NCBI RefSeq assembly: GCF_024758725.1
Contig: NZ_CP096972.1
Span: 2,834,001 to 2,898,000, forward strand
DNA length: 64,000 nt
Direction of reading: 5' to 3'
DNA from: Sphingomonas sp. SUN039
GTDB lineage: Bacteria > Pseudomonadota > Alphaproteobacteria > Sphingomonadales > Sphingomonadaceae
Numbering within the stretch: the stretch's first letter is position 1; every line of letters begins with the position of its first letter. The notes below the pieces were generated by a model that had not been told where the DNA came from, searched no databases, and was given only the letters and a program-made list of their open reading frames with translations. Positions 1 to 64,000 of this stretch are shown here, piece by piece. The position numbers and the translations under genes were made by a program.

Positions 1-348
1 TGGGCGACGATCAAGGCGCTGGGGCGCAGCGGCATCGCCGAAATGGTCGAGCGCAACTGCGCGGTCGCCGTGCACATGGCGGCTTGTCTCGACGCCGAAC
101 CCGGCATCGCAGCAGTCGTCCCGGTAACGCTCAACCAGTTCATGGTCCGCTTCGGCGACGACGATGCGCTGACCCTCGCGACCGTCGAGCAGATCCAGCG
201 CGACGGCGTCGCCTTTTTCGGGGCGTCGCAATGGCGCGGCCAATGGGTCCTGCGCGCGTCGGTCTGTTCGATGGCAACAACGATGGCCGAGGGGGAAACC
301 AGCGTCGCCGCCGTGATCGACGCCTGGCGCAAGGTGCAGGCGCGATGA
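1..348 (+). CDS. PLP-dependent decarboxylase family protein, C-terminal fragment
   Basis: The reading frame is open from the first base of the window, so the gene starts upstream. The last ~115 residues read WATIKALGRSGIAEMVERNC and continue through a WRGQWVLRASVCS segment near the C-terminus. This matches the C-terminal small domain of group II pyridoxal-phosphate decarboxylases (glutamate, diaminobutyrate and aromatic L-amino acid decarboxylase type), in which an 'LGRxGIAxxVxR' helix and a 'WRGxxxxRxSVxxxxTT' strand are typical. The PLP lysine lies outside the window, so the substrate cannot be judged. The stop overlaps the next start (ATGA), so the two genes are probably co-transcribed. 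Confidence 0.75.
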   Translation, partial: WATIKALGRSGIAEMVERNCAVAVHMAACLDAEPGIAAVVPVTLNQFMVRFGDDDALTLATVEQIQRDGVAFFGASQWRGQWVLRASVCSMATTMAEGETSVAAVIDAWRKVQAR

Positions 349-1208
349 TCGGGATTTCGTCCGGCGCGCTCACCGCGCGGATCGACCCGCAGGGGGCAGA
401 GCTTCAGTCGCTGACCGACGTTCGGGGCCGCGAGTATATGTCGTCGGGCGATCCGGCGTTCTGGTCGGGTCGTGCGCCGTTGCTGTTCCCCATTGTCGGT
501 CGGCTGAACGATGACATGCTGCGCGTCGACGGGCAGAGCTACACCCTAGAAAAGCACGGATTTGCGCGGCGTGTGCGCTTCGAAGTCGTGGCTCATGACG
601 CCAGTTCGGTGCGGTTCCGCCTGACCGACAGCCCCGCGACCCGGGCAATGTACCCGTTCGCGTTCACGCTCGACGTGCTGTTCGCGGTGGCGGGCGACAC
701 GCTGGCGATGACCGTGATAATCCGCAATCCGGGCAACGCGCCGCTGCCCGCGAGCTTCGGCTATCACCCCGCCTTCGCTTGGCCGCTGCCCGGCGCGGAG
801 CGGGCCGCGCACGAGGTCGTGTTCGAGTGCGACGAGCCAGCGCCGTTGCGCCGTGTCACGCCGGAGGGACTGATCGGTCCCGACCCGAAGCCTTCGCCAG
901 TGGACGGCAACAGCTTCGCCCTGACCGACGCCCTGTTCGCCGACGACGCGCTGGTCTGGACCGACCTCGACAGCCGTCGCCTGAGTTATGGCGTACCCGA
1001 CGGCCCGCACCTCGACATCGCGTTTCCCGACACGCCGCACCTCGGCATCTGGACCAAGCCCGGTGCCGCGTTCGTCTGCATCGAACCCTGGGCCGGACAT
1101 GCCGACCCCGAGGGCTATTCCGGGGACTTCCGCGACAAGCCGGGGGTGATGGGCATCGCCCCCGGCGCGGCGCGGTCTTTCCGCATGGACGTGACCGTTA
1201 GAACTTGA
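345..1208 (+). CDS. Aldose 1-epimerase family protein (galactose mutarotase-like)
   Basis: 287 residues starting at the ATG that overlaps the upstream stop. Features of the mutarotase-like beta-sandwich are visible: an N-terminal 'GAELQSL' strand, 'FPIVGRLNDD' near residue 50, 'HGFARRVRF' with the conserved histidine, 'FGYHPAFAWPL' in the middle, and 'CIEPWAG' near the C-terminus. The family interconverts anomers of free or phosphorylated hexoses; this LacX/YeaD-like branch is poorly defined, so the sugar is unknown. The 3' end runs 11 bases into the 3' end of the convergent TonB receptor gene. A longer upstream extension in the same frame is a shadow of the decarboxylase. Confidence 0.8.
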   Translation: MIGISSGALTARIDPQGAELQSLTDVRGREYMSSGDPAFWSGRAPLLFPIVGRLNDDMLRVDGQSYTLEKHGFARRVRFEVVAHDASSVRFRLTDSPATRAMYPFAFTLDVLFAVAGDTLAMTVIIRNPGNAPLPASFGYHPAFAWPLPGAERAAHEVVFECDEPAPLRRVTPEGLIGPDPKPSPVDGNSFALTDALFADDALVWTDLDSRRLSYGVPDGPHLDIAFPDTPHLGIWTKPGAAFVCIEPWAGHADPEGYSGDFRDKPGVMGIAPGAARSFRMDVTVRT

Positions 1209-3510
1209 GTCCGACCGTCGCGAACACCTGACGCGGGTTGCCGTAGTAGGCGGTCAACACGCCTTCGTTGCCGAGCGTCGAGTTGATCCCCGGCGTGCCG
1301 TTGGCGAGGATGAACGCGCCGGTGTCGGGGTTCTGGCGCAGGAAGTTGTAGCCCGCGACGATATAGCGGCGGTTGGTCAGGTTGCGGCCATGGATGCCGA
1401 CCGACCAGCGGTCGTTCTCCGCCGTGTAGACGAGGCTCGCGTCGAGCAACGTGTAGCGCGGCTGGTCGAGGCCGGGGGTGGCGAGCTCGAACTGCTGCGA
1501 ATCGCCACGATAGGAGAGCGTCGACGACATGTTCAGCGAACCCCCGCCAATCGGCACATTGTACGACAGGGTTTCCGAAATCGTCAGATCGGGCGTGTTC
1601 TGGATCGCTCGACGGTTGGCGACATCGATGCCGCGCGCGTCGATGAACTGGGTGTAGCGCGCATCGATATAGCCGACTGCGACCTGCAGGCCCAGCTTGG
1701 CGCCGTCGATGAACGCATCTCGCGCGACCAGATTGCCCTCGAACTCGACCCCGCGAAAGCGCGCGCGCCCCGCGTTTGTGGTGATGCCGACGAAGGTCTG
1801 GATCCCGTTCACGGTCTGGCCGACCGAACCAGGCACCTGCACATCGGTGTAATCGGCGTGGAACGCCGACAGCGCGAAGGTGAACGCACGGTCGAACAAT
1901 GCGCCCTTCCAGCCGATTTCATAGCTGTCGACCTTTTCGGGCCGGAACGACAGGAAGCGGTAGATATCGGCCTGATCGCCGCCTGCGCCGTTGATGCCGT
2001 TGCCGTTGAAATCGGGGGCCGCCGTGCCGACACCGCGCGGGTCGAACCCGCCGCCTTTGAACCCCTTCGAATAGCTGGCGTAGATATTGTGGTTCGGTGT
2101 GGGCTTGAAGCTGATCGAGGCACGCGGCGTGAACTGCTTGAAATCGGCCGAGCCGTTGAAATCGGTCTGGCGAACGATCGGCGCGCTGGTGCCGCCGAAG
2201 AACGGCGACGACCCGAGATAGACGTTGCGCTGGATCTGCGACGTGCGCTTGTCCCAAGTGTAGCGACCGCCCGCCGACAGGCTGATCTGGTCGGTCAGGT
2301 CATAAGTGAAATCGCCGAAGATCGCCGCCGTGTCGGTGGACACATTGCCGAAGGTGAGCGCGGTGACCGTGCCCGGCAGACGCACGTCGAACACCGTGCG
2401 CGACTTGGCATTGAGGTAATAGGCACCGATCAGGCCGTTGAAGCGACCTGAGTCGATCAGCAACTGCAGTTCCTGCGAGGTTTGCCGGTTGTTGTAGAAG
2501 GCGGGGACATCGACATCGACAGCGGGGAGCGCGTCGAAATCGATGGGCGTCGCCGAATCGTCCTGACGATAGGCCGTGATGCTGCGGACAGTCAGCCAGT
2601 CGGTCGGCTTGCCCTCAAGGAACAGCGACAGGCCGTAAGCCTCGACATCCTGCGTCGGGGCGACGAGCGCGCCGCGGCTGTCATAGACATTGGCGAGGAC
2701 CGGCGTCGCGGTTGCCAGCGAGGTGATCAGCCGGTGGCCGCCGCGCGTGTTGCTCTTGTCGCGGGTGTAATCCGCCGCGACCCGGGCAAAGATGTCGGTG
2801 CCGTGCACTTCGGCGGTCAGGCGTCCGGCCAGCACGTTCTTGTTATAGTTCGACAGGCCGGTCGTCAGATTGCGCCCGAACCCGTCGCGGGTGAGCTTGG
2901 CGACCGCGCCGCCGAGGCGCAGCGTGCCGTCGCCCACCGGCACGCTCGCGCTGATCACGCCATCGGCCTGGTTGTAGCTGCCATAGGCCGCGCGCAGCGA
3001 CAGCGCGGGTTTGTTGGGCAGTTTGCGCGTCACATATTTGACCGCGCCGCCGATGGTGTTGCGCCCGTAGAGCGTCCCCTGCGGCCCGCGCAGCACTTCG
3101 ATCCGCTCGACATCGTAGATATCGAGCACGGCCCCCTGCGGGCGGTTGAGATAGACATCGTCGAGGTAGAGACCGACACCGGCTTCGAAACCGGCGACCG
3201 GGTCCTGCTGGCCGACGCCGCGGATGAAGGCGCTGAGCGTCGAATTGGTGCCGCGCGACACTTCGAGCGTCACGTTGGGGGCGCTGGCCGCGACGTCGGT
3301 GATGTCGATGGCACCTGTGCGTTCGAGCTGCGCGCCCGAAATCGCCGTCATCGAAATCGGCACATCGATCAGGCTTTCCTCGCGGCGGCGCGCCGTGACG
3401 ACGATATCGCCGTCTCCGGTCTCGGCGGGCTGTTGCGCGAATGCCGGCGTGGCTAGGGTGCCGACCAGCGCGACACCTGAAAACAATGCAATGCGGAACC
3501 GGTTTGCCAT
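1198..3510 (-). CDS. TonB-dependent outer membrane receptor
   Basis: 770 residues with a Sec signal peptide (cleavage after 'ATPAFA'), a TonB-box-like segment 'DIVVTARRREES', a plug domain (about residues 45-165, containing 'VLRGPQGTLYGRNTIGGAVKYVTRK') and a 22-strand barrel ending in the aromatic 'GLKF' expected for BAM-dependent insertion. The family imports scarce ligands (siderophores, vitamins, glycans, aromatic compounds) using TonB-ExbBD energy; nothing here fixes the ligand. A TetR-type regulator is transcribed divergently 119 bases upstream, and the intergenic region holds a perfect inverted repeat, so local control is likely. Confidence 0.93.
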   Translation of the reverse strand: MANRFRIALFSGVALVGTLATPAFAQQPAETGDGDIVVTARRREESLIDVPISMTAISGAQLERTGAIDITDVAASAPNVTLEVSRGTNSTLSAFIRGVGQQDPVAGFEAGVGLYLDDVYLNRPQGAVLDIYDVERIEVLRGPQGTLYGRNTIGGAVKYVTRKLPNKPALSLRAAYGSYNQADGVISASVPVGDGTLRLGGAVAKLTRDGFGRNLTTGLSNYNKNVLAGRLTAEVHGTDIFARVAADYTRDKSNTRGGHRLITSLATATPVLANVYDSRGALVAPTQDVEAYGLSLFLEGKPTDWLTVRSITAYRQDDSATPIDFDALPAVDVDVPAFYNNRQTSQELQLLIDSGRFNGLIGAYYLNAKSRTVFDVRLPGTVTALTFGNVSTDTAAIFGDFTYDLTDQISLSAGGRYTWDKRTSQIQRNVYLGSSPFFGGTSAPIVRQTDFNGSADFKQFTPRASISFKPTPNHNIYASYSKGFKGGGFDPRGVGTAAPDFNGNGINGAGGDQADIYRFLSFRPEKVDSYEIGWKGALFDRAFTFALSAFHADYTDVQVPGSVGQTVNGIQTFVGITTNAGRARFRGVEFEGNLVARDAFIDGAKLGLQVAVGYIDARYTQFIDARGIDVANRRAIQNTPDLTISETLSYNVPIGGGSLNMSSTLSYRGDSQQFELATPGLDQPRYTLLDASLVYTAENDRWSVGIHGRNLTNRRYIVAGYNFLRQNPDTGAFILANGTPGINSTLGNEGVLTAYYGNPRQVFATVGLKF

Positions 3511-3574
3511 TTAAGCTCTCCCCAAAGGCTGGCGCAGGACATCTTGCGCTCGTTGGCAACGGGGAATAGTGAAA

Positions 3575-3592
3575 GTTGAACCATGTTTCAAC
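3575..3592. promoter_or_regulatory. Inverted repeat, candidate TetR operator
   Basis: GTTGAA-CCATGT-TTCAAC is a perfect 6-6-6 inverted repeat with a CATG palindrome at its centre, midway between the divergent TonB receptor and TetR-family genes. The size and place fit a TetR-family operator controlling both genes. Binding is inferred. Confidence 0.5.
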
Positions 3593-3629
3593 TACGGAAT
3601 GAAACGCGCAGGGAGCGGGGGACGAATTG

Positions 3630-4271
3630 ATGGGTGAGCGTGGCGCAGTTGCAACAGGGGGGGCAACAGTCGGGACGGCGGCCGAAAGCGACAAGACCCC
3701 GCGTACCGAACGCGGTCGACGCACGTTGCGCGCGATCCTCGACGCTGCCGCCGCCGAATTCGGCACGCGCGGATTCCACGAGACCTCGATCGTCGGGATC
3801 ACCAGCCGCGCGGGCGTCGCGCTCGGCAGTTTCTACACCTATTTCTCGTCGAAGGACGAGCTGTTCCGCGCGCTGGTCCGCGACATGAGCACGCAAGTCG
3901 GAATCGTCGGTGCCGCCGCGAGCCAGGGCGCGACCAGCGTGCTCGACGGCGAGCGCGCGGTGCTCGCCTCGTTCATCGGCTTTGCCCGCGAGCACCGCGA
4001 ACTCTACCGCATCATCGACGAATCCGAATTCGTCGATCCGGCCAGCTACCGCGCGCACTATGAAAACGCCGCCTCGCGCATCGGGGCGCGCCTGAAGCAA
4101 GGCGCAACCACGGGCGAATTGCGCGACGGCATCGGCGAGGTCGAGGCCTGGGCAATCATGGGAATGAACGTGTTTCTGGGCCTGCGCTATGGCGTCATGG
4201 CCGATGGCGCCGATCTCGACGCCGTGGCGGGCGCGGCGAATGCGCTGCTCCGCGACGGGCTAGCGCGATAA
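3630..4271 (+). CDS. TetR/AcrR family transcriptional regulator
   Basis: 213 residues from the ATG at 3630, preceded by a purine-rich GGGAGCGGGGG; an in-frame TTG directly before it is an alternative start. After a flexible ~25-residue N-terminus comes the TetR DNA-binding domain: 'RRTLRAILDAAAAEFGTRGFHETSIVGITSRAGVALGSFYTYFSSKDELF' contains helices 1-4 and the turn-helix 'GVALGSFYTYFSSKDELF'. The remainder is the ligand-binding/dimerisation domain. It is divergent from a TonB receptor gene and probably represses it in the absence of an unidentified ligand. Its 3' end overlaps the convergent metW by 12 bases. Confidence 0.88.
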   Translation: MGERGAVATGGATVGTAAESDKTPRTERGRRTLRAILDAAAAEFGTRGFHETSIVGITSRAGVALGSFYTYFSSKDELFRALVRDMSTQVGIVGAAASQGATSVLDGERAVLASFIGFAREHRELYRIIDESEFVDPASYRAHYENAASRIGARLKQGATTGELRDGIGEVEAWAIMGMNVFLGLRYGVMADGADLDAVAGAANALLRDGLAR

Positions 4272-4844
4272 CAAGAACACCGCATGCTCGGCAAAGATGT
4301 TTGCCGCAGCGTTCGAGATCGCCTTGTCGTCGCGCAGGAACCATTGCGCCTCGATCCGCACGCCCCGTTCGCCAAGGAAACCGCGAAAATCGTCGATGGT
4401 CACATGATGGATATTGGGCGTGTCGTACCAGCGCGACGGCAATTGCCGGGTTACCGGCATCCGCCCGCCGAACATCAGCGCAAGCCGGATGCGCCATTGC
4501 GCGAAATTGGGGAATGACACGAAGGCGCGCTCGCCGATGCGGAGCAACTGCTCGATGACGAGGTCGGGCCGCCGCGTCGTCTGCAACGTCTGGCTGAGGA
4601 TCGCATAGTCGAAACTGGCATCGGGATAATCGGCAAGGTCGGTGTCGGCGTCGCCTTGGATTACCGACAGCCCGCGTTCGAGCGCCGCCGTGACGTCGGC
4701 CCCGTCGATCTCGATCCCGCGCGCGTCGCAGCCCTTGATCCGCAGTTCCGTCATCAGCGCGCCGTCGCCGCAACCGATATCGAGCACACGCGCGCCTGCG
4801 CGGACGTGATCGGCGATGATCGCAAGGTCGGGGCGCAAGGTCAT
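4260..4844 (-). CDS. metW: Methionine biosynthesis protein MetW
   Basis: 194 residues. The N-terminal half has the SAM-methyltransferase motif 'VLDIGCGDGALMTEL' (about residues 20-34), followed by 'GIEID' and 'QGDADTDL'; the middle carries the MetW hallmark 'LSQTLQTTRRPDLVIEQLLRIGERAFVSFPNFAQWRIR'. MetW partners MetX in many proteobacteria and supports acetylation or succinylation of homoserine, although its own chemistry is unsettled. It is the last gene of a metX-GNAT-metW operon, and its start overlaps the stop of the GNAT gene by 4 bases. Confidence 0.93.
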   Translation of the reverse strand: MTLRPDLAIIADHVRAGARVLDIGCGDGALMTELRIKGCDARGIEIDGADVTAALERGLSVIQGDADTDLADYPDASFDYAILSQTLQTTRRPDLVIEQLLRIGERAFVSFPNFAQWRIRLALMFGGRMPVTRQLPSRWYDTPNIHHVTIDDFRGFLGERGVRIEAQWFLRDDKAISNAAANIFAEHAVFLLSR

Positions 4845-5281
4845 TGGGGCACCGGCGTCACGCTGGCGGCATAGGCGGGGTCGAGCCGCTCCATATAGGC
4901 ACTGCCATCGGCCACCTTGCTAAACCCCAATGGCGCATAGACGCCCTGCGCGTCGCGGGTGTTGAGGTTCCAGCGGCGCAAACCCTGAAGCTGCGGATGG
5001 CCGAGCATATAGGCGACCATCGCGCGCCCGATCCCCTGCCCGCGCGCGTCCGCGGCGACGACGACGTCGGACACCCAGGCAAAGGTCGCATAGTCGGTGA
5101 TCGCCCGGGCAAAGCCGCACTGCGCCCCGCCCGCGAACGCCGCGACACAAAAGCAATTGGCGACCGCCCGGTCGAAGGTCGCGCGGTCGGTTCCCGCCCC
5201 CCAATAAGTGTCCTGCAACCAGCGATAGGCGAGATCGATGTCGATCCGCGCGCGGTCATCGGTCACCTCGATCCCGCTCAT
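4841..5281 (-). CDS. GNAT family N-acetyltransferase
   Basis: 146 residues. The acetyl-CoA binding motif A is seen as '[24 protein letters not shown]' (about residues 69-92; Q/R-x-x-G-x-G/A pattern RGQGIG), with an N-terminal '[11 protein letters not shown]' segment and a C-terminal '[17 protein letters not shown]' typical of the small GNAT branch acting on unknown acceptors. It is inserted between metX and metW with overlaps on both sides (ATGA type), so it is translationally coupled to them. Whether it contributes to methionine metabolism is unknown. Confidence 0.85.
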
Positions 5282-6387
5282 ACCCCCGCCTCCAGAAACC
5301 CCTTTACCACGCGGTCGAGCGCGGGGACGTCGAGGAAAAAGGCGTCATGGCCGTAAGGACTCGACAGCTCGACGAAACTGACCGGCGCGCCTGCGGCGTT
5401 CAGCGCGTGCGCGATCGATTTCGACTCCGCCGTCGGGTACAGCCAGTCGGTGTCGAAGCTGACGATGGCAAAGCGCGTCTTGCTGTCCCTGAACGCGTTC
5501 GCCAGCCGCCCGCCGAACTCCTCGGCCAGGTCGAAATAGTCGATGGCGCGGGTGATATAGAGATAGCTGTTGGCATCGAAGCGGTCGGTGAAACTCAACC
5601 CCTGGTGCCGCAGATAGCTCTCGACCTGGAAATCGGCGTCGAAGCCGAAAGTCTTGGCGTCACGCTCCTGCAAGCGCCGCCCGAACTTTTCGGTCAGCCC
5701 GGTTTCGGACAAATAGGTGATGTGCGCCGCCATGCGCGCGACCGCCAGCCCCGCCGAGGGGGAGACCCCGTCGGCATAATAATCGCCGCCGCGCCAGTTC
5801 GGATCGGCCATGATCGCCTGCCGCCCGACTTCGTGGAAGGCGATGTTCTGCGCGCTGTGCTTGGCGGTCGAGGCGATGACCAGCGCCGCGCCGACCCGTT
5901 CGGGGAAATGCGCCGCCCAGCTGAGCGCCTGCATCCCGCCCATCGACCCGCCGACGACGGCATGAAGCCGGTCGATGCCGAGGTAATCCATCAACAGGGT
6001 CTGGCTGCGCGCCATATCGCTGACGGTGATGACGGGAAACCGCATCGCAAAGGGCGCGCCGTCGGGTGCAACGGTCTGCGGTCCCGACGATCCCATGCAC
6101 CCGCCGATGGCATTCGCCGCGATGACGCAAAAGCGGTCGGTATCGAGCGGCTTGCCCGGGCCGACCATGCGCGCCCACCAGCCGGGCTTGCCGGTGATGG
6201 GATGGGTGCTCGCGACATGCTGGTCGCCGGTCAGCGCATGGCAAACCAGGATCGCATTCGACGTATCGGCATTCAATTCGCCATAGGTTTCGTAACCGAG
6301 TTCGACCGGCGACAGCGTACCGCCGCCGTCGAGCGCGAGCGGCCCCGGCAATGTCACGCGGCGGTTGAGGCCGAAACGGTCGTCCAT
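5278..6387 (-). CDS. metX: Homoserine O-acyltransferase MetX
   Basis: 369 residues from ATG '[10 protein letters not shown]'; a TTG 36 bases further upstream would add 12 residues that do not resemble family N-termini. Alpha/beta-hydrolase fold: '[11 protein letters not shown]', the 'MGSSGP' region, nucleophile elbow '[12 protein letters not shown]' and the C-terminal 'FDTDWLYP' (Asp) and 'YGHDAFF' (His) complete the Ser-Asp-His triad. It transfers an acyl group from acetyl-CoA (or succinyl-CoA) to homoserine for methionine synthesis; the acyl donor cannot be told from reading alone. First gene of metX-GNAT-metW, divergent from the tyrosine-pathway dehydrogenase with about 60 bases between start codons, leaving no room for a SAM riboswitch. 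Confidence 0.94.
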
Positions 6388-6447
6388 ACCGGCGCGGCTA
6401 GGGGGCAAGCCTTGCCAGCGCAAGCATCAAGCGGCTAGCGCGCCCGG

Positions 6448-7356
6448 ATGCTACCGTTCGAACGCGTCTCTATCATTGGCCTCGGCCTGATCGGTTCCTC
6501 GGTCGCGCGTGCGGTGCGTGATGCAATGCCGACAGTGCGGCTGACCGGCCATGATGCCGACGTGGGTGTGCGCGAAACGGTTCGTGCGCTGAAGTTGTGC
6601 GACGATGTCGCCGATACGCCGGGTGCGGCGGTGACCGATGCAGACCTCGTCATCCTGTGCGTCCCCGTCGGTGTGATGGGCGACGTCGCGGCGTCGCTGG
6701 TCGCCGATATACCCGCCGACGCCATCGTCAGCGATGTCGGCTCATCGAAGGCAGGCGTGGCCGAGGCGCTGGCGAAAGCACTGCCAGACAACGTCATTGT
6801 CCCCGCCCATCCCGTCGCGGGGACCGAGCGCAGCGGGCCGGAGGCAGGCTTTGCCGCGCTGTTCCACCAGCGCTGGTGCATCCTGACCCCCGCCCCCGGC
6901 ACGCCCGACGCGGCGGTGGCGCGGGTCTCGACGTTCTGGGAGCGGCTCGGCTCGAACGTCGAGATCATGGACCCCGCACACCATGATCTGGTGCTCGCGA
7001 TCACCAGCCATTTGCCGCATCTCATCGCCTATACCATCGTTGGGACCGCGTCGGACCTCGAAAGCGTCACCCAGTCCGAAGTCATCAAATATTCGGCCGG
7101 CGGCTTCCGCGATTTCACCCGCATTGCCGCCTCCGACCCCGTCATGTGGCGCGACGTGTTCCTGACCAACAAGGATGCCGTCCTCGAGATGCTCCAGCGG
7201 TTCAGCGAAGACCTGACCGCGCTCCAGCGTGCGATCCGCTGGGGCGACGGCGATGCGCTGTTCGAGCTGTTCACCCGCACCCGCGCGGTGCGGCGCTCGA
7301 TCATCGAACAGGGACAGGACGATGCGCGGCCCGATTTCGGGCGCAGCGACCACTAA
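6448..7356 (+). CDS. Prephenate/arogenate dehydrogenase family protein
   Basis: 302 residues. An N-terminal Rossmann domain shows 'VSIIGLGLIGSSVARAV' (residues 7-23), 'GHDAD' after the second strand, and 'VSDVGSSK'. The helical C-terminal domain carries 'VPAHPVAGTERSG', which has the conserved catalytic-loop histidine, and 'LAITSHLPHLIAYTI'. This is the TyrA/TyrC fold that oxidatively decarboxylates prephenate and/or L-arogenate for tyrosine synthesis. No chorismate mutase or ACT domain is present, as in the compact alphaproteobacterial forms. The usual hisC/aroA partners are not adjacent. The gene ends just before a palindromic repeat unit. Confidence 0.92.
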   Translation: MLPFERVSIIGLGLIGSSVARAVRDAMPTVRLTGHDADVGVRETVRALKLCDDVADTPGAAVTDADLVILCVPVGVMGDVAASLVADIPADAIVSDVGSSKAGVAEALAKALPDNVIVPAHPVAGTERSGPEAGFAALFHQRWCILTPAPGTPDAAVARVSTFWERLGSNVEIMDPAHHDLVLAITSHLPHLIAYTIVGTASDLESVTQSEVIKYSAGGFRDFTRIAASDPVMWRDVFLTNKDAVLEMLQRFSEDLTALQRAIRWGDGDALFELFTRTRAVRRSIIEQGQDDARPDFGRSDH

Positions 7357-7388
7357 GCATCAAAATATTGCTGGTCGGTTCAAGTGCA

Positions 7389-7445
7389 AGGGACTGTCCC
7401 CTCTTGGGGACTGTCCCTCCTCACCTTGGCGGGGGACGGTCCCCG
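7389..7445. repeat. Palindromic interspersed repeat, GGGACTGTCCC family, copy 1
   Basis: Two head-to-tail GGGACTGTCCC palindromes followed by a degenerate GGGGACGGTCCCC, lying between the convergent tyrosine-pathway gene and plsC. On the minus strand it contains CCAAGGT and GAGGGACAGTCCCC in the same order as the copies at 21951 and 56421, so it is a family member and not chance. It could fold into a hairpin between the two gene ends. Confidence 0.8.
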
Positions 7446-7462
7446 GGTGCCAAACGCAAAGA

Positions 7463-8152
7463 TCACAGGTTCAGCGCGTTGATCGCGGCGTGGATGCGGG
7501 CCTCCACCTCTTCGCGTGGCAACCCCGTCGGAATCGTCTCGCCGACCCGGAAGGTCACAACGCCCGCGTGCTTCACGAATCCGCGCCGCGACCAGAGCCG
7601 CCCGCTATCGAGCGCGACCGGCACGACCGGCAGGTCGAGCGCCTTGTAAAGGCCTGCAACGCCGGGACGCAGCGGGGCGGGCTCGCCGTGCGGCACCCGC
7701 GTCCCTTCGGGAAAAATGATGACAGGGCGGGCTTCGGCAACCGCCTCGCGCCCGGCCTTCAACATCCGGCGTAGCGCGGTCGCGCCGGTTTCGCGCGCCA
7801 CCGGGATCACGCCGTGCGCGACCGCCGCCGGTCCCCAGAGCGGGATGCGGAGCAGTTCGGCCTTGAATACCACGGCGGGCCGGTCGAACAGGCGCAGGAT
7901 CTCGGTCGTCTCCAGCATCGCTTCATGCTTGAGCGCAACGATCGCCCCGGTTTGCGGCAGCGCGCCCTCTACTACCACGCGGATGCCGAGCAGCCAGCGC
8001 ATGCACCAGTAATGGAACTGCGCCCAGCCGCGCGGCGCGAAATAGATCGTCGGGCGACCGAACGGAATGCTGGCGAACGCCGCAACGGTGAACACCACGC
8101 TGCCGAGATAGAAAACGACGGTATAGACGACCGACCGGACCAGACTCACCAT
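7463..8152 (-). CDS. plsC: 1-acyl-sn-glycerol-3-phosphate acyltransferase (PlsC-like)
   Basis: 229 residues with a hydrophobic N-terminal anchor (about residues 5-30). Acyltransferase block I reads 'LKHEAMLET', an HX4E variant of the usual HX4D; block III is 'VIIFPEGTR', and 'PVVPVALDSG' is block IV. The family acylates lysophosphatidate to phosphatidate at the inner membrane. Last gene of the ftsE-ftsX-ydcF-plsC unit, with a 7-base overlap with ydcF. The E-for-D change is seen in many alphaproteobacterial homologues and need not abolish activity. Confidence 0.9.
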   Translation of the reverse strand: MVSLVRSVVYTVVFYLGSVVFTVAAFASIPFGRPTIYFAPRGWAQFHYWCMRWLLGIRVVVEGALPQTGAIVALKHEAMLETTEILRLFDRPAVVFKAELLRIPLWGPAAVAHGVIPVARETGATALRRMLKAGREAVAEARPVIIFPEGTRVPHGEPAPLRPGVAGLYKALDLPVVPVALDSGRLWSRRGFVKHAGVVTFRVGETIPTGLPREEVEARIHAAINALNL

Positions 8153-8688
8153 CCCGCCAGCACCGCGACCCGCCGCAACAGATACTTATTATATTCGCGC
8201 ATCAGCACGCCGAACCCGGCCTCGCTGTCGACCGCATCGTCGATCACGCGGATGTCGGCGGGCAGCACCCGGTCGAGTTCGAACCGCGCCCGCGCCATGT
8301 GCCAGTCGGTTGTCACCAGGCGGACGCTTTTGGCTTTGCGTCCGGCAAGCCATGCCGCCGTTTCCTCGGCGTTCGAGCGGGTGTCGCTCGCCTCGCGGCC
8401 CAGATCGACGCAACAATCGAACAGGTGCGGATCGAGATGGTTTTCGGCAGCAATGTCGCGCGCGCGCGTCGTCGCGGCGACGCCGCTTATGAACATCCGC
8501 CTGGCCCCGCCCGCCTTCAGGATCGCCGCGCCACGCACGGTGCGCCCGACGCCGCCGGTCGGCACGACGATCACATCGGTCTTGATCGCGGCATCGGCGG
8601 CGCGCGGCAGGAAGACCGCATAAGCGACAAAGCCGAGCATCCAGCCGAGCAGCAGCAGCGCCGCGACACGGATAACGAAGCGGATCAC
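8146..8688 (-). CDS. YdcF family protein (DUF218 domain)
   Basis: 180 residues: one N-terminal transmembrane helix (about residues 5-28), then a DUF218 domain with 'DVIVVPTGGVGRTVRGAAILKAGGARRMFISG' and 'ASDTRSNAEETAAWL', then 'VRLVTTDWHMARARFELDRVL', the typical 'TSxxHxxRA' strand-turn-helix. The YdcF/SanA/ElyC family is linked to envelope homeostasis and bactoprenol use, but its biochemical function is unclear. Overlaps ftsX by 4 bases, so coupling to the division ABC complex is likely. Confidence 0.85.
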   Translation of the reverse strand: MIRFVIRVAALLLLGWMLGFVAYAVFLPRAADAAIKTDVIVVPTGGVGRTVRGAAILKAGGARRMFISGVAATTRARDIAAENHLDPHLFDCCVDLGREASDTRSNAEETAAWLAGRKAKSVRLVTTDWHMARARFELDRVLPADIRVIDDAVDSEAGFGVLMREYNKYLLRRVAVLAGW

Positions 8689-9572
8689 AAAATGCGCGCC
8701 AGCGAGCGCAGCACGGTCAGCCGCGCCGCACCGATTGCCAGCGCGACGCCGGCGACCGGCAGCACCGCGATCAGCAACCAGTCGAGCCAGCCGAGCGTCC
8801 CGCTCCCGACCAGCGCCGATTCGACCGCACTGATCCGCCAGCCGATCAGGATGAGCGCAAGGATCGCCACGACAAAACCCAACGCCGCCCCCGAAATCGC
8901 GTCCTGCGCGACGCGCCGTTCGAACAGGCGCGAAATCTGGCGGTCGGTTGCCCCCATCAGATGCATGACGTCGATGGTCGCGCGGTGCTGGTCGAGCGCG
9001 GCGCGTGCGCCGAGGATCACCGCCGCCGCCGTCGCCGCCGCCGTCAGCACGACGAGCAGCACCGCCAGCCAGCGCAGGCTGTCGAGCAGCCCGCCCAATG
9101 GCCCGAGCCAGTCGGCATGGCGGTCGACCCGCGCGCCCGGTGCCAGCGCCTTCACCGTGCGCTCGATATCGGCGACGGCGGCGGGCGAGCTGTCGGTCAG
9201 GGTCGCATCGATCAGTGCCGGAACCGGCAGTTCGGCATCGAGCCGGTCGCTGCCCAGCCAGGGTGTCAGCAGGTCGCGGACTTCGGCATCGCCGATCTCG
9301 GTCACCTCGGCGACGGTCGATTGCCGCCGCAGTTCGCCCGCGACGGCAATACGCTGGCGCGCGCGGACATCGGGATTGGCTTCGACCACCTGCACGGTGA
9401 TGCGTCCGGCAATCGCCCCCTGCATCGCGCCCGCCGCGTGGCTGATCGCCAGCGCCGCAGCGGCGGCCAGCACCGCGAGAAACATCATGATCGCGATCAC
9501 CCAGGGCATCGGCCCCGCGAAGCGCCCCTCGGGCAGGACGCGGCGCGGCGCGCCGTCGATGGCCGGCATCAT
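8685..9572 (-). CDS. ftsX: Cell division protein FtsX (ABC permease)
   Basis: 295 residues: cytoplasmic N-terminus, TM1 at about residues 24-46, a ~100-residue periplasmic domain, then three further TM helices in the C-terminal FtsX/MacB-type permease domain ('VIDVMHLMGATDRQISRLF'-like coupling segment read as 'ATIDVMHLMGATDRQI'). FtsX with FtsE transmits a signal across the membrane to activate peptidoglycan hydrolases at the septum. The start ATG overlaps the ftsE stop (ATGA). A second ATG follows immediately and could be used instead. Confidence 0.92.
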   Translation of the reverse strand: MMPAIDGAPRRVLPEGRFAGPMPWVIAIMMFLAVLAAAAALAISHAAGAMQGAIAGRITVQVVEANPDVRARQRIAVAGELRRQSTVAEVTEIGDAEVRDLLTPWLGSDRLDAELPVPALIDATLTDSSPAAVADIERTVKALAPGARVDRHADWLGPLGGLLDSLRWLAVLLVVLTAAATAAAVILGARAALDQHRATIDVMHLMGATDRQISRLFERRVAQDAISGAALGFVVAILALILIGWRISAVESALVGSGTLGWLDWLLIAVLPVAGVALAIGAARLTVLRSLARIL

Positions 9573-10294
9573 GCGCCCATCCCGCCCATCGGGCCCGGCG
9601 ATAGCGGCGGATAGCGCAGGCTGCCGGTCGGGTCTGACAGCCGCCCCTTGTCGAGCAGCATCATCTGCGCCGAAGGGATGCGTCCGATGAGGTGCAGGTC
9701 GTGCGTCGCGACGACGATGGTCGTGCCCAGCCGGTTCAATCCGTCGAACAGGTGAAGCAGGCGCAAGGCCATTTCGGGATCGACATTGCCGGTCGGCTCG
9801 TCGGCGACGAGAATATCGGGCCGCGCGATCACCGCGCGCGCAATCGCCACGCGCTGCTGCTCTCCGCCCGACAGTGTCGCAGGGCGCGCCGACGCCCGGT
9901 CAGACAGCCCGACCCACGCCAGCATTTCCTCCACCGGCGCCGCAATCTCGCGCTCGTCGGTGCCCGCAAGGCGCAAGGGGAGCGCGACGTTGTCGAAAGC
10001 GGAGAGATGCGGCACCAGCCGGAAATCCTGGAACACCACCCCGATCCGCCGCCGCAGCCGGGGCAGGCGGTCGCGCGGCATCGTCACCAGATCTTCGCCG
10101 AACAGCCGGATCGCGCCGCGGCTGGGCCGCTGGGCGAGGTAGAGCAGCCGCAGCAGCGATGTCTTGCCCGCGCCCGACGGGCCGGTCAGGAAATAGAAGC
10201 TGCCGCTCGCCAGCGAGAACGACACGTCCGACAGCGTTTCGGCACCCGTGCCGTAGCGCAGGCCGACATTGTCGAACTGGACGATATTGGCCAT
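9569..10294 (-). CDS. ftsE: Cell division ATP-binding protein FtsE
   Basis: 241 residues with a complete ABC ATPase: Walker A 'GPSGAGKTS' at 38-46, Q-loop '[22 protein letters not shown]' at about 86-107, signature 'LSGGEQQ' at 141-147, Walker B 'ILVADEP' at 161-167, and H-loop '[10 protein letters not shown]'. '[17 protein letters not shown]' is characteristic of FtsE. First gene of the envelope operon; 140 bases separate it from a divergent zinc-ribbon protein gene, so the promoter should lie there. Confidence 0.94.
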
Positions 10295-10434
10295 GCGCGC
10301 CCGTCTAATAACCTTTTGCCCTCTGTGCCAATCGCATAGCCGGGGGGTTTAGGTAAAGACGGACGTCAGAGCGGCCTTGCCAGCATGGCGGCAAGGGTGC
10401 TTTACCGTCAGACACTTATGAGACGCGTACCCCG

Positions 10435-11199
10435 GTGATCCTGTCCTGCCCTGCCTGCCGCACGCGCTATGTCGTGCCCGACAGTGCCGTCGGGGCGACC
10501 GGGCGGCAGGTCCGCTGCGCGTCGTGCCGCCACAGCTGGTTCCAGGATCCGCCCGCATTGCCGCCGCTCGATCTGGTTGAGCGGGCCGCCACGGTGTCCG
10601 CACCCCCGGTCGCGCCGGTTGCACCTCCTGCTGTCGCACGGCCATTGCCGACACCCGATGTGGCACCGGCACCGCTTCCTGCCGCTGTGTTGCCCCCGGT
10701 CGCCGAACCCGAAGCGACGGAAGACGAGGGCTATGACGCCTATGCCCATGAGCCGCCGTTCCGGGCGCGCCGCAATCCCGCCAGGCTGTGGACGGTCTAT
10801 GCGGTCGCGGTCGCGGTCGTGCTGGCGGGGCTCGGCGGCGCGGTTGCATGGTACGGCCCCGCGCGGGTGATGGCGCTGTTCGGTTTCGGCGGCGGCGAGT
10901 TCGATGTCCCGCTGCTCATCATGGCCAAGGCCGACGCGCCGCGCACCCAGGCGAGCGGTGCGGTGGTGCTCCCCGTCTCGGGCCGCGTCGTCAATCCGAC
11001 CGACAGCGACCAGCCGTTGTACGACATCCTGGTCGAGATGCGCGACGGGCAGGGGCGCGTCGTCTATAGCTGGACGATCCCGCGCCCCGCCGCGACGCTC
11101 GGACCGCGCAAGTCGATCCCGTTCGATTCGGCGACGGTCAATCCGCCCAAGAACGCCATCAAGATGAAGTTCGTTTTCATCGGCGCGACCGCGAAATAA
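10435..11199 (+). CDS. MJ0042-type zinc-ribbon membrane protein
   Basis: 254 residues from a GTG start. The N-terminus 'LSCPACRTRYVVPDSAVGATGRQVRCASCRHSWF' is an MJ0042-type zinc ribbon with two CxxC pairs. A proline/alanine-rich linker follows (about 40-115), then one transmembrane helix (about residues 121-143) and a C-terminal extracytoplasmic domain with a beta-sandwich look ('VVLPVSGRVVNPTDSDQPLYDILVEMRDGQGRVVYSW'), as in DUF3426 proteins. Such proteins are commonly beside ftsEX in sphingomonads; their function is unknown. Divergent from ftsE. Confidence 0.85.
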   Translation: MILSCPACRTRYVVPDSAVGATGRQVRCASCRHSWFQDPPALPPLDLVERAATVSAPPVAPVAPPAVARPLPTPDVAPAPLPAAVLPPVAEPEATEDEGYDAYAHEPPFRARRNPARLWTVYAVAVAVVLAGLGGAVAWYGPARVMALFGFGGGEFDVPLLIMAKADAPRTQASGAVVLPVSGRVVNPTDSDQPLYDILVEMRDGQGRVVYSWTIPRPAATLGPRKSIPFDSATVNPPKNAIKMKFVFIGATAK

Positions 11200-11304
11200 T
11201 TGCCCGGAGACCGCAACGTACGGGGGCATTGCTACGCCCGCATCGCTTTGCTAGGGGGCCGCTCCTACCTGCGCCTGCCCTCACCGGCAGGGGTGCTTGA
11301 CTGT

Positions 11305-11391
11305 GCGGTCGTGGCGGAACTGGTAGACGCGCAACGTTGAGGTCGTTGTGGCCGAAAGGCCGTGGAAGTTCGAGTCTTCTCGACCGCACCA
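11305..11391 (+). tRNA. tRNA-Leu (anticodon GAG)
   Basis: Acceptor stem GCGGTCG (11305-11311) pairs with CGACCGC (11381-11387), followed by discriminator A and an encoded CCA. The anticodon arm CAACG-TTGAGGT-CGTTG places GAG in the loop, reading CUC/CUU leucine codons. The long variable arm (GGCCGAAAGGCC) is the class II hallmark of tRNA-Leu, and GTTCGAG is the T-loop. Length 87 nt. Confidence 0.96.
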
Positions 11392-11404
11392 GTTTCGCCG
11401 ACAT

Positions 11405-11427
11405 GAAATCGTCCGGGGGACGATTTC
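11405..11427. repeat. Short perfect inverted repeat downstream of tRNA-Leu
   Basis: GAAATCGTCC and GGACGATTTC separated by GGG form a 10-bp stem 14 bases after the tRNA. No T-run follows, so it is not a canonical terminator; it resembles small dispersed hairpins common in sphingomonad intergenic DNA. Confidence 0.65.
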
Positions 11428-11530
11428 AGCCGCGAAACTCCCGAGCGAAGCGAAGGGGGCCGGGCGCGCTACAGCGAGGACCGACGACGTGGCTTCGCCA
11501 CGGCGCACCCATCCAAAAGAAGAAGCCAAA

Positions 11531-11549
11531 CCCCGGATCAAGTCCGGGG
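11531..11549. repeat. Short inverted repeat CCCCGGATCAAGTCCGGGG
   Basis: A 7-bp perfect stem (CCCCGGA/TCCGGGG) with the loop TCAAG, 34 bases downstream of the usher gene's stop on its own strand. I recall this type of sequence as a dispersed repeat in sphingomonad chromosomes; only one copy is noted here. Confidence 0.5.
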
Positions 11550-11583
11550 CGACGCATGGGGCCAGATGGTTTCCGCAGCCAGC

Positions 11584-14277
11584 TCACTTCCCCGCCGCCC
11601 GCACCGTCGCCGGTTCCGCCGCCACCGCCCCCAGATGTGCCGACGGCGCGTTCGCCCCGACGTCCGCCACCCCCGCCAGCACCGGCGACAATTTGACCGC
11701 ATCCGCCGCGAGCTGCGCGATCCGGACGGTGTAGCGCCCGTAAGCCACGCGTTCGAACAGGAAGAACCCGTCGAAGTCGGTGCGGGTCTTCGCCACCACC
11801 CGGCGCTCGATGTCGAGCAGTTCGAGATCGACCCCCTCGATCGAGCCGCCGCCTGCGCGCACTAGTGTCCCATCGATATCGCCTGCCCCGACCAGCGGCA
11901 GCTCGACCACCGCGACCACGCCGGGGCGCGGGGTCACCACCATGCCGGGCAGCGACGGCTGGACCATCGGATCGGGCAGCGACCCCGAATCGATCCCGAT
12001 CAGCACCGGCTGGAACGGTTCGAGTCCGTCGACCAGTGCCTCTCCCCGCGCGTCGGTCGGCTTGTCGACCGGTACGCGGCCCGCGGTCACCGCCACGTCC
12101 TTTTCCCACGGCTCGCTGAAGTCATGACGCCCGTTGGCGTTGAGATCGCGATAGACGCGCACCAGTGCGGTCCCGCGCGAGGCGAGTTTTTCGGAGGTCA
12201 TGCGGATGCTGCGTCCGGCACGCGGGTCCGGCCCCAGGCTGAACGCGATGTTGAGGCCCGCCGCCACCGACCCGTCGGTCGCCGCCTCGGCGCTTGCGGT
12301 CAGCGCGAGCCGGTCGAAGCGGCGGACATAGCCCATGCCGACCCGGCCCCGTCCGAGGCCCCGGTCATAGCCGATTTCCGCGCGCCACGAGGCATTGCTG
12401 TCGTCATAGGCATCGCGCGCCTTGCCCGCCGCCCATTCGCCGACCAGCGTCGCACTGTCGAAACGGGTTTCGGGGGCGAGGCGGAAGCGCGCCTCGCCGC
12501 GCAGCCGGACCCGCCCGATCCGCGCGTTGGCGAGCAGCCCTGCCTCCATGACACCGGGCGGATCGGGGCCGAACTTGACCAGATCGTCGCGCCAGCGCAG
12601 CTCGCCGGTGAGCGAGACCCGCCCGACATTGGCCGAGACGCGCGATGTGACATCGAGCGTGTCGGTCCCCGTGGACCGCGTCGTCAGCCGCGCTGTGATA
12701 CTGACCGGTATCGTCGAGCGTCCGTTACCGAACAGTTGGTCGAAGGTGATCGAATGCAGGCCCGTGACCCCGGCCTGCAGCCGGTCGGAACGGAAGCCGT
12801 TCGCCCAGATCGTCTCGATCGTGTAGCGCGTCTTCCTGATCTCGCCGATCGCCTGGGCGCGGAAGGCATAGCCGCCCGACGTTGCGGATCCCGACACTTC
12901 GAGCAATGCCGAGCCGAGCGCGCGCCGCAACGACGCCTCCACATAATTCTGGCGACCGAGGCCGTCGACGACGAGGCTGTGCGCGAACGCGGCCACCGAC
13001 GTCCTGGCGTCGAGTCCGCGCTCCAGCCCGAAGGTGCCGCGCCAGCCGCCGCGCCCGAAGCTGGGACTTCGCCCGAGGTCGATCAGATCGCGGCCGTCCT
13101 CATTGATTCCCGCCCAGTAAAAGGTCTTGCGCGGCGGGATCGAGTCGAAGCCGACCGGTACGCTTTTCACCTCGCGCCGGATTTGCCCCTGCGGCCCGTA
13201 GAGCACGACCTCGAACCGGTTCTGCCCGTATTGGAGTGCCGCATCGAGAAATTCGTAGCGGCCGTCGGCGCGGTCCTGCGCGAAGGCGATGAGCTGGCCG
13301 TTGCGATAGAGTTCGGCGTCCCAGCCGCGCGGGAGTTCGCCGCGCAGGTCGATCTTGTCGAACCGGTCCGACCGTTCGACCGGGCGGTTGGTGATCATCG
13401 CCCCGCGTCCTGCGCTCGACACCGCCACCAGCGGGGTCGAAAAGCCCTGGACATCGCCCGCCGCCACGGTGGTGGCCTTGAGCGGACCCAGCAGCCCGCC
13501 CTTGGGATCGGTGCGATAGGCCTGCAGGCGCAAGGTCGAGGGCAGGCCGCTGCGGTCCGAGGACAGGCGGGCGTTGTACGCGACCGGGCCGACTTCGCCC
13601 GCCGCATAGAGTTCGTATTGCGCGTCGAGGCGGTTACCGCTGAGCCGGTCGCGCAAGCCGCCGATACTGGCAACGACATCCACGGCAGGCGGCTTTGCCC
13701 CTTTGAAGCTGATCCGCGATTGCGGGAGCTGTCCGAGATCGAAACTCGCATCGGGGCGCGCCGTCGCGGCGCGGGCGCGGCGCTCCGCCGCGGCTTCGGG
13801 CGGCAGTTTGCGGTCGGCCTTGACGACGAGCAGCGCGTTATTGGTATCGGCAGCAAAAGTCGCGCCGAACCAGCGCGACAGTGCGACGGTCGAGACGCAC
13901 CAGCCCTCGGGCGTGTCGCGAATGTCGTCCGGCGCAACTTCGCGCTTGTTGTTCATGATTTGTTCTATACCGCTCGCCCGGTCGATGGTCACGATGTGAC
14001 GCTCGTCGAACGCCCAGCCGGTTGCGCGGCGCGACTTTTTGTCGAGGCGGATCGGAATATCGAGCGCGATCAGCACATCGGCGAGATCGACGCAGGTGCC
14101 GGTCGGCGTTGCATAGCCGCGTACCCCGTCGCCGACACGATACGGACCGGTACGAACGTCGAAAAGCAGGGCGTCGTCGGCATTCGGCGACCAGGCAGCA
14201 GCCTGCACCGGCGCGGCGTGCGCCAGCGACGCCATGGCGGCAATTGCCGCCAGCCCCGCTCGCATCCGCCGGATCAT
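11584..14277 (-). CDS. Outer membrane usher-like protein of a DUF4402 chaperone-usher system
   Basis: 897 residues with a signal peptide ending near 'PVQAAAW'. After an N-terminal globular domain (to about residue 175, two Cys), the protein carries an usher-like core: 'ELYRNGQLIAFAQDRADGRYEFLDAALQYGQNRFEVVLYGPQGQ' matches the plug/early-barrel signature of FimD/PapC/TcfC-type ushers, followed by a long beta-rich barrel. The C-terminal ~180 residues contain a SdrD/carboxypeptidase-regulatory-like domain ('VRVYRDLNANGRHDFSEPWEKDVAVTAGRVPVDKPTDARGEALVDGLEPF'). It should secrete and assemble DUF4402 subunits delivered by the chaperone encoded 25 bases upstream. Similar to archaic/alternative ushers of Alphaproteobacteria. 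Confidence 0.8.
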   Translation of the reverse strand: MIRRMRAGLAAIAAMASLAHAAPVQAAAWSPNADDALLFDVRTGPYRVGDGVRGYATPTGTCVDLADVLIALDIPIRLDKKSRRATGWAFDERHIVTIDRASGIEQIMNNKREVAPDDIRDTPEGWCVSTVALSRWFGATFAADTNNALLVVKADRKLPPEAAAERRARAATARPDASFDLGQLPQSRISFKGAKPPAVDVVASIGGLRDRLSGNRLDAQYELYAAGEVGPVAYNARLSSDRSGLPSTLRLQAYRTDPKGGLLGPLKATTVAAGDVQGFSTPLVAVSSAGRGAMITNRPVERSDRFDKIDLRGELPRGWDAELYRNGQLIAFAQDRADGRYEFLDAALQYGQNRFEVVLYGPQGQIRREVKSVPVGFDSIPPRKTFYWAGINEDGRDLIDLGRSPSFGRGGWRGTFGLERGLDARTSVAAFAHSLVVDGLGRQNYVEASLRRALGSALLEVSGSATSGGYAFRAQAIGEIRKTRYTIETIWANGFRSDRLQAGVTGLHSITFDQLFGNGRSTIPVSITARLTTRSTGTDTLDVTSRVSANVGRVSLTGELRWRDDLVKFGPDPPGVMEAGLLANARIGRVRLRGEARFRLAPETRFDSATLVGEWAAGKARDAYDDSNASWRAEIGYDRGLGRGRVGMGYVRRFDRLALTASAEAATDGSVAAGLNIAFSLGPDPRAGRSIRMTSEKLASRGTALVRVYRDLNANGRHDFSEPWEKDVAVTAGRVPVDKPTDARGEALVDGLEPFQPVLIGIDSGSLPDPMVQPSLPGMVVTPRPGVVAVVELPLVGAGDIDGTLVRAGGGSIEGVDLELLDIERRVVAKTRTDFDGFFLFERVAYGRYTVRIAQLAADAVKLSPVLAGVADVGANAPSAHLGAVAAEPATVRAAGK

Positions 14278-14302
14278 GATCGTCGCCCCCGGCCCTGCTG
14301 CT

Positions 14303-15106
14303 CTAGCGCAGCACGCCCTGGGCTTCGGCGATCAGGCCGCCGGTATCATTGTCTTCGAGATACTGGACCGTGACCGGGCCGGTCAGCGTCGCCGCGAGTT
14401 CGGGCGGCAGCGGCAGCGCGACGGTGCGCGCCGACAATTCGGCATAGACCGCGATCCCGCGTGCTTCATAAACCGGCTTCGCCACCCCGGCTTTGGTCAC
14501 CCGCACCCGCCCATAGACCGAGCGATCGCCGCTGCGCGACAGATCGAATGCCAGCGCGGTTTCTCCGGCGGAGCGCGCGAGGCGGATATTCGAAATGGCG
14601 GCCGTGGCCTTCAGCGCGCCCTTGCGGACGATCACCGGAATCGTGACGCCGTAGATCGGGGTCAGCGCGATCGACACGCCTTCGCGCGGGCCGTTCACGA
14701 CCGGCTGGGCATCGGGCACCGCCCGGAACAGCATGTGCGCGCGATATTCGCCATCGGGCAGCTCGGGCGCGATGCGCGCGCCGACGCGGATCACCTGCGG
14801 CTGGTTGGGCGGCAGGGTGACGCGGCGCGGGGCATAGCTGACCATCGCCAGCACGGCCTTTTCCTTGGCCGATTCGGTGCCGGTGACGACTTCTTCGAGC
14901 CGCCCTTCGGGTGTCATCCGGCGCAGTTCGAGCGAGATGCGGTAGGTCGCCGGCGTGTTGCCGACATTGTTGAGGATAACCTCGGTCCCGCGGCCGCCTT
15001 CGAGCACGACCCTCGTCGGGGCAACGAGAAGGTCGCCGGCCGCGTGCGCCGGTTGCGCGAGCATCGTGGCGGCTAGGGCGAAAGCGATCGTGCGGGTCGG
15101 GATCAT
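14303..15106 (-). CDS. PapD-like periplasmic pilus chaperone
   Basis: 267 residues, signal peptide ending at 'PAHAAGD'. The PapD immunoglobulin-like fold is suggested by 'LLVAPTRVVLEGGRGTEVILNNVGNTPATYRISLELRR' at the N-terminus and 'VSYAPRRVTLPPNQPQVIRVGARIAPELPDGEYRAHMLFRAVP', where 'RRVTLPPNQPQxIRV' is the F1-G1 donor-strand region. It would bind DUF4402 subunits by donor-strand complementation in the periplasm and hand them to the usher. Sits between the subunit gene (137 bases upstream, with a terminator hairpin between) and the usher gene. Confidence 0.87.
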   Translation of the reverse strand: MIPTRTIAFALAATMLAQPAHAAGDLLVAPTRVVLEGGRGTEVILNNVGNTPATYRISLELRRMTPEGRLEEVVTGTESAKEKAVLAMVSYAPRRVTLPPNQPQVIRVGARIAPELPDGEYRAHMLFRAVPDAQPVVNGPREGVSIALTPIYGVTIPVIVRKGALKATAAISNIRLARSAGETALAFDLSRSGDRSVYGRVRVTKAGVAKPVYEARGIAVYAELSARTVALPLPPELAATLTGPVTVQYLEDNDTGGLIAEAQGVLR

Positions 15107-15190
15107 GAAAGACGGGTCCGGGACTATTGAGAACTGTCCAACGGCCTATCCGATTTGGGTTAAATTACCGGTAACCCTGACCGGGGCACG

Positions 15191-15228
15191 AAAAAGCCCG
15201 CCGCCCCCATGGGGGCGACGGGCCTTTT
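15191..15228 (-). terminator. Rho-independent terminator/attenuator between subunit and chaperone genes
   Basis: Read on the minus strand, GGCCCGTCGCCCCCATGGGGGCGGCGGGC forms a long GC-rich stem with one mismatch, followed by TTTTTC, directly after the stop of the DUF4402 subunit gene. Because the chaperone and usher continue on the same strand, partial termination here would give more subunit than assembly proteins, a common layout in pilus operons. Confidence 0.85.
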
Positions 15229-15243
15229 CCAACTACGAATCGC

Positions 15244-15729
15244 TTACTGGTAGTCGACCGTCGCGGTGAACGAGCCGGTGTACACACCGTCCGCCTGGCT
15301 CGCGCCGACCGCCAGCGTGCCGCCGACGTTGAAGCTGTTGGACGCAGCCAGCGTGATGAGCGCCGTCGACGACACCAGCGTCGAGGTCATCGTGTTCGCA
15401 CCCGAGGTCAGCGTGACCGTCGCGGGAACCGAAACCGTCGCCACCGAACCGACAGTGCCGACCACGGTGAACGCCGCCGCCGTCGCGGTGCCGGTGCAGG
15501 TCAGGCCGACGCCGCAGGTGCGCGCACCGGCCGGGGTCACGATGACGGTCGAGGCGGCAGCGCCGGTCACGATCGTCGCATAGTCGAGATCCGACGTCTT
15601 GGTGACGGTGATCTGCTTGAGGATGCTGGCACGCGCGGTTGCCGACGCGGTCGCCGCATTGGCGGCCGAGCCGCTGAAGCCGAGAGCGGCAACGCCGACG
15701 AGCGCGAGCGCCTTGAAAGTCTTGGTCAT
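15244..15729 (-). CDS. DUF4402 domain pilin-like subunit (major)
   Basis: 161 residues with a signal peptide ending near 'SAANAATAS'. The mature chain is a small beta-rich protein: 'ASILKQITVTKTSDLDYATIVTGAAASTVIVTPAGARTCGVGLTCTGTATAAAFTVVG', with one Cys pair, and ends in 'GVYTGSFTATVDYQ'. The alternating terminal strand is typical of DUF4402 subunits and of donor-strand-exchanged pilins. Low Lys, high Ala/Thr/Val composition fits a polymerised surface subunit. A strong hairpin terminator follows its stop, consistent with high expression. Confidence 0.85.
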   Translation of the reverse strand: MTKTFKALALVGVAALGFSGSAANAATASATARASILKQITVTKTSDLDYATIVTGAAASTVIVTPAGARTCGVGLTCTGTATAAAFTVVGTVGSVATVSVPATVTLTSGANTMTSTLVSSTALITLAASNSFNVGGTLAVGASQADGVYTGSFTATVDYQ

Positions 15730-15896
15730 AGTAATCTGGTCCCCCGAAAGGTGTGGTCATCACGAGTGGCGCGGAGCCCCACGCCCCGATCACACCCTGT
15801 CGCTTATGGGGGGCGTCCGTTCAGGAACGCTTTCGGCGGGTGGTTAACGGCGCTTCAATAATTTCGCCGTTCCGGAGGCATCTGAAGGCTAACAGC

Positions 15897-16397
15897 CTAT
15901 TGATAATCCGCGACAATCGGAATGCGGCCGCGAAACTCGCCTGCCGCGCTGCCCGACACCACCAGACGTCCACCGAACGAAAAACGCAGTTCGCCCGACG
16001 CGTCGAGCATCGGGTCGGGCGGCAGGTCGGTCTTCAGATCGACGGCCTCGGCACTATTGCCGTCGGGGGCAAGAAGCCGGACGCTCGGCGGCAGGCTGAC
16101 CCGGACCCGCGCGAACGGCGCGCCCGTCAGGCGCACCGTCCCCTTGATCGCGATCCCGCCGAGGTCGGCCAGCCCCGCGACACGCCGCGCGCCGGTACGC
16201 TCGTCGATGGCGATGCTGCCGCCCGCGCCGGTGCCGGCGGCACGACTGAAGTCCAGCGCGGTTTCGACCTCGATATTGAGCGGACGCACTTCTGCCTTCG
16301 TAACCGGGGCCGAATCGGGCGCGCACAACCGGCACTCGGCCGCCAGCGGCGACGCCAGCAGCAGCAACGGCAAAACAAGGAACGCGCGCGGATCCAT
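15897..16397 (-). CDS. DUF4402 domain protein (second subunit, possibly tip or minor pilin)
   Basis: 166 residues with a signal peptide ('FLVLPLLLLASPLAAECRLC'). It is a diverged relative of the neighbouring subunit: 'LNIEVETALDFSRAAGTGAGGSIAIDERTGARRVAGLADLGGIAIKGTVRLTGAPFARVRVSLPPSV' and the same C-terminal pattern 'GEFRGRIPIVADYQ', ending in DYQ like the major subunit. It may be an initiating or minor subunit. First gene of the minus-strand operon; divergent from the polyketide synthase gene. Rated lower because the 167-base gap to the major subunit could hold a separate promoter. Confidence 0.75.
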   Translation of the reverse strand: MDPRAFLVLPLLLLASPLAAECRLCAPDSAPVTKAEVRPLNIEVETALDFSRAAGTGAGGSIAIDERTGARRVAGLADLGGIAIKGTVRLTGAPFARVRVSLPPSVRLLAPDGNSAEAVDLKTDLPPDPMLDASGELRFSFGGRLVVSGSAAGEFRGRIPIVADYQ

Positions 16398-16482
16398 GAT
16401 CGCCCCATAAAGGCGCGCCTTTCAATGATCGGTTAACTACCCCATATTGGCCCGCGAACGCAGGTCGCGCGTTCCGCTATCC

Positions 16483-17556
16483 ATGAGACAGTCGCTGCCG
16501 GTCCCGCCCCGCCTTACCGCCATCGCCTGTGCGACGCCCGGTCATGATATCCACACCGCCTTCATCGACTGGGCGCGGACGCGCATCCACGACCCGCGCG
16601 AAGCCGCCGTGTTCGACCGCATGGCCAAGCGGTCGGGGATAGGGCGTCGCTGGTCGGTGCTGCCGACAACCGTTGGGGGCGGATCGCCGGTCGGGCCGGA
16701 CGGGTTCTATGCGGACGGCCTGATGCCGCCGACCTCGGCGCGGATGGCACTCTATGCCGAACATGCGCCCAAACTCGCGCTCGCCGCCATCGACAAGCTC
16801 GGCACGCTCGGCCGCATCACCCATATCGTCGTGGCCAGTTGCACCGGCTTTACCGCGCCCGGCCTCGACCAGGTGATCGCAGCGCGACTGGGCCTCGAAC
16901 CGTCGGTCGAGCGCGTCCTGATCGGCTTCATGGGCTGTTATGCCGCTGTGACCGCCCTGAAAACCGCGCGCCATATCGTGCGGTCGGAGCCGGACGCGCG
17001 GGTGTTGGTCGTGACCGTCGAGCTGTCCACGCTGCACCTTCAGCCCGCAACGACGCTCGAACCGCTCCTCGCCATGCTCCAGTTCGGCGACGGGGCGGCG
17101 GCGGCGATTGTCGAATCGGGTGGCGCAGGGCTGGCACTCGATACCCCCTTTGCCGCGACATTGCCCGACAGTGCCGGCCTGATCGAATGGGCGATCGGCG
17201 ACACCGGCTTTGCCATGCATTTGTCGGGCGAAGTGCCGGGGCGGATTGCCGAGGCGCTCGCCGTGCCCGACACGCGCGCAGCACTGACCGGCGGCGTGGA
17301 CGCCGCCGCAATCGACGGATGGGCAGTCCATGCCGGGGGGCGTTCGATCCTCGACGCGGTCGAATCGGGCCTCGGCCTCGACAAGACGGCGCTGGCCGAT
17401 TCGCGGGCGGTGCTCGCCGACAACGGCAATATGTCGTCATCGACGCTGATGTTCGTCCTCGAACGGCTGTTTGCACAGCGGCCGGCGCAGGGCGTCGCGC
17501 TTGCCTTCGGCCCGGGGCTTGCCGCCGAAGGGCTGCGCTTCGGCTGGACCGACTGA
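16483..17556 (+). CDS. Type III polyketide synthase
   Basis: 357 residues from the ATG at 16483; an in-frame TTG at 16447 adds 12 residues without family likeness. The thiolase-fold catalytic triad is intact: Cys152 in 'GFMGCYAAV', His283 in 'WAVHAGGRSIL' and Asn316 in 'DNGNMSSSTLMFVLE'. 'VVASCTGFTAPGLDQ' and 'FGDGAAAAIV' are also family blocks. These enzymes extend an acyl-CoA starter with malonyl-CoA and cyclise the product to pyrones, resorcinols or resorcylic acids. The stop overlaps the next start (TGATG), and a methyltransferase and a flavoprotein follow, suggesting a tailored phenolic or pyrone lipid product. Confidence 0.93.
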   Translation: MRQSLPVPPRLTAIACATPGHDIHTAFIDWARTRIHDPREAAVFDRMAKRSGIGRRWSVLPTTVGGGSPVGPDGFYADGLMPPTSARMALYAEHAPKLALAAIDKLGTLGRITHIVVASCTGFTAPGLDQVIAARLGLEPSVERVLIGFMGCYAAVTALKTARHIVRSEPDARVLVVTVELSTLHLQPATTLEPLLAMLQFGDGAAAAIVESGGAGLALDTPFAATLPDSAGLIEWAIGDTGFAMHLSGEVPGRIAEALAVPDTRAALTGGVDAAAIDGWAVHAGGRSILDAVESGLGLDKTALADSRAVLADNGNMSSSTLMFVLERLFAQRPAQGVALAFGPGLAAEGLRFGWTD

Positions 17557-18311
17557 TGCTTGAGAGCCGCGCCATCGCCGAGGAGCTGATGGATGCCGAC
17601 GATCTCGATCCTGCGACCTATGCCGCCGTCGTCCACGACCTCGCCCGGGTGAATACGCTGACCCTGGCGCGGCGACCGACCTTGCGCTTCGTCCACGAGG
17701 TGCGGGGGCGCAAAGCCGCGCGACTGTTGCGTGCAGCGCAGGACCGCGCCGGACCGGGACACCGGGTGCGGATCGGGCCGGTGCCGCTCAAGATTCTCGA
17801 CGTCGGCTTCGGCGACGGCGACATGCTGCGCGCGCTCGCACGCTGGGGCGCACGCGACCCTCATGTCGAGCTGACGCTTGTCGGGGTCGACCTCAATCCG
17901 CGCAGCGCGCTGGCGGCCCGCGACGCAACTCCGGCAGAGCTGAACATCGACTACCGGACGGGCGACTATGCCGACCTCGCCGGACAGGACTGGGACATCG
18001 TCCTCTCCAGCCTCGTCGCGCACCATATGACGCATGAGCAGCTGGTCGATTTCCTGCGCTTCATGGAGACCGAATCGGCCGAGGGCTGGTTCGTCAACGA
18101 CCTCCACCGCCATGGTTTCGCATATCTGGGCTTTCCGCTGCTCGCCCGCCTGATGCGCTGGCACCCTATCGTGCGCCACGACGGCCAACTCTCGATCGCG
18201 CGAAGCTACCGCCCTGATGAATGGCCGCCGATCCTTGCCGAAGCAGGCATCGCGGGCGCGCGTGTCGAGCGCATTTTCCCCTTCCGGCTATGCGTCGCCA
18301 AGATCCGCTGA
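17556..18311 (+). CDS. Class I SAM-dependent methyltransferase (polyketide tailoring)
   Basis: 251 residues. SAM-binding motif I is 'LKILDVGFGDGDMLRAL' (about residues 70-86); 'LTLVGVDLNPRSALAA' is motif II, and 'WDIVLSSLVAHHMTHEQLVDFLRFMETES' gives the post-II/III region. Proteins of this type next to type III synthases O- or C-methylate phenolic products; here the assignment to the synthase product rests on the 1-base stop/start overlap. It overlaps the next gene by 22 bases, so all three are probably translated as a coupled unit. Confidence 0.87.
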   Translation: MLESRAIAEELMDADDLDPATYAAVVHDLARVNTLTLARRPTLRFVHEVRGRKAARLLRAAQDRAGPGHRVRIGPVPLKILDVGFGDGDMLRALARWGARDPHVELTLVGVDLNPRSALAARDATPAELNIDYRTGDYADLAGQDWDIVLSSLVAHHMTHEQLVDFLRFMETESAEGWFVNDLHRHGFAYLGFPLLARLMRWHPIVRHDGQLSIARSYRPDEWPPILAEAGIAGARVERIFPFRLCVAKIR

Positions 18312-19372
18312 TCCTGGGCGCTGGCCCTGCCGGGTGCGCGACGGCGATTGCGCTGGCGCGCGGCGGGGCGTCGCCACACCTGATCGAGCGCACCCGCGAA
18401 ACCGGCGATGCGCTGTGCGGCGGATTCCTGAGCTGGCAGACGCTCGACCGGCTCGACCGGCTGGGCGTCGGCGGCCTCGAAGCGCACCCCATTGCCGAAG
18501 TCCGCGTCTTTCACCGGCAACAACGCGCCACCGCCCGCCTGCCCGACCTAGCCATCGGCGTCTCGCGCCACCGGCTGGACACAGTGATGCAGCGGGTTGC
18601 CATCGAGGCCGGGGCAGTCCTCGAACGCGGGATTACCGCGCGCAGCTACGCCGATGGCATCCTCAAGACCGACAGCGGCGACTTCGCGCCCGAGGCGCTT
18701 TTCCTCGCGACCGGCAAACATGACGTGCGCGGCTTCGGACGGCCCAAACCGGCGGGCGATGCGCCGATGGGCCTGCGAATCCGCCTCGCCCCGCATCCTG
18801 CGCTTCGCAAACTGCTCGAACACGCCATCGAACTGCACCTGTTCGAGGGCGGCTATGCCGGACTGTTATTGCAGGAGGACGACAGCGCCAATCTGTGCAT
18901 GGCGCTCCGCAAGTCGCGCTTCGCCGAGGCCGGGGGCGATGCCGCGACGTTGCTCCGCCAGCTTGGCGACGACCACCCACAGCTTGGCGAGCGACTCGCT
19001 TTCCTGTCGGAAGCGCCCGCTGCCGATGCGATTGCTGCCGTTCCCTATGGCTGGCGCACCGATTCGACCGCGCCCGGACTCTTCCGCCTCGGCGATCAGG
19101 CCGCCGTTATCCCGTCGCTGGCGGGCGAAGGGATGGGCATTGCGCTTGCCAGCGGGGCTGCTGCCGCTGCTGCCTTTCATGCGGGCGGTGCCGATGCTGC
19201 CCCCGATTATCAGCGCCGCTTCGCCGCGCGCTCCCGACGCCCCGTCGCGGTCGCGTCGATGCTCTGGCATCAGGGCGAACGACCGGCGATGGCGCGGCTC
19301 GCGGTGCCGCTGCTGAACGCGTTCCCTGCGCTTGCCGGATTTGCCGCGCGGCTGACGCGGATCGGGGATTGA
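18290..19372 (+). CDS. FAD-dependent oxidoreductase (monooxygenase/reductase type)
   Basis: 360 residues starting with '[34 protein letters not shown]', a canonical dinucleotide-binding GxGxxG motif. '[23 protein letters not shown]' and '[27 protein letters not shown]' (the GD motif binding the FAD ribityl chain) place it in the p-hydroxybenzoate hydroxylase/geranylgeranyl reductase superfamily. Probably hydroxylates or otherwise oxidises the product of the upstream synthase and methyltransferase, like the flavoproteins of Streptomyces phenolic-lipid clusters; this is inferred from context. Confidence 0.85.
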
Positions 19373-19403
19373 ACCGATCCGCTCGGGTCGCCATTTAGGT
19401 GCC

Positions 19404-19796
19404 ATGGAAAAGATGGACCTGCCCGAATCCGAATGGCGCAAGCGCCTGTCGCCCGAACAATATAATGTCCTGCGCGAGGGCGGCACCGAACGCGCGTTCG
19501 CGGGCATCTATAACGACAACAAGGCACCCGGCGACTATCATTGCGCGGGCTGCGGCGCGTTGCTGTTCAAAAGCGACGCCAAATACGATTCGGGATCGGG
19601 CTGGCCCAGCTTCATCAAGCCCGCCGATACCGACGCCGTCGTCGAGCACCGCGATGTCAGCCACGGCATGGTCCGTACCGAAGTCCGTTGTGCGAAATGC
19701 GACGGCCATCTCGGCCATGTCTTTCCCGACGGCCCCGCCGAAACCGGCCTGCGTTACTGCATGAACAGCGTCGCGCTCGATTTCGAGGGCCAGTGA
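19404..19796 (+). CDS. msrB: Peptide-methionine (R)-S-oxide reductase
   Basis: 130 residues, the normal single-domain length. Zinc ligands are present as C47xxC50 ('CAGC') and C96xxC99 ('CAKC'); catalytic Cys119 lies in 'RYCMNSVAL'; 'SGSGWPSF' and 'GHLGHVF' are family signatures. It reduces free or protein-bound methionine-R-sulfoxide with thioredoxin. No signal peptide, so cytoplasmic. Stands alone after the polyketide cluster. Confidence 0.96.
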
Positions 19797-19852
19797 TCCG
19801 CGCAACGCGCCGACTTGTGGCACGACGGATTAGCGCGTAGCCCCCGCAGCCG

Positions 19853-21937
19853 ATGGCCGTGCGTTCCCCTGCTCCTTCTTCCCGATCCGGCTGGTGGAAG
19901 GCCGGCTGGTGGAAGGGCTGGCCCGGTCGCGTAATCCGCATCGGGCTGGTCGGCGCGGTGGTGGGCATCGTGGCGATGATCGTCGCGGTGTCGGTCGCCT
20001 ATTCGGGTCTGCCGAGCTATTCCGAGCTCAAATCCTCGCCCAACGGCCAGATGATCCGCGTCCATGCCGCCGACGGCACGGTGCTGGTGTCGATGGGGCC
20101 GAGCTTCGGCCAGTGGCTCGAATATAACCAGCTGCCGCAGACGATGAAGACCGCGATGGTCGCGGTGGAGGACCGGCGTTTCCGCCAGCATCCCGGCGTC
20201 GATCCGCTCGGCATCGTGCGGTCATTCTATGTGCGCGCGACCAAGGGGCGATTCACCCAAGGCGGCTCGACAATCACCCAGCAGCTCGCGCGCAACGTCT
20301 TCCTCACCAACGACAAGACCTGGACGCGCAAGATGCGCGAGATCGTCCTCGCGCTGGCGCTCGAGCGTAAATTCTCGAAGGACCAGATCCTCGAACTCTA
20401 TCTCAATCGCGTCTATTTCGGCGGCGGCGCCTACGGGGTCGATGCCGCAAGCCGTAAATTCTTCGGTCACCCTGCCGACCGGTTGTCGCTGGGCGAGGCG
20501 GCGGTGATCGCGGGCCTCGTCAAGGCACCGTCGAACTACTCCCCTACGGCGGATGCCAAGGCGGCCGTCGGGCGCGCGGGCGTGGTGCTCGGCCTGATGC
20601 GCGAACAGGGGCTGGTCAGCGATGCCCAGATTGCCGCTGCCGCGCCCGGCAAGATCGTGTTCGCGCCCGAGGCCCAGCAGAACAGCGTGCGCTATTTCAC
20701 CGACTGGGCGCTGCCGCAGCTCGACACGCTGATCGACCCGACCGGAGAGCCCATCGATGTGTGGACGACGCTCGACCTGACGATGCAGCGCGCCGCCGAT
20801 GCCTCGATCGTCGCAAATACGCCGGAAGGGTCGCAAGGCGCGCTGGTCTCGCTCGACCGCGACGGCGCGGTGCGCGCGATGGTCGGCGGCAAGGACTATG
20901 TCGGCTCGATCTACAACCGCGCGACCCAGGCGGTCCGCCAGCCGGGATCGGCGTTCAAGCTGTTCGTGTATCTGGCGGCGCTCGAAGCCGGTCATACCGC
21001 CGCCGACATGGTCGTCGATCAGGAAGTCGACATCAACGGCTGGAAGCCGCGCAATTCGTCGCGCAAATTCTCGGGCGAGATCAGCCTGCGGACGGCGTTC
21101 GCCTATTCGATCAACACGGTCGCGGCGCAGCTGGGGGCAGAGGTCGGCACCTCGACGATCGCCGATATGGCGCGCCGCTTCGGCATCACCACCCCGATCA
21201 ACACCCATCCCTCGATGGTGCTCGGCACGTCGGACGTCCGCCTGATCGACATGACCCGTGCGTTCGCCAGCGTCGGCGGCAACGGCATGGCGGTTTCACC
21301 TTACGGCATTACCAAGGTGACGACGGCGGGCGGCGAAGTGCTCTACGAACACCGTGCCGAGGGCAATCACGTGCTGGTCGCGCCGCAGGTCGCGGCACAG
21401 ATGATCGACCTGCTGCAAACCGCGGTGAACACCGGCAGCGGCAAAGCCGCGCAGATCGGCCGGCCGGTGGCGGGCAAGACCGGCACGACCACGTCGAACA
21501 AGGACGGCTGGTTCCTCGGCTTTTCCAGCGGCCTTACCACCGGCGTGTGGATGGGCCGCGACGACAACAAGCCCGTCGCAGGGCTGCAGGGCGGCCGCAA
21601 TCCCGCGCGCGCCTTCGCCCAATATATGACCGTCGCGGTCGCCAAACGTCCCGTCGAAGCCTTCCAGACCGCCGTCACCCTGCCCGAATGGCAGCTCGAA
21701 CCCGATGAGGAAGCCTATTTCGGCAATGCCGACGAAGGACTGCCGCCGGGCACCGGGCTGGAGGGAACCGACCGCGACCCGATGGACCAGTCGGGCGAGG
21801 AACGCGTCGAAAGCCCCGACACCAATCCGGCGCCGCGCCTCGACCAGAAATTCATCGACGAGGCGGTCGGGAAAAGCGGGCGAGTTCCGCCCCCTGCGGC
21901 ACCACCGGTGCCGCCGCGCGAGTCCCCGCCCCGCTAA
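19853..21937 (+). CDS. Penicillin-binding protein 1A family (bifunctional transglycosylase/transpeptidase)
   Basis: 694 residues: cytoplasmic tail, TM helix (about 27-50), GT51 glycosyltransferase domain with catalytic Glu106 in 'VEDRRFRQHPGVD' and 'GGSTITQQLARN', then a transpeptidase domain with Ser366 in 'GSAFK' (SxxK), S419-I-N421 (SxN) and K542TGT. A proline- and acid-rich tail follows residue 610. It polymerises and crosslinks peptidoglycan in the periplasm. Convergent with the downstream metallopeptidase gene, separated by a long palindromic repeat. Confidence 0.95.
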   Translation: MAVRSPAPSSRSGWWKAGWWKGWPGRVIRIGLVGAVVGIVAMIVAVSVAYSGLPSYSELKSSPNGQMIRVHAADGTVLVSMGPSFGQWLEYNQLPQTMKTAMVAVEDRRFRQHPGVDPLGIVRSFYVRATKGRFTQGGSTITQQLARNVFLTNDKTWTRKMREIVLALALERKFSKDQILELYLNRVYFGGGAYGVDAASRKFFGHPADRLSLGEAAVIAGLVKAPSNYSPTADAKAAVGRAGVVLGLMREQGLVSDAQIAAAAPGKIVFAPEAQQNSVRYFTDWALPQLDTLIDPTGEPIDVWTTLDLTMQRAADASIVANTPEGSQGALVSLDRDGAVRAMVGGKDYVGSIYNRATQAVRQPGSAFKLFVYLAALEAGHTAADMVVDQEVDINGWKPRNSSRKFSGEISLRTAFAYSINTVAAQLGAEVGTSTIADMARRFGITTPINTHPSMVLGTSDVRLIDMTRAFASVGGNGMAVSPYGITKVTTAGGEVLYEHRAEGNHVLVAPQVAAQMIDLLQTAVNTGSGKAAQIGRPVAGKTGTTTSNKDGWFLGFSSGLTTGVWMGRDDNKPVAGLQGGRNPARAFAQYMTVAVAKRPVEAFQTAVTLPEWQLEPDEEAYFGNADEGLPPGTGLEGTDRDPMDQSGEERVESPDTNPAPRLDQKFIDEAVGKSGRVPPPAAPPVPPRESPPR

Positions 21938-21950
21938 TTCCCAACGAGTT

Positions 21951-22025
21951 TGGGGACTGTCCCCTCTTGGGGACTGTCCCCCCATGCGTGAGGAGGGACA
22001 GTCCCCAAGAGGGGACAGTCCCTTG
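21951..22025. repeat. Palindromic interspersed repeat, GGGACTGTCCC family, copy 2 (full inverted pair)
   Basis: Two GGGACTGTCCC units on one arm and two GGGACAGTCCC units on the other, forming an almost perfect inverted repeat of about 28 bp per arm around a short CATGCGTGAG-type loop. Located between the convergent PBP1A and metallopeptidase genes. The arm sequence is shared with copies at 7389 and 56421. Confidence 0.9.
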
Positions 22026-22037
22026 TCCTGCTGGCGT

Positions 22038-22859
22038 TCAGCCCTCGCGCCCGAACCAGTGAAGCGCGGTGCCGTGCGCGCGCAGCCAGCGCCGCGCCGA
22101 CGACGGATTGCCGCCATATAGCCGTGCCACCTCGTCGTGGAACGCGCGGCTGTGGTTCATGTGCACGCGGTGCGCGACTTCATGCGCGACGGTCGCCCGC
22201 CGCACGTCCTCGGGTGCCAGAATCAGCCGCCAGCTGTACCGGATATCGCCCGACGCCGCGCAACTGCCCCAGCGCCCGCGCGGATCGCCGACGGCGACCT
22301 GATTGACGGTGATACTATGGGTGTCAGCGAGCGCGCGGGTGTCGGTTTCCAGCACGTCGAGCGCGTAACTCCGCAGGAAGCGTAACACCCGCGCAGACAG
22401 TTGTTCGCGTGGACCACCGACCCGCAAAACCTTGTGCTCCTGCGAACGCAGGAGCATTGGCGGCGCGAAATTTCCCACGGTCGGCAGGGCTCCTGCTTCC
22501 GCAGGAGCACACAGCCGGGGCGCTCTAGGCAGCGCGGCACTCCAATCGATCCGAACCGGCACGTCACCCAACCCAAACACCATATCCGGCACGATCGGCT
22601 GCGCCTGCGGCAAGCGCGCCAGTTCGGCCTCGATCCAGGCGCGCTTGTCCGCTGCCCAGCCCAGCGCGGGCTTGAGCGCGGCGCGCTTGCCGAGCGTCAG
22701 CCGGACCGTCGCATCGCGCGGATCGACGCTCAGCTTCATGCCCTTGACCGACGCGCGGCGCACGACCGTCAGCGCGCGGGTCCGCCCGCCGCCACTGAAC
22801 ACCGGCAAAACCGGGTCAGACGATACGGTCGACGAGATGATATTCCAGATCGCCTGCAT
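22038..22859 (-). CDS. YgjP/DUF45-type zinc metallopeptidase with in-frame palindromic insertion
   Basis: 273 residues as the longest frame. The zinc motif is 'VAHEVAHRVHMNHSRAFHDEVARLYG' (HExxH plus a downstream His), and 'RWGSCAASGDIRYSWRLILAPEDV' precedes it, the pattern of YgjP/UPF0054-like M48-related peptidases. The longest start (22859) lies inside the upstream gene; a GTG at 22802, just past that gene's stop, is an attractive alternative. The stretch 'CAPAEAGALPTVGNFAPP' and onward (about 27 residues) is encoded by a palindromic DNA element (22433-22512) and looks foreign to the family. Substrate unknown. Confidence 0.82.
   Translation of the reverse strand: MQAIWNIISSTVSSDPVLPVFSGGGRTRALTVVRRASVKGMKLSVDPRDATVRLTLGKRAALKPALGWAADKRAWIEAELARLPQAQPIVPDMVFGLGDVPVRIDWSAALPRAPRLCAPAEAGALPTVGNFAPPMLLRSQEHKVLRVGGPREQLSARVLRFLRSYALDVLETDTRALADTHSITVNQVAVGDPRGRWGSCAASGDIRYSWRLILAPEDVRRATVAHEVAHRVHMNHSRAFHDEVARLYGGNPSSARRWLRAHGTALHWFGREG
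22433..22512. repeat. Palindromic element inside the metallopeptidase gene
   Basis: Bounded by TGTGCTCCTGCG at one end and CGCAGGAGCACAC at the other. Each end is itself a small hairpin (CTCCTGCG-AA-CGCAGGAG and CTCCTGC-TTC-CGCAGGAG). The 80-base element keeps the reading frame open and adds about 27 residues between 'PRAPRL' and 'VLRVGGPREQL'. Resembles protein-coding palindromic elements known from Rickettsia in principle, but the sequence is different. Confidence 0.8.
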
Positions 22860-23271
22860 CGGTCTCGCTGATCGTCCATCCCCGCACCGACATGCCCGCG
22901 CGGTGCACGCTTTCGGGGTCGCCCGAGTTCAGATAATGCCATGACGGCAACGGCTTGTCCTCGGCGCGCAACCGGTACGCACAGGTCACCGGCAGCCATT
23001 CCAGCTCCTTGAGCTTGGCCGGAGTCAATCGCACGCAATCGGGCACGAACGCGTGGCGGTGGCGATAGTCCGAACAGCGGCCCGAGCGCCGGTCGAGCAG
23101 GCGGCAGGCGACATTGGTCGGGAACAGTTCGCCGGTTTCCTCATCCTCCAGCTTGTGCAGGCAGCATTTGCCGCAGCTGTCGCACAGCGCCTCCCACTGG
23201 CCACGGTCCAGCTTGTCGAGCGGCGTGTCTTCCCAGAAACGACCGGCCGCCGGGGCGGTTACTTCACCCAT
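22816..23271 (-). CDS. YcgN-family cysteine cluster protein (UPF0260)
   Basis: 151 residues. 'WEALCDSCGKCCLHKLEDEETGELFPTNVACRLLDRRSGRCSDYRHRHAFVPDCVRLTP' carries the conserved cysteine cluster (CxxCxxCC ... C ... C ... C), and 'WLPVTCAYRLRAEDKPLPSWHYLNSGDPESVH' is the family's C-terminal signature. It probably binds a metal or an Fe-S cluster; function unknown. The start overlaps the end of the SCO gene by 13 bases. Confidence 0.92.
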   Translation of the reverse strand: MGEVTAPAAGRFWEDTPLDKLDRGQWEALCDSCGKCCLHKLEDEETGELFPTNVACRLLDRRSGRCSDYRHRHAFVPDCVRLTPAKLKELEWLPVTCAYRLRAEDKPLPSWHYLNSGDPESVHRAGMSVRGWTISETDAGDLEYHLVDRIV

Positions 23272-23837
23272 TTCGACAGCTCGCCCGCAATGACGTCGGG
23301 CTTGGCGTCCTGCGACAACAGCGCCAGCGGCTTGCCGTCCGGGTCCATCAGATAGGCGGCGCGGCTATGATCGACCAGATAATTGGGATTGCCGGGTGCG
23401 GGTTTCTGGATCTGGACGACGACCGCATAGGCCCTGGTCGTCGCATCGACCTGCGCCTGTGTCCCGGTCAGCCCGACCAGTGCGGGATCGAACGCGGCGG
23501 TAAACGCCTTCAGCGCCTCGGGCGTATCGCGGGCCGGGTCGACGGTGACGAAAATGGGAACGACCCGTGCGCCCCGCGCCGGATCGGCTTTGGCAAACGC
23601 CCGGTAGCCCGCGACCAGATGCGCGACATCGACCGGGCAAACATCGGGACAGAACGTATAGCCGAAATACATGATCCGGTATTTTCCCGCGAAATCGCGG
23701 TCGGTACGCGTCCGTCCGTTCTGGTCGGTCAGCGCGAACGGCCCGCCGATGCGGGCACCCTCGAGCGGGGCAGGCACCGACGCCGCCTGACATCCGGCCA
23801 GCAACAACAGCGCGATTAAAGGGGGACGCAGGTTCAT
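23259..23837 (-). CDS. SCO1/SenC family copper-chaperone lipoprotein
   Basis: 192 residues from ATG 23837 (a GTG immediately upstream is possible). A lipobox 'LLLAGC' gives a lipidated Cys16. The thioredoxin fold carries Cu-binding C63-x3-C67 in 'FCPDVC' and His157 in 'LVDHSRAAYL'. SCO proteins deliver copper to the CuA centre of cytochrome oxidase or act as thiol reductants. No oxidase genes are nearby, so its partner is encoded elsewhere. Confidence 0.93.
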   Translation of the reverse strand: MNLRPPLIALLLLAGCQAASVPAPLEGARIGGPFALTDQNGRTRTDRDFAGKYRIMYFGYTFCPDVCPVDVAHLVAGYRAFAKADPARGARVVPIFVTVDPARDTPEALKAFTAAFDPALVGLTGTQAQVDATTRAYAVVVQIQKPAPGNPNYLVDHSRAAYLMDPDGKPLALLSQDAKPDVIAGELSKWVK

Positions 23838-23901
23838 CACCTGCTCAGCCTTGCGTTGTTAGCCACAGCCACGCAAGACGCTTGCCACGTCCTGAAGCTG
23901 C

Positions 23902-24522
23902 ATGAACCGGGGTATCATGACCAACCGATCACTGTTTCCCGCCGCTGTCGTCCTCGCGGCGCTCGCCACACCGGTCGCGGTGCACGCGCAATTCTCCGAG
24001 AGCTATAACTTCCTGAAGGCGGTCAAGGACCGCGACGGGGCCAAGGTCACCGAATTCCTCAACAAGCCCGGCAGCGGTGCCGTCATCGTCAACACCCGCG
24101 ACGGATCGACCGGCGAAACCGCGCTGCATATCGTGACGGCGGGACGCGATTCGCTGTGGCTGGGGTTTCTGCTCCAGCGCGGGGCCAATCCCGACATGCG
24201 CGACGGCAAGGGCAATACCGCGCTGTTGATCGCAACGCAGCTGGGCTGGACCGACGGCATCCAGACGCTGCTGGCGCGCCGCGCCGGAGTCGATGTCGCA
24301 AACGGCAGCGGCGAAACGCCGCTGATCCGCGCGGTGCAGAACCGCGATCTCGCCAGCGTCCGCATCCTGCTCGCGGCGGGTGCCAATCCGAACAAGCCCG
24401 ACAATGCCGCAGGCCTTTCGGCAAAGGCCTATGCCGCGCGCGATCCGCGTTCGGCGATGATCCTGAAGGAGATCATGGAGGCCAAACCGGTCGTCGCGAA
24501 ACCGGTGCAAGGGCCGCGCTAG
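23902..24522 (+). CDS. Secreted ankyrin-repeat protein
   Basis: 206 residues with a signal peptide ('AALATPVAVHAQF'). About four ankyrin repeats follow: 'GETALHIVTAGRDSLWLGFLLQRGANPDMRDGKGNTALLIATQLGWTDGIQTLLARRAGVDVANGSGETPLIRAVQNRDLASVRILLAAGANPN'. Such periplasmic ankyrin proteins usually mediate protein contacts; no partner is visible. The start may be ATG 23917 ('MTNRSLFPAAVV') instead of 23902. Confidence 0.85.
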   Translation: MNRGIMTNRSLFPAAVVLAALATPVAVHAQFSESYNFLKAVKDRDGAKVTEFLNKPGSGAVIVNTRDGSTGETALHIVTAGRDSLWLGFLLQRGANPDMRDGKGNTALLIATQLGWTDGIQTLLARRAGVDVANGSGETPLIRAVQNRDLASVRILLAAGANPNKPDNAAGLSAKAYAARDPRSAMILKEIMEAKPVVAKPVQGPR

Positions 24523-24542
24523 AGCGTCGTTCCTGACCGGAA

Positions 24543-24574
24543 TTGGGGACTGTCCCCGTCGGGGACTGTCCCTT
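24543..24574. repeat. Palindromic interspersed repeat, GGGACTGTCCC family, copy 3 (short)
   Basis: Two head-to-tail units TTGGGGACTGTCCCC and GGGGACTGTCCC followed by TTGCCAAGGTA, the same flank as in the copy at 56421. Lies between the convergent ankyrin and MFS efflux genes. Confidence 0.85.
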
Positions 24575-24606
24575 GCCAAGGTACGGAAGGCCGTCAGTGA
24601 CGACCG

Positions 24607-26139
24607 TCAGTGCGCGCTCATTGCGGCGGCCGATCCCTTCGCTTTCGGGGCGAGCCACACGATCCCGGCTGCGACCATGAACACGGCAAAGGCGTAGAAG
24701 AACACCTGCACTGCGCCGACCGTCGCCGACTGGGCATCGACCAGCCGGTCGAGCACCGCCCGCGCCTGATCGCTGCTCATGCCCTTCGCCATCAGCGAAT
24801 TCATCGTCGCATCGGCGCCGTTGAGCCGTCCGACCATGTCCGAACGGCTGACGCGGCTGGCATTGTCCCAGGCGGTCGTCGCCATTGCCGTGCCGACCGC
24901 GCCGCACAAGGTCCGGACGAAACTCATGATTCCGGCTGCAGAGGTCGTCTCCGACGGCTTGACCGCTGCCAGCGCCAACGCGGTCAGGCCGATGAAGAAG
25001 AACGGCATGCCGATGCCCTGCAACAACTGCGGCATCGCCAATTGCCAGAAGTCCGAGTCGGTCGTCCATCCCGCGCGCAGCAGCGACATCGCGGCGAGCC
25101 AGCTGATCCCGGCACATACCGAGATCCGCAGATCGATCTTGCCGACCAGCCGCGCGGCAAACGGCGCCATGATGACGGCGAACACCCCGACGAACGCGGT
25201 CGCATAGCCGGCTTCGGTCGCCGAATAGCCGACCACCTGTTGCAGCCATAACGGTGTCAGCACCACCGAGGCGAAGAACGCGCCGAAGCCCAGCGCCACC
25301 GCCACCGTACCGATCGTGAAGCCGAGATGGCGAAAGACCCGGATATCGACGATCGGGTTCGCCTCGCCCAGTTCCCAGATGACGAACGCGGCAAAGCCGA
25401 TGACCGCCGTCACAGCCATGGCAATGACGAAACTGCTCCGGAACCAGTCGTTCTCGCGGCCGGTATCGAGCATCAGCTGGAACGCGCCGACCCAGACCAC
25501 CAGCAGGATCAGGCCGACAATGTCGATTCCCGTTCGTGCCGTCGGTGTTTCGAACGGTTTGACCATGCGGTGGGCGATGAAGATGCAGAAACCGACGATC
25601 GGCAGGTTGATGAAAAAGATCCACGGCCACGACCAGTTGTCGCTGATCGTGCCGCCCAGAATCGGTCCGGCAATCGGCGCGCACACCGTCGTCATCGCCC
25701 AAAGCCCCATTGCGGCGGCCGTCATGTGTTTCGGAAAAATCCGGATCAGCAGCGCCTGGGTCAGCGGCATCAACGGCCCGCCCGACAATCCCTGAAGGAT
25801 ACGGAACACGACCAGCGTTTCGAGGCTGCGCGAGACGCCGCACAGAAAGGAGAACAGCCCGAATCCGATCAACGACAGCATGAACCAGCGCACCGTGCCG
25901 AACCGCGCCGCGAGCCAGCCGGTAAGCGGCACGCTGATCGCGTCGGCCACCGAATAGCTGGTAATCACCCAGGTGCCCTGCGTCGGCGAGATCGCCAGCC
26001 CGCCCGCGATATGCGGCACCGAGACATTGGCGATCGTCACGTCGAGAACGACAACGAAATTGGCGAGCGCCAGCGCGAAACCGGCCAGATAGAGCTTCCA
26101 GCCGGAAAGCGGCTGCACCTCGTCGAGCGCCGCGCTCAC
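24607..26139 (-). CDS. DHA2-family MFS multidrug efflux permease (EmrB-like)
   Basis: 510 residues with about 14 transmembrane helices. Motif A-like 'GWLAARFGTVRWF', motif C 'LSGGPLMPLTQALLIRIFP' and 'GPILGGTISDNWSWPWIFFINLPIVGF' are DHA2 hallmarks. It exports drugs or lipophilic compounds by proton antiport and works with the HlyD-type adaptor and outer membrane factor encoded just upstream on the same strand (2-base gap to the adaptor). Confidence 0.93.
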   Translation of the reverse strand: MSAALDEVQPLSGWKLYLAGFALALANFVVVLDVTIANVSVPHIAGGLAISPTQGTWVITSYSVADAISVPLTGWLAARFGTVRWFMLSLIGFGLFSFLCGVSRSLETLVVFRILQGLSGGPLMPLTQALLIRIFPKHMTAAAMGLWAMTTVCAPIAGPILGGTISDNWSWPWIFFINLPIVGFCIFIAHRMVKPFETPTARTGIDIVGLILLVVWVGAFQLMLDTGRENDWFRSSFVIAMAVTAVIGFAAFVIWELGEANPIVDIRVFRHLGFTIGTVAVALGFGAFFASVVLTPLWLQQVVGYSATEAGYATAFVGVFAVIMAPFAARLVGKIDLRISVCAGISWLAAMSLLRAGWTTDSDFWQLAMPQLLQGIGMPFFFIGLTALALAAVKPSETTSAAGIMSFVRTLCGAVGTAMATTAWDNASRVSRSDMVGRLNGADATMNSLMAKGMSSDQARAVLDRLVDAQSATVGAVQVFFYAFAVFMVAAGIVWLAPKAKGSAAAMSAH

Positions 26140-26141
26140 AA

Positions 26142-27287
26142 TTACTTGCCGCGCGTGTCGATGGTCGCGGTCATCGTGAGGCCGACGCGCAAGGGGTGCG
26201 CGCGCACCTCGTCCGGGTCGAGCGAGACGCGCACCGGCAGGCGCTGGACGACCTTCACCCAGTTGCCGGTGGCATTCTGCGCCGGAATCAGCGCGAACGC
26301 CGCGCCGGTGCCGCCCGAGAACCCGGCGACCTTGCCATGGAAAACGACGCTGCTGCCATAGAAGTCGGAGGTGAGCTCGACCGGCATACCGACCCTGACG
26401 CGGCGCAGCTGACTCTCCTTGAAATTCGCGTCGACGAAGGCGCGCGCGACGGGAACGATCGTCATGATCGGCACCCCTGCCGCGATGCGCTGGCCGATCT
26501 GGACCTGACGGTTGGTGACCACTCCGTCGATGGGCGCGCGGATGACCGTGCGCTCGAGATTGAGCCGGGCCGCATCGAGCCGCGCCCGCGCTGCCGCCAC
26601 ATCGGGTGCGGTCGATATGCTGGTGCCGCGGATTAGGGCTTCGGTCGCGATTAGGTCGCTGTCTGCAGAAAGGCTCGTGGCCTGCGCCGAGGCGACGCCC
26701 GCACCCGCCAGATCGCGGCTGGCGCGCGCAGTGGCAAAAGCGGCACGCGCGGCGCTCAATTCATCGGCAGATACCGCACCGCTGCCAGCCAGCGCCTCGC
26801 GCCGCGCGAGTTCGACGCGTGCGCGCTCATATCCGGCATTGGCTTCGGCAACCCGTGCCCGGGCCTGCGCGATATCGGCCCCGCGCGAGGCGAGTTTCGC
26901 GCGTGCCGAGCCGACCTGCGCCGCCGCCTGTCCGTAACGCTGCTGCGCCTGAAATAGTGCCGCCTCTGCCGTCGCGACATCGACTTTGGCATCGGCCGGG
27001 TCGAGGACGACCAGCACATCGCCCTTCCGCACTATCTGGGTGCCGCCGACGCGGACTTCGGCGACCGGGCCGGAGATCAGCGCCGTGACCTGCGCGGTGT
27101 CCGCGCCGACATAGGCATTGTCGGTTTCGACCCGCCCCGCCTGCGTCAGATAATACCACACGCCCCAGACCAACGCCGCCACGACGACGGCAATGCCGAG
27201 CATCCGCAGCAACCGCGCGCGTTTGCTGGGTTCGATCACCGCAGGTGTTTCGGCGACAATCATGTCATTGGGGGAAGCGTCGGCCAT
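26142..27287 (-). CDS. HlyD/EmrA-family periplasmic adaptor
   Basis: 381 residues: one N-terminal TM helix (about 27-47), 'RVETDNAYVGADTAQVTALISGPVAEVRVGGTQIVRKGDVLVVLDPAD' (lipoyl half-motif typical of EmrA), an alanine/arginine-rich coiled-coil hairpin (about 95-215), and 'TVIRAPIDGVVTNRQVQIGQRIAAGVPIMTIVP' (second lipoyl half). It bridges the MFS pump and the outer membrane channel. The start shares one base with the upstream stop. Confidence 0.93.
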   Translation of the reverse strand: MADASPNDMIVAETPAVIEPSKRARLLRMLGIAVVVAALVWGVWYYLTQAGRVETDNAYVGADTAQVTALISGPVAEVRVGGTQIVRKGDVLVVLDPADAKVDVATAEAALFQAQQRYGQAAAQVGSARAKLASRGADIAQARARVAEANAGYERARVELARREALAGSGAVSADELSAARAAFATARASRDLAGAGVASAQATSLSADSDLIATEALIRGTSISTAPDVAAARARLDAARLNLERTVIRAPIDGVVTNRQVQIGQRIAAGVPIMTIVPVARAFVDANFKESQLRRVRVGMPVELTSDFYGSSVVFHGKVAGFSGGTGAAFALIPAQNATGNWVKVVQRLPVRVSLDPDEVRAHPLRVGLTMTATIDTRGK

Positions 27288-28711
27288 TACTTGGCTCCTG
27301 AAGCAAGTCGGGTGTCGCGATATCCGCCGCCGAGCGCGCGGATGAGCGCGATGTCGAGCGCGGTGCGGCGGCTTTCGGCGTCGGCGACCGCACGGCGGAC
27401 GCCGACCAGCGTGTCGTCGGCGGTCAGCACGGGGAGCTGGTTCGACAGCCCGCCCGTATAGCGCAGCCGCGCGATCCGTGCGGCATCGGTGGCCGATGCC
27501 AGCGCACCGCGCAGCGCGGCCACGCGCGCATCGGCAGCATTACGGCTCGTCACCGCATCGGCGGTTTCGCGCAGCGCGGTGACGAGCGTCGCATCGTAGC
27601 GCGCCACAGCCGCATCATAATCCGCCCGCGCGCCGCGATAGCGCCCCTGAATCCGTCCCGCGTCGAGCACCGGCAGGCTGACCGCCAGCCCGCCATTGCC
27701 GTAGCTCGATCCCCCATCGAACAATTGCCCGAGGCCGAGCGATTGCAGGCCGACCAGCGCGGTCAGATTGAGATTGGGATAGAAATCGGCGCGCGCGACC
27801 TTGATCCGGTCGCCCGCCGCCTCGGCCCGCAGCCGTGCCGCGACCAGATCGGGCCGCCGCCCGACCAGATCGATCCCGGCACCTGCGGGCACCCCCACCG
27901 GCACCGCGCGCAGCACCGGGCGCGAGATCGTCCGCCCCCGGTCCGGCCCTGCCCCCACCAGCGCCGCCAGCCGGTTCTGTGTGAGCGCGATCGCTTCGTC
28001 GAGCGCCAGCACGTCTGCACGGGCTTGGGGCACCCGCGCCTCGGCCTGCGCCTGCCCGCCGCGCGTCTCGCTGCCGACCTGCACCCGCTGCGCGGTCAGC
28101 CGCGCCGTCGCCGTCCGCACCTCGAACGCCGCCGCCGCCGCGTCGCGCTGTTCGTGATACATCGCCAGATCGGCATAGGCCGCCGCGATTCCCGTCGTCA
28201 GCAGCAACCGCGCCTGCGCCGCATCGACCGCTGCCGCGACCGCCTCGCCCCGCGCGGCTTTCAGCGCCGCCCGGTTCTTGCCCCACAGATCGAGGTTGAA
28301 GCTCAGCGCCGCCGTCAGCCGCCCGTTGTCGATGACTCCCTTGGGCACGAACGCGGGCGGAATGCCGGTATTCTCGCTCTGCTTGATACCGCCGACCGCG
28401 CCGTCGATAGCCAGACTCGGCCCCAGCGCCGCCCCTGCCTGCTGCGCCAGCGCCTCGGCACTGCGCACCCGCGCCGCCGCCAGCACCACATCGGGAGATC
28501 CGCTAAGCCCCTCGGCAACCAGCGTATCGAGCTGCGCGTCGCCGAAGCCCGTCCACCAGCGATCCACTGGCCAGTCGACGGCGCTCGCAGGCAGCGACTG
28601 CGCCGACGCGAACGACCCCGCGCTGCGCGGCACCGGCGCTGAGCCGAGCTGCGGCACCGGCGCGCACGCCGCCAGCAGCACGGGGACAATCAGGGCAAAA
28701 CGAGCATTCAT
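27287..28711 (-). CDS. NodT-family outer membrane efflux lipoprotein
   Basis: 474 residues from ATG 'MNARFALIVPVLLAACAPVP', a lipoprotein signal with Cys near residue 17; a longer upstream frame is a shadow running into the TetR gene. TolC-like alternation of helical repeats: 'WWTGFGDAQLDTLVAEGLSGSPDVVLAAARVRSAEA' and 'RRPDLVAARLRAEAAGDRIKVARADFYPNLNLTALVG' are RND/EmrAB outer membrane factor signatures. First gene of the efflux operon; a TetR regulator is divergent 100 bases upstream. Confidence 0.93.
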   Translation of the reverse strand: MNARFALIVPVLLAACAPVPQLGSAPVPRSAGSFASAQSLPASAVDWPVDRWWTGFGDAQLDTLVAEGLSGSPDVVLAAARVRSAEALAQQAGAALGPSLAIDGAVGGIKQSENTGIPPAFVPKGVIDNGRLTAALSFNLDLWGKNRAALKAARGEAVAAAVDAAQARLLLTTGIAAAYADLAMYHEQRDAAAAAFEVRTATARLTAQRVQVGSETRGGQAQAEARVPQARADVLALDEAIALTQNRLAALVGAGPDRGRTISRPVLRAVPVGVPAGAGIDLVGRRPDLVAARLRAEAAGDRIKVARADFYPNLNLTALVGLQSLGLGQLFDGGSSYGNGGLAVSLPVLDAGRIQGRYRGARADYDAAVARYDATLVTALRETADAVTSRNAADARVAALRGALASATDAARIARLRYTGGLSNQLPVLTADDTLVGVRRAVADAESRRTALDIALIRALGGGYRDTRLASGAK

Positions 28712-28775
28712 GCAAGCGACTCGAAAAGGGGCGTACCGCGCGGTATCGTCGCTGCGATGCCCCAGCCGAAACCAG

Positions 28776-28804
28776 TTGTCAATTGCAATGATACCATCTA
28801 GTAT
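28776..28804 (+). promoter_or_regulatory. Sigma70-like promoter for the efflux TetR gene
   Basis: TTGTCA (28776-28781) and TAGTAT (28799-28804) with a 17-base spacer. The expected start of transcription is only a few bases from the ATG at 28812, so the mRNA may be leaderless. The -10 overlaps the TetR operator. Confidence 0.6.
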
Positions 28805-28806
28805 CA
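28789..28806. promoter_or_regulatory. TetR operator TGATAC-N6-GTATCA
   Basis: TGATACCATCTAGTATCA is a perfect 6-bp inverted repeat with a 6-base spacer, overlapping the -10 of the tetR promoter in the gap between tetR and the efflux operon. Placement predicts autorepression and control of the pump genes. Confidence 0.75.
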
Positions 28807-28811
28807 CAAAT

Positions 28812-29468
28812 ATGTCATCCGAAGCTGCCCTCGCCGAAGCACCGCCGTCCGCGCACGACGAATTGCGCGACGCCAAGCGTGCCGCCATCGTCGCCACCGC
28901 GCGCGCGGCGTTTTTCGCGCAGGGCTATGGCGCGACCTCGATGTCGTCGATCGCGGCGACCGTCGGCGGGTCGAAAACCACGCTCTGGTCGCATTTCCGC
29001 AGCAAGGAAGAGCTGTTCGCCGCCGTCGTCGACGACATCGTCGAGCGTTATGGCACCGCGCTGTCGATCGAACTCCCGCCCGGGGCACCGGTCGCGCCCA
29101 CGCTCGAAATCTTTGCGTCGGCGCTGATGGCGACGATCTTGTCCGCGCCGATTATCGATCTCCACCGCGTCGTCACCGGCGAGGCGGGGCGCTTTCCCGA
29201 GCTGGCCGCCCTGTTCTGGGAGCGCGGCCCCAAACGCGGCAAGGCGCGGCTCGCCGCCTATTTCGCCGCCGCCATGGCCGACGGGCGGCTCCGCGCGGGC
29301 GACCCGATGCGCGCCGCGCTGCAATTCGTCGCGCTGTGCCAGGCCGAAAGCTTCCAGCCCGTCATCCTCGCCATGGGCCCCGCCCCCGACGCCGAAACCA
29401 TCGCCCGCGAGGTCACGGTAGCGGTGGAATCGTTCCTGAAAATATGGGCTGAGCGCGCCGAGCACTAA
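28812..29468 (+). CDS. TetR/AcrR family repressor of the adjacent efflux operon
   Basis: 218 residues. The N-terminal HTH domain 'RDAKRAAIVATARAAFFAQGYGATSMSSIAATVGGSKTTLWSHFRSKEELFAAVVDDI' is followed by a C-terminal AefR-like ligand domain ('GPKRGKARLAAYFAAAMADGRLRAGDPMRAALQF'). It is divergent from the NodT-HlyD-MFS genes and begins 6 bases after a perfect TetR-type operator, so it most likely represses both units until a pump substrate binds. Confidence 0.92.
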   Translation: MSSEAALAEAPPSAHDELRDAKRAAIVATARAAFFAQGYGATSMSSIAATVGGSKTTLWSHFRSKEELFAAVVDDIVERYGTALSIELPPGAPVAPTLEIFASALMATILSAPIIDLHRVVTGEAGRFPELAALFWERGPKRGKARLAAYFAAAMADGRLRAGDPMRAALQFVALCQAESFQPVILAMGPAPDAETIAREVTVAVESFLKIWAERAEH

Positions 29469-29498
29469 AGCGGGGATTGCGTAGCAATCGTCGCTTTA
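29466..29498 (+). terminator. Hairpin after tetR
   Basis: TAAAGCG (overlapping the stop codon) pairs with CGCTTTA, with an inner ATTGC-GTA-GCAAT stem. The downstream T-run is only TTTA, so termination strength is uncertain. Confidence 0.4.
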
Positions 29499-29643
29499 GG
29501 CGAAGAGCCGCGCGAATGCCCGGCCAGCGCGCGGCAGCGCGACTGACGACGCGGGCTTTGCCCGCGGCCCGGCAAAATAGTGCTGTCCTACAGCAATCGT
29601 TTCTGGTTTGTTCCGGCATTTCCCGCCGGAGAGACCAGCGACC

Positions 29644-30420
29644 ATGCAGGACCGCACCCCCAATGCCCCCAACCACGGCGAGCCGTTGCCCGACTTCGCC
29701 GCCGTTCCCCGCAAATACCGTCATGACGGCTGGACGCCCGAGCGCCAGCGCGCGTTCATCGCCGCGCTCGCCGACACCGGCAGCGTCAGCCGCGCCTGCC
29801 GCCAGGTCAACATGTCACCCGAGGGCGCCTATTACCTCCGCCGCCAGCCCGGTGCCGAGGGGTTCCGCCGCGCGTGGGAAGCCGCGCTCGACTTCGGCGT
29901 CCAGCGCCTGAAGGACATTGCCTTCGAACGCGCGATCGAGGGGCAGCTCGTCCCGGTCTTCGTCGCGGGCAAGCTGATGGGGTTCCGTCGCAAGAAGAAC
30001 GACCGCCTGCTGATGTTCTGCCTGCGCATGAACGCGCGCAGCGAAGACGGCCGCCGCCTGTCCGCCAGCTATTTCGACCCCGCCGCTGACCGGCTGAGCG
30101 GGAACCCCGCGAGCTACACCGTCCCGCTCCCCACCCGCGCCGAAAAGGACGATGCCAACGCCGCCATCCTCCAGCATTTCGACCCCGTCCAGATGACCCT
30201 CCCCGAAATCGAGGCAATGCAGAAAATGCTGGCCGACGCCGCCGCCCAGCACCACGCGACGCTCCCCAAAGACGACCCCGGCCCCGCCTTCCTCAGCGTC
30301 GGCGCAAAGTCGGACCCCTATATCGGCGAACTCGAAAAGCTGATCCCCGACGACGAGGATTTCGTGGAGTACAACGAGGACGAGCCCGACTGGCGCGATG
30401 TGGGGGTGGGGGAGGATTAG
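29644..30420 (+). CDS. Conserved hypothetical protein with terminase-small-subunit-like HTH
   Basis: 258 residues from ATG 'MQDRTPNAPNHGEPL', 17 bases after CCGGAGAGACC. The segment 'DGWTPERQRAFIAALADTGSVSRACRQVNMSPEGAYYLRRQPGAEGFRRAWEAAL' is a helix-turn-helix of the kind found at the N-terminus of phage small terminases and in many sphingomonad proteins. The rest is charged, with an acidic C-terminal tail ('PDDEDFVEYNEDEPDWRDVGVGED'). No phage genes are near. Function not recognised. Confidence 0.75.
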   Translation: MQDRTPNAPNHGEPLPDFAAVPRKYRHDGWTPERQRAFIAALADTGSVSRACRQVNMSPEGAYYLRRQPGAEGFRRAWEAALDFGVQRLKDIAFERAIEGQLVPVFVAGKLMGFRRKKNDRLLMFCLRMNARSEDGRRLSASYFDPAADRLSGNPASYTVPLPTRAEKDDANAAILQHFDPVQMTLPEIEAMQKMLADAAAQHHATLPKDDPGPAFLSVGAKSDPYIGELEKLIPDDEDFVEYNEDEPDWRDVGVGED

Positions 30421-31643
30421 CCTGCGGTGGCCTGACGTTCGGCGACCAATGCGATAAAATCGGCAATCTGCCACAACCATTGCCGCTGCTGCGGCTGGTA
30501 GCTGGAATGCAACGCTTGCGGGACGACGAGTTGCAGGTCGTGCGCGCGCATCTGGTCAGTCTGCGCGGGTGAAATGCCCGGTTCGATCGTGACAAGGTGC
30601 TTCGACGTGATCCGGTCTGCCTCTGGCAAGACCTGTCGCCAGCGCTCCTTGCACACCGATTTGGCCGCCAGCATCGTCAGGGCGTCGACCGGAAACGCCG
30701 GATCAGCATAGGCCGCTTGCCCGGGAAAGATGAAATCGGGCTTGTTGCCACGCTCTGTCCGCCCCGGATGAGCGCAGCTCAGGCCATGACAATCGAACAG
30801 GGCGGCAAGATGATGCTCAAAGGATAGCCCCATTCGCGATTTGCGGCGGTTTTGAACGGTCAGTGAGAAAGACAGAAATCCGTCAACATCGACTTCCGAG
30901 CCACTCATGAAGCCCTGTTCAATCCGTTCCCGGACAACATTCCTTTCGAGCCGTCGAAACATGGCCTCCTCATGATCGAGCCAAGCCATGAGCGCGAGGT
31001 CAGGGGACGCAAAGGCATCCACTTCCGGAAGCGTGTCGCGAGCGAGTTTTGAGAAAATTGCAGTTGTTGGAAGCGTGGTGCCAAACTGGGCAATGATTGA
31101 ATCTAGAGAGTTGGCATTTGGATCTTCGTACTCGACCCCGATCTCATCCAAAATCAACCGCGCTGCAAAATCGAGACCTCCGCCCTCGCTACCTTCAAAT
31201 TCAGCGGCAACAAAGCGCAAGCCGGGCTGGTGCTCGAAGCCAAATAGCCACAGAAGCTGGCTCAGGATTTCACTGCTTTGTGGCACGACGATAAAGATCA
31301 GATGGTTGTCTGATCGCTTGGCTACAAAGAGGGTATCACCCTCTCTCATAAGCGCGGTGACTGCGTTAGTGTCGTAGTAGATCCGCCATTCCGCCCCTCG
31401 ATGAGGCTGATTCAGACGAGAATCATACATCGTCGCAGAACCGTACTCGGGCAGCGACTCCTGCTCACCCGACAGCCAAATGTACGAAGCTTCAAATTTG
31501 TGCTGCCTTGCGCCAAGGAAGCGTCGCATTTTTTCCGTCGTGCCGAACTCGTGTTGATGTGATCGGCTAGGATCAGTCTCTACGGCGCTCAACGTCTTGA
31601 CAGCAACGCCCTCAAAGTAATCGGAGAGATGTCCTCGCTTCAT
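30417..31643 (-). CDS. EcoRII-family type II restriction endonuclease
   Basis: 408 residues from ATG 'MKRGHLSDYFEGVAVKTL', the size of EcoRII (about 400); a longer frame upstream overlaps the Vsr gene. The C-terminal domain shows the EcoRII-C pattern: 'GNKPDFIFPG', 'LAAKSVCKERWRQVLPEADRI', 'KHLVTIEPGISPAQTDQMRAHDLQLVVPQALHSSY', with the catalytic Asp/Lys and the CKxRWRQ block. The N-terminal ~180 residues correspond to the DNA-binding effector domain. EcoRII cuts before the first C of CCWGG and requires two sites. The gene starts over the stop of vsr, and base composition is lower in GC than its neighbours. Confidence 0.88.
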   Translation of the reverse strand: MKRGHLSDYFEGVAVKTLSAVETDPSRSHQHEFGTTEKMRRFLGARQHKFEASYIWLSGEQESLPEYGSATMYDSRLNQPHRGAEWRIYYDTNAVTALMREGDTLFVAKRSDNHLIFIVVPQSSEILSQLLWLFGFEHQPGLRFVAAEFEGSEGGGLDFAARLILDEIGVEYEDPNANSLDSIIAQFGTTLPTTAIFSKLARDTLPEVDAFASPDLALMAWLDHEEAMFRRLERNVVRERIEQGFMSGSEVDVDGFLSFSLTVQNRRKSRMGLSFEHHLAALFDCHGLSCAHPGRTERGNKPDFIFPGQAAYADPAFPVDALTMLAAKSVCKERWRQVLPEADRITSKHLVTIEPGISPAQTDQMRAHDLQLVVPQALHSSYQPQQRQWLWQIADFIALVAERQATAG

Positions 31644-32092
31644 TGCCCTGCAATTTCTAGTTCCGGTTCCGCACTTCGTAACCATACTGACGCGATGTCC
31701 AGCACCTTGTCGATTGGCAATTTGCCAGGCCCTTTCAACGCACACTCCCAAATCGTCCCGACACGCCAACCAGACGACCTCAACAGAGCACGGTTGGCTA
31801 CGTCTCGCGCAACATTCGCGTGGATCTTGTCGGTCCAGAATTGTGTCCGAGATTTCGGCCATTTGAAGAGGCGGCACAGATGCCCATGCCAGAAACAGCC
31901 GTTCACAAACACAACCACTCGATAGCGCGGTAATACAAGATCAGGTCGCCCCGGAAGCGCCCCGACATGAAGTCGAAATCTGAACCCCCGCCGATGCAAC
32001 CCTCGCCGAATGATGATTTCGGGCCGGGTATTCTTGCTTCGAATTCCCGCCATCATCCGGCTGCGCGTTGCAGAGGAAACGACGTCAGCCAC
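31640..32092 (-). CDS. vsr: Very-short-patch mismatch repair endonuclease Vsr
   Basis: 150 residues from GTG 32092 ('ADVVSSATRSRMMAGIRSKNTRPEIIIRRGLHRRGFRFRLH'), matching the usual Vsr start; an ATG 42 bases further up would add atypical residues. 'LPGRPDLVLPRYRVVVFVNGCFWHGHLCRLFKWPKSRTQFWTDKI' holds the catalytic Asp and the zinc-site Cys/His. It nicks 5' of T in T:G mismatches arising from deamination of 5-methylcytosine in Dcm-type sites. Overlaps the methylase by 8 bases and the REase by 4. Confidence 0.95.
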   Translation of the reverse strand: MADVVSSATRSRMMAGIRSKNTRPEIIIRRGLHRRGFRFRLHVGALPGRPDLVLPRYRVVVFVNGCFWHGHLCRLFKWPKSRTQFWTDKIHANVARDVANRALLRSSGWRVGTIWECALKGPGKLPIDKVLDIASVWLRSAEPELEIAGQ

Positions 32093-33302
32093 CCCGAGCG
32101 GTCGCCGTCTTGCCTTCCTTGGCAGCCAGCGCACTGACGATATGCGGCGCCATGAGCAGGGCTACGGCTCTCACGACCGGCACGACGACAGCATTGCCAA
32201 ACTGGCGATATGCCTGGGTATCAGAAACGGGAATACGGAAATCGCTCCCCGTCGAGGTGTCAAACCCCATCAGGCGCGCGCATTCTCTCGGGGTCAGACG
32301 ACGTGGAATTCCGCCGGGTTGGGCGATGAGGCATTCCGAGCCATCCTTGTAATAACGGGCCGAAAGCGTGCGTGACACATCGGTCGGGCCAAACATCGAA
32401 TAGCCGAACCCGTTACCCGCGCTCTGATGCTTTGCCTTATACTCGCGCAGATAATTCCAGAGGTGCCAGCTCAGCGTATATTTGCGTGAAGGATCGCTTT
32501 CGAGAATGTCTCCCAAAACCGGGTTTTGGCCGTCGGGAATCACTAGCTGGCTGAAATCAAAATCGGTATCGTCGCGAAAGCCGACCATAAAAATCCGTTC
32601 GCGCTTTTGCGGCACCCACGGCGCTGAACTGATGACCCGGTATTGAACCTTGTAGTCGAGCTCTTCTTCGAGAACATGGCGGATCGTTGCGAAGGTTTTC
32701 CCGCCATCATGGCGCTCAAGGTTTTTCACGTTCTCCAGCAGGAAAGCCGAAGGACGATGGTGGGCAATGATCTTGGCAAGATCGTGAAACAGCGTCCCCT
32801 GCGTATCGCAAAGAAAACCGTGCGGACGGCCTAGTGAGTTCTTCTTGGAAACGCCTGCGATTGAAAACGGCTGACACGGGAAACCAGCCAGCAGCACGTC
32901 ATGCGACGGCACTCTCGCCGGATCAGCGGCATAGGGTCGAATATCGCCAGCGAATTCGTGATCGCCATGCTCATCGGCGAAATTCGCCGCATATGTTTCA
33001 CGTGCAAAGCGATCCCATTCAGCGGTGAAGACACAGCGACCGCCAATCTCTTCGAACGGCTTTCGCAAGCCGCCGATCCCGGCGAACAGGTCGATAAAGC
33101 GAAATGCAGCCGGCTTCGCTGACACAGGCACCGAGGGGCGAAAATCGCCGACCAGCTTCAGTGACTGCGTAACCTGAGGCGGCGGGGACGTCTCACCGGT
33201 TTCCCACGAATGGGCCACTTCGGGAAGCGCGGCAAATTCGCTAATCACGTCGGCAAGGTCCAATCCAGCTCTTTGGCGAAGAGCGGCGAAGCTCATTCCC
33301 AT
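32085..33302 (-). CDS. DNA (cytosine-5) methyltransferase, Dcm/EcoRII type
   Basis: 405 residues. C5-methylase motifs: I 'DLFAGIGGLR' (71-80), IV 'GFPCQPFSIAG' with catalytic Cys143, VI 'LLENVKNL', VIII 'QKRERIFMVGF', and X 'RQFGNAVVVPVVRAVALLM'. The N-terminal ~50 residues look like a helix-turn-helix, as in M.EcoRII, where this part represses its own promoter. With the EcoRII-type nuclease and Vsr downstream, the expected target is CCWGG (inner cytosine). First gene of the cassette. Confidence 0.94.
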   Translation of the reverse strand: MGMSFAALRQRAGLDLADVISEFAALPEVAHSWETGETSPPPQVTQSLKLVGDFRPSVPVSAKPAAFRFIDLFAGIGGLRKPFEEIGGRCVFTAEWDRFARETYAANFADEHGDHEFAGDIRPYAADPARVPSHDVLLAGFPCQPFSIAGVSKKNSLGRPHGFLCDTQGTLFHDLAKIIAHHRPSAFLLENVKNLERHDGGKTFATIRHVLEEELDYKVQYRVISSAPWVPQKRERIFMVGFRDDTDFDFSQLVIPDGQNPVLGDILESDPSRKYTLSWHLWNYLREYKAKHQSAGNGFGYSMFGPTDVSRTLSARYYKDGSECLIAQPGGIPRRLTPRECARLMGFDTSTGSDFRIPVSDTQAYRQFGNAVVVPVVRAVALLMAPHIVSALAAKEGKTATARGG

Positions 33303-33404
33303 TGCGCCTCCTTACCCTAGCTCTGCAATTTGCCGAGAGCCAGGGAGAACGTAGACGGAACAAGAGCGATTGTCACGTCACAAAATTGCTGGTAAAAATG
33401 TCCT

Positions 33405-33608
33405 ATGACAGACACGGCGATTGTCCGGATAGAAGGTGACGACGAGGGTGCCTTCATCACCTTCCCGGAAGGGTTTCCTCTGCCCTTTGGTGCCGACGAA
33501 GATGTGGAAATCGAACAGATCGGAAACGAATATCACATTACCCGAGCCAGCAATGTAGCCGGTCGTAGGAAATATCGGGCGAAGTTCGGTCTGCCTCCCG
33601 GCGATTAG
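33405..33608 (+). CDS. Small AbrB/VapB-like protein, no toxin partner seen
   Basis: 67 residues. 'IVRIEGDDEGAFITFPEGFPLPFGADEDVEIEQIGNEYHITRA' follows the SpoVT-AbrB swapped-hairpin pattern (a short strand, the FPEGF turn, then a strand pair) typical of VapB/MazE antitoxins. No PIN or MazF toxin ORF is adjacent; on the other side begins lepA. It may be an orphan regulator carried in with the restriction cassette, whose first gene is divergent 102 bases away. Confidence 0.7.
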   Translation: MTDTAIVRIEGDDEGAFITFPEGFPLPFGADEDVEIEQIGNEYHITRASNVAGRRKYRAKFGLPPGD

Positions 33609-33615
33609 CTCCGCC

Positions 33616-35406
33616 TCACTCCTCCCCCATCCTCAACGCAGCGATAAACGCCTCCTGCGGGATGCTCACGCTTCCGTACTCGCGCATCCGCGCCTTGCCC
33701 TTCTTCTGCTTTTCGAGCAGCTTTTTCTTGCGGCTCGCATCGCCGCCATAGCATTTGGCGGTCACGTCCTTTCGCATCGCGCTGATCGTTTCGCGGGCGA
33801 TCACCTTGCCGCCGATTGCCGCCTGGATCGGGATTTTGAACAAGTGGCGCGGGATGAGTTCCTTCAGCCGCTCGACCATGCCGCGGCCGCGCACCTCGGC
33901 GGTGCCACGGTGGACGATCATGCTGAGCGCGTCGACCGGCTCCTCGTTGACGAGGATGCCCATTTTGACGAGGTCGCCCTCGCGGTGGCCGGTCTGGTGA
34001 TAGTCGAAGCTGGCATAGCCCTTCGACATCGATTTCAGCCGGTCGTAAAAATCGAACACGACTTCGTTGAGCGGCAATTCATAGGTCACCTGCGCGCGGC
34101 CGCCGACGTACGTCAGGTTCTTCTGGATGCCGCGCCGGTCCTGACAGAGTTTCAGCACGCTGCCGAGATATTCGTCGGGGACATAGATCGTCGCCTCGAT
34201 CCACGGCTCCTCGATCATCGCGATCCGGTTCGGCTCGGGCATGTCGGCCGGGTTGTGCAGCTCGATCGTCTCGTCGCTGTGCGCGATATGGACTTTGTAC
34301 ACGACGCTGGGCGCGGTCGTGATGAGGTCGAGGTCGTATTCGCGGGTCAGCCGTTCCTGGATGATCTCGAGATGGAGGAGCCCGAGGAAGCCGCAGCGGA
34401 AGCCAAAGCCGAGCGCGGCGCTGCTTTCGGTCTCGAAGCTGAACGACGCGTCATTGAGGCGCAGTTTGCTGATGCTTTCGCGCAGCTTGTCGAAGTCGGC
34501 GGCGTCGACCGGGAACAGGCCGCAGAACACCACCGGCTGGACTTCCTTGAAGCCGGGGAGCGGCTCGGCGGCGCGGCGCTTCACATCGGTAATCGTGTCG
34601 CCGACGCGGGTCTGCGCGACTTCCTTGATCTGCGCGGTGATGAACCCGATTTCGCCCGCGGCGATTTCGGTGAGGATTTCCATTTTCGGCCGCATGCAGC
34701 CAACGCGATCCACGAGGTGCTTGGTCCCCGCCGCCATGAAGACGATTTCCTGCCCCTTGCGGATCACGCCGTCGATGACGCGGATGAGGATGACGACGCC
34801 GAGATAAGGGTCGTACCAGCTGTCGACGAGCATCGCCTTGAGCGGCGCGTCGCGGTCGCCCTTCGGCGCGGGGATGCGTTCGATGACGGCGTCGAGCACG
34901 TCCTCGATGCCGATGCCCGATTTGGCGCTGGTGAGGATGGCGTTGCTGGCGTCGAGGCCGATGATCTCCTCGATTTCCTTGCGGACCATCTCGGGCTCGG
35001 CGGCGGGCAGATCTATCTTATTGATAACGGGGACAATTTCATGGTCCTGCTCGATCGACTGATAGACGTTGGCGAGCGTCTGCGCCTCGACCCCCTGCGC
35101 CGCGTCCACCACGAGCAGCGCGCCTTCGCACGCGGCAAGGCTGCGGCTGACCTCATAGGCGAAGTCGACGTGCCCCGGCGTGTCCATCAGGTTGAGCTCG
35201 TAGCCCTTCCAGTCGAGGCGCACGGTCTGCGCCTTGATGGTGATGCCGCGTTCCTTCTCGATGTCCATGTTATCAAGGACTTGCGCCGACATTTCGCGCG
35301 CGGTCAGCCCGCCGGTCGTCTGGATCAGCCGGTCGGCGAGCGTCGACTTGCCATGGTCGATATGGGCGATGATGCTGAAGTTGCGGATCTTGTCGAGCGG
35401 GGTCAT
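33616..35406 (-). CDS. lepA: Elongation factor 4 (LepA), ribosome back-translocase
   Basis: 596 residues, full family length. G1 'AHIDHGKST' at 14-22, '[11 protein letters not shown]' (G2), 'DTPGHVDF' (G3), 'NKIDLP' (G4). The LepA-specific C-terminal domain is present ('[33 protein letters not shown]'). A ribosome-associated GTPase that acts under ionic or temperature stress and in biogenesis. Single-copy housekeeping gene; monocistronic here. Confidence 0.97.
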
Positions 35407-35442
35407 CCGCCGCGCCTAGCCGAGCGCACGGCATGCGCCAAG

Positions 35443-36126
35443 TCAGTCGGCGTTGGTCACGCTGTAGCGCCGCAGTTCGTCGGGCGTCAGGCAGCGGCGG
35501 GTCGACTGGTCCGGCCCTTTTCCCCGCACCGCCTTTTGCCGGTACATCACCTCGGTCAGCAACTTGCGCGACACGCCCATGCGGATCAGGAAGGCGTTGT
35601 CCTCGCTGGCGAGAAGTGCCGAACTCTGTTCGACTTCCGCAATCCCCTGCACCGCCTTGTCATAGCTCTGCGTCATCGCCTCGGCACGGACGCCACCATC
35701 GGCGGTGATCGTGAACATATGGACCATGAAGACCCCGCCGGGATCGACCGACCGCACCGCGCCGCCCATGAACACGAAATTGCAGGCACTGAAACAGGTC
35801 CAGCCTGCCGGAATCCGCGTCGCCGCCATTTCCTTGCGGATGAGCGCCCCCGCCTGATTGCCCGCAAGCGCATCGCCACCCGGCGAGCGCAGCCGGATTT
35901 CCTCGATCGGCTTGTATCGCTTGAACGCGGCAGCCAGCCGTGCCGGAAGTCCGGGATCGACGGCCCCTTCAGCAAACAGGACACGCCGACCGCCGTCCTG
36001 TCGAAAGCTCAGCTTCATCGTCTCGTTCGTCGACCAGTTCGGATCGACAGGGCAGGTCGGGTTGCGCTTGTCCGCCGCGCCTACGAGCAGCGCCGCAGCG
36101 CCCGCCATCGCCAGCCACCTGATCAC
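35443..36126 (-). CDS. Exported ClpP/crotonase-fold-like protein
   Basis: 227 residues from GTG 36126, which overlaps the upstream stop (GTGA). N-terminal signal or anchor ('WLAMAGAAALLVGAADK'). The central part 'IEEIRLRSPGGDALAGNQAGALIRKEMAATRIPAGWTCFSACNFVFMGGAVRSVDPGGVFMVHMF' follows the ClpP/SppA-like order: a 'LxSPGGxxxxG' strand-turn, then 'CFSACxxxFxGG' where the Ser sits at the nucleophile position, then 'HMF' in place of the usual His motif. Resembles COG3904-type periplasmic proteins; protease activity is not proven. In operon with the preceding gene. Confidence 0.75.
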   Translation of the reverse strand: MIRWLAMAGAAALLVGAADKRNPTCPVDPNWSTNETMKLSFRQDGGRRVLFAEGAVDPGLPARLAAAFKRYKPIEEIRLRSPGGDALAGNQAGALIRKEMAATRIPAGWTCFSACNFVFMGGAVRSVDPGGVFMVHMFTITADGGVRAEAMTQSYDKAVQGIAEVEQSSALLASEDNAFLIRMGVSRKLLTEVMYRQKAVRGKGPDQSTRRCLTPDELRRYSVTNAD

Positions 36127-36647
36127 GACGCTGCCTTGTAGCCGGTTTCCCCAGGCTTGCGGCATAGCCGCCGCGTCACCTTCACCTCTTCGCCCGCGAC
36201 CAGTGCGACGTCACGCACCATGATGCAGGTCGATCCGTCGGTCAGCTCATCGCGCCGCGCCACCGTCGAGCTGCCACTGACGCCAGTGTTGTTTGCGCTC
36301 ACCCATTTGACGGTCTCGCCGGGCTTTCCACGGCACACCGCAATTGTCGTCGCCGCCTGCGCCTGCCGTCGCTCGTCACGGTCAAGCCGTCGCCCGATGC
36401 TGTCGCTGACCGATCCGGCCAGTTTCGCGAGCTTGTCGAGGCCCGAAATCCCTAGCCGTCCGAGCTTGCTGTCGGCGACCGAGTCGAACCGGCTGCCCAG
36501 CAGCATCGACCCGAACAGCTTCACTTTCGACGAATCGCAGACCATTGTCTCAGCGGGCGCCTCGGCAGGCGGCGCAGCGACGAGCGACGCCGGCGCGGCA
36601 CACCCCAGCAACGCCAACAGCAACCCTGCGCGACAGTGTCCGATCAT
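36123..36647 (-). CDS. Exported hypothetical protein
   Basis: 174 residues from ATG 'MIGHCRAGLLLALLGCAAPASL', either a lipoprotein signal (LLGC) or a Sec signal cleaved after 'LVAA'. The mature part has four Cys, including 'MVCDSSKVK', 'IAVCRGKPG', 'STCIMVRD' and 'RRLCRKPGE'; the spacing suggests two disulfides. Not recognised beyond that. A longer upstream frame is not supported by coding character. Its stop overlaps the start of the ClpP-like gene, so the two are a pair. Confidence 0.7.
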   Translation of the reverse strand: MIGHCRAGLLLALLGCAAPASLVAAPPAEAPAETMVCDSSKVKLFGSMLLGSRFDSVADSKLGRLGISGLDKLAKLAGSVSDSIGRRLDRDERRQAQAATTIAVCRGKPGETVKWVSANNTGVSGSSTVARRDELTDGSTCIMVRDVALVAGEEVKVTRRLCRKPGETGYKAAS

Positions 36648-36865
36648 GCCCGACCGCCTTCCCAAACGCAGTGCCAGCTTAAGAAGCGCGAAGGTGCCGG
36701 TCAAACCGGCGATCCTGCTGCAATGACGGGCAATTCCGCAACCGCGTACCATTCCCGCTGGCGAAGGCAGTACGGCGCTGCTATCAGGGCGCTTCGAAAC
36801 GGGGTCGCACGTCGTTTCATGGGCTGTACCGCCATGCCGGACGCCCATGCGTTGAGGGGAACATC

Positions 36866-37687
36866 ATGCGTCGAATGATCTTGGGCGTCGCCGTTGCCGC
36901 GCTCGCTGCCACACCTGCCCTGGCCCAGACCGACATGTCATCGTCGGGCCGCACGTACAAGGACGGAACGACCAAGGGCGCGTCGTCCGCGCGCCGCGAT
37001 CAGGAGCGCGCCGAGCGCGCAATTCCGACCTGCACCAAGCGGCTCGGCACCATCGCCATCGTCGAACCCGACAACCAGTGGTGGCGCGAATATAACCTCG
37101 GCAGCCCCGAGGCGATCATCAAGGTGTTCGTCCAGCAGTCGGGCTGCTTCGGCCTCGTCAACCGCGGTCGCAGCATGCAGAGCCGGGCGATGGAGCGTGC
37201 GATGGCCGATCAAGGCGAGCTGCAGGGCGGATCGAACCTCGGCAAGGGCCAGGTCAAGGCCGCCGACTATTTCCTCGAGCCCAATATCGTGACGGCCAAC
37301 CGTAACTCGGGCGGCGGCGGCGCGGGGGCCGTACTCGGCGGCATCGGCGGCATGTTCGGCGGCTTCGGCCGTGCGGTCGGTGCGATCGCGGGCGGCATCA
37401 ACGTCAAGAAGGGCGAGGCGACGGTCACGCTGTCAGTGGTCAACGCACGCACGACCGAAGAGGAAGCGCTGACCCAGGGCTATGCCCGCAAGACCGACTG
37501 GAGCTGGGGCGCGGGCGGCGGCGGCTTTGCCGGCGGCGCATTCGGCGGCGCAGCGGGCGGCGGTTATCAGGATTCGGCCATCGGTCAGGTGATCCTGCTC
37601 GCCTATCTCGACGCCTATACCAAGCTGGTTACGCAACTCGGCGGCCTGCCAAGCAATGCGGCGGCAGCGGCACCGACGGCGAAGTAA
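36866..37687 (+). CDS. CsgG/HfaB-family secreted protein
   Basis: 273 residues, signal peptide ending at 'TPALAQT'. 'RLGTIAIVEPDNQWWREYNLGSPEAIIKVFVQQSGCFGLVNRGRSMQSRAMERAMADQGEL' and 'AADYFLEPNIVTANRNSGG' follow the CsgG/HfaB nucleotide-like alpha/beta core. A glycine-rich membrane-active stretch (about 145-180, 'GGIGGMFGGFGRAVGAIAGG') and a second Gly-rich run near 210-235 follow. Unlike CsgG it lacks a lipobox. May contribute to outer membrane export or adhesion; no curli subunit is adjacent. Confidence 0.82.
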   Translation: MRRMILGVAVAALAATPALAQTDMSSSGRTYKDGTTKGASSARRDQERAERAIPTCTKRLGTIAIVEPDNQWWREYNLGSPEAIIKVFVQQSGCFGLVNRGRSMQSRAMERAMADQGELQGGSNLGKGQVKAADYFLEPNIVTANRNSGGGGAGAVLGGIGGMFGGFGRAVGAIAGGINVKKGEATVTLSVVNARTTEEEALTQGYARKTDWSWGAGGGGFAGGAFGGAAGGGYQDSAIGQVILLAYLDAYTKLVTQLGGLPSNAAAAAPTAK

Positions 37688-37732
37688 AGCGGCTGCTAGC
37701 ATCGGACTTGGCGGGTCGCTAAGGCGCCTGCC

Positions 37733-38539
37733 ATGTCCGCCACGCTCAAGGTCGCTTCCTGGAACATCAACTCGGTCCGCTTTCGCCGCGAGATCGTCGA
37801 GCGGTTTCTGCGCGAAGAAGCGCCCGATGTGCTGTGCCTGCAGGAGACCAAGGCGCGCGACGGGGACTTTCCGCACGACCTGTTCGCGCCGCTCGGCTAT
37901 ATGCACCGCGCGATCTGCGGCCAGCCGATGCACCACGGCGTGGCGACGCTGTCGCGCATCCCCTTTACCGACGACCTGCGCCACGACTGGCAGGACAATG
38001 GCGAGGCGCGGCATATCGGGATCATGCTGACCGAGGGAGCGTTTGCGGGCCTGAGGATCGAGAATGTCTATGTCCCCGCCGGTGGCGACATTCCCGACCG
38101 CACGCTCAACCCCAAATTCGGGCAGAAGCTCGATTTCGTCGAGCGGATGACGCGCTGGTCCGAAGGGGTCCGCGACCGCACGCTGATCGTCGGTGATTTC
38201 AATATTGCCCCGCTCGAAAGCGATGTGTGGAGCCACAAGGCGCTGCTCGACGTCGTCAGCCATACGCCCATCGAAGTCGCGGCGCTCGACAGGTTGCAGG
38301 CGGCGGGCAACTGGACCGACCTCGGGCGCAGGTTCGTGCCCGCACCGGCGCGGCTCTACACCTGGTGGAGCTACCGCGCGAAAGACTGGGCGGCATCGGA
38401 CCGCGGACGTCGGCTCGACCATATGTGGGCAACGGCGGACGTTGCGGCGCAGGCCGTCGCGCACAAAGTCCACGAACCCTGCCGCAGCTGGGACAAGCCG
38501 TCGGACCACGTTCCGCTGGTGACCGAGTTCGCCGCTTGA
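37733..38539 (+). CDS. xthA: Exodeoxyribonuclease III
   Basis: 268 residues of the endonuclease/exonuclease/phosphatase fold: 'VASWNINSVRFR' (Asn ligand), 'PDVLCLQETKARDGDFP' (catalytic Glu), 'LRIENVYVPAGGD', 'LIVGDFNIAPLESDVW' (Asp/Asn), and 'SDHVPLVTEF' (His). Acts as AP endonuclease and 3'-5' exonuclease in base excision repair. The stop overlaps the TTG start of ribA. Confidence 0.95.
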   Translation: MSATLKVASWNINSVRFRREIVERFLREEAPDVLCLQETKARDGDFPHDLFAPLGYMHRAICGQPMHHGVATLSRIPFTDDLRHDWQDNGEARHIGIMLTEGAFAGLRIENVYVPAGGDIPDRTLNPKFGQKLDFVERMTRWSEGVRDRTLIVGDFNIAPLESDVWSHKALLDVVSHTPIEVAALDRLQAAGNWTDLGRRFVPAPARLYTWWSYRAKDWAASDRGRRLDHMWATADVAAQAVAHKVHEPCRSWDKPSDHVPLVTEFAA

Positions 38540-39585
38540 GCGATCCCAGGTCCGCAGCCCGCGCTATCGACGCGCTGCGCCGGGGCTGGCCGGTGGCGGT
38601 CGGCGCGCTGAAGCTGCTCGCCATCGAAACGGCCGACAGCGCGCGGCTGGCGGCTTTCGATCCGGACGGACAGGCGTATATCCTGCTCGCCGGGTCTCGC
38701 GCCGCAACGCTGAAACTGGCGAACCAGCTGGCCGCAGCCGACAGTACGGCCCCTGTTACCGTCGCGCGGACGCCGTGGCTCGACCTGCCTGCCGCGCGCG
38801 CGCTCGCCGATCCGGCGACGGATCTCGCCAATCCGTTTCAGGGGCCGTTCCGCGCCTTGCCGCTCGTCGATCCGGCAGCAGCGCAGACCGCGCTCGAACT
38901 GGCGCGGCTTGCCGGAATCCTGCCGGCATTCTTCGTGGCGACCGAAGGACCGGCGGACGTCACGACGACCAGCGCGGATGTTGCCGCCTATGATAGCGCC
39001 GACCGGCTGGCGATCGTCGCACGGGCGCGCCTGCCGGTCGAAGCGAACGACGCCGCCGAAATTATCGCATTCCGCAGCCCCGAGACGATTTCGGAGCACG
39101 TCGCGCTGATCCTCGGCTCGCCGGACGGCTCGCCGCCGCTCGTGCGGCTGCACAGCGAGTGCCTGACCGGCGATGTGCTCGGCAGCCTGAAATGCGACTG
39201 CGGCCCGCAATTGCGCGTGGCGCTTAGCGAAATCGTCCGCAGCGGCTGGGGAATCCTGCTCTACCTGAGGCAGGAAGGGCGCGGCATCGGCCTGATCAAC
39301 AAGCTGCGCGCGTACCAGTTGCAGGATCAGGGGTATGACACGGTCGACGCCAACTTGCGGCTCGGCTTTGCCGTCGATGCCCGCGATTTCGGGGTTGCCG
39401 CACGGATGCTCACATTGCTCGGGCAAGACAAGGTGCGGCTGCTGACCAACAATCCGGCCAAGGTCGCGGGCCTCGAAGCGCATGGCATCGCCGTGATCGA
39501 ACGCGTCGCGCACCGGCTGCCCGCCAATCCGCACAACGAACACTATCTGGCCACCAAGCGCGACCGCACGGGGCACCAGCTGTAG
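38536..39585 (+). CDS. ribA: GTP cyclohydrolase II family protein (RibA)
   Basis: 349 residues from a TTG start overlapping the xthA stop by 3 bases. The C-terminal ~200 residues are the cyclohydrolase II domain: 'VRLHSECLTGDVLGSLKCDCGPQL' supplies three zinc cysteines, 'YLRQEGRGIGLINKLRAYQLQDQGYDTVDANLRLGF' is the catalytic loop, and 'VRLLTNNPAKVAGLEAHGIAV' binds GTP. The N-terminal ~130 residues are a diverged extension instead of the DHBP synthase RibB domain. Opens GTP to the first riboflavin intermediate. The C-terminus meets the convergent TonB receptor gene 3 bases away. Confidence 0.92.
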   Translation: MSDPRSAARAIDALRRGWPVAVGALKLLAIETADSARLAAFDPDGQAYILLAGSRAATLKLANQLAAADSTAPVTVARTPWLDLPAARALADPATDLANPFQGPFRALPLVDPAAAQTALELARLAGILPAFFVATEGPADVTTTSADVAAYDSADRLAIVARARLPVEANDAAEIIAFRSPETISEHVALILGSPDGSPPLVRLHSECLTGDVLGSLKCDCGPQLRVALSEIVRSGWGILLYLRQEGRGIGLINKLRAYQLQDQGYDTVDANLRLGFAVDARDFGVAARMLTLLGQDKVRLLTNNPAKVAGLEAHGIAVIERVAHRLPANPHNEHYLATKRDRTGHQL

Positions 39586-39588
39586 AGC

Positions 39589-41655
39589 CTAGAGCGCGAA
39601 CCGTGCACTGACGCGGACGTCGCGACCGGCAAGCGGCGCAAAGTCCTTCAGAAAGCTCGCATGGCGGCGCGCCTCGGCGTTGAAGATGTTGCTGGCCGAC
39701 AGCACGACGCTCGTCCGGTTGCCTTTGCCGAGCGGGTGCCAGGCCAGACTGGCATTGACCATCGTATAGCCCCTGGTCGGGGTTTCGAAGGCGGCGACGC
39801 GGTTCTGGTCGGCGGTCCATTCGACTTCGGCGCGCGCATCGATCCGGTCCGACTGCGCCTCCAGCCCGCCGAGCAGGCGCAATGGGGGGATGCGCGGGAC
39901 GGGGCCACCACCCGATACGGTCGCGCGGGTATAATCGCCGACGCCGTCGAGATTGATCGCATAGTCGCCGAGCTGGGCGAGCTTGACCGACGCCTCGCCC
40001 TCGAAGCCGTAATAGGTTGCCGAAGCCTGGTTGAACTGGAACACCGGCAGGTCGTCCTGCACCGCGCCGGTCTGAACCTCGTAAATATAGTTGTCGAACC
40101 AGTTGTGATAGGCGGCGAGCGAGAAGCTGTAGCCAGTGCCTTCGCCGCGCAAGGTCGCCTCGATACCGTTGCTGGTTTCCTTCCTGAAATTCGGATTGCC
40201 GATCTCGAAGGCCTGGGTGCCCGCGTGCGGGCCATTAGGGAAGAGCTCCTCGGCCCCCGGCGCGCGTTCGGTGTGCGATCCCGACAGGCCGATCTTCAAA
40301 CTCGAACTCAGAGCATAGCTGGCACCGAGCGAGCCTGAAAAGGCATCGAAGCTGCGGATATATGCAGGATTACCCAGCCTGGCACTGGCGTCGGCCTGGA
40401 TTTTTGTGTGCTCGTAGCGCGCGCCGAGTTCGGCCTTGAACGGCCCCAGATCGAACGATTGCAGCGTGAACAGGCCCGTCTGGTTGGTGGTGTTTTTTGG
40501 GACGAACGCTTCGTCGCCGATCACATCGAAGTCGCGAATGGCGACCTGGATGCCGCTCGCCCCCTGCCACGCGCCGCGCTTGGCCTGGACGAATTCCAGA
40601 CGTCCTTCCCAGCCCTTGTTGAGGAAGGTCGTGCCGATGGCCCCAGTGTCGTCGATCTCCGAATGCTTGTAATCGGCAAAGCTGCCGCGGAAGCGGATCT
40701 TGTCGAGGAAGGCACCACCGATATTCACTTCGGCACGCCCGTCGACGCGGGTCTGCTGGACCGCGAGCCGGACCTGTTCGGTCTCGATAGCGGGATCGAG
40801 CGAATAGCGCGGCGGCACGCCGTAGAGGCTGTCGTAATGGCTGACATTGAAGCCCAGATTGCCGCCGTCGGTGATCAGCGCCGCGCCTGCGCCGACGTCC
40901 CAAGTTCGTGCGGCACTATTGGGCAATTTGCCGCGCAACGATGCCAGGCCGCGAATATCGGCATCGGGGTTGGCAAGCGCCTGGGCCCGCAATGCCGGCG
41001 ACAGGATGAACCCGCCGGTGTCGAGGTTGCCGGTCTTGGCGTAGCTGCCATCGACATGGAAAACGAGCTTGCCCGCAACGGGCACGTCGATGGTGCCGCT
41101 CGCCGAACGTTCTTCCGATGCCGATCCGTAACTGGCGATGCCGTCTATGTGCACGACCTCGTCAGGCACCTTGCGCGGGATGCGGCTGTCGATAACGTTG
41201 ACGACACCGCCGATGGCCGACGAGCCGAACAACAGCGCAGCGGGGCCGCGGAGCACTTCGATACGGTCGGCAGTCAGCTGGTTGATGACGACGGCGTGAT
41301 CGACGCTGGTGTTCGACACATCGATGCTGCCGATACCGTCGGTCAGCACGCGGACACGCTCGCCCTGGAACCCGCGCAGGATCGGGCGCGAGGCGTTGGG
41401 GCCGAACGAGGTCGCCGATACCCCGGGCTGGTGCGCCAGCGTGTCGCCGATGGTGGGGCGAAGGTCGCGCATGAGTTCGGTGCCGGTAACAACCGATGTC
41501 CCCGACAACACATCGGCCCGGTCGCGCTCGAACGGGGCAGTGACAATGATTTCGACGGGGGTTTCGGCGTGATTCGCGGGCGGCGTATCCTCGGCCACCG
41601 CGGGCGCGGCGAACGCGACAAGAGCAGCAGAGGCGAGCAGGGCGGATTTACGCAT
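39589..41655 (-). CDS. TonB-dependent receptor, ZnuD-like
   Basis: 688 residues from ATG 'MRKSALLASAALVAFAAPAVAED', with AGGAG 7 bases upstream; a longer frame lacks support. TonB box-like 'EIIVTAPFERDRAD', plug with 'IGDTLAHQPGVSATSFGPNASRPILRGFQGERVRVLTDGIGSIDVSNTSVDHAV', and the C-terminal 'NIFNAEARRHASFLKDFAPLAGRDVRVSARFAL', a signature of the ZnuD/zinc-receptor group. An inverted repeat TGATAC-ATC-GTATCA lies 39 bases upstream and may bind Zur or another regulator. Zinc as ligand is inferred from family resemblance. Confidence 0.9.
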   Translation of the reverse strand: MRKSALLASAALVAFAAPAVAEDTPPANHAETPVEIIVTAPFERDRADVLSGTSVVTGTELMRDLRPTIGDTLAHQPGVSATSFGPNASRPILRGFQGERVRVLTDGIGSIDVSNTSVDHAVVINQLTADRIEVLRGPAALLFGSSAIGGVVNVIDSRIPRKVPDEVVHIDGIASYGSASEERSASGTIDVPVAGKLVFHVDGSYAKTGNLDTGGFILSPALRAQALANPDADIRGLASLRGKLPNSAARTWDVGAGAALITDGGNLGFNVSHYDSLYGVPPRYSLDPAIETEQVRLAVQQTRVDGRAEVNIGGAFLDKIRFRGSFADYKHSEIDDTGAIGTTFLNKGWEGRLEFVQAKRGAWQGASGIQVAIRDFDVIGDEAFVPKNTTNQTGLFTLQSFDLGPFKAELGARYEHTKIQADASARLGNPAYIRSFDAFSGSLGASYALSSSLKIGLSGSHTERAPGAEELFPNGPHAGTQAFEIGNPNFRKETSNGIEATLRGEGTGYSFSLAAYHNWFDNYIYEVQTGAVQDDLPVFQFNQASATYYGFEGEASVKLAQLGDYAINLDGVGDYTRATVSGGGPVPRIPPLRLLGGLEAQSDRIDARAEVEWTADQNRVAAFETPTRGYTMVNASLAWHPLGKGNRTSVVLSASNIFNAEARRHASFLKDFAPLAGRDVRVSARFAL

Positions 41656-41693
41656 GGAAACTCCTGGAAATGCTGCACCGCCCCTAAACTTGA

Positions 41694-41708
41694 TGATACA
41701 TCGTATCA
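41694..41708. promoter_or_regulatory. Inverted repeat TGATAC-N3-GTATCA upstream of the ZnuD-like receptor
   Basis: TGATACATCGTATCA is a perfect inverted repeat between the RidA gene and the receptor start. It is a candidate operator for a metal-responsive repressor such as Zur. The half-site is the same as in the efflux TetR operator at 28789, but the spacer is 3 rather than 6 bases. Confidence 0.5.
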
Positions 41709-41772
41709 AGTGTGTAATGTACGCGGTCGGACGGCTGAAACGCACGTCCGACCGCATAGGACTGGGGAGCAG

Positions 41773-42276
41773 CTATTTTCCCTTGGGCGCCTTCGCTGCA
41801 ATCGCTTCGATCTCGATCAGGAAATTGGGTCCGGCGAGCGCAGCGACCTGCACCGTCGAGCGCGCAACCAGATTGGGGTTTTCCGCCGTCCCGAAAAACT
41901 CCTTATAGCCGGCGTTGAAGCCCATGAAATCCATTTTGCCGCCAAGCTTCGGATCGCCGGCGACAAACACCGTCAGCTTGACGATGTCGGACATCGAATA
42001 GCCGAGCTTGGCGAGCGCCGCCTTGATCTTGTTGAACGTGCTTATCGTCTGCGTTTTGGTGTCGCCATAATCCTCCATCGTTGCGGTCTTGCCCTCGACG
42101 ATCGGATTGGCGAGCTGGCCGCTGAGCAGTACGGTTTCGGCACCCGGAGGGATGGTGACGCCGCCCAGGATGAGCGCGGGTGGCGGGTTAGTGTGGCGCA
42201 CGATCGGTGCGGCGAGCGCCGACGTGCCGCACAAGGCGGTCGCAGCCAGGACAGATAATTTGAACAACGAAGTCAT
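41773..42276 (-). CDS. RidA-family protein with signal peptide (exported imine deaminase-like)
   Basis: 167 residues from ATG 'MTSLFKLSVLAATALCGTSALAAPIV', a clear Sec signal, preceded by GGAGAGAAGG. The YjgF/YER057c/UK114 fold is seen: 'AETVLLSGQLANPI', 'TKTQTISTFNKIKAALAKLGYSMSDIVKLTVFVAGDPK', 'NPNLVARSTVQVAALAGPNFLIEIEAIA', in which the 'RSTVQVAALAGPxxLIEIEAIA' block includes the active-site Arg and Glu. Cytoplasmic RidA hydrolyses reactive enamines/imines; export suggests a partner enzyme in the periplasm, probably the Tat-exported amine oxidase encoded 220 bases upstream. Confidence 0.9.
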   Translation of the reverse strand: MTSLFKLSVLAATALCGTSALAAPIVRHTNPPPALILGGVTIPPGAETVLLSGQLANPIVEGKTATMEDYGDTKTQTISTFNKIKAALAKLGYSMSDIVKLTVFVAGDPKLGGKMDFMGFNAGYKEFFGTAENPNLVARSTVQVAALAGPNFLIEIEAIAAKAPKGK

Positions 42277-42332
42277 TGCCTTCTCTCCTATGATCGAAAA
42301 GGGGGCGGACCCTGCGGCCCGCCCCGGTCGTC

Positions 42333-42426
42333 GCGGCACAAGTCGGAACTTGAAGTTCACCCGGCCATAATAATAGCCACCGTTGATCCCATAGGGGCTG
42401 AACGTCAGCGGCGCGTCGAGCACATT
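42333..42426 (-). pseudogene. 3' remnant of a TonB-dependent receptor gene
   Basis: On the minus strand, in the gap between the amine oxidase and RidA genes, the frame reads 'SSGNVLDAPLTFSPYGINGGYYYGRVNFKF' and then runs on without a stop toward RidA. 'SPYGINGGYYYGRVNFKF' is the typical last beta-strand of a TonB receptor, including the C-terminal aromatic, but nothing of the remaining ~700 residues is present. It looks like the end of a receptor gene that was deleted together with its stop codon. Confidence 0.6.
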
Positions 42427-42498
42427 GCCACTTGATGCCCGGCTGTGTTGGTTCGTTCCTGCGAAACCACCGGAAAGTATCGGTTCTGTCCTCCTGTC

Positions 42499-44091
42499 TC
42501 AGGCCGCGAGGCGGCTCGGTTCGGTCGGCGCGCGGGCGCTGACCTGTTTGGCGAGTGCGGCAACGGCGGCATGGGCGGACTGGATGCCGCCCTCTTGCCA
42601 GCCGGGCGTCTGGCTGAGCGCGGCGCTGGCAAAGAACACGCGGCCGTCGGGCTGGCACAGCAATTTGAATTCGGCGCTGTCGTTGTGCGATTCCTGCGGT
42701 CCCTGCTGGTTCGGATTCCAGTTCGGCCAGGGGCCGAGGCTGTAGGGCACTTTCTTCCAGTTGACCGCGAGCGGATTGACGCAATCCTTGCCGTGGCCGG
42801 GATGTGCTTTGTCGATCGCGGCGCGCGCCATCGCGATCTGTTCGGCGATCGGGCGCTTGACGAACTTCGCACCCGCCGCGCCCGAGCTATAGCAACCGAG
42901 GATCATGCCGCGTTCGCTGTGCAGACCCCAGGACGGATACCAGATCAGCGACGTCTCGCCGCCAACGAAGCTGATCCCGCCATAGATTTGCTCGCGTTCC
43001 CAAAAGCGCGGGGCTTCGAATGCGACCTTGTTGGAATTGTCATAGACCACGCTGGCGATGGCGGTCGCGACCGGTTTGGCGAAATTGCTGTCGATCTTTG
43101 CCAGTACCGGGAAGGGGATGGTGCAGACGCAATAATCGGCCTTGAGCGTGCGGCTCGCCCCGCTCGCCTTGTCGAGGAAGACGATCTCGACACCCTTGGA
43201 ATCGTGGCGGATGCGCTGGACTTCGGCCCCCCGGATCGCGCGGCGCTTCAGATTGCGTTCGATGCCGACGCTGATCTGGTCCATGCCGCCGACCGGCTGG
43301 AACATCGTCGCCTGCATGTAGAGCTGGTCTTCGAACAAGGTGGAACGGAGCTGGTCGTTGGCGAGCAAAGTGCCCAGCCGTGTAGGTTCGGGCGGCTCTT
43401 CGAAGGTCAGCACCCCGGGTGCCTTGCCGAAGCCCGACCTGACGGTGCCCTTGAAATTCCCCTTCTCGTCGAGATCGCCGTAGAAGTTGAGGAACGGCAG
43501 CAGTTTCGACTTGTCCTCGGGCGTCAGTGCCTGATCGAGCGACCCCTGATTGATCGCTTTCGCCAGCAATTCTGAAATATGACCGCGGGTGTCGTTGATC
43601 GCGGTCCGCATCCGCAATTTGTCGCCGTTGTTGGCAACGACATAGGCCGAGCGGCTCGAATTGACCTCGACCTCGAGAGGCACTCCGAACTTGCGCGCAT
43701 AGCCGAGGATGCCTTGGTGGAAACTGGGCAACCGCGCGGGTCCAGCATTGAAATATACGCCGTCGGAGAATTTGGCGGTCTGGGTTTCCTCACCGATCAT
43801 CTCGATCTTGTCGCCGTCGCGTACCGTCCATGCACGCCCGCCGACGCGCTGGCGCGCTTCGAGAACGGTCACCGAAAATCCGCGTTCTTCAAGCTCGTGC
43901 GCGGCAACAAGTCCCGCGATCCCGGCCCCAAGCACGACGACCGATTTGCCGCCGCCGAACCCTGCACCGGTATCGGGCAGCGGCGCGGCATTCGCGACAC
44001 CGAACATCCCCATCGCCTGCATCGCACTGGCTGTCGCGGCGACGCCCCCGGTCTTTCCCAGAGCGTCGAGCACTGCGCGGCGTGTAATCAT
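42499..44091 (-). CDS. Tat-exported flavin monoamine/L-amino acid oxidase
   Basis: 530 residues. The N-terminus 'MITRRAVLDALGKTGGVAATASAM' is a twin-arginine signal. FAD-binding 'VVVLGAGIAGLVAAHELEERGFSVTVLEARQRVGGRAWTVRDG' at about 51-92; substrate domain with 'GPARLPSFHQGILGYARKFGVPLEV'; C-terminal flavin contact 'GRVFFASAALSQTPGWQEGGIQSAHAAVAALAKQV'. This family oxidises amines or L-amino acids to imines with release of H2O2. Its product would be the substrate of the exported RidA encoded downstream on the same strand. A GCAAT-N5-ATTGC site lies in the promoter gap, with an Lrp gene next upstream. Confidence 0.9.
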   Translation of the reverse strand: MITRRAVLDALGKTGGVAATASAMQAMGMFGVANAAPLPDTGAGFGGGKSVVVLGAGIAGLVAAHELEERGFSVTVLEARQRVGGRAWTVRDGDKIEMIGEETQTAKFSDGVYFNAGPARLPSFHQGILGYARKFGVPLEVEVNSSRSAYVVANNGDKLRMRTAINDTRGHISELLAKAINQGSLDQALTPEDKSKLLPFLNFYGDLDEKGNFKGTVRSGFGKAPGVLTFEEPPEPTRLGTLLANDQLRSTLFEDQLYMQATMFQPVGGMDQISVGIERNLKRRAIRGAEVQRIRHDSKGVEIVFLDKASGASRTLKADYCVCTIPFPVLAKIDSNFAKPVATAIASVVYDNSNKVAFEAPRFWEREQIYGGISFVGGETSLIWYPSWGLHSERGMILGCYSSGAAGAKFVKRPIAEQIAMARAAIDKAHPGHGKDCVNPLAVNWKKVPYSLGPWPNWNPNQQGPQESHNDSAEFKLLCQPDGRVFFASAALSQTPGWQEGGIQSAHAAVAALAKQVSARAPTEPSRLAA

Positions 44092-44200
44092 GCAAATCCC
44101 CCGATCTCGACCCGTGTGCGATCAGGACATGCTCCCCAGTGCCGTCTTGCTATCGATTGCGGCTAGCGTGCGGTAAAAGGGCCGGAAAATGGCGAATACG

Positions 44201-44215
44201 GCAATTGTTTATTGC
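44201..44215. promoter_or_regulatory. Candidate Lrp-type site before the amine oxidase gene
   Basis: GCAATTGTTTATTGC is a 15-base interrupted palindrome (GCAAT-N5-ATTGC, AT-rich centre), the size of a classic Lrp/AsnC half-site pair, in the 221-base gap between the Lrp and amine oxidase genes. Confidence 0.55.
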
Positions 44216-44312
44216 AACGGGCCTAAACTCTGCGCGATTTGTGCGGCAGAACGCCGGTTTTTGACGAATTCATACAAGAAATGGGCAAATAAACGCCGCG
44301 TCGCGCGCGATT

Positions 44313-44804
44313 TTAGCGCCGGGTCAGAATGGCAGGCGGATTGAGGCGATTCGCGACTTGGCGCAGCACGAAACTGCTGCGGATGCGCGCGACGTGCGGC
44401 AGGATCGACAGCTCGCGCCGATAAATCGCGTCATAGTCGTTGAACGAGCTGACATGGATAAGCAGCAGGAAGTCGGTGTCGCCCGAGACGAAGCCGCAAT
44501 AGGAGATGGCCGTGCTTTTGAGCACCTCGCGCTCGAAATCGACGAGCACGTTTTCTGCCTGGGAGGTCAATTCGACCGAGACCACCACGACACCACTGAA
44601 CCCCAGCCGCGAAGGGTCGAGGCGCACCTCGTACCCAGAAATAACCCCCGCTTCCTCCATCGACTTTCGCCGCCGCGCGACCGAGCTGCTCGACAGGTTG
44701 ATGCGCTCGCCGATCGACACGTCGGAGGCACGGGCATCGTCAGACAAGGCGGAAATGATTCGATAGTCGGCGTCATCCAGCAGGACCGCGCGAGATTCCT
44801 TCAT
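44313..44804 (-). CDS. Lrp/AsnC family transcriptional regulator
   Basis: 163 residues. HTH 'LDDADYRIISALSDDARASDVSIGERINLSSSSVARRRKSMEEAGVISGYEVRLDPSRLGF' and the RAM/AsnC effector domain 'VVVSVELTSQAENVLVDFEREVLKSTAISYCGFVSGDTDFLLLIHVSSFNDYDAIYRRELSILPHVARIRSSFVLR'. It is flanked by the amine oxidase (same strand) and a TonB receptor (divergent), so it probably senses an amino acid and governs this catabolic locus. Confidence 0.93.
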   Translation of the reverse strand: MKESRAVLLDDADYRIISALSDDARASDVSIGERINLSSSSVARRRKSMEEAGVISGYEVRLDPSRLGFSGVVVVSVELTSQAENVLVDFEREVLKSTAISYCGFVSGDTDFLLLIHVSSFNDYDAIYRRELSILPHVARIRSSFVLRQVANRLNPPAILTRR

Positions 44805-44872
44805 GAAAACCCCTTTTCATGCCAGAATTCAGCGCAAACTCCCCTTAATTCTTCTTATTCTGCTCAACACGC

Positions 44873-44887
44873 GCAAGGCTTTCTTGC
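44873..44887. promoter_or_regulatory. Candidate Lrp-type site in the lrp/TonB receptor gap
   Basis: GCAAGGCTTTCTTGC is GCAAG-N5-CTTGC, similar in form to the 44201 site (GCAAk-N5-mTTGC). It stands 69 bases upstream of lrp and 110 upstream of the TonB receptor start. Confidence 0.5.
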
Positions 44888-44996
44888 TAGCTTGCATTTG
44901 TCAAGACGGCTGCCGCGTTCTGGGGAGGACGCGCCGGATGGCCAAGGACACAATGAGGATCCCGAGCAAGGCGAACTGCCAGCCAAGGGGGACTTC

Positions 44997-47993
44997 ATGG
45001 CCATTTCACATCGCGCGCTGCTTGCCGGACTCGGTATCGTTTGGGCCGCGCCGGGTCTCGCCCAGCAGGCACCGGTTCCGGTCCCTGAAACAGCAGAGAC
45101 GGAAACCGCCGAAGCGGGCGGCGAAATCGTTGTTACCGGTACGCGCATCGTCCGCGACGGGTATAGCGCGCCGACCCCGGTCAGCGTCATCAGCACCAAG
45201 GAACTCCAGGCCGAAGCTCCGGCCAACATCTCCGATTTCGTCAACACGCTGCCCGCCGTGCGTGGCAGCGGGACGGCGGCGACCAGCAACGGATCGTTGA
45301 GCAACGGCGCTGCCGGAATCAATACCGTCAATCTCCGCAATCTGGGTGCCCAGCGCACATTGGTGCTGTTCGACGGACAGCGCTCGGTCGCCTCTGCCAC
45401 AACCGGCACGGTCGACGTTAACACCTTCCCTCAAGCGCTGATCGAACGGGTCGAAGTCGTAACCGGCGGAGCGTCTTCGGCCTATGGATCGGATGCGGTG
45501 TCAGGCGTCGTCAACTTCATCCTCGACAAGAAATTTACGGGGCTGAAGGGCGAATATGAATACGGGGTCACGACCTATGGCGATGGCGCCAATCACAAGA
45601 TTTCGGTGACGGGCGGCCTGCCGTTCGCCGGGGGCAAGGGCCATATCCTGCTCAGCGGCGAGGTGTTTACGCAAAAGGGCATCCAGACGATCAACCGTGC
45701 GTGGAACAACTCGGGGTTCTTCCAGATCGACAATCCTGCCTATGTCGCGGCAAGCTGCACCGACGCGCTGGCCTCGACAATCTGCTATCCGGCGCGCCTC
45801 ATCTAGGCCGGCATCGGCACGAGCCAGTTCACGCCGGGCGGCCTCATCAGCACCGGGCCGTTCCGGGGCACCTATTTCGGGACGATCGACCCGTCGACCG
45901 GGCGGGCCACGGTCAACCAGCTCGCCTTCGGTCCGACCAACGGCCAGTGGATGGTCGGCGGCGACTACAACATCACCAGCGCGGGCCACCGGGGGAGCGC
46001 GACGCTCCTCCCGGCGGAGAAGCGGTCGAGTGTGTTCGGACGATTGAGTTACGAATTTTCGCCTGCCTTCGAACTCTATGGCCAGTTCGCGTACAGCACA
46101 TACCGCGGCCAGAGCTATTACCAGCAGACGCCGACGACCGGCACCACGATCCAGGTCGCGCCGACGACGGCCAACGGCAACCTTATCAACGCCTATCTGC
46201 CCGCCGCGTTCATCGCCAGCGTCAACGCCTATAACGCCAGCCAGCCGACAGCGGCAACCAGGGTTTCGACGGTCGCACTGGGCACCAGCAATATCGACAT
46301 CCCGCCACAGGGCAGCGACAACACCCGCGAGGTGTATCGCTACGTCATCGGCGGCAGCGGCAAGTTCGAAGCGATCGGGGCCGAATGGAGCTGGGACGCT
46401 TATTACCAAAAGGGTATCGTCAAAACCAACGAGTTGCTGACCAATGCGTGGAACCTGGCGCGCATGACACTGGCGACCGATGCGGTGTTCGCGCCTGCCG
46501 GGAACGCCATCGGCGTGGCTGCCGGGACCATCGTCTGCCGTTCGACGCTGACCGCGCCGACCAATGGCTGCGTCCCGCTCAACCGGCTCGGTATCGGCGT
46601 CGCGAGTCAGGCGGCGATCAATTACGTCTTGTACAATGGCCAGCAGCCGCTTCGCACCCAGTCGCTGACGCAGGATGTGGCCGCGCTTAATTTCTCGACC
46701 AACAACCTGTTCAACATCTGGGCGGGGCCGGTCTCGCTCGCCTTCGGCGCGGAGTATCGCAAGGAGGAAGTCGATGGCTTCGTCGATCCGCTGTTCCAGC
46801 CGATCGTGGCCAATGGCGTCACCACCGGCACCTGGATTTACGGCAATTACCTGCCGACCAAGGGGCAGTACAACGTCAAGGAAGCGTTCGTGGAAACCGT
46901 TGTGCCACTCTTCAAGGGCATGGATTTCAACGGCGCGTTCCGCGTGACCAACTATTCGACATCGGGCACGGTGACGACGTGGAAAGCGGGCCTCACCTGG
47001 CAGATGATCGACGACATCAAGCTGCGCGGCACCATTTCACGCGACATCCGCGCGCCGAATCTGGGCGAGTTGTTCGCGCCGGGTGTCGGGCGCACCAACA
47101 CCGTCAACGTGCCGCTGGCCAACGGCACCGTTCGCGCCGACCAGTTCAACGAATCGACTGTCGGCAATGCGGCGCTCGTGCCCGAAGTGGCCAAGACCTA
47201 TGGCGCGGGGGTCATCCTGACACCACGTTTCCTGCCGGGATTTGCGCTGTCGGTCGATTATTTCGACATCACGCTGAGTGGTGCCATCTCGTCGCTCACC
47301 GCGCAGACGCTGATCGACCAGTGCTATACGCTCAACCTCGCCAGTGCCTGCTCGTTCATTTCGACGACCGGCGGGCGCGGCGTGACGACGCCGGGGCTGC
47401 TGGTCACCAGCATCGAGATCAAACCGATCAATTTCGTCAGCATCAAGACGCGCGGCATCGACATCGAGGCGAGCTATCGCAAACAGATCGGCCCGGGCAC
47501 GCTCGCGCTGCGCGCCCTCGCCTCGAACGCGATCAGCCTGTACACCAACAACGGCGTCGATGTGCCGACCGAGGCGGCGGGCCAGAACGGTGGCGGGCTG
47601 CCCAAATGGACCTATCGCGTGTCGGCCGGATACGACTTCGACTCCGGACTCGGCTTTCAGGTCATCGGTCGCGGGGTCAGCAGCGGCGTCTATGACAACA
47701 GCTATGTCGTGTGCAGCACCGACTGCCCGGTCTCGACGGTCGCCAATCGCACGGTAAACCAGAACCGGATCGCGGGCACCTTCTACACCGATTTCAACAT
47801 CAACTATTCGTTCAAGATCGACAATGCGAAGGGACAGGTGTTTCTGGCGGTCAAGAACGTCTTCAACGTCGATCCGGCGCTGGTCGGCAACGGGCCGACC
47901 GGCAACAACACGCCCGCCTATCCGCAGACCAACCGGCTGCTCTACGATGTGCTGGGGCGCGTGTTCCGCCTCGGTGTCCGCTTCAGCCTCTAG
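44997..47993 (+). pseudogene. TonB-dependent receptor interrupted by a single in-frame amber codon
   Basis: One continuous frame of 998 codons, start ATG after AAGGGGGAC, with TAG at 45804-45806 (codon 270) as the only interruption. The first part has a signal peptide ('WAAPGLAQQ'), a TonB box region 'EIVVTGTRIVRDGYSAPTPVSVI' and a full plug ('NLRNLGAQRTLVLFDGQRSV...YGSDAVSGVVNFILDKKFTGLKGEYEYG'). After the TAG the same frame continues as normal barrel (AGIGTSQFTPGGLIS...) to the C-terminal 'FRLGVRFSL'. The context 'ATC TAG GCC' suggests a CAG to TAG change. Either a recent nonsense mutation, a sequencing error or suppressed read-through. First gene of a unit with an M20 hydrolase and a second receptor. 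Confidence 0.85.
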
Positions 47994-48028
47994 TCCACCC
48001 GCCCAAGCCGCCGTCAAGGAGAGATCCC

Positions 48029-49621
48029 ATGCCGAACCGCACCTGCCGTTACGCCAAGGCCCTGTTGCTTGCCTCTGCCACGATCGTTGCCAGCCCCGGC
48101 TTTGCCCAGGCCGACCCCGCGCTCAAGACCGAAGCTGCAGCACTTGTCGATGCCAAGGCCAAGCTCGTCCAGGAGATGGTCGATTCGGTGTTCAGCTTTG
48201 CCGAGCCCGGTTTCCAGGAGTTCAAGACGCAGGAATATCTGACCGCGATTCTCGCCAAGAACGGGTTCAAGATCACCAAGGGAGTCGCGGGCATCCCGAG
48301 CGCCTGGACCGCGACTTGGGGCGAAGGCGGCCCGCTGATTGCGCTCGGCAGCGATGTCGATTGCCTGCTCGGCGTTTCGCAATATCCCGGCATCACCTCG
48401 CTGAAGCCGATGGTCGAGGGTGCGCCGGGACATGGCGAGGGGCATAATTCGGGGATGCCGCTGATCATCGCCGCCGCGCTCGCCGCCAAGGAAACGATGA
48501 TCAAGCACGGGATCAAGGGGCGGCTGATGCTGTGGCCCGGCGTCGCCGAAGAACTGCTCGCCACCAAAGCCTATTATGTCCGCGAGGGCCTGTTCAAGGG
48601 CGTCGATGCGAACATCTTCACCCATGTCTCGAGCGATTTTTCGACCAGCTGGGGGCTGGGCGGCAGCAACGCGCTGGTGTCGGTCGAATATACGTTCACC
48701 GGATCGACCTCGCACGCCGCGGGGAACCCGTGGGACGGGCGGTCGGCGCTCGACGCGGTCGAGATCATGAACGTCGCGCTCAATTACCGCCGCGAACATC
48801 TGCCGCTCAGCCAGCGCATGCACTATGTCATCTCGAACGGCGGCGGGCAGCCCAATGTCGTCCCCGACAGGGCGGCGGTGTGGTATTATTTCCGCCAGAA
48901 CGGGTTCCAGCAGGTCCGAGACCTGTACGAAATCGGCAACACGGTGGCCGAATCCGCCGCCAAGGCAACCGAGACGACGGTTACGCGCCAAGTGCTTGGT
49001 TATGCCGCACCGAACTATGGCAACAAGCCGATGGCCGATGCCGCCTATGCCAATATCAAGGCGGTCGGCATGCCGAAATGGACCGACGACGACCAGGCGT
49101 TCACCAAGGCCGTACAGACCGGACTCAAGCGCACGATCAAACCGCTGGCCACGACGATCGGTGAAATGAACGGACCGACGAACGAACGCGTGCCGACGGG
49201 CGGCGGGTCGGACGATATCGGTGACATCATGTGGAACGTGCCGACGATCACGATCCGTTACCCGTCGAACATCCCGAGCATGATCGGCCACCACAAGACA
49301 AGCGCCATCGCGATGGCGACGCCCATCGCCCACAAGGGCGCGGTCGCAGGGGCAAAGGCGGTGGCGATGACCGTGCTCGACCTGATGACCACGCCCAAGC
49401 TGATCGCCGATGCGAAGGATTATCAGCAGAACGTCCAGCTGAAAGACCAGAAATACGATCCGGTGATCACCGCATCGGACAAGCCCGCGATCTGGCTCAA
49501 TACCGAAACGATGCGGCGGTTGCGTCCTTCGATGGAAAAATTCTATTACGATCCGAAGAAATATCCGAGCTATCTGGCCCAGCTCGGCATTGCCTATCCG
49601 GGGACGGCACCGACCAAATAG
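48029..49621 (+). CDS. Exported M20-family amidohydrolase/peptidase (AbgB-like)
   Basis: 530 residues from ATG 'MPNRTCRYAKALLLASATIVASPGFAQADP' with AAGGAGAG upstream and a Sec signal. M20 features: 'LIALGSDVDCLLGVSQYPG' (metal Asp region), 'GAPGHGEGHNSGMPLIIAAALAAKETM' where the usual GHxCGH is GHGEGH, 'LWPGVAEELLATKAYYVREGLFKGVD' (Glu-Glu), a dimerisation domain 'VEYTFTGSTSHAAGNPWDGRSALDAVEIMNVALNYRREH', and 'HHKTSAIAMATPIAHKGAVAGAKAVAMTVLDL'. It should cleave an amide or peptide bond of an N-acyl/aminoacyl compound in the periplasm. Follows the interrupted TonB receptor. Confidence 0.9.
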   Translation: MPNRTCRYAKALLLASATIVASPGFAQADPALKTEAAALVDAKAKLVQEMVDSVFSFAEPGFQEFKTQEYLTAILAKNGFKITKGVAGIPSAWTATWGEGGPLIALGSDVDCLLGVSQYPGITSLKPMVEGAPGHGEGHNSGMPLIIAAALAAKETMIKHGIKGRLMLWPGVAEELLATKAYYVREGLFKGVDANIFTHVSSDFSTSWGLGGSNALVSVEYTFTGSTSHAAGNPWDGRSALDAVEIMNVALNYRREHLPLSQRMHYVISNGGGQPNVVPDRAAVWYYFRQNGFQQVRDLYEIGNTVAESAAKATETTVTRQVLGYAAPNYGNKPMADAAYANIKAVGMPKWTDDDQAFTKAVQTGLKRTIKPLATTIGEMNGPTNERVPTGGGSDDIGDIMWNVPTITIRYPSNIPSMIGHHKTSAIAMATPIAHKGAVAGAKAVAMTVLDLMTTPKLIADAKDYQQNVQLKDQKYDPVITASDKPAIWLNTETMRRLRPSMEKFYYDPKKYPSYLAQLGIAYPGTAPTK

Positions 49622-49631
49622 GGGACTGGTT

Positions 49632-51560
49632 TTGCGTCGATCGTTGCGCCGTGCGACCTGCGCGGCCCTGTTCGCCTGCGGGGCCACCGCCGCAGGCGCG
49701 CAGCGTACGCAGGAGAATGCCGTCACTTCGGCGAGCGATGCGTTCGGCAGCCAGATCGGCAACGAGCGTATCGGCCTCTACCAGAACGACGATGTCCGCG
49801 GGTTCAATCCGGTCGAGGCGGGCAATGCGCGCATCGACGGCCTGTATTTCGACCAGCAGGAACGTCCGACCAGCCGGCTGATCGAGGGATCGACGATCCG
49901 CGTCGGCATCACCGCGCAGGGATTTCCTTTCCCCGCACCCACCGGTGTCGTCGATTACCGGCTTCGCGAAACGCCCGACAAGCTGGCGTTCGGCGTCGAG
50001 TTCGAGCGCGCGGCTTTCGGCGGGCTGTTCGGCTCTTTCGATGCCAATATTCCGCTGGCACCCGGGCTGGCGCTGTCGGCGAACCTGATCGCGCGGCGCT
50101 TTGCCCAGCCGCAAGGCGGGCACAACAACCTGCGCGGCTATGGCGCGACGTTGCGCTGGCAGGGCAAAAGCGGGGCCGAGCTGGTCGGCTTTTTCGGCGG
50201 TTTCGGCGGACGGGACGAAGATCCAATACCGAATCTGTTCCCGGCAGGCGACGAGCTGCCACCCGCGATGGCGCGCGGTATCTTCCTCGGGCAGGACTGG
50301 GATCGCAAGAGCAGCTACTCCAATCTCGGCGGCCTTGTCGGCAAACTGCCGCTGGGCGATTGGCGGATCGAGGCGGGCGTCTTCCGTTCGGCCAAGGTCA
50401 CGGGGTCGTCGTTCTCCGACCTGATGCGCGGCGTGCGGCCCGACGGCAGCGTGGCGAGCCGTGTTATCATTGCGGACGCGGACAATGCAGACGTGTCGGT
50501 GTCGGGCGAGGTGCGCGTGACGCGCAGTTTTGCGACCGGGCCGGTCACGCACCGGCTGATCGCCTCGGCACGGGGCCGCGCCAAGGACCGCGATTTCGGC
50601 GGGCAGGCGACGATTGCGCTGGGGGCGAGCACCGTCAACGCGCCCGACCTGCGCGCCCGGCCGAGCTATACATTGGGCGCCAACGACCACGACCGCGTGC
50701 GACAGATGACGCTGGGGGTCGGATACAGCCTCAACTGGCCGGGACGCGGCGCGCTCAGCCTGTCGGTCTCGCGCAGCGATTATCGCAAGGCGGTCGATTT
50801 CGCCAATCCTGCGGTCGCCGACCTTGCCGTGTCGAGTACGCCCATGCTCTACAACATAAGCGGATCGGTTGTGCTCTCCCGGCAACTCACCCTGTTCGGC
50901 GGCTATGTGAAAGGGCTGGAGGAAAGCCTGATCGCGCCCGATATCGCCACCAACCGCAACGAAGCCCCGCCCGCGATCATCACCGAACAGGCCGAAGCGG
51001 GCGTGCGCGTCGCGGTCACGCCCAGGATCACGCTCGTCGCGGGCGTGTTCAGCGTGAAGAAACCCTATTTCGGCCTCGATCCGGCGCTCCGCTTCGGCCA
51101 GCTCGGCACCGTCGACAATCGCGGGGTCGAACTGTCGCTGACGGGGACGTTGCTGCCGGGCCTGTCGATGGTCGCGGGGACCGTGCTGCTCGATTCGCGT
51201 ATTTCGGGCGAGGCGGTGACGAGCGGGCGTATCGGCCCGCGTCCGGTCGGCTCGGTGCGGCGGCGGAGCATCCTCAATCTCGACTGGAAACCGGCGGGCC
51301 AGACGCACTGGTCGTTCGACAGTGCGATCGAGAGCCTGTCGTCGCGGGTCGGCAACACGGCGAACCGGCTGGTCGCCCCGGCGCGCACGACGCTGGCGCT
51401 CGGCACGCGCTACCGCACCAGCATCGGCGGCATGGCGGCGCTGTTCCGCGTACAGGTGACCAATGTCTTCAACGAATATGGCTGGCTGGTCAGCAACAGC
51501 GGCGGCTTCACCTATTCACCGGGCCGAACGTTCGTCGCGCAGCTTGCCGTCGACCTCTGA
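49632..51560 (+). CDS. TonB receptor-like outer membrane protein with reduced plug
   Basis: 642 residues from TTG 49632, placed 7 bases after AGGGGA at the end of the M20 gene. Signal peptide 'RRATCAALFACGATAAGAQ'. The N-terminal part has 'GFNPVEAGNARIDGLYFDQQERPTSRLIEGSTIRVGITAQG', a short plug of about 60 residues lacking the standard TonB box and 'LRGxxxxxYGxxAxGG' motifs. A barrel follows, with terminal strand 'GRTFVAQLAVDL'. Such short-plug receptors occur in sphingomonads next to amidohydrolases; transport role is inferred. Translationally coupled to the M20 hydrolase. Confidence 0.8.
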   Translation: MRRSLRRATCAALFACGATAAGAQRTQENAVTSASDAFGSQIGNERIGLYQNDDVRGFNPVEAGNARIDGLYFDQQERPTSRLIEGSTIRVGITAQGFPFPAPTGVVDYRLRETPDKLAFGVEFERAAFGGLFGSFDANIPLAPGLALSANLIARRFAQPQGGHNNLRGYGATLRWQGKSGAELVGFFGGFGGRDEDPIPNLFPAGDELPPAMARGIFLGQDWDRKSSYSNLGGLVGKLPLGDWRIEAGVFRSAKVTGSSFSDLMRGVRPDGSVASRVIIADADNADVSVSGEVRVTRSFATGPVTHRLIASARGRAKDRDFGGQATIALGASTVNAPDLRARPSYTLGANDHDRVRQMTLGVGYSLNWPGRGALSLSVSRSDYRKAVDFANPAVADLAVSSTPMLYNISGSVVLSRQLTLFGGYVKGLEESLIAPDIATNRNEAPPAIITEQAEAGVRVAVTPRITLVAGVFSVKKPYFGLDPALRFGQLGTVDNRGVELSLTGTLLPGLSMVAGTVLLDSRISGEAVTSGRIGPRPVGSVRRRSILNLDWKPAGQTHWSFDSAIESLSSRVGNTANRLVAPARTTLALGTRYRTSIGGMAALFRVQVTNVFNEYGWLVSNSGGFTYSPGRTFVAQLAVDL

Positions 51561-51731
51561 TAGCTGCTTTTTGCTATTTGGGGCCGCACGCCCTATACCG
51601 GTTGTGCTGAACGTCGCCTGCGACGGATATCGGGCCGCTTACGCCCCCCTTTGTCCCTGAACTTGCTTCACGACGCCGGGATGGCCCGCCTTTGGACCAT
51701 GCCCGTCAATTCGGACTAAGGAATGCCCGAT

Positions 51732-51938
51732 ATGATCACCGGAACCGTTAAATTCTTCAATGCCGACAAGGGCTATGGCTTCATCGCGCCGGAAGGCGGC
51801 GGGGGCGATGCATTTGTGCACATCTCGGCCGTCGAGCGTGCCGGCATGCGCACCCTCGATAAGGACCAGCGCGTCACCTACGAGCTCGAAACCGACAAGC
51901 GCGGCAAGACCTCGGCTGTGAACCTGCAGTCGGCCTAA
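51732..51938 (+). CDS. Cold shock protein (CspA family)
   Basis: 68 residues from ATG 51732, 9 bases after AAGGA; an ATG at 51723 would sit directly on the RBS. One cold-shock domain with RNP1 'KGYGFIAP' and RNP2 'DAFVHISAV'. An RNA-binding chaperone melting secondary structure at low temperature. The 171 bases upstream could contain a structured 5' leader. A strong terminator follows. Confidence 0.95.
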   Translation: MITGTVKFFNADKGYGFIAPEGGGGDAFVHISAVERAGMRTLDKDQRVTYELETDKRGKTSAVNLQSA

Positions 51939-51949
51939 CAAGCTACCGG

Positions 51950-51992
51950 CGGCGGCGGCACGGGGCTTACCCTGCCGCCGCCGTTTTCTTTT
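51950..51992 (+). terminator. Rho-independent terminator of the cold shock gene
   Basis: CGGCGGCGGCA (51950-51960) pairs perfectly with TGCCGCCGCCG (51973-51983) across a 12-base loop, followed by TTTTCTTTT. Confidence 0.95.
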
Positions 51993-52023
51993 CTACGTCT
52001 TACTAAAAGGATTCGATCCAGCC

Positions 52024-52200
52024 ATGAGCCCTCTCGAATTCTACCGCACCCAGGCGACCAAGGCCGCGACCGATGCCGCCGCCGCCACCCTCGACAATGT
52101 CCGCGACCGCTGCCTGCGCGCTGCCGCCGCATGGGACGTGATGGCCGAGCGCATCGAGCGCACCGAAGAAATGCGCGCGGGGCGCCCGGGGAGCCGGTGA
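52024..52200 (+). CDS. Small hypothetical protein
   Basis: 58 residues, 'MSPLEFYRTQATKAATDAAA' to 'EEMRAGRPGSR'. It is helical and alanine/arginine-rich with heptad-like spacing ('LDNVRDRCLRAAAAWDVMAERIERTEEM'). ATG 28 bases after the cold-shock terminator's T-run with AAAAGGA upstream. Third-position GC is strong, supporting coding. Function unknown. Confidence 0.7.
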   Translation: MSPLEFYRTQATKAATDAAAATLDNVRDRCLRAAAAWDVMAERIERTEEMRAGRPGSR

Positions 52201-52224
52201 TTCCGGCTTCGATTCTCGCTCTTC

Positions 52225-52303
52225 TTCGAGCGTAAGCGAGAAGCCCGGCCGAGCGCGAGCGAGGTCTTCCACCGCAAGCCGCGCTTTCTCGCTAACGCTC
52301 GAA
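52225..52303. repeat. Imperfect inverted repeat pair
   Basis: TTCGAGCGTAAGCGAGAA (52225-52242) and TTCTCGCTAACGCTCGAA (52286-52303) are inverted copies with one mismatch, separated by 43 bases, between the small ORF and the convergent metallohydrolase gene. Confidence 0.75.
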
Positions 52304-52339
52304 TGAGCACCTCGCTGTCGCTCGGCGAAGAAAAACGTC

Positions 52340-53554
52340 TCAACGCAGCGCTGTAACCGCAGGCGATTTCAGGCAGCTTGCCAGATCGCCCTGAGGCTTG
52401 GCCGGAATCGGTTTCGCATAGGGCGCAACCTCGACCGGCACCCCGATCCCCGACGTCGCAAACCCGGTCTGACCCCGGCACTTCATCACTTCGGCGAGCA
52501 GTTTCGGCGGCGTGTCGTACGCCTCGTAGCTGAGCCGGAACGTGCCCCAGTGCATGCCGAGGCCACGCGCCGCGCCGAGCCGGTCGAACACTTCGGCGGC
52601 GTCGATGGGGCCGATATGGCTGCCGATGCCCATTTGCCCGGGCACGAAGCGGAACGCGCCGATGGGGATGAGCGCGAGGCGCACGGGGCCGAGCTTTGCG
52701 GCCTCGCGCGGCCATTGCCCGTCGCCCATGCCGGTATCGCCCGCGAAGAACAAGTTGCCGCCCTTGGGCAGCACGACCGTGAAACTCGACCACAGCGCCC
52801 GGTTGCGGTCGGCGAACCAGCGGCTGCCCCAATGATGGTTGCGGGTGACGACGACTTCCGCTTTCAATTTCGGCTCACATTTAACCTGAGGGTAACCCGG
52901 TGGCACAAAGCACCGATTCACGACGCCCCGGCGTTCGCCCCAGTCGAGCGCAACCGCCTGTGCGCCGATGCTGCGGATCAGTGCATCATTCCCCAAGCTC
53001 GTCACGATGAGCGGGCTGTCGCGGTCCCAAAGCCGCTTGAGTGTTCCCAAATCCATGTGGTCGTAATGATTATGGCTGATGACGACGAGGTCGATAGGCG
53101 GCAAATCCTCGAAACGGATGCCGGGTTCCGCCACCCGGCGCGGGCCGAAGCCGAAGGGGCCTGCAGTCGGCCCCCAGATCGGATCGGTCAGGATGTTCAG
53201 CCCATTGGTCTGGATCAGCCAGGTTGCATGACCGACCCAGGTCGCCACCATCCGTTCGCCCTCGACGCGGCGCTCGGGCTTGGCAGGCGTGACATCGACC
53301 TTGTCGGGCCACGGCGGGCGTTCGTCGGTGCCGAACAGATAGCGGATCAGGAAATTACCGCGACTGCGCCCGCCCGGCGGGGCCAGCGTATCGTCGCCAT
53401 CGGGATTGAAGAACCGCGCGCCGTCGTAGTGCGCGCTGACCGGCCCCTGATAATAGATGCGGTCGAGGAATTTGGGGACGATGACGATCGCGAGGCACAG
53501 CGCCACCGCCAGCCACAACAGGCCGCGCCCCACATATACTATTGCGCGCCGCAT
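52340..53554 (-). CDS. Membrane-anchored MBL-fold metallohydrolase (NAPE-PLD/RomA-like)
   Basis: 404 residues from ATG 'MRRAIVYVGRGLLWLAVALCLAIVIVPKFL', a TM anchor. Metal motif 'VVISHNHYDHMDLGTL' (HxHxDH as HNHYDH), 'VTRNHHWGSR', 'LFFAGDTGMGDG' (Asp), 'GMHWGTFRLSYE' (His). Similar to NAPE-PLD-like hydrolases of phosphodiesters or lipids. Start codons of this and the divergent serine hydrolase are only 23 bases apart. A longer upstream frame extends into the neighbour and is not credited. Confidence 0.88.
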   Translation of the reverse strand: MRRAIVYVGRGLLWLAVALCLAIVIVPKFLDRIYYQGPVSAHYDGARFFNPDGDDTLAPPGGRSRGNFLIRYLFGTDERPPWPDKVDVTPAKPERRVEGERMVATWVGHATWLIQTNGLNILTDPIWGPTAGPFGFGPRRVAEPGIRFEDLPPIDLVVISHNHYDHMDLGTLKRLWDRDSPLIVTSLGNDALIRSIGAQAVALDWGERRGVVNRCFVPPGYPQVKCEPKLKAEVVVTRNHHWGSRWFADRNRALWSSFTVVLPKGGNLFFAGDTGMGDGQWPREAAKLGPVRLALIPIGAFRFVPGQMGIGSHIGPIDAAEVFDRLGAARGLGMHWGTFRLSYEAYDTPPKLLAEVMKCRGQTGFATSGIGVPVEVAPYAKPIPAKPQGDLASCLKSPAVTALR

Positions 53555-53577
53555 CCCGCCTCGCCACTCTGACTGTG

Positions 53578-54735
53578 ATGACAGCGATAGCGTTTCTGTT
53601 TGCAACGGCAAGCGTCGCGACCGCGCCTGTCGCCACCGCGCGGGCCGAGTTCAATGCGCAGCGCATCACGCACGCAACTGCGACGGGGATCGCCGACAAG
53701 ACAACATCGCGCGCCGCGACTGTCGACGATCCGGTGCGCGTCGCCAGCGTGTCGAAAATGGTCGTCGCGCTGGGGGTGATGCGGCTGGTCGAGGCAGGCA
53801 AGCTCGACCTCGACCGCGATGTGTCGGCCTATCTCGGCTGGACGCTGCGCAATCCCGACTTCCCCGAAGTGCCGATGACGCTGCGGATGCTGTTGTCGCA
53901 CACCTCGGGCCTGCGCGACGATGCCGATTACGCGATCCCGCTCGGGGATAGCGTCCGCGCCCGGCTGGGCGACCGGCGGGCGTGGGACGTTGAGCACCAT
54001 CCCGGCAACTGGTTCCGCTACAGCAATCTCAACTTCCCGGTGATTGCCAGCGTGATGGAGGCGGCGACCGGCGAGCGGTTCGACCGGTTGATGGCGCGGC
54101 TGGTGTTCAAGCCGCTGAAGATCGACGCGTGCTACAACTGGACAATGTGCAGCGACGCCAAGCTCGCACGCAAGGTCGTGCTTTACGACGCAGGCGGGCC
54201 GGTGCGGACCGATGGCTTTGCGACCTTGCGCCCCGACTGCCCGGTTCGGCTGTTGCAAGCGACGACGCCCTGCGACCTCAACGCCTACACCCCCGGCAGC
54301 AATGGTGCGCTGTTCAGCCCGCAGGGGGGCATGCGGATTTCGGCGCGCGATCTGGCACGGATCGGGCAGCTGTTTGTAAAGCGCGGGGCCGGCTTTCTCA
54401 AACCCGCCTCGCTCGCCGAAATGGCGAAGCCGCACTGGACGTTCGACGGCGGCAATGGCGATACCGAGGGCGGATTTTATTGCAGCTATGGCCTCGCCGT
54501 GCAGATCCTCGCCACGCCCAACATGCCCGATTGCCATGACGACCTGTTCGGCGACGGCGTGCGCCGCATCGGCCATGCGGGCGAGGCGTACGGGCTGCGC
54601 TCGGGGCTGTGGATCGACAGGAAGCGCGGCAAGGGCGTGGCGTTCTTTGCTACCGCCGTGCCCGACGACGCGACCGGCAAAGGCGCGCATTCGGCGTTTA
54701 CGCCGGTCGAGGAGCAATTAGCCAAGGGGAAATGA
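53578..54735 (+). CDS. Exported serine hydrolase, beta-lactamase class C/D-aminopeptidase family
   Basis: 385 residues from ATG 'MTAIAFLFATASVATAPVATARAEF' (signal peptide). 'RVASVSKMVVALGVMRLVEAGKLDLDRDV' contains SxxK (S-V-S-K), 'WFRYSNLNFPVIASVMEAATG' contains YxN (Y-S-N), and 'GHAGEAYGLRSGLWID' is at the H/K-x-G position. These enzymes act on D-alanyl or ester bonds. Overlaps the following D-aminoacylase-like gene (ATGA), so the two are co-translated. Confidence 0.9.
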   Translation: MTAIAFLFATASVATAPVATARAEFNAQRITHATATGIADKTTSRAATVDDPVRVASVSKMVVALGVMRLVEAGKLDLDRDVSAYLGWTLRNPDFPEVPMTLRMLLSHTSGLRDDADYAIPLGDSVRARLGDRRAWDVEHHPGNWFRYSNLNFPVIASVMEAATGERFDRLMARLVFKPLKIDACYNWTMCSDAKLARKVVLYDAGGPVRTDGFATLRPDCPVRLLQATTPCDLNAYTPGSNGALFSPQGGMRISARDLARIGQLFVKRGAGFLKPASLAEMAKPHWTFDGGNGDTEGGFYCSYGLAVQILATPNMPDCHDDLFGDGVRRIGHAGEAYGLRSGLWIDRKRGKGVAFFATAVPDDATGKGAHSAFTPVEEQLAKGK

Positions 54736-56414
54736 CCATGCGCCGGATACCGATCGTCGCCGCATTGCTGCTCACGGGCGCCGCGCCCCCGCCCGCCTAT
54801 GACCTTATCGTCCGGGGCGGGACGATCTATGACGGCACCGGCGGCACGCCATACAAGGGCGATGTTGCGATCAAGGGCGACCGGATCGTCGCGGTCGGCA
54901 AAGTACGCGGCACGGCCAAACGCACAGTCGATGCAAAGGGCCTCGCCGTCGCACCCGGCTTCATCAACATGCTCAGCTGGGCCAATGAATCGCTGATCGC
55001 CGACGGGCGCGGGATGAGCGACACCAAACAAGGCGTCACTCTCGAAGTGATGGGCGAAGGCTCGTCGATGGGACCGCTCAACCCCGAGATGAAAGCCAAC
55101 GCCACCCGGCGGCAGGGGGACATCAAATTCCCCATCGGCTGGACCAGCCTGCGCCAGTATCAGGACTGGCTGACGATGCGCGGCATCACCCCCAATATCG
55201 CCAGCTACGTCGGTGCGACGACGGTGCGGATCAACGTGCTCGGCGAAAACGATGTCGATCCCACCCCCGCGCAGCTCAGGCGGATGCAGGCGCTTGTCCG
55301 CACCGCGATGAACGAGGGCGCGCTGGGCGTCGGCTCCAGCCTGATCTACGCCCCCGCCAGCTATGCCGAGACGCCCGAGCTGATCGCGCTGATGAAGGCG
55401 GCGGGATCGTGCGGCGGCAGCTATATCAGCCATATCCGCGACGAGGGGCCGCGCCTGATCGAAGCGATCGACGAGCTGGTCGAGATCGCCGAAAAATCGG
55501 GCGCACCCGCCGAAATCTATCACTTCAAACAATCGGGCCGCGCCAATTGGGGCAAGATCGACGCCGCCATCGCGCGGGTCGAGGCGGCGCGGGCGCGCGG
55601 CCTGAAAATCACCGCCGACATGTACACCTATCCGGCCAGCTCGACCGGCTTCGACGCGGCGATGCCGCTGTGGATTCAGGAAGGCGGGATCGAGGCGTGG
55701 GTCGCGCGGTTGAAGCAGCCCGAATTGCGCGCCCGGGCGCTGACCGAAATGCGCGAGGGCAAGGTCGGCGAGAACACCAGCCTCGTCGTCAACGAACCCG
55801 ACAAGGTCACGCTGCTCGCCTTCAAGACCGCCGCCCTGCGCCCGCTGGTCGGCAAGACACTGGGCGACGTCGCGCGCGAACGCGGCCAGCGGCCGGAAGA
55901 GGTGATGGCCGACCTGATCGTCGCCGACGGCACGCGCATCCAGGTCGCCTATGTCTCGATGCGCCCGGAAAACGTCGCGCGCGAAACCGCGCTGCCGTGG
56001 ATGAGCTTCGGCTCGGACGCATCTAGCCAGGCCAATGAGGGCGTGTTCATGCTGTCGAGCACGCACCCGCGCGCTTACGGCAATTTCGCGCGGGTGCTGG
56101 GCAAATACGCCCGCGACGAAAAGACGCTGACCTTGGCGGATGCGGTGCGGCGGCTGTCGGGGCTTCCGGCAGAGAATCTGCGGATTGCACGGCGCGGGAC
56201 ACTGAAAGTCGGCAATTACGCCGATATGGCGATCTTCGATCCCAAGACGGTCGGCGATACCGCGACCTTTGCCAAACCCCAGCAATATGCCGTCGGTATG
56301 CGCCACGTCTTCGTCAACGGGGTGCAGGTGCTGAAGGATGGCGAGCACACCGGTGCCAAGCCCGGCCGTGTCGTTGCCGGACCGGGCACGGGCAAATGCG
56401 TGCCAGTCGGTTAG
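54732..56414 (+). CDS. Exported D-aminoacylase/N-acyl-D-amino-acid deacylase-like amidohydrolase
   Basis: 560 residues starting in ATGA overlap with AAGGGGAA upstream. Signal 'PIVAALLLTGAAPPP'. Amidohydrolase layout: 'YDLIVRGGTIYDGTGGTPYKGDVAIKGDRIVAVG', 'GGSYISHIRDEG' (metal His), 'EIYHFKQSG' (metal His), 'MSFGSDASSQANEG' (Asp). The normal HxH after the first strand is missing: 'VAPGFINMLSWANESLI' replaces 'PGFIDxHTH', and 'GVTLEVMGEGSS' replaces the 'GxTxxxxGNCG' Cys segment. It may therefore use a single metal. Substrate not determined; N-acyl amino acids are the family standard. Confidence 0.88.
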   Translation: MTMRRIPIVAALLLTGAAPPPAYDLIVRGGTIYDGTGGTPYKGDVAIKGDRIVAVGKVRGTAKRTVDAKGLAVAPGFINMLSWANESLIADGRGMSDTKQGVTLEVMGEGSSMGPLNPEMKANATRRQGDIKFPIGWTSLRQYQDWLTMRGITPNIASYVGATTVRINVLGENDVDPTPAQLRRMQALVRTAMNEGALGVGSSLIYAPASYAETPELIALMKAAGSCGGSYISHIRDEGPRLIEAIDELVEIAEKSGAPAEIYHFKQSGRANWGKIDAAIARVEAARARGLKITADMYTYPASSTGFDAAMPLWIQEGGIEAWVARLKQPELRARALTEMREGKVGENTSLVVNEPDKVTLLAFKTAALRPLVGKTLGDVARERGQRPEEVMADLIVADGTRIQVAYVSMRPENVARETALPWMSFGSDASSQANEGVFMLSSTHPRAYGNFARVLGKYARDEKTLTLADAVRRLSGLPAENLRIARRGTLKVGNYADMAIFDPKTVGDTATFAKPQQYAVGMRHVFVNGVQVLKDGEHTGAKPGRVVAGPGTGKCVPVG

Positions 56415-56420
56415 CAGATC

Positions 56421-56494
56421 GGGGACTGTCCCCACTTAGGGACTGTCCCCTGCCAAGGTAAAGAGGGACAGTCCCCAAGTGGGGACAGTCCCTT
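56421..56494. repeat. Palindromic interspersed repeat, GGGACTGTCCC family, copy 4 (full inverted pair)
   Basis: Two GGGACTGTCCC units, then TGCCAAGGTAAAGA, then two GGGACAGTCCC units separated by CAAGT, giving an inverted pair as at 21951. Sits between two genes on the same strand and ends just before the RBS of the YdeI-like gene. Confidence 0.9.
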
Positions 56495-56513
56495 GCTCTC
56501 TGAGGGAGGCAAT

Positions 56514-57122
56514 ATGGACCCGCAATGTTTACCCGCCATCGACGCCTATATCGCGTCGCGCGCCGCCTTCGCGCAGCCGATCCTGAACCACGCCCGCGAC
56601 ATCGTCCACGCTGCGCAGCCGGGCATCAAAGAAGCGGTCAAATGGTCGCACCCGGCGTTCCTGTGGAAGGGGAAGCTCGTCGCCGGGATGGCGGCGTTCA
56701 AGGGGCATGCGACCTTCGGCTTCTGGCATGGCGCGGCCGTCACCGGGCTGTCCGAGGTCGAGGACAGCGCCATGGAGTCGTTCGGGCGGCTGACGTCGCT
56801 GGCCGACCTGCCGCCCGATGCTGAGCTGGCTGACATGGTCCGCAAGGCCTGCGCGCTGATCGACGCGGGCATCGCGCCCAAACACATGACCGAGAGAAAG
56901 CCGCGCGCCGAGCTCCCCGTGCCGCCGGCGCTTCAAGCCGCCCTTGCCGCGAACCCGACAGCGCAGGCAGCGTGGGACGCCTTCGCCCCCTCGCACCGCC
57001 GCGAATATTGCGAATGGGTCGGCGAGGCGAAACGCGAGGCAACGGTCGCGGCGCGGGTCGCCCAAACGGTCGAATGGCTGGTCGAAGGCAAGAAGCGGAA
57101 CTGGAAATACGAGAACTGCTGA
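56514..57122 (+). CDS. YdeI/OmpD-associated family protein (DUF1801 domain)
   Basis: 202 residues from ATG 56514 after GAGGGAGGC. N-terminal DUF1801-like domain 'CLPAIDAYIASRAAFAQPILNHARDIVHAAQPGIKEAVKWSHPAFLWKGKLVAGMAAFKGHATFGFWHG', C-terminal YdeI domain 'VPPALQAALAANPTAQAAWDAFAPSHRREYCEWVGEAKREATVAARVAQTVEWLVEGKKRNWKYENC'. Genetic work in enterics ties YdeI to envelope stress resistance, but its mechanism is unknown. A broken relative lies 200 bases downstream. Confidence 0.9.
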   Translation: MDPQCLPAIDAYIASRAAFAQPILNHARDIVHAAQPGIKEAVKWSHPAFLWKGKLVAGMAAFKGHATFGFWHGAAVTGLSEVEDSAMESFGRLTSLADLPPDAELADMVRKACALIDAGIAPKHMTERKPRAELPVPPALQAALAANPTAQAAWDAFAPSHRREYCEWVGEAKREATVAARVAQTVEWLVEGKKRNWKYENC

Positions 57123-57145
57123 GCGATCTTCGACGACCGCAGAAC

Positions 57146-57300
57146 TCCTCCCCAGCGCAGCGCAGGGGAGGTGGCGCGAATGCGCCGGAGGGGCGCGAGC
57201 GCAGCGAGCGACGGTCTCGCCACCCGAAACACCGTCCGCCGCTGAACGCGGCGGCCCCTCCGCCCTGCGGGCACCTCCCATGCGCTTCGCTGGGGAGGAA
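57146..57300. repeat. Long interrupted inverted repeat, sphingomonad-type intergenic element
   Basis: CTCCTCCCCAGCGCAGCGCA at the left end is mirrored by GCGCTTCGCTGGGGAGGAAT at the right end; inside are GCGCGAGCGCAGCGAGCGAC and a CCGCCGCTGAACGCGGCGG hairpin. Non-coding; a probable mobile or repeated element of the REP class. Confidence 0.8.
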
Positions 57301-57335
57301 TTGTGCAAGCCCGCCCTCAGGGACAGTCTAACACT

Positions 57336-57649
57336 ATGCCCGACACGCTCCACGACGGCACCGCCCACCCGCTCCCCGACGACCTGCGCGCGGCGCTGAC
57401 CGCCGATGTAGCGGCGGTGGCGCGGTGGCAAAGCTTGACTCTGCTCGGTCGCAACGAGTTCATTACCGAACCCTTGACGCCAAACAACCCGTCACCTGCG
57501 CGCGGCACATCGTGCGGACGGCGGAGGAACTGCACCAAGGCAAACGCCGGCCTTGCTGCTGGGCAGGAGCGCGCACCGGGCGGACAAAGCGTCGAGCGCG
57601 TGGCAGCAGGCGAAGGAGGCTAGACCACGTGCGTAGGAGGATCTGTTGA
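57336..57649 (+). pseudogene. Frameshifted YdeI/OmpD-associated-like gene
   Basis: The first frame begins 'MPDTLHDGTAHPLPDDLRAALTADVAAVARWQSLTLLGRNEFI' (to about 57465). The continuation is in the +1-shifted frame: 'LDAKQPVTCARHIVRTAEELHQGKRRPCCWAG' (57476-57572). Together they match the YdeI-type C-terminal pattern 'W..LTPLGRNEFICWVEDAKQ..TRARRI.R..EEL..GKRRPCCWPG'. The spacing between the two halves is 11 instead of the expected 12 bases, consistent with a 1-base deletion. Not functional unless frameshifted. Confidence 0.75.
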
Positions 57650-57674
57650 CAAGAATTATAATATGTTGTTTAAA
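57646..57674 (+). promoter_or_regulatory. Sigma70-like promoter with palindrome for the XRE operon
   Basis: TTGACA (57646-57651), 17-base spacer, TTTAAA (57669-57674). The palindrome TGTTTAAACA (57667-57676) overlaps the -10 and may be the operator of the XRE protein encoded 30 bases on. The stretch is much more AT-rich than its surroundings. Confidence 0.55.
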
Positions 57675-57705
57675 CACAATGAAACAATGATTCAGAAGAC
57701 ATTTC

Positions 57706-57948
57706 GTGCCCTATATCCATAATCGCATTACCCTGTTTCGCGCCGAGTGCGGTATTTCACGTAAGGAGCTGGCCGAGGCGGTTGGGGTCAACCCACAGAC
57801 TATCGGCTACCTCGAACGGGGCGATTACAACCCGAGTCTCGAGCTCGGTATGAGGATTGCCGCTTACTTTGATGTCCGGGTCGAGCTGATGTTTTCCTTC
57901 GAGCCTTTTGAAAGCGTCGCGGCGGTGCTGCGACGGACTGGAGAATAA
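57706..57948 (+). CDS. XRE-family HTH regulator (YozG-like)
   Basis: 80 residues from a GTG start. 'NRITLFRAECGISRKELAEAVGVNPQTIGYLERGDYNPSLELGMRIAAYFDVRVELMFSFEPF' is a complete XRE helix-turn-helix of the short YozG type. Such regulators usually control the membrane proteins encoded beside them. Two membrane protein genes follow at 2 and 31 bases; all three have lower GC than neighbours, suggesting acquisition as a module. Confidence 0.88.
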   Translation: MPYIHNRITLFRAECGISRKELAEAVGVNPQTIGYLERGDYNPSLELGMRIAAYFDVRVELMFSFEPFESVAAVLRRTGE

Positions 57949-57950
57949 CG

Positions 57951-58460
57951 ATGTCGAATTCATTTGATCGTATCATAGGGCGCCTGGATGCCATTTCGGA
58001 AAAGACGCCCTTCCCGGCGATGATGCGCGGCGAGGTCAATCAGCGGCCTCGGCCGAGAAAATTTCTGCCGGCCTTGTTAATCGCGGCATCGGTCGTCGCA
58101 TTGGCCATGGCTATTGCAGGATCGAAATTTGCCCTTTCCGTTATGATGATGACCTTCGTCACCACACTCATAGTGCAGTGGTTTGGGCCGATGCGGGGCA
58201 AGAGTGCGAATGCGCCCTACGATGAGCGCGAGCGGGCGAGCTATATCAAGGCGCGGCTGATCGGTGTCAGCTGGGCGCTCACTCTCGTCGTTGTCGGCTG
58301 CATGGTGCGTTCGCTCAGCGGGATGCTTCCGCCGATTTGGCAACCGACCGAGCCGACGCATTGGCAACTGCTCTACATCTTCCTGATCAGCATTGCCGCG
58401 AACGTATCGATGCTCGCCCTGAGCTGGACGATGCCTGCGCCGGTCGATGACGATGAATAG
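57951..58460 (+). CDS. Small membrane protein of the XRE module (1)
   Basis: 169 residues with four predicted TM helices (about 37-53, 58-77, 101-121, 139-158). The central cytoplasmic-loop motif 'YDERERASYIKARLIGVSWAL' carries D-E-R-E, found again in the next gene's product. Function not recognised; similar XRE-linked membrane proteins are of unknown role. Confidence 0.8.
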   Translation: MSNSFDRIIGRLDAISEKTPFPAMMRGEVNQRPRPRKFLPALLIAASVVALAMAIAGSKFALSVMMMTFVTTLIVQWFGPMRGKSANAPYDERERASYIKARLIGVSWALTLVVVGCMVRSLSGMLPPIWQPTEPTHWQLLYIFLISIAANVSMLALSWTMPAPVDDDE

Positions 58461-58491
58461 CACCAGCATTCAAAACGGCGGGAGAGCCACG

Positions 58492-58950
58492 ATGAAGACC
58501 TTTACAAATCATCGAGCAGGACTTGGGGTCGCGGCGTGCCTCGCGATGTTTGTCGGCGCATTCATGATCGGCATGGACAGGTTGGAAGGACCGATCTGGA
58601 CTGCGGGCTTAATCCTTTGGGTCGCTGCTTTGGTACTCGAGTGCGTCGTGCGTGCTTCGCCTTATGAACGCATTGTCCGCTTTAGTCTGCCGTGGAACGA
58701 CGACCGGCCTGATCTCGACGAACGCGAACTCGGCTTGCGCAGCCGCGCCTATGAAGCCAGCTATGTGCTGATGATATTCGGAGCGATTGTCCTGCTTCTA
58801 CCGGTTATAGTTTATATGGATTTGAAAGGCGGTATTAAGGGCTTTTTCCTGATCATGTCATTCACTGGATCAGGAATGATGCTGCCGACGATTGTCCTTG
58901 AATGGATTGCACCTGCAAGCGGACGCAAGGACGATCTCGAGGAGACGTGA
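58492..58950 (+). CDS. Small membrane protein of the XRE module (2)
   Basis: 152 residues from ATG 58492, which follows GGGAGAG; an upstream ATG at 58447 overlaps the previous gene and lacks an RBS. Four TM segments (about 9-27, 33-51, 90-110, 116-136). 'DRPDLDERELGLRSRAYEASYVLMIFG' repeats the DERE motif and spacing of the preceding protein, so the pair are diverged paralogues. Probably act together, perhaps as a heteromer; this is inference. Confidence 0.78.
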   Translation: MKTFTNHRAGLGVAACLAMFVGAFMIGMDRLEGPIWTAGLILWVAALVLECVVRASPYERIVRFSLPWNDDRPDLDERELGLRSRAYEASYVLMIFGAIVLLLPVIVYMDLKGGIKGFFLIMSFTGSGMMLPTIVLEWIAPASGRKDDLEET

Positions 58951-58951
58951 T

Positions 58952-60472
58952 TCACACCCCCTCCAGCAACCGCTCCTCCCTGATCTTCGCGCTCCACATT
59001 TGCGGCGCGAGCGTGTGGACATTCGCCCCCGCGCTATCCACCGCGACTGTCACCGGGAAATCCTTCACCTCGAACTCATAGATCGCCTCCATGCCGAGAT
59101 CGGCGAAGCCCACGACTTTCGAGCCCTTGATCGCGCGTGCCACGAGGTAGGCCGCGCCGCCGACGGCCATCAGGTACGCGCTCTTGTGCTTGGCGATCGC
59201 GGCGGTTGCGGCGGGGCCGCGTTCGGCCTTGCCGACGCAGGCGAGCAGGCCTTGCTCGAGCATTATGTCCATGAACTTGTCCATGCGCGTCGCCGTCGTC
59301 GGGCCGGCGGGGCCGACGATTTCCTCGCCGACCGGGTCGACCGGGCCGACGTAGTAGATGACGCGGCCCGCGAATTCGACGGGGAGCGGCTCGCCTTTCG
59401 CCAGCATATCCGCGATGCGCTTGTGCGCGGCGTCGCGGCCGGTGAGCATCTTGCCGTTGAGGAGCAGCCGGTCGCCCTGTTGCCAGCCCTGCACGTCGGC
59501 GGCGGTCAGCGTGTCGAGATCGACGCGGATCGACGCCGCATCGGGCTGCCAGTCGACCTTGGGCCAGTCGTCGAGGTTCGGGGTTTCTAGGAAGACCGGC
59601 CCGCTGCCGTCCAAAGTGAAATGCGCGTGGCGGGTCGCGGCGCAATTGGGGATCATCGCGACCGGCTTCGACGCGGCATGCGTCGGGTAATCCAGGATTT
59701 TGACGTCGAGGATCGTCGCGAGCCCGCCCAAGCCCTGCGCGCCGATGCCGAGCGCGTTGACCTTGTCGAAAATCTCGACGCGCAGCTTCTCGACGTCGGT
59801 GCGGGGGCCGCGCGCCTTCAACTCGGCCATGTCGATATGGCCCATCAGCGATTCCTTGGCGAGAGACATCGCCTTTTCCGCCGTGCCGCCGATGCCGATG
59901 CCGAGCATCCCCGGCGGGCACCAGCCCGCGCCCATTTGTGGGACCATTTCGAGCACCCAGTCGACGATGCTGTCGCTGGGGTTGAGCATCTTGAACTTCG
60001 ACTTGTTCTCGCTGCCGCCGCCCTTGGCCGCGACGTCGATGCTCACGGTCGCGCCCGGGACCATTTCGACCGACATCACGCAAGGCGTGTTGTCCTTGGT
60101 ATTCACCCGCGTGAAGGCGGGATCGGCGAGGATCGAGGCGCGCAGCTTGTTTTCGGGGTGGAGATAGGCGCGGCGGACACCCTCGTCGATTACGCCCTGC
60201 AGCGACCGCGTGCTGTCGAGCACGCACTGCTGGCCCCATTTGACGAACACGGTGACGATGCCGGTGTCCTGGCAGATCGGCCGGTGCCCCTCGGCGCACA
60301 TGCGGCTGTTGGTCAGGATTTGCGCGATGGCGTCCTTCGCGGCGGGGCCCTGTTCAACCTCGTACGCGGCACCCAGCGCGCGGATGTAATCCATCGGGTG
60401 GAAATAGCTGATGTATTGCAGTGCGTCGGCGACGCTTTCGATGAGATCGGATTCGGATATGGTGACGGTCAT
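58952..60472 (-). CDS. Class I fumarate hydratase (4Fe-4S)
   Basis: 506 residues, full length. Alpha domain: 'AEGHRPICQDTGIVTVFVKWG' (cluster Cys), 'VSIDVAAKGGGSENKSKFKMLNPSD', 'GAGWCPPGMLGIGIGGTAEKAM' (cluster Cys). Beta domain: 'GKMLTGRDAAHKRIADML', 'IYYVGPVDPVGEEIVGPAGPTTATRMDKFMDIMLEQGLLACVGKAERG'. Oxygen-sensitive fumarase interconverting fumarate and malate in the TCA cycle. Ends 1 base after the convergent membrane protein gene. Confidence 0.95.
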   Translation of the reverse strand: MTVTISESDLIESVADALQYISYFHPMDYIRALGAAYEVEQGPAAKDAIAQILTNSRMCAEGHRPICQDTGIVTVFVKWGQQCVLDSTRSLQGVIDEGVRRAYLHPENKLRASILADPAFTRVNTKDNTPCVMSVEMVPGATVSIDVAAKGGGSENKSKFKMLNPSDSIVDWVLEMVPQMGAGWCPPGMLGIGIGGTAEKAMSLAKESLMGHIDMAELKARGPRTDVEKLRVEIFDKVNALGIGAQGLGGLATILDVKILDYPTHAASKPVAMIPNCAATRHAHFTLDGSGPVFLETPNLDDWPKVDWQPDAASIRVDLDTLTAADVQGWQQGDRLLLNGKMLTGRDAAHKRIADMLAKGEPLPVEFAGRVIYYVGPVDPVGEEIVGPAGPTTATRMDKFMDIMLEQGLLACVGKAERGPAATAAIAKHKSAYLMAVGGAAYLVARAIKGSKVVGFADLGMEAIYEFEVKDFPVTVAVDSAGANVHTLAPQMWSAKIREERLLEGV

Positions 60473-60486
60473 GGCTCGGCCCCGCT

Positions 60487-60909
60487 ATGGTCACCTGCCC
60501 CTATGCGCCGGAGCGCCCCGTGAAAAGCCAGTTGCCCACCGATCCCGAACTGATCCGTTTCCTGCGCGAGGAACTGGGCGAGGGCGTGCCCGCCGGGGGC
60601 AGCTGGACCTTCACCGGGCCGCTCTGGCTGTGGCGCGGGAAAACCAAGGACGGAACCGCGAGCACGATGGCGTGGCATTTCGTCACCATCGACGGGGATA
60701 TCGCCGACGCGATTCGTGCCGCCGCGCCGGGGCGAATGGCGGCCTGGGGATCGGTCTATGTGACGGCCCGCATCGGCGGCACCGAGTGGCGCACCTCGCT
60801 GTTCCCGAGCAAGGAGGTCAAAGGCTATTTGCTGCCGGTGAAGGCCGCTGTGCGTAAGTCCGAGAAACTGGTCGAGGGCGACCGGATAACCGTATCGCTG
60901 GCGTTGTGA
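60487..60909 (+). CDS. DUF1905 domain protein
   Basis: 140 residues from ATG 60487 (GTG 60520 is an alternative giving 129). 'GSWTFTGPLWLWRGKTKDGTASTMAWHFVTIDGDIADAIRAAAPGRMAAWGSVYVTARIGGTEWRTSLFPSKEVKGYLLPVKAAVRKSEKLVEGDRITVSLAL' is a single DUF1905 beta-barrel domain, frequently linked to YdeI-type proteins. Function unknown. Divergent from fumarase. Confidence 0.88.
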   Translation: MVTCPYAPERPVKSQLPTDPELIRFLREELGEGVPAGGSWTFTGPLWLWRGKTKDGTASTMAWHFVTIDGDIADAIRAAAPGRMAAWGSVYVTARIGGTEWRTSLFPSKEVKGYLLPVKAAVRKSEKLVEGDRITVSLAL

Positions 60910-61096
60910 ACGTCGAATCGTAAATCACTGTGTCGCAAGAAATCTTTTTTCCTGCGCGCCATACCCCCTTGCGCGTCACGAAAACGACGCAAGTCCGGCG
61001 CGTCGCTGCGGTGCAGCAACGACGAAACGAATCGAATCTGCGACGAACCGAATGGTGACACCGTAATTTACCCTCTTGCGTCTCAAAATGGTTGAG

Positions 61097-61112
61097 CCAC
61101 TATAGCTAGCGG
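61097..61112. promoter_or_regulatory. NrdR-like box 1
   Basis: CCACTATAGCTAGCGG resembles the NrdR consensus ACACWATATATWGTGT at 11 of 16 positions. It is 33 bases, about three helical turns, before a second similar box. Confidence 0.6.
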
Positions 61113-61129
61113 TTCGGGGCAGGGAGCCA

Positions 61130-61145
61130 ATACTACAGCTTGTAT
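61130..61145. promoter_or_regulatory. NrdR-like box 2
   Basis: ATACTACAGCTTGTAT shares the core ACTAnAGCTwG with box 1. Tandem boxes at this spacing are the known NrdR operator arrangement before ribonucleotide reductase genes. Confidence 0.6.
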
Positions 61146-61188
61146 GTCGCGTTTGCGGACCTTGATTCCGCACTGGCGACCTGCGCGC

Positions 61189-61197
61189 TGTGGATAA
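61189..61197 (-). promoter_or_regulatory. DnaA box upstream of nrdA
   Basis: TGTGGATAA, i.e. a perfect TTATCCACA on the minus strand, 118 bases before the reductase gene. DnaA is known to control nrd transcription in several proteobacteria; a single 9-mer can also occur by chance. Confidence 0.6.
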
Positions 61198-61314
61198 CGG
61201 GGAAAATTCCCGTTTTGTTCGCTCGCAGCCCCGAAAACGTGTAGGATCGGGGTTTGGCCCCGAGTCGGATGTGAGTCGAAAATAAACGGGCGCGGCGGAA
61301 CGGGGATCGGGGCG

Positions 61315-63237
61315 ATGGATTTCAGGGATAACGATGGCAGAGCGGACATGAGTGCGGACACGGCGGAGTTGATCGCAGAGGCGATGGCAGGCGCCGCAAC
61401 GGCGACGGCCAAGGCCGATGCCGCGCCGATCGAGGGCGTGCATCCGCGCCTGTTCGCGGTCGAGGTCGATCATTCGCGCGATGCGCTCCTCACCGATTTC
61501 GGCAAGGAGACGCTGAAGGACCGCTATCTGTTGCCTGGTGAATCCTATCAGGATTTGTTTGTGCGCGTGGCGTCGGCCTATGCCGACGACCAGCCACATG
61601 CCCAACGGCTCTATGATTACATCTCGCGGCTGTGGTTCATGCCGTCGACGCCGGTGCTGTCGAACGGCGGCACGGGGCGCGGGCTGCCGATCAGCTGCTA
61701 TCTCAATTCGGTGCCCGACAGCCTGGAAGGGATCGTCGACACCTGGAACGAGAATGTCTGGCTGGCGGCGCGCGGCGGCGGGATCGGCACCTATTGGGGC
61801 GCGGTGCGCGGTATCGGCGAACCGGTCGGCCTGAACGGGAAGACCAGCGGCATTATTCCGTTCGTGCGCGTGATGGACTCGCTGACCTTGGCGATTTCGC
61901 AAGGGTCGCTGCGCCGCGGGTCGGCCGCGTGCTACCTCGACGTGTCGCACCCCGAGATCGAGGAGTTCCTCGAAATCCGCAAGCCCAGCGGCGATTTCAA
62001 CCGCAAGGCATTGAACCTGCATCACGGCGTGCTGCTGACCGATGCATTCATGGAAGCGGTACGCGACGGGACCGAATGGCAGCTGCGCAGTCCCAAGGAC
62101 AACAGCGTCCGCCAGACGGTCGATGCGCGCAGCCTGTTCCAGAAGCTGGTCGAAACGCGGCTCGCGACCGGCGAGCCCTATATCGTCTTCGGCGACACGG
62201 TGAACCGCGCGATGCCGCGCCATCACCGCGAACTGGGGTTGAAGGTTTCCACTTCGAACCTGTGCAGCGAAATCACCCTGCCGACCGGCAAGGATCACCT
62301 CGGCAACGATCGCACGGCGGTGTGCTGCCTGTCGTCGGTCAACCTCGAAACCTGGGACGAATGGAACGGCGACAAGATGTTCGTCGAGGACATCATGCGC
62401 TTCCTCGACAATGTCCTGACCGACTATATCGACCGCGCCGAGCCCGAAATGGCGCGCGCCAAGTACAGCGCGTCGCGCGAACGCTCGGTGGGTCTGGGCG
62501 TCATGGGCTTCCACAGCTTCCTGCAGGCGCGCAATCTGCCCTTCGAGGGCGCGATGGCGAAGTCGTGGAACCTGAAAATCTTCAAGCACATCAGCGCCAA
62601 GGCCGAGGAAGCCTCGATGCTGCTGGCGGCGGAGCGCGGCCCCTGCCCCGATGCCGAGGAACGCGGCGTGATGGAGCGGTTCAGCTGCAAGATGGCGATC
62701 GCGCCCACCGCGTCGATCAGCATCATCTGCGGCGGGACGAGTGCGTGCATCGAGCCGATCCCGGCGAACATCTACACCCACAAGACGCTGTCGGGGTCGT
62801 TCTCGATCCGCAATCCGTATCTCGAAAAGCTGCTGTCGACCAAGTCGAAGAACAGCGACGCGGTGTGGAATTCGATCCTCGAACAGGGCGGATCGGTCCA
62901 GCACCTCGACTTCCTCGATACGGACGAAAAAGCGACCTACAAAACCAGCTTCGAGATCGACCAGCGCTGGCTGCTCGAACTCGCCGCCGACCGCACGCCG
63001 TTCATCGATCAGGCGCAGTCGCTGAACCTGTTCATCCCGGCCGATGTCGAGAAATGGGATTTGCTGATGCTCCACTTCCGCGCGTGGGAGCTGGGCATCA
63101 AGTCGCTCTATTATCTGCGCTCGAAAAGCGTCCAGCGCGCAGGCTTTGCGGGCGGAGTCGAAGCCGACAACACCGCCTTGCCGCCGGTGATCGAGCTGGA
63201 GACCAAGGATTACGACGAATGCCTCGCGTGCCAGTGA
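61315..63237 (+). CDS. nrdA: Ribonucleoside-diphosphate reductase, alpha subunit
   Basis: 640 residues (ATG 61348, 'MSADTAELI', is an alternative start). Catalytic-core features: 'FMPSTPVLSNGGTGRGLPISCYLNSV' (active-site Cys), 'STSNLCSEITLP' (thiyl-radical NLCSEI), 'SIRNPYLEKLL', 'SLYYLRSKS' (radical-transfer Tyr pair), and C-terminal 'CLACQ' redox pair. There is no N-terminal ATP-cone, so dATP inhibition at that site is not expected. Makes dNTP precursors; the beta subunit is not in the window after it. Preceded by NrdR-like and DnaA boxes. Confidence 0.95.
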   Translation: MDFRDNDGRADMSADTAELIAEAMAGAATATAKADAAPIEGVHPRLFAVEVDHSRDALLTDFGKETLKDRYLLPGESYQDLFVRVASAYADDQPHAQRLYDYISRLWFMPSTPVLSNGGTGRGLPISCYLNSVPDSLEGIVDTWNENVWLAARGGGIGTYWGAVRGIGEPVGLNGKTSGIIPFVRVMDSLTLAISQGSLRRGSAACYLDVSHPEIEEFLEIRKPSGDFNRKALNLHHGVLLTDAFMEAVRDGTEWQLRSPKDNSVRQTVDARSLFQKLVETRLATGEPYIVFGDTVNRAMPRHHRELGLKVSTSNLCSEITLPTGKDHLGNDRTAVCCLSSVNLETWDEWNGDKMFVEDIMRFLDNVLTDYIDRAEPEMARAKYSASRERSVGLGVMGFHSFLQARNLPFEGAMAKSWNLKIFKHISAKAEEASMLLAAERGPCPDAEERGVMERFSCKMAIAPTASISIICGGTSACIEPIPANIYTHKTLSGSFSIRNPYLEKLLSTKSKNSDAVWNSILEQGGSVQHLDFLDTDEKATYKTSFEIDQRWLLELAADRTPFIDQAQSLNLFIPADVEKWDLLMLHFRAWELGIKSLYYLRSKSVQRAGFAGGVEADNTALPPVIELETKDYDECLACQ

Positions 63238-63271
63238 TGGCGCGCGAGACTTCGTGTCGTGGGCAGGCGGT

Positions 63272-63541
63272 TCAGCCGTCCTGTTCTTCTTCCTCGAACG
63301 TAATCGCCACATCGGCGTTGGCGGACAAGCGGACCTTGCCGTCCTCGACGCCAGCAATCAGCCCGGTCGAGATATAATGGTGATGTCCGGAATGGCCTCC
63401 GCTGCCTTCGACAACCTCGGCACCGCTGTCGGCCTTGGTCAGCTTGATGCGGTGGCCGTCAACGTGGTCGACGGTGCCGACATGGACGCCATCGGCGCCG
63501 ATGACTTCGTCATGTTCCTTGATCCGGGAAAGATCGACCAT
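63272..63541 (-). CDS. DUF2171 domain protein
   Basis: 89 residues from ATG 'MVDLSRIKEHDEVIGADGVHVGTVDHVDGHRIKLTKADSG'. A PRC-barrel-like DUF2171 fold with 'GTVDxVxGxxIKLTK' and a His-rich loop 'GGHSGHHHYISTGLIAGVEDGKVRLS'. Widespread in Alphaproteobacteria as a stress-associated small protein of unknown function. Convergent with nrdA. Confidence 0.9.
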   Translation of the reverse strand: MVDLSRIKEHDEVIGADGVHVGTVDHVDGHRIKLTKADSGAEVVEGSGGHSGHHHYISTGLIAGVEDGKVRLSANADVAITFEEEEQDG

Positions 63542-63626
63542 GAAAATAACTCCTTTGCGGGGGTGACGGGAACCCAACGCATTGGCGCGCCATTGGGTGC
63601 AGCGATGCCATGCGAAGGACCCCGGG

Positions 63627-63818
63627 ATGACTGCACCCCTGTTGATGGCGCTCGTCGCGCTGCTGTGTACGGCGGGGTCGATATGGCTGGTCCGGCGCCG
63701 GGCGCGGACCGAAGCCGCGATCTATCGTCACCGGATCGCGGCAACGATGCTGGCCGCAGCGGCAATAATCCTGATTGCGTACGCGTGGACGCTCCACAGC
63801 TGGGACGCCGCAAGCTGA
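63627..63818 (+). CDS. Small two-helix membrane protein
   Basis: 63 residues from ATG 63627. 'APLLMALVALLCTAGSIWLVRRRARTEAAIYRHRIAATMLAAAAIILIAYAWTL' gives two TM helices separated by a basic loop. Divergent from the DUF2171 gene. Function unknown. Confidence 0.65.
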   Translation: MTAPLLMALVALLCTAGSIWLVRRRARTEAAIYRHRIAATMLAAAAIILIAYAWTLHSWDAAS

Positions 63819-63832
63819 GCCTGTTTTCGCTG

Positions 63833-64000
63833 ATGGCAATATTGGTTGCCTTCAGCTTTTTCACGCCCGACGCCTATGCTCAGGGCGTCAAGCATATGAT
63901 AAATGATCCTTTCCAGCGGATGGCAAAGCTCGGACTGTATCTGCCTGCTTGGTTTATGATACCGAGTGCGCCACCCTCTCCCGGCGACGGGCGCCCCACG
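63833..64000 (+). CDS. Partial ORF at window end, possible secreted protein
   Basis: A frame open from ATG 63833 to the last base: 'MAILVAFSFFTPDAYAQGVK' then 'HMINDPFQRMAKLGLYLPAWFMIPSAPPSPGDGRPT'. The start resembles a signal peptide cleaved after 'AYA'. Codon usage is mixed and the 3' end is missing, so this is tentative. Confidence 0.4.
   Translation, partial: MAILVAFSFFTPDAYAQGVKHMINDPFQRMAKLGLYLPAWFMIPSAPPSPGDGRPT

Follow-up and report, generated by a model that had tools for sequence, protein, structure and literature searches.

The 64,000-nucleotide stretch analyzed here (the window; Sphingomonas sp. SUN039) contains, side by side, genes for an L-amino-acid-oxidase (LAAO)-type flavoenzyme and a Rid3-type protein, both with export-type starts. 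We consider it probable (roughly 0.7) that the two form an exported pair that clears imine in the periplasm, that the window has lost the receptor of this pair, and that a neighboring M20 module likely feeds it. The 17-kb portion around them (39589–56414) is a reduced unit, LAAO–[receptor lost]–Rid, together with a second module (Lrp regulator, receptor and M20 hydrolase) and unlinked flanking genes. The type of pair is already known; the window version is a cut-down operon that in relatives includes an outer-membrane uptake receptor. Details are given in Table 1; all genes listed in a preliminary description of this DNA were found where it had placed them.

Table 1. Features of the oxidase–Rid unit and the M20 module (window coordinates; assignments predicted from sequence)
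Feature	Position	Strand	Basis or remark
Exported Rid3-type protein, 167 aa; signal ~42211–42276	41773..42276	-	Pfam PF01042
TonB-dependent receptor relic, last 29 codons	42346..42432	-	C-terminal match to L089 receptor
L-amino-acid-oxidase-type flavoenzyme, 530 aa	42499..44091	-	Pfam PF01593, twin-arginine start MITRRAVL
Lrp/AsnC-family regulator, assigned to M20 module by synteny	44313..44804	-	Pfam AsnC_trans_reg + HTH
TonB-dependent receptor of M20 module (TBDT2)	44997..47993	+	In-frame TAG at 45804–45806
M20-family hydrolase, amidohydrolase/dipeptidase type, Sec-type start	48029..49621	+	Pfam M20_dimer
Cold-shock-like gene	51723..51938	+	
MBL-fold gene	52340..53611	-	

The preliminary description spoke of a flavin amine oxidase with a Tat signal. 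The twin-arginine start stands: among 15 aligned homologues (window included) 13 begin with RR and two with KR. The word 'amine', however, should be 'L-amino acid', as the closest match is the Rhodococcus LAAO. The Pfam family concerned (Amino_oxidase, 5.8e-46) includes both types and, among the best 25 matches listed, no NCBIfam model above its cut-off names the protein; a true mono- or polyamine oxidase is nonetheless hardly to be expected. In the 60 of 115 PDB matches listed, R. opacus LAAO (2jae) is best at 270 bits, the alignment covering the whole mature length (residues 46–518; 167 of 467 aligned positions identical), against at most 47 bits for putrescine oxidases, at most 41 for MAO and cyclohexylamine oxidase entries and at most 51 for LSD1; 5ts5, named just 'Amine oxidase', reaches 81 bits. 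Arg120, Trp455 and Trp498 align to Arg83, Trp425 and Trp466 of the 2jae chain, and neither R120 nor W498 varies across 15 sequences. We take the arginine to be the binder of the substrate carboxylate, and the tryptophans to be active-site residues. The oxidase thus appears to be of the L-amino-acid type.

Rid proteins are known chiefly as cytoplasmic guards against imines. The window Rid (Pfam Ribonuc_L-PSP, 6.3e-19) is nearest to Rid3 proteins for which imine deaminase activity has been published: its closest PDB entries are PFL1385 (9bkc, 1.8e-28) and PSPTO3006 (9bka, 1.6e-27), both classed as Rid3 in the relevant passages of PMC5619798, and HI0719 (2.8e-11) and YjgF (1qu9, 1e-7) match more weakly. 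According to the same passages, these two proteins reduce the semicarbazone formed from LAAO-made imines for five tabulated substrates. The catalytic Arg and Glu of Rid3 are present as Arg139 and Glu155, neither of which varies among 21 sequences (window included); Arg139 aligns to the ARS of YjgF and Glu155 to the first Glu in its EIEA. An Ile in place of the RidA Tyr is given as a Rid3 hallmark in the part of PMC4433059 that treats it; at this site the window alignment is ambiguous, 1j7h alone covering the region among the RidA-type alignments printed. The score against the RidA subfamily model TIGR00004 (54.4 bits, cut-off 106.25) places the protein outside that subfamily.

The Rid N-terminus reads MTSLFKLSVLAATALCGTSALA followed by AP, a Sec-type start, and is ∼21 residues longer than that of Haemophilus HI0719, Rid residue 27 aligning to HI0719 residue 6. 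Export was judged by eye and with a crude, uncalibrated hydrophobicity script, the start codon being freely chosen. On this basis a Sec-type signal is found at the start of all 28 intact Rid genes of a first set of loci (window included; the split gene L080 was left out of the count) and in 72 of 80 Rid genes of a second, overlapping set, for which the script flagged all 80 and eight (L091, L092, L095, L096, L101, L102, L105 and L119) were removed for an internal or doubtful choice of start. The remaining Rid genes of the genome served as a control: two of the three are open frames of 127–128 aa whose Pfam match begins at profile position 5, leaving no space for a signal, and in the third, its start taken as MSSIETALAALN, no signal was seen. 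The pairing of a Sec-signalled Rid with a Tat-signalled oxidase, as first described, is therefore borne out by export-type starts on both.

Conserved adjacency in other genomes was the check that the preliminary description had proposed, and the pair is indeed conserved. Among 298 genomes of the family, Rid was found in 23 of the 25 with the oxidase (Fisher 9e-17, uncorrected for kinship) and lies within 6 kb of 20 of 29 oxidase genes, on the same strand in all 20; some of the other nine oxidase genes are at contig ends. Among 118 relatives the oxidase occurs in 20 and Rid in 22, the 22 including every oxidase carrier. Viewed from Rid, 53 of 80 loci contain the oxidase (on Rid's strand in 46): 21 have the order oxidase–receptor–Rid (a three-gene unit also carried by the cultured Sphingomonas ursincola, L092), 19 have the oxidase less than 1 kb upstream (one broken, L088, and some gaps with another gene), and six have it just downstream. 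The other 27 have no oxidase in the DNA covered, which in eight of the 80 includes less than 4 kb of upstream sequence. Since 27 of the 80 Rid loci show no oxidase and nine of the 29 oxidase genes no nearby Rid, the link is strong, not obligatory.

Given export signals on both proteins and a conserved pair, the natural reading, as the preliminary description had supposed, is that imines both form and are hydrolyzed in the periplasm. The Tat-exported flavoenzyme would oxidize an L-amino acid, yielding the imino acid, and the Sec-exported Rid3 would speed hydrolysis of the imine to 2-oxo acid and ammonia, so that a reactive electrophile is kept off envelope proteins. In relatives the TonB receptor encoded between the two, presumably co-transcribed, genes would carry the substrate over the outer membrane.

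In the window the two minus-strand genes are separated by a gap of 222 bp. The relic within it, SGNVLDAPLTFSPYGINGGYYYGRVNFKF, is identical at 28 of 29 positions to the receptor C-terminus in L089, a Sphingopyxis MAG. The same C-terminal pattern precedes Rid in all 21 oxidase–receptor–Rid loci, and occurs in 41 of 20000 random 225-bp segments of the window. Receptors at this position have Pfam Plug and TonB barrel domains in all three cases scanned (L062, L064 and L246); the receptor queries for the 80 Rid loci were those of L062, L064 and the window only. We conclude from these matches that the window has lost, save for 29 codons, the TonB receptor that relatives carry between oxidase and Rid. 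The pattern revealed no receptor relic in ten other loci whose oxidase is less than 1 kb upstream. Degenerate relic-like text was seen by eye in L061/L088.

With its receptor deleted, the window pair must receive its substrate in some other way. A likely supply would be the adjoining module of Lrp regulator, receptor and exported M20 hydrolase, the last of which may cleave a peptide or an acyl conjugate and so free the amino acid. The hydrolase scores 154.0 bits against NCBIfam TIGR01891 (cut-off 153.75) and 68 bits against a PDB Xaa-Arg dipeptidase; GHGEGHN and G(V/I)AEE motifs are present in all nine M20 sequences examined. The Lrp gene adjoins TBDT2–M20 in 9 of 14 stretches examined.

A link between this module and the oxidase–Rid pair is supported by the Sphingopyxis MAG that gave the relic match (here locus L246), in which receptor–M20–M20–LAAO–receptor–Rid, all six Pfam-confirmed, form one co-directional run: one further example besides the window. 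M20 is present in 11 of 25 oxidase genomes versus 30 of the 273 others (298 family genomes; p = 1e-4, uncorrected). By eye, the M20 and oxidase genes of these 11 are on the same contig in four (∼4 kb apart in the window, then 51 kb, 270 kb and 977 kb) and on different contigs in seven. An M20 gene adjoining the LAAO is rare, and M20 is present in one of the 80 Rid loci. Four order-level relatives (G088, G097, G109 and G111; the G111 loci L236 and L237 were searched with window proteins only) have M20 ∼15 kb from the oxidase. Considered as a wider cluster, they were not counted as support: of the genes that intervene in G088, ten were assigned by Pfam and prove to be mainly of housekeeping type (MoaA-, RecR-, DnaX- and prephenate dehydratase-type), although the ten include an M17 aminopeptidase and an amino-acid permease. 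As a tentative extension, which we hold possible but less likely than not, sphingomonads may possess a complete periplasmic nitrogen-harvesting line: peptides or N-acyl amino acids would enter through a TonB receptor, exported M20 would free the L-amino acid, exported LAAO would oxidize it and exported Rid3 would remove the imine outside the cytoplasm. Such a line would be in one run in L246, and split or decayed elsewhere, including in the window.

The TBDT2 frame of the window has one stop, whereas 11 homologous frames from 10 loci have none within the matched stretch. Supply through the M20 module may thus be lost too, and the window pair could be a remnant in decay that, now that both receptors are damaged, serves no pathway. 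The relic, the in-frame TAG and a same-genus genome (G002) in which the oxidase is broken and the receptor gone all fit this account and together point to decay within the genus. Yet neither the oxidase nor the Rid frame of the window is interrupted; Rid retains its Arg and Glu, and the oxidase its Arg120. Moreover, other pairs also lack the receptor (L098, L103, L113, L117 and L127), so its loss is tolerated. We regard a remnant without function as unlikely, and prefer an exported pair still clearing imine.

The preliminary description went further, treating the whole of 39589–56414, with all its receptors, the D-aminoacylase-like enzyme and the serine hydrolase, as a single locus through which N-acyl amino acids or amines are used in the periplasm. 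The products of these genes are indeed exported or belong to the envelope, and their chemistry is related; the joining of M20 and LAAO modules in one genome (L246) speaks for that part of the proposal. The remainder is very improbable. When TBDT1 (the ZnuD-like receptor), TBDT3 (the third receptor) and the MBL, serine hydrolase and D-aminoacylase-like genes were searched locus by locus (E ≤ 1e-5) in 80 + 27 overlapping loci with Rid and/or oxidase, none had a close homologue beside the pair, close meaning 45% identity or more across 100 aa. No locus of either set (0 of 80, 0 of 27) gave a match to TBDT3, MBL or serine hydrolase; the D-aminoacylase-like gene gives weak or short matches only, in 3 of 80 and 3 of 27, the best being 26% over 590 aa (L103/L063, one genome); and the matches to TBDT1, in 12 of the 80 and 5 of the 27, are weak and of a kind common to receptors in general. 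TBDT1 occurs in 48 of the 118 relatives; in G007, G017 and G052 it and the pair are on separate contigs. Its best NCBIfam match is ZnuD (378.8 bits, cut-off 950): it appears ZnuD-related, and by the cut-off is not a member. The cold-shock-like and MBL-fold genes, furthermore, intervene between the D-aminoacylase part and the remainder.

For the combination of genes the preliminary description knew of no described system. This does not hold for the core, which has been published in other organisms (in parts of PMC5053998, PMC10805672 and PMC4433059); in literature on Rid, LAAO, export and TonB we found no description of a TonB receptor with the oxidase–Rid pair. The nearest bacterial case is lao-cccA-ridA of Gluconacetobacter diazotrophicus, where ridA shares a cluster with an LAAO for which a Tat signal is predicted and a periplasmic location suggested; Caulobacter and Xanthomonas are stated to have the same organization (PMC5053998). 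That cluster differs in having a cytochrome c gene and a tie to IAA formation, and the relevant passages of PMC5053998 mention neither a TonB receptor nor a RidA signal. Because the enzyme pair is the same, and IAA is lost in lao transposon mutants according to those passages, the auxin-type role proposed for that cluster, tryptophan to indole-3-pyruvate, might by analogy be considered for the window pair. Here too LAAO and Rid are adjacent on the same strand, but the gap, where the receptor relic lies, has no CXXCH frame, and no cytochrome c gene lies beside the pair. Among 15 loci with a gap of 150–1000 bp read, a CXXCH ORF is present in eight, all with an oxidase closest to the L067 type, 37% identical to that of the window. 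We judge this role distinctly unlikely.

Other comparisons are more partial. LAO1–LAO2/RidA of Chlamydomonas are clustered LAAO and RidA genes with both products drawn as periplasmic (passages of PMC10805672; Vallon 1993 via PMC5053998); the system differs in being eukaryotic and, as there described, without a TonB receptor, and Tat export would play no part. Clusters of Rid3 with FAD amine oxidases share the subfamily, the conserved Arg and the type of neighbor (PMC4433059, in part), and PFL_1385 and PSPTO_3006 share the subfamily and in vitro imine deaminase activity (PMC5619798, in part); in the available text of the former 'signal peptide' and 'periplasm', and in that of the latter 'signal' and 'periplasm', give no match, export being undiscussed. 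The Pseudoalteromonas ong cluster unites D-aminoacylase-like OngB, a deaminating enzyme and RidA-like OngD in one catabolic cluster that includes OngC; its deaminating enzyme, however, is compared with PLP enzymes and predicted to be cytoplasmic, and OngD has 127 aa (PMC9537276, in part). An Ong-type reading was rejected because the D-aminoacylase-like gene of the window is unlinked to Rid in the 80 + 27 other loci.

Taken together, a conserved exported Rid3 encoded beside an exported oxidase, and frequently separated from it by a TonB receptor gene, suggests that envelope chemistry needs imine control too. The little-understood Rid3 subfamily gains a likely natural partner, and the receptor relic illustrates the loss of parts from such operons. 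The core of the exported oxidase–Rid pair is known; the window holds a variant from which the receptor has been lost.

Compared by sequence with solved structures, the oxidase finds its top match in the L-amino-acid oxidase (LAAO) of Rhodococcus opacus (270 bits); reconstructed animal LAAOs (108 bits), LSD1 (51) and putrescine oxidases (47) score lower, and MAO and cyclohexylamine oxidase entries reach at most 41 bits, all among the 60 of 115 matches listed. Of 467 positions aligned with the R. opacus enzyme 167 are identical, and Arg120, Trp455 and Trp498 of the oxidase fall on Arg83, Trp425 and Trp466 of its chain, residues that we take to form the substrate site. The top relatives of the Rid protein by sequence in the PDB are PFL1385 and PSPTO3006; Arg139 and Glu155 do not vary across 21 aligned sequences, and the protein's score falls short of the RidA subfamily cut-off. 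According to PMC5619798 both relatives are classed as Rid3, and less semicarbazone forms from LAAO-made imines when either is present.

Features of the window around the oxidase and Rid genes
Feature	Coordinates	Strand	Remark
TonB receptor TBDT1	39589-41655	-	ZnuD-like; downstream of Rid
Rid protein	41773-42276	-	167 aa
Flavoenzyme (oxidase)	42499-44091	-	530 aa
Lrp regulator	44313-44804	-	divergent from TBDT2
TonB receptor TBDT2	44997-47993	+	
In-frame TAG in TBDT2	45804-45806		
M20 hydrolase	48029-49621	+	after TBDT2
Third receptor (TBDT3)			right-hand side
Cold-shock-like gene			right-hand side
MBL-fold gene		-	right-hand side
Serine hydrolase			right-hand side
D-aminoacylase-like gene			right-hand side

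The oxidase begins MITRRAVL; of the 15 sequences aligned, 13 carry RR at that site and the other two KR. Rid has a Sec-type start, its N-terminus being ~21 residues longer than that of Haemophilus HI0719. Judged by eye and with a crude, uncalibrated script, such starts occur in all 28 intact Rid genes of a first set (window included, a split gene left out) and in 72 of 80 in a second, overlapping set, eight genes being dropped because the script had picked an internal or doubtful start. The split gene is a Rid homologue in two frames (locus L080, genome G035). The host genome, one 3.53-Mb contig, has three Rid genes besides this one: two are not long enough to hold a signal, and the third shows none. 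We consider it probable (about 0.7) that an exported LAAO, and after it an exported Rid3, would act on L-amino-acid imines.

The preliminary description named a lack of the pair in other genomes as grounds for dropping its idea; the pair is conserved among relatives. The oxidase is present in 20 of 118 relatives (E ≤ 1e-40) and Rid in 22 (E ≤ 1e-10), all 20 lying within the 22. Among 298 family genomes the oxidase occurs in 25 (E ≤ 1e-100), Rid in 57 (E ≤ 1e-25) and the two together in 23 (Fisher 9e-17, without correction for relatedness); Rid lies within 6 kb of 20 of the 29 oxidase genes, always on the same strand. In the named-genome Rid loci (the best 80 of 565 relatives) an oxidase was found in 53, on Rid's strand in 46 and on the opposite strand in 7, and none was seen in 27; the 46 comprise 21 arranged oxidase-receptor-Rid, 19 with the oxidase at most 1 kb upstream (the broken L088 included) and six with it just downstream. 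Where the oxidase-Rid gap was read, eight of 15 loci contain a CXXCH frame (L101, L102, L133, L135, L144, L151, L152 and L158); a similar frame in genome G088 is a cytochrome c (Pfam).

Other arrangements were also seen. L077, L082, L084 and L085 carry, beside LAAO, a tandem of two distinct Rid genes, each with a Sec-type start; in L077, which is the same site as L234, Rid and LAAO are separated by a cytochrome c gene. In genome G111 a tandem array of six LAAO-like genes or gene fragments spans ~10 kb (contig C55:54778-65189, part of it in L056), and G097 (C14) and G109 (C74) have smaller arrays.

In the relatives G007, G052 and G042 a TonB receptor stands between oxidase and Rid, with Plug and barrel domains (Pfam) in the first two. 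In the window 222 bp separate the two genes and encode SGNVLDAPLTFSPYGINGGYYYGRVNFKF shortly ahead of the Rid start; a pattern matching this peptide precedes Rid in 21 of 21 oxidase-receptor-Rid loci and arises by chance in 41 of 20000 random 225-bp window segments. The stretch is identical at 28 of 29 positions to the receptor end in L089, from a Sphingopyxis MAG. Evidently a deletion removed the window's between-gene receptor and spared its last codons alone. In the same-genus genome G002 (L061/L088) the receptor is gone, LAAO is truncated and broken by frame changes, and Rid is intact. Decay might likewise be proposed for the pair in the window strain, where Rid counts among the intact genes; from the sequence we think this improbable, and favour an exported LAAO and Rid3 that act together.

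The Lrp regulator, TBDT2 and the M20 hydrolase form a separate module. Among 14 stretches chosen by a match to Lrp, receptor or M20, nine have all three together (L216, L217, L219, L220, L221 and L247-L250); the order differs in L218, L222 is without M20, no Lrp was found in L246, and L235 and L237 have M20 only. M20 lies ~977 kb from the oxidase in G007 and ~51 kb in G052. Because of this co-occurrence and these distances we group Lrp with M20. The TAG that interrupts TBDT2 may be an assembly error; 11 homologous frames from 10 loci contain no stop inside the matched stretch. In L158 the genes for LAAO, a CXXCH protein and Rid are preceded by a receptor gene like TBDT2 (54% and 41%, in two pieces).

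A link between the module and LAAO-Rid is plausible. In L246, which extends L089, the genes run receptor-M20-M20-LAAO-receptor-Rid along a single strand, the M20 genes in tandem, and M20 (E ≤ 1e-140) occurs in 11 of 25 oxidase genomes as against 30 of the remaining 273 (uncorrected p = 1e-4). Within those 11 genomes M20 and oxidase are a few kb apart in the window only; in the other ten they lie far apart on one contig (three) or on different contigs (seven). M20 is found in one of the best 80 Rid loci from 565 relatives. That the module would supply the pair with amino acids is a tentative proposal.

The single periplasmic locus first envisaged also took in TBDT1, TBDT3, the serine hydrolase and the D-aminoacylase-like gene. 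This extent is not borne out: none has close homologues beside the pair in two overlapping sets, one of 80 loci (the best of 565 relatives) and one of 27 (23 containing Rid). In both sets TBDT3, the MBL gene and the serine hydrolase gave no match at E ≤ 1e-5 (0/80 and 0/27), the D-aminoacylase-like gene gave weak or short matches in three loci each, none of which reaches 45% identity over 100 aa, and TBDT1 showed general receptor similarity only. If translation of the D-aminoacylase-like gene begins at ATG 54732, its frame shares four bases (54732-54735) with that of the serine hydrolase, which would point to translational coupling. TBDT1, whose top NCBIfam match, ZnuD, falls below that model's cut-off, is present in 48 of 118 relatives. 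The palindrome TTGATACGATGTATCATC lies upstream of it, within 41656-41750, and similar motifs precede at least three of 19 orthologues viewed by eye (L255, L259 and L261); TBDT1 may be under metal-type control of its own.

The assertion that no such system had been described gives way to prior work, which already contains the core idea. FAD-dependent amine oxidase genes cluster with RidA or sometimes Rid3 (PMC4433059); lao-cccA-ridA encodes a Tat-signalled, probably periplasmic LAAO (PMC5053998, which also cites a periplasmic LAAO-Rid complex of Chlamydomonas); and LAO1 and LAO2/RidA are drawn in the periplasm (PMC10805672). In the open-licence literature we found no conserved Sec-type start of a bacterial Rid3, no receptor gene between oxidase and Rid and no joining of LAAO-Rid with an M20 module; measured against that literature, these three features would be what is new relative to the published core.
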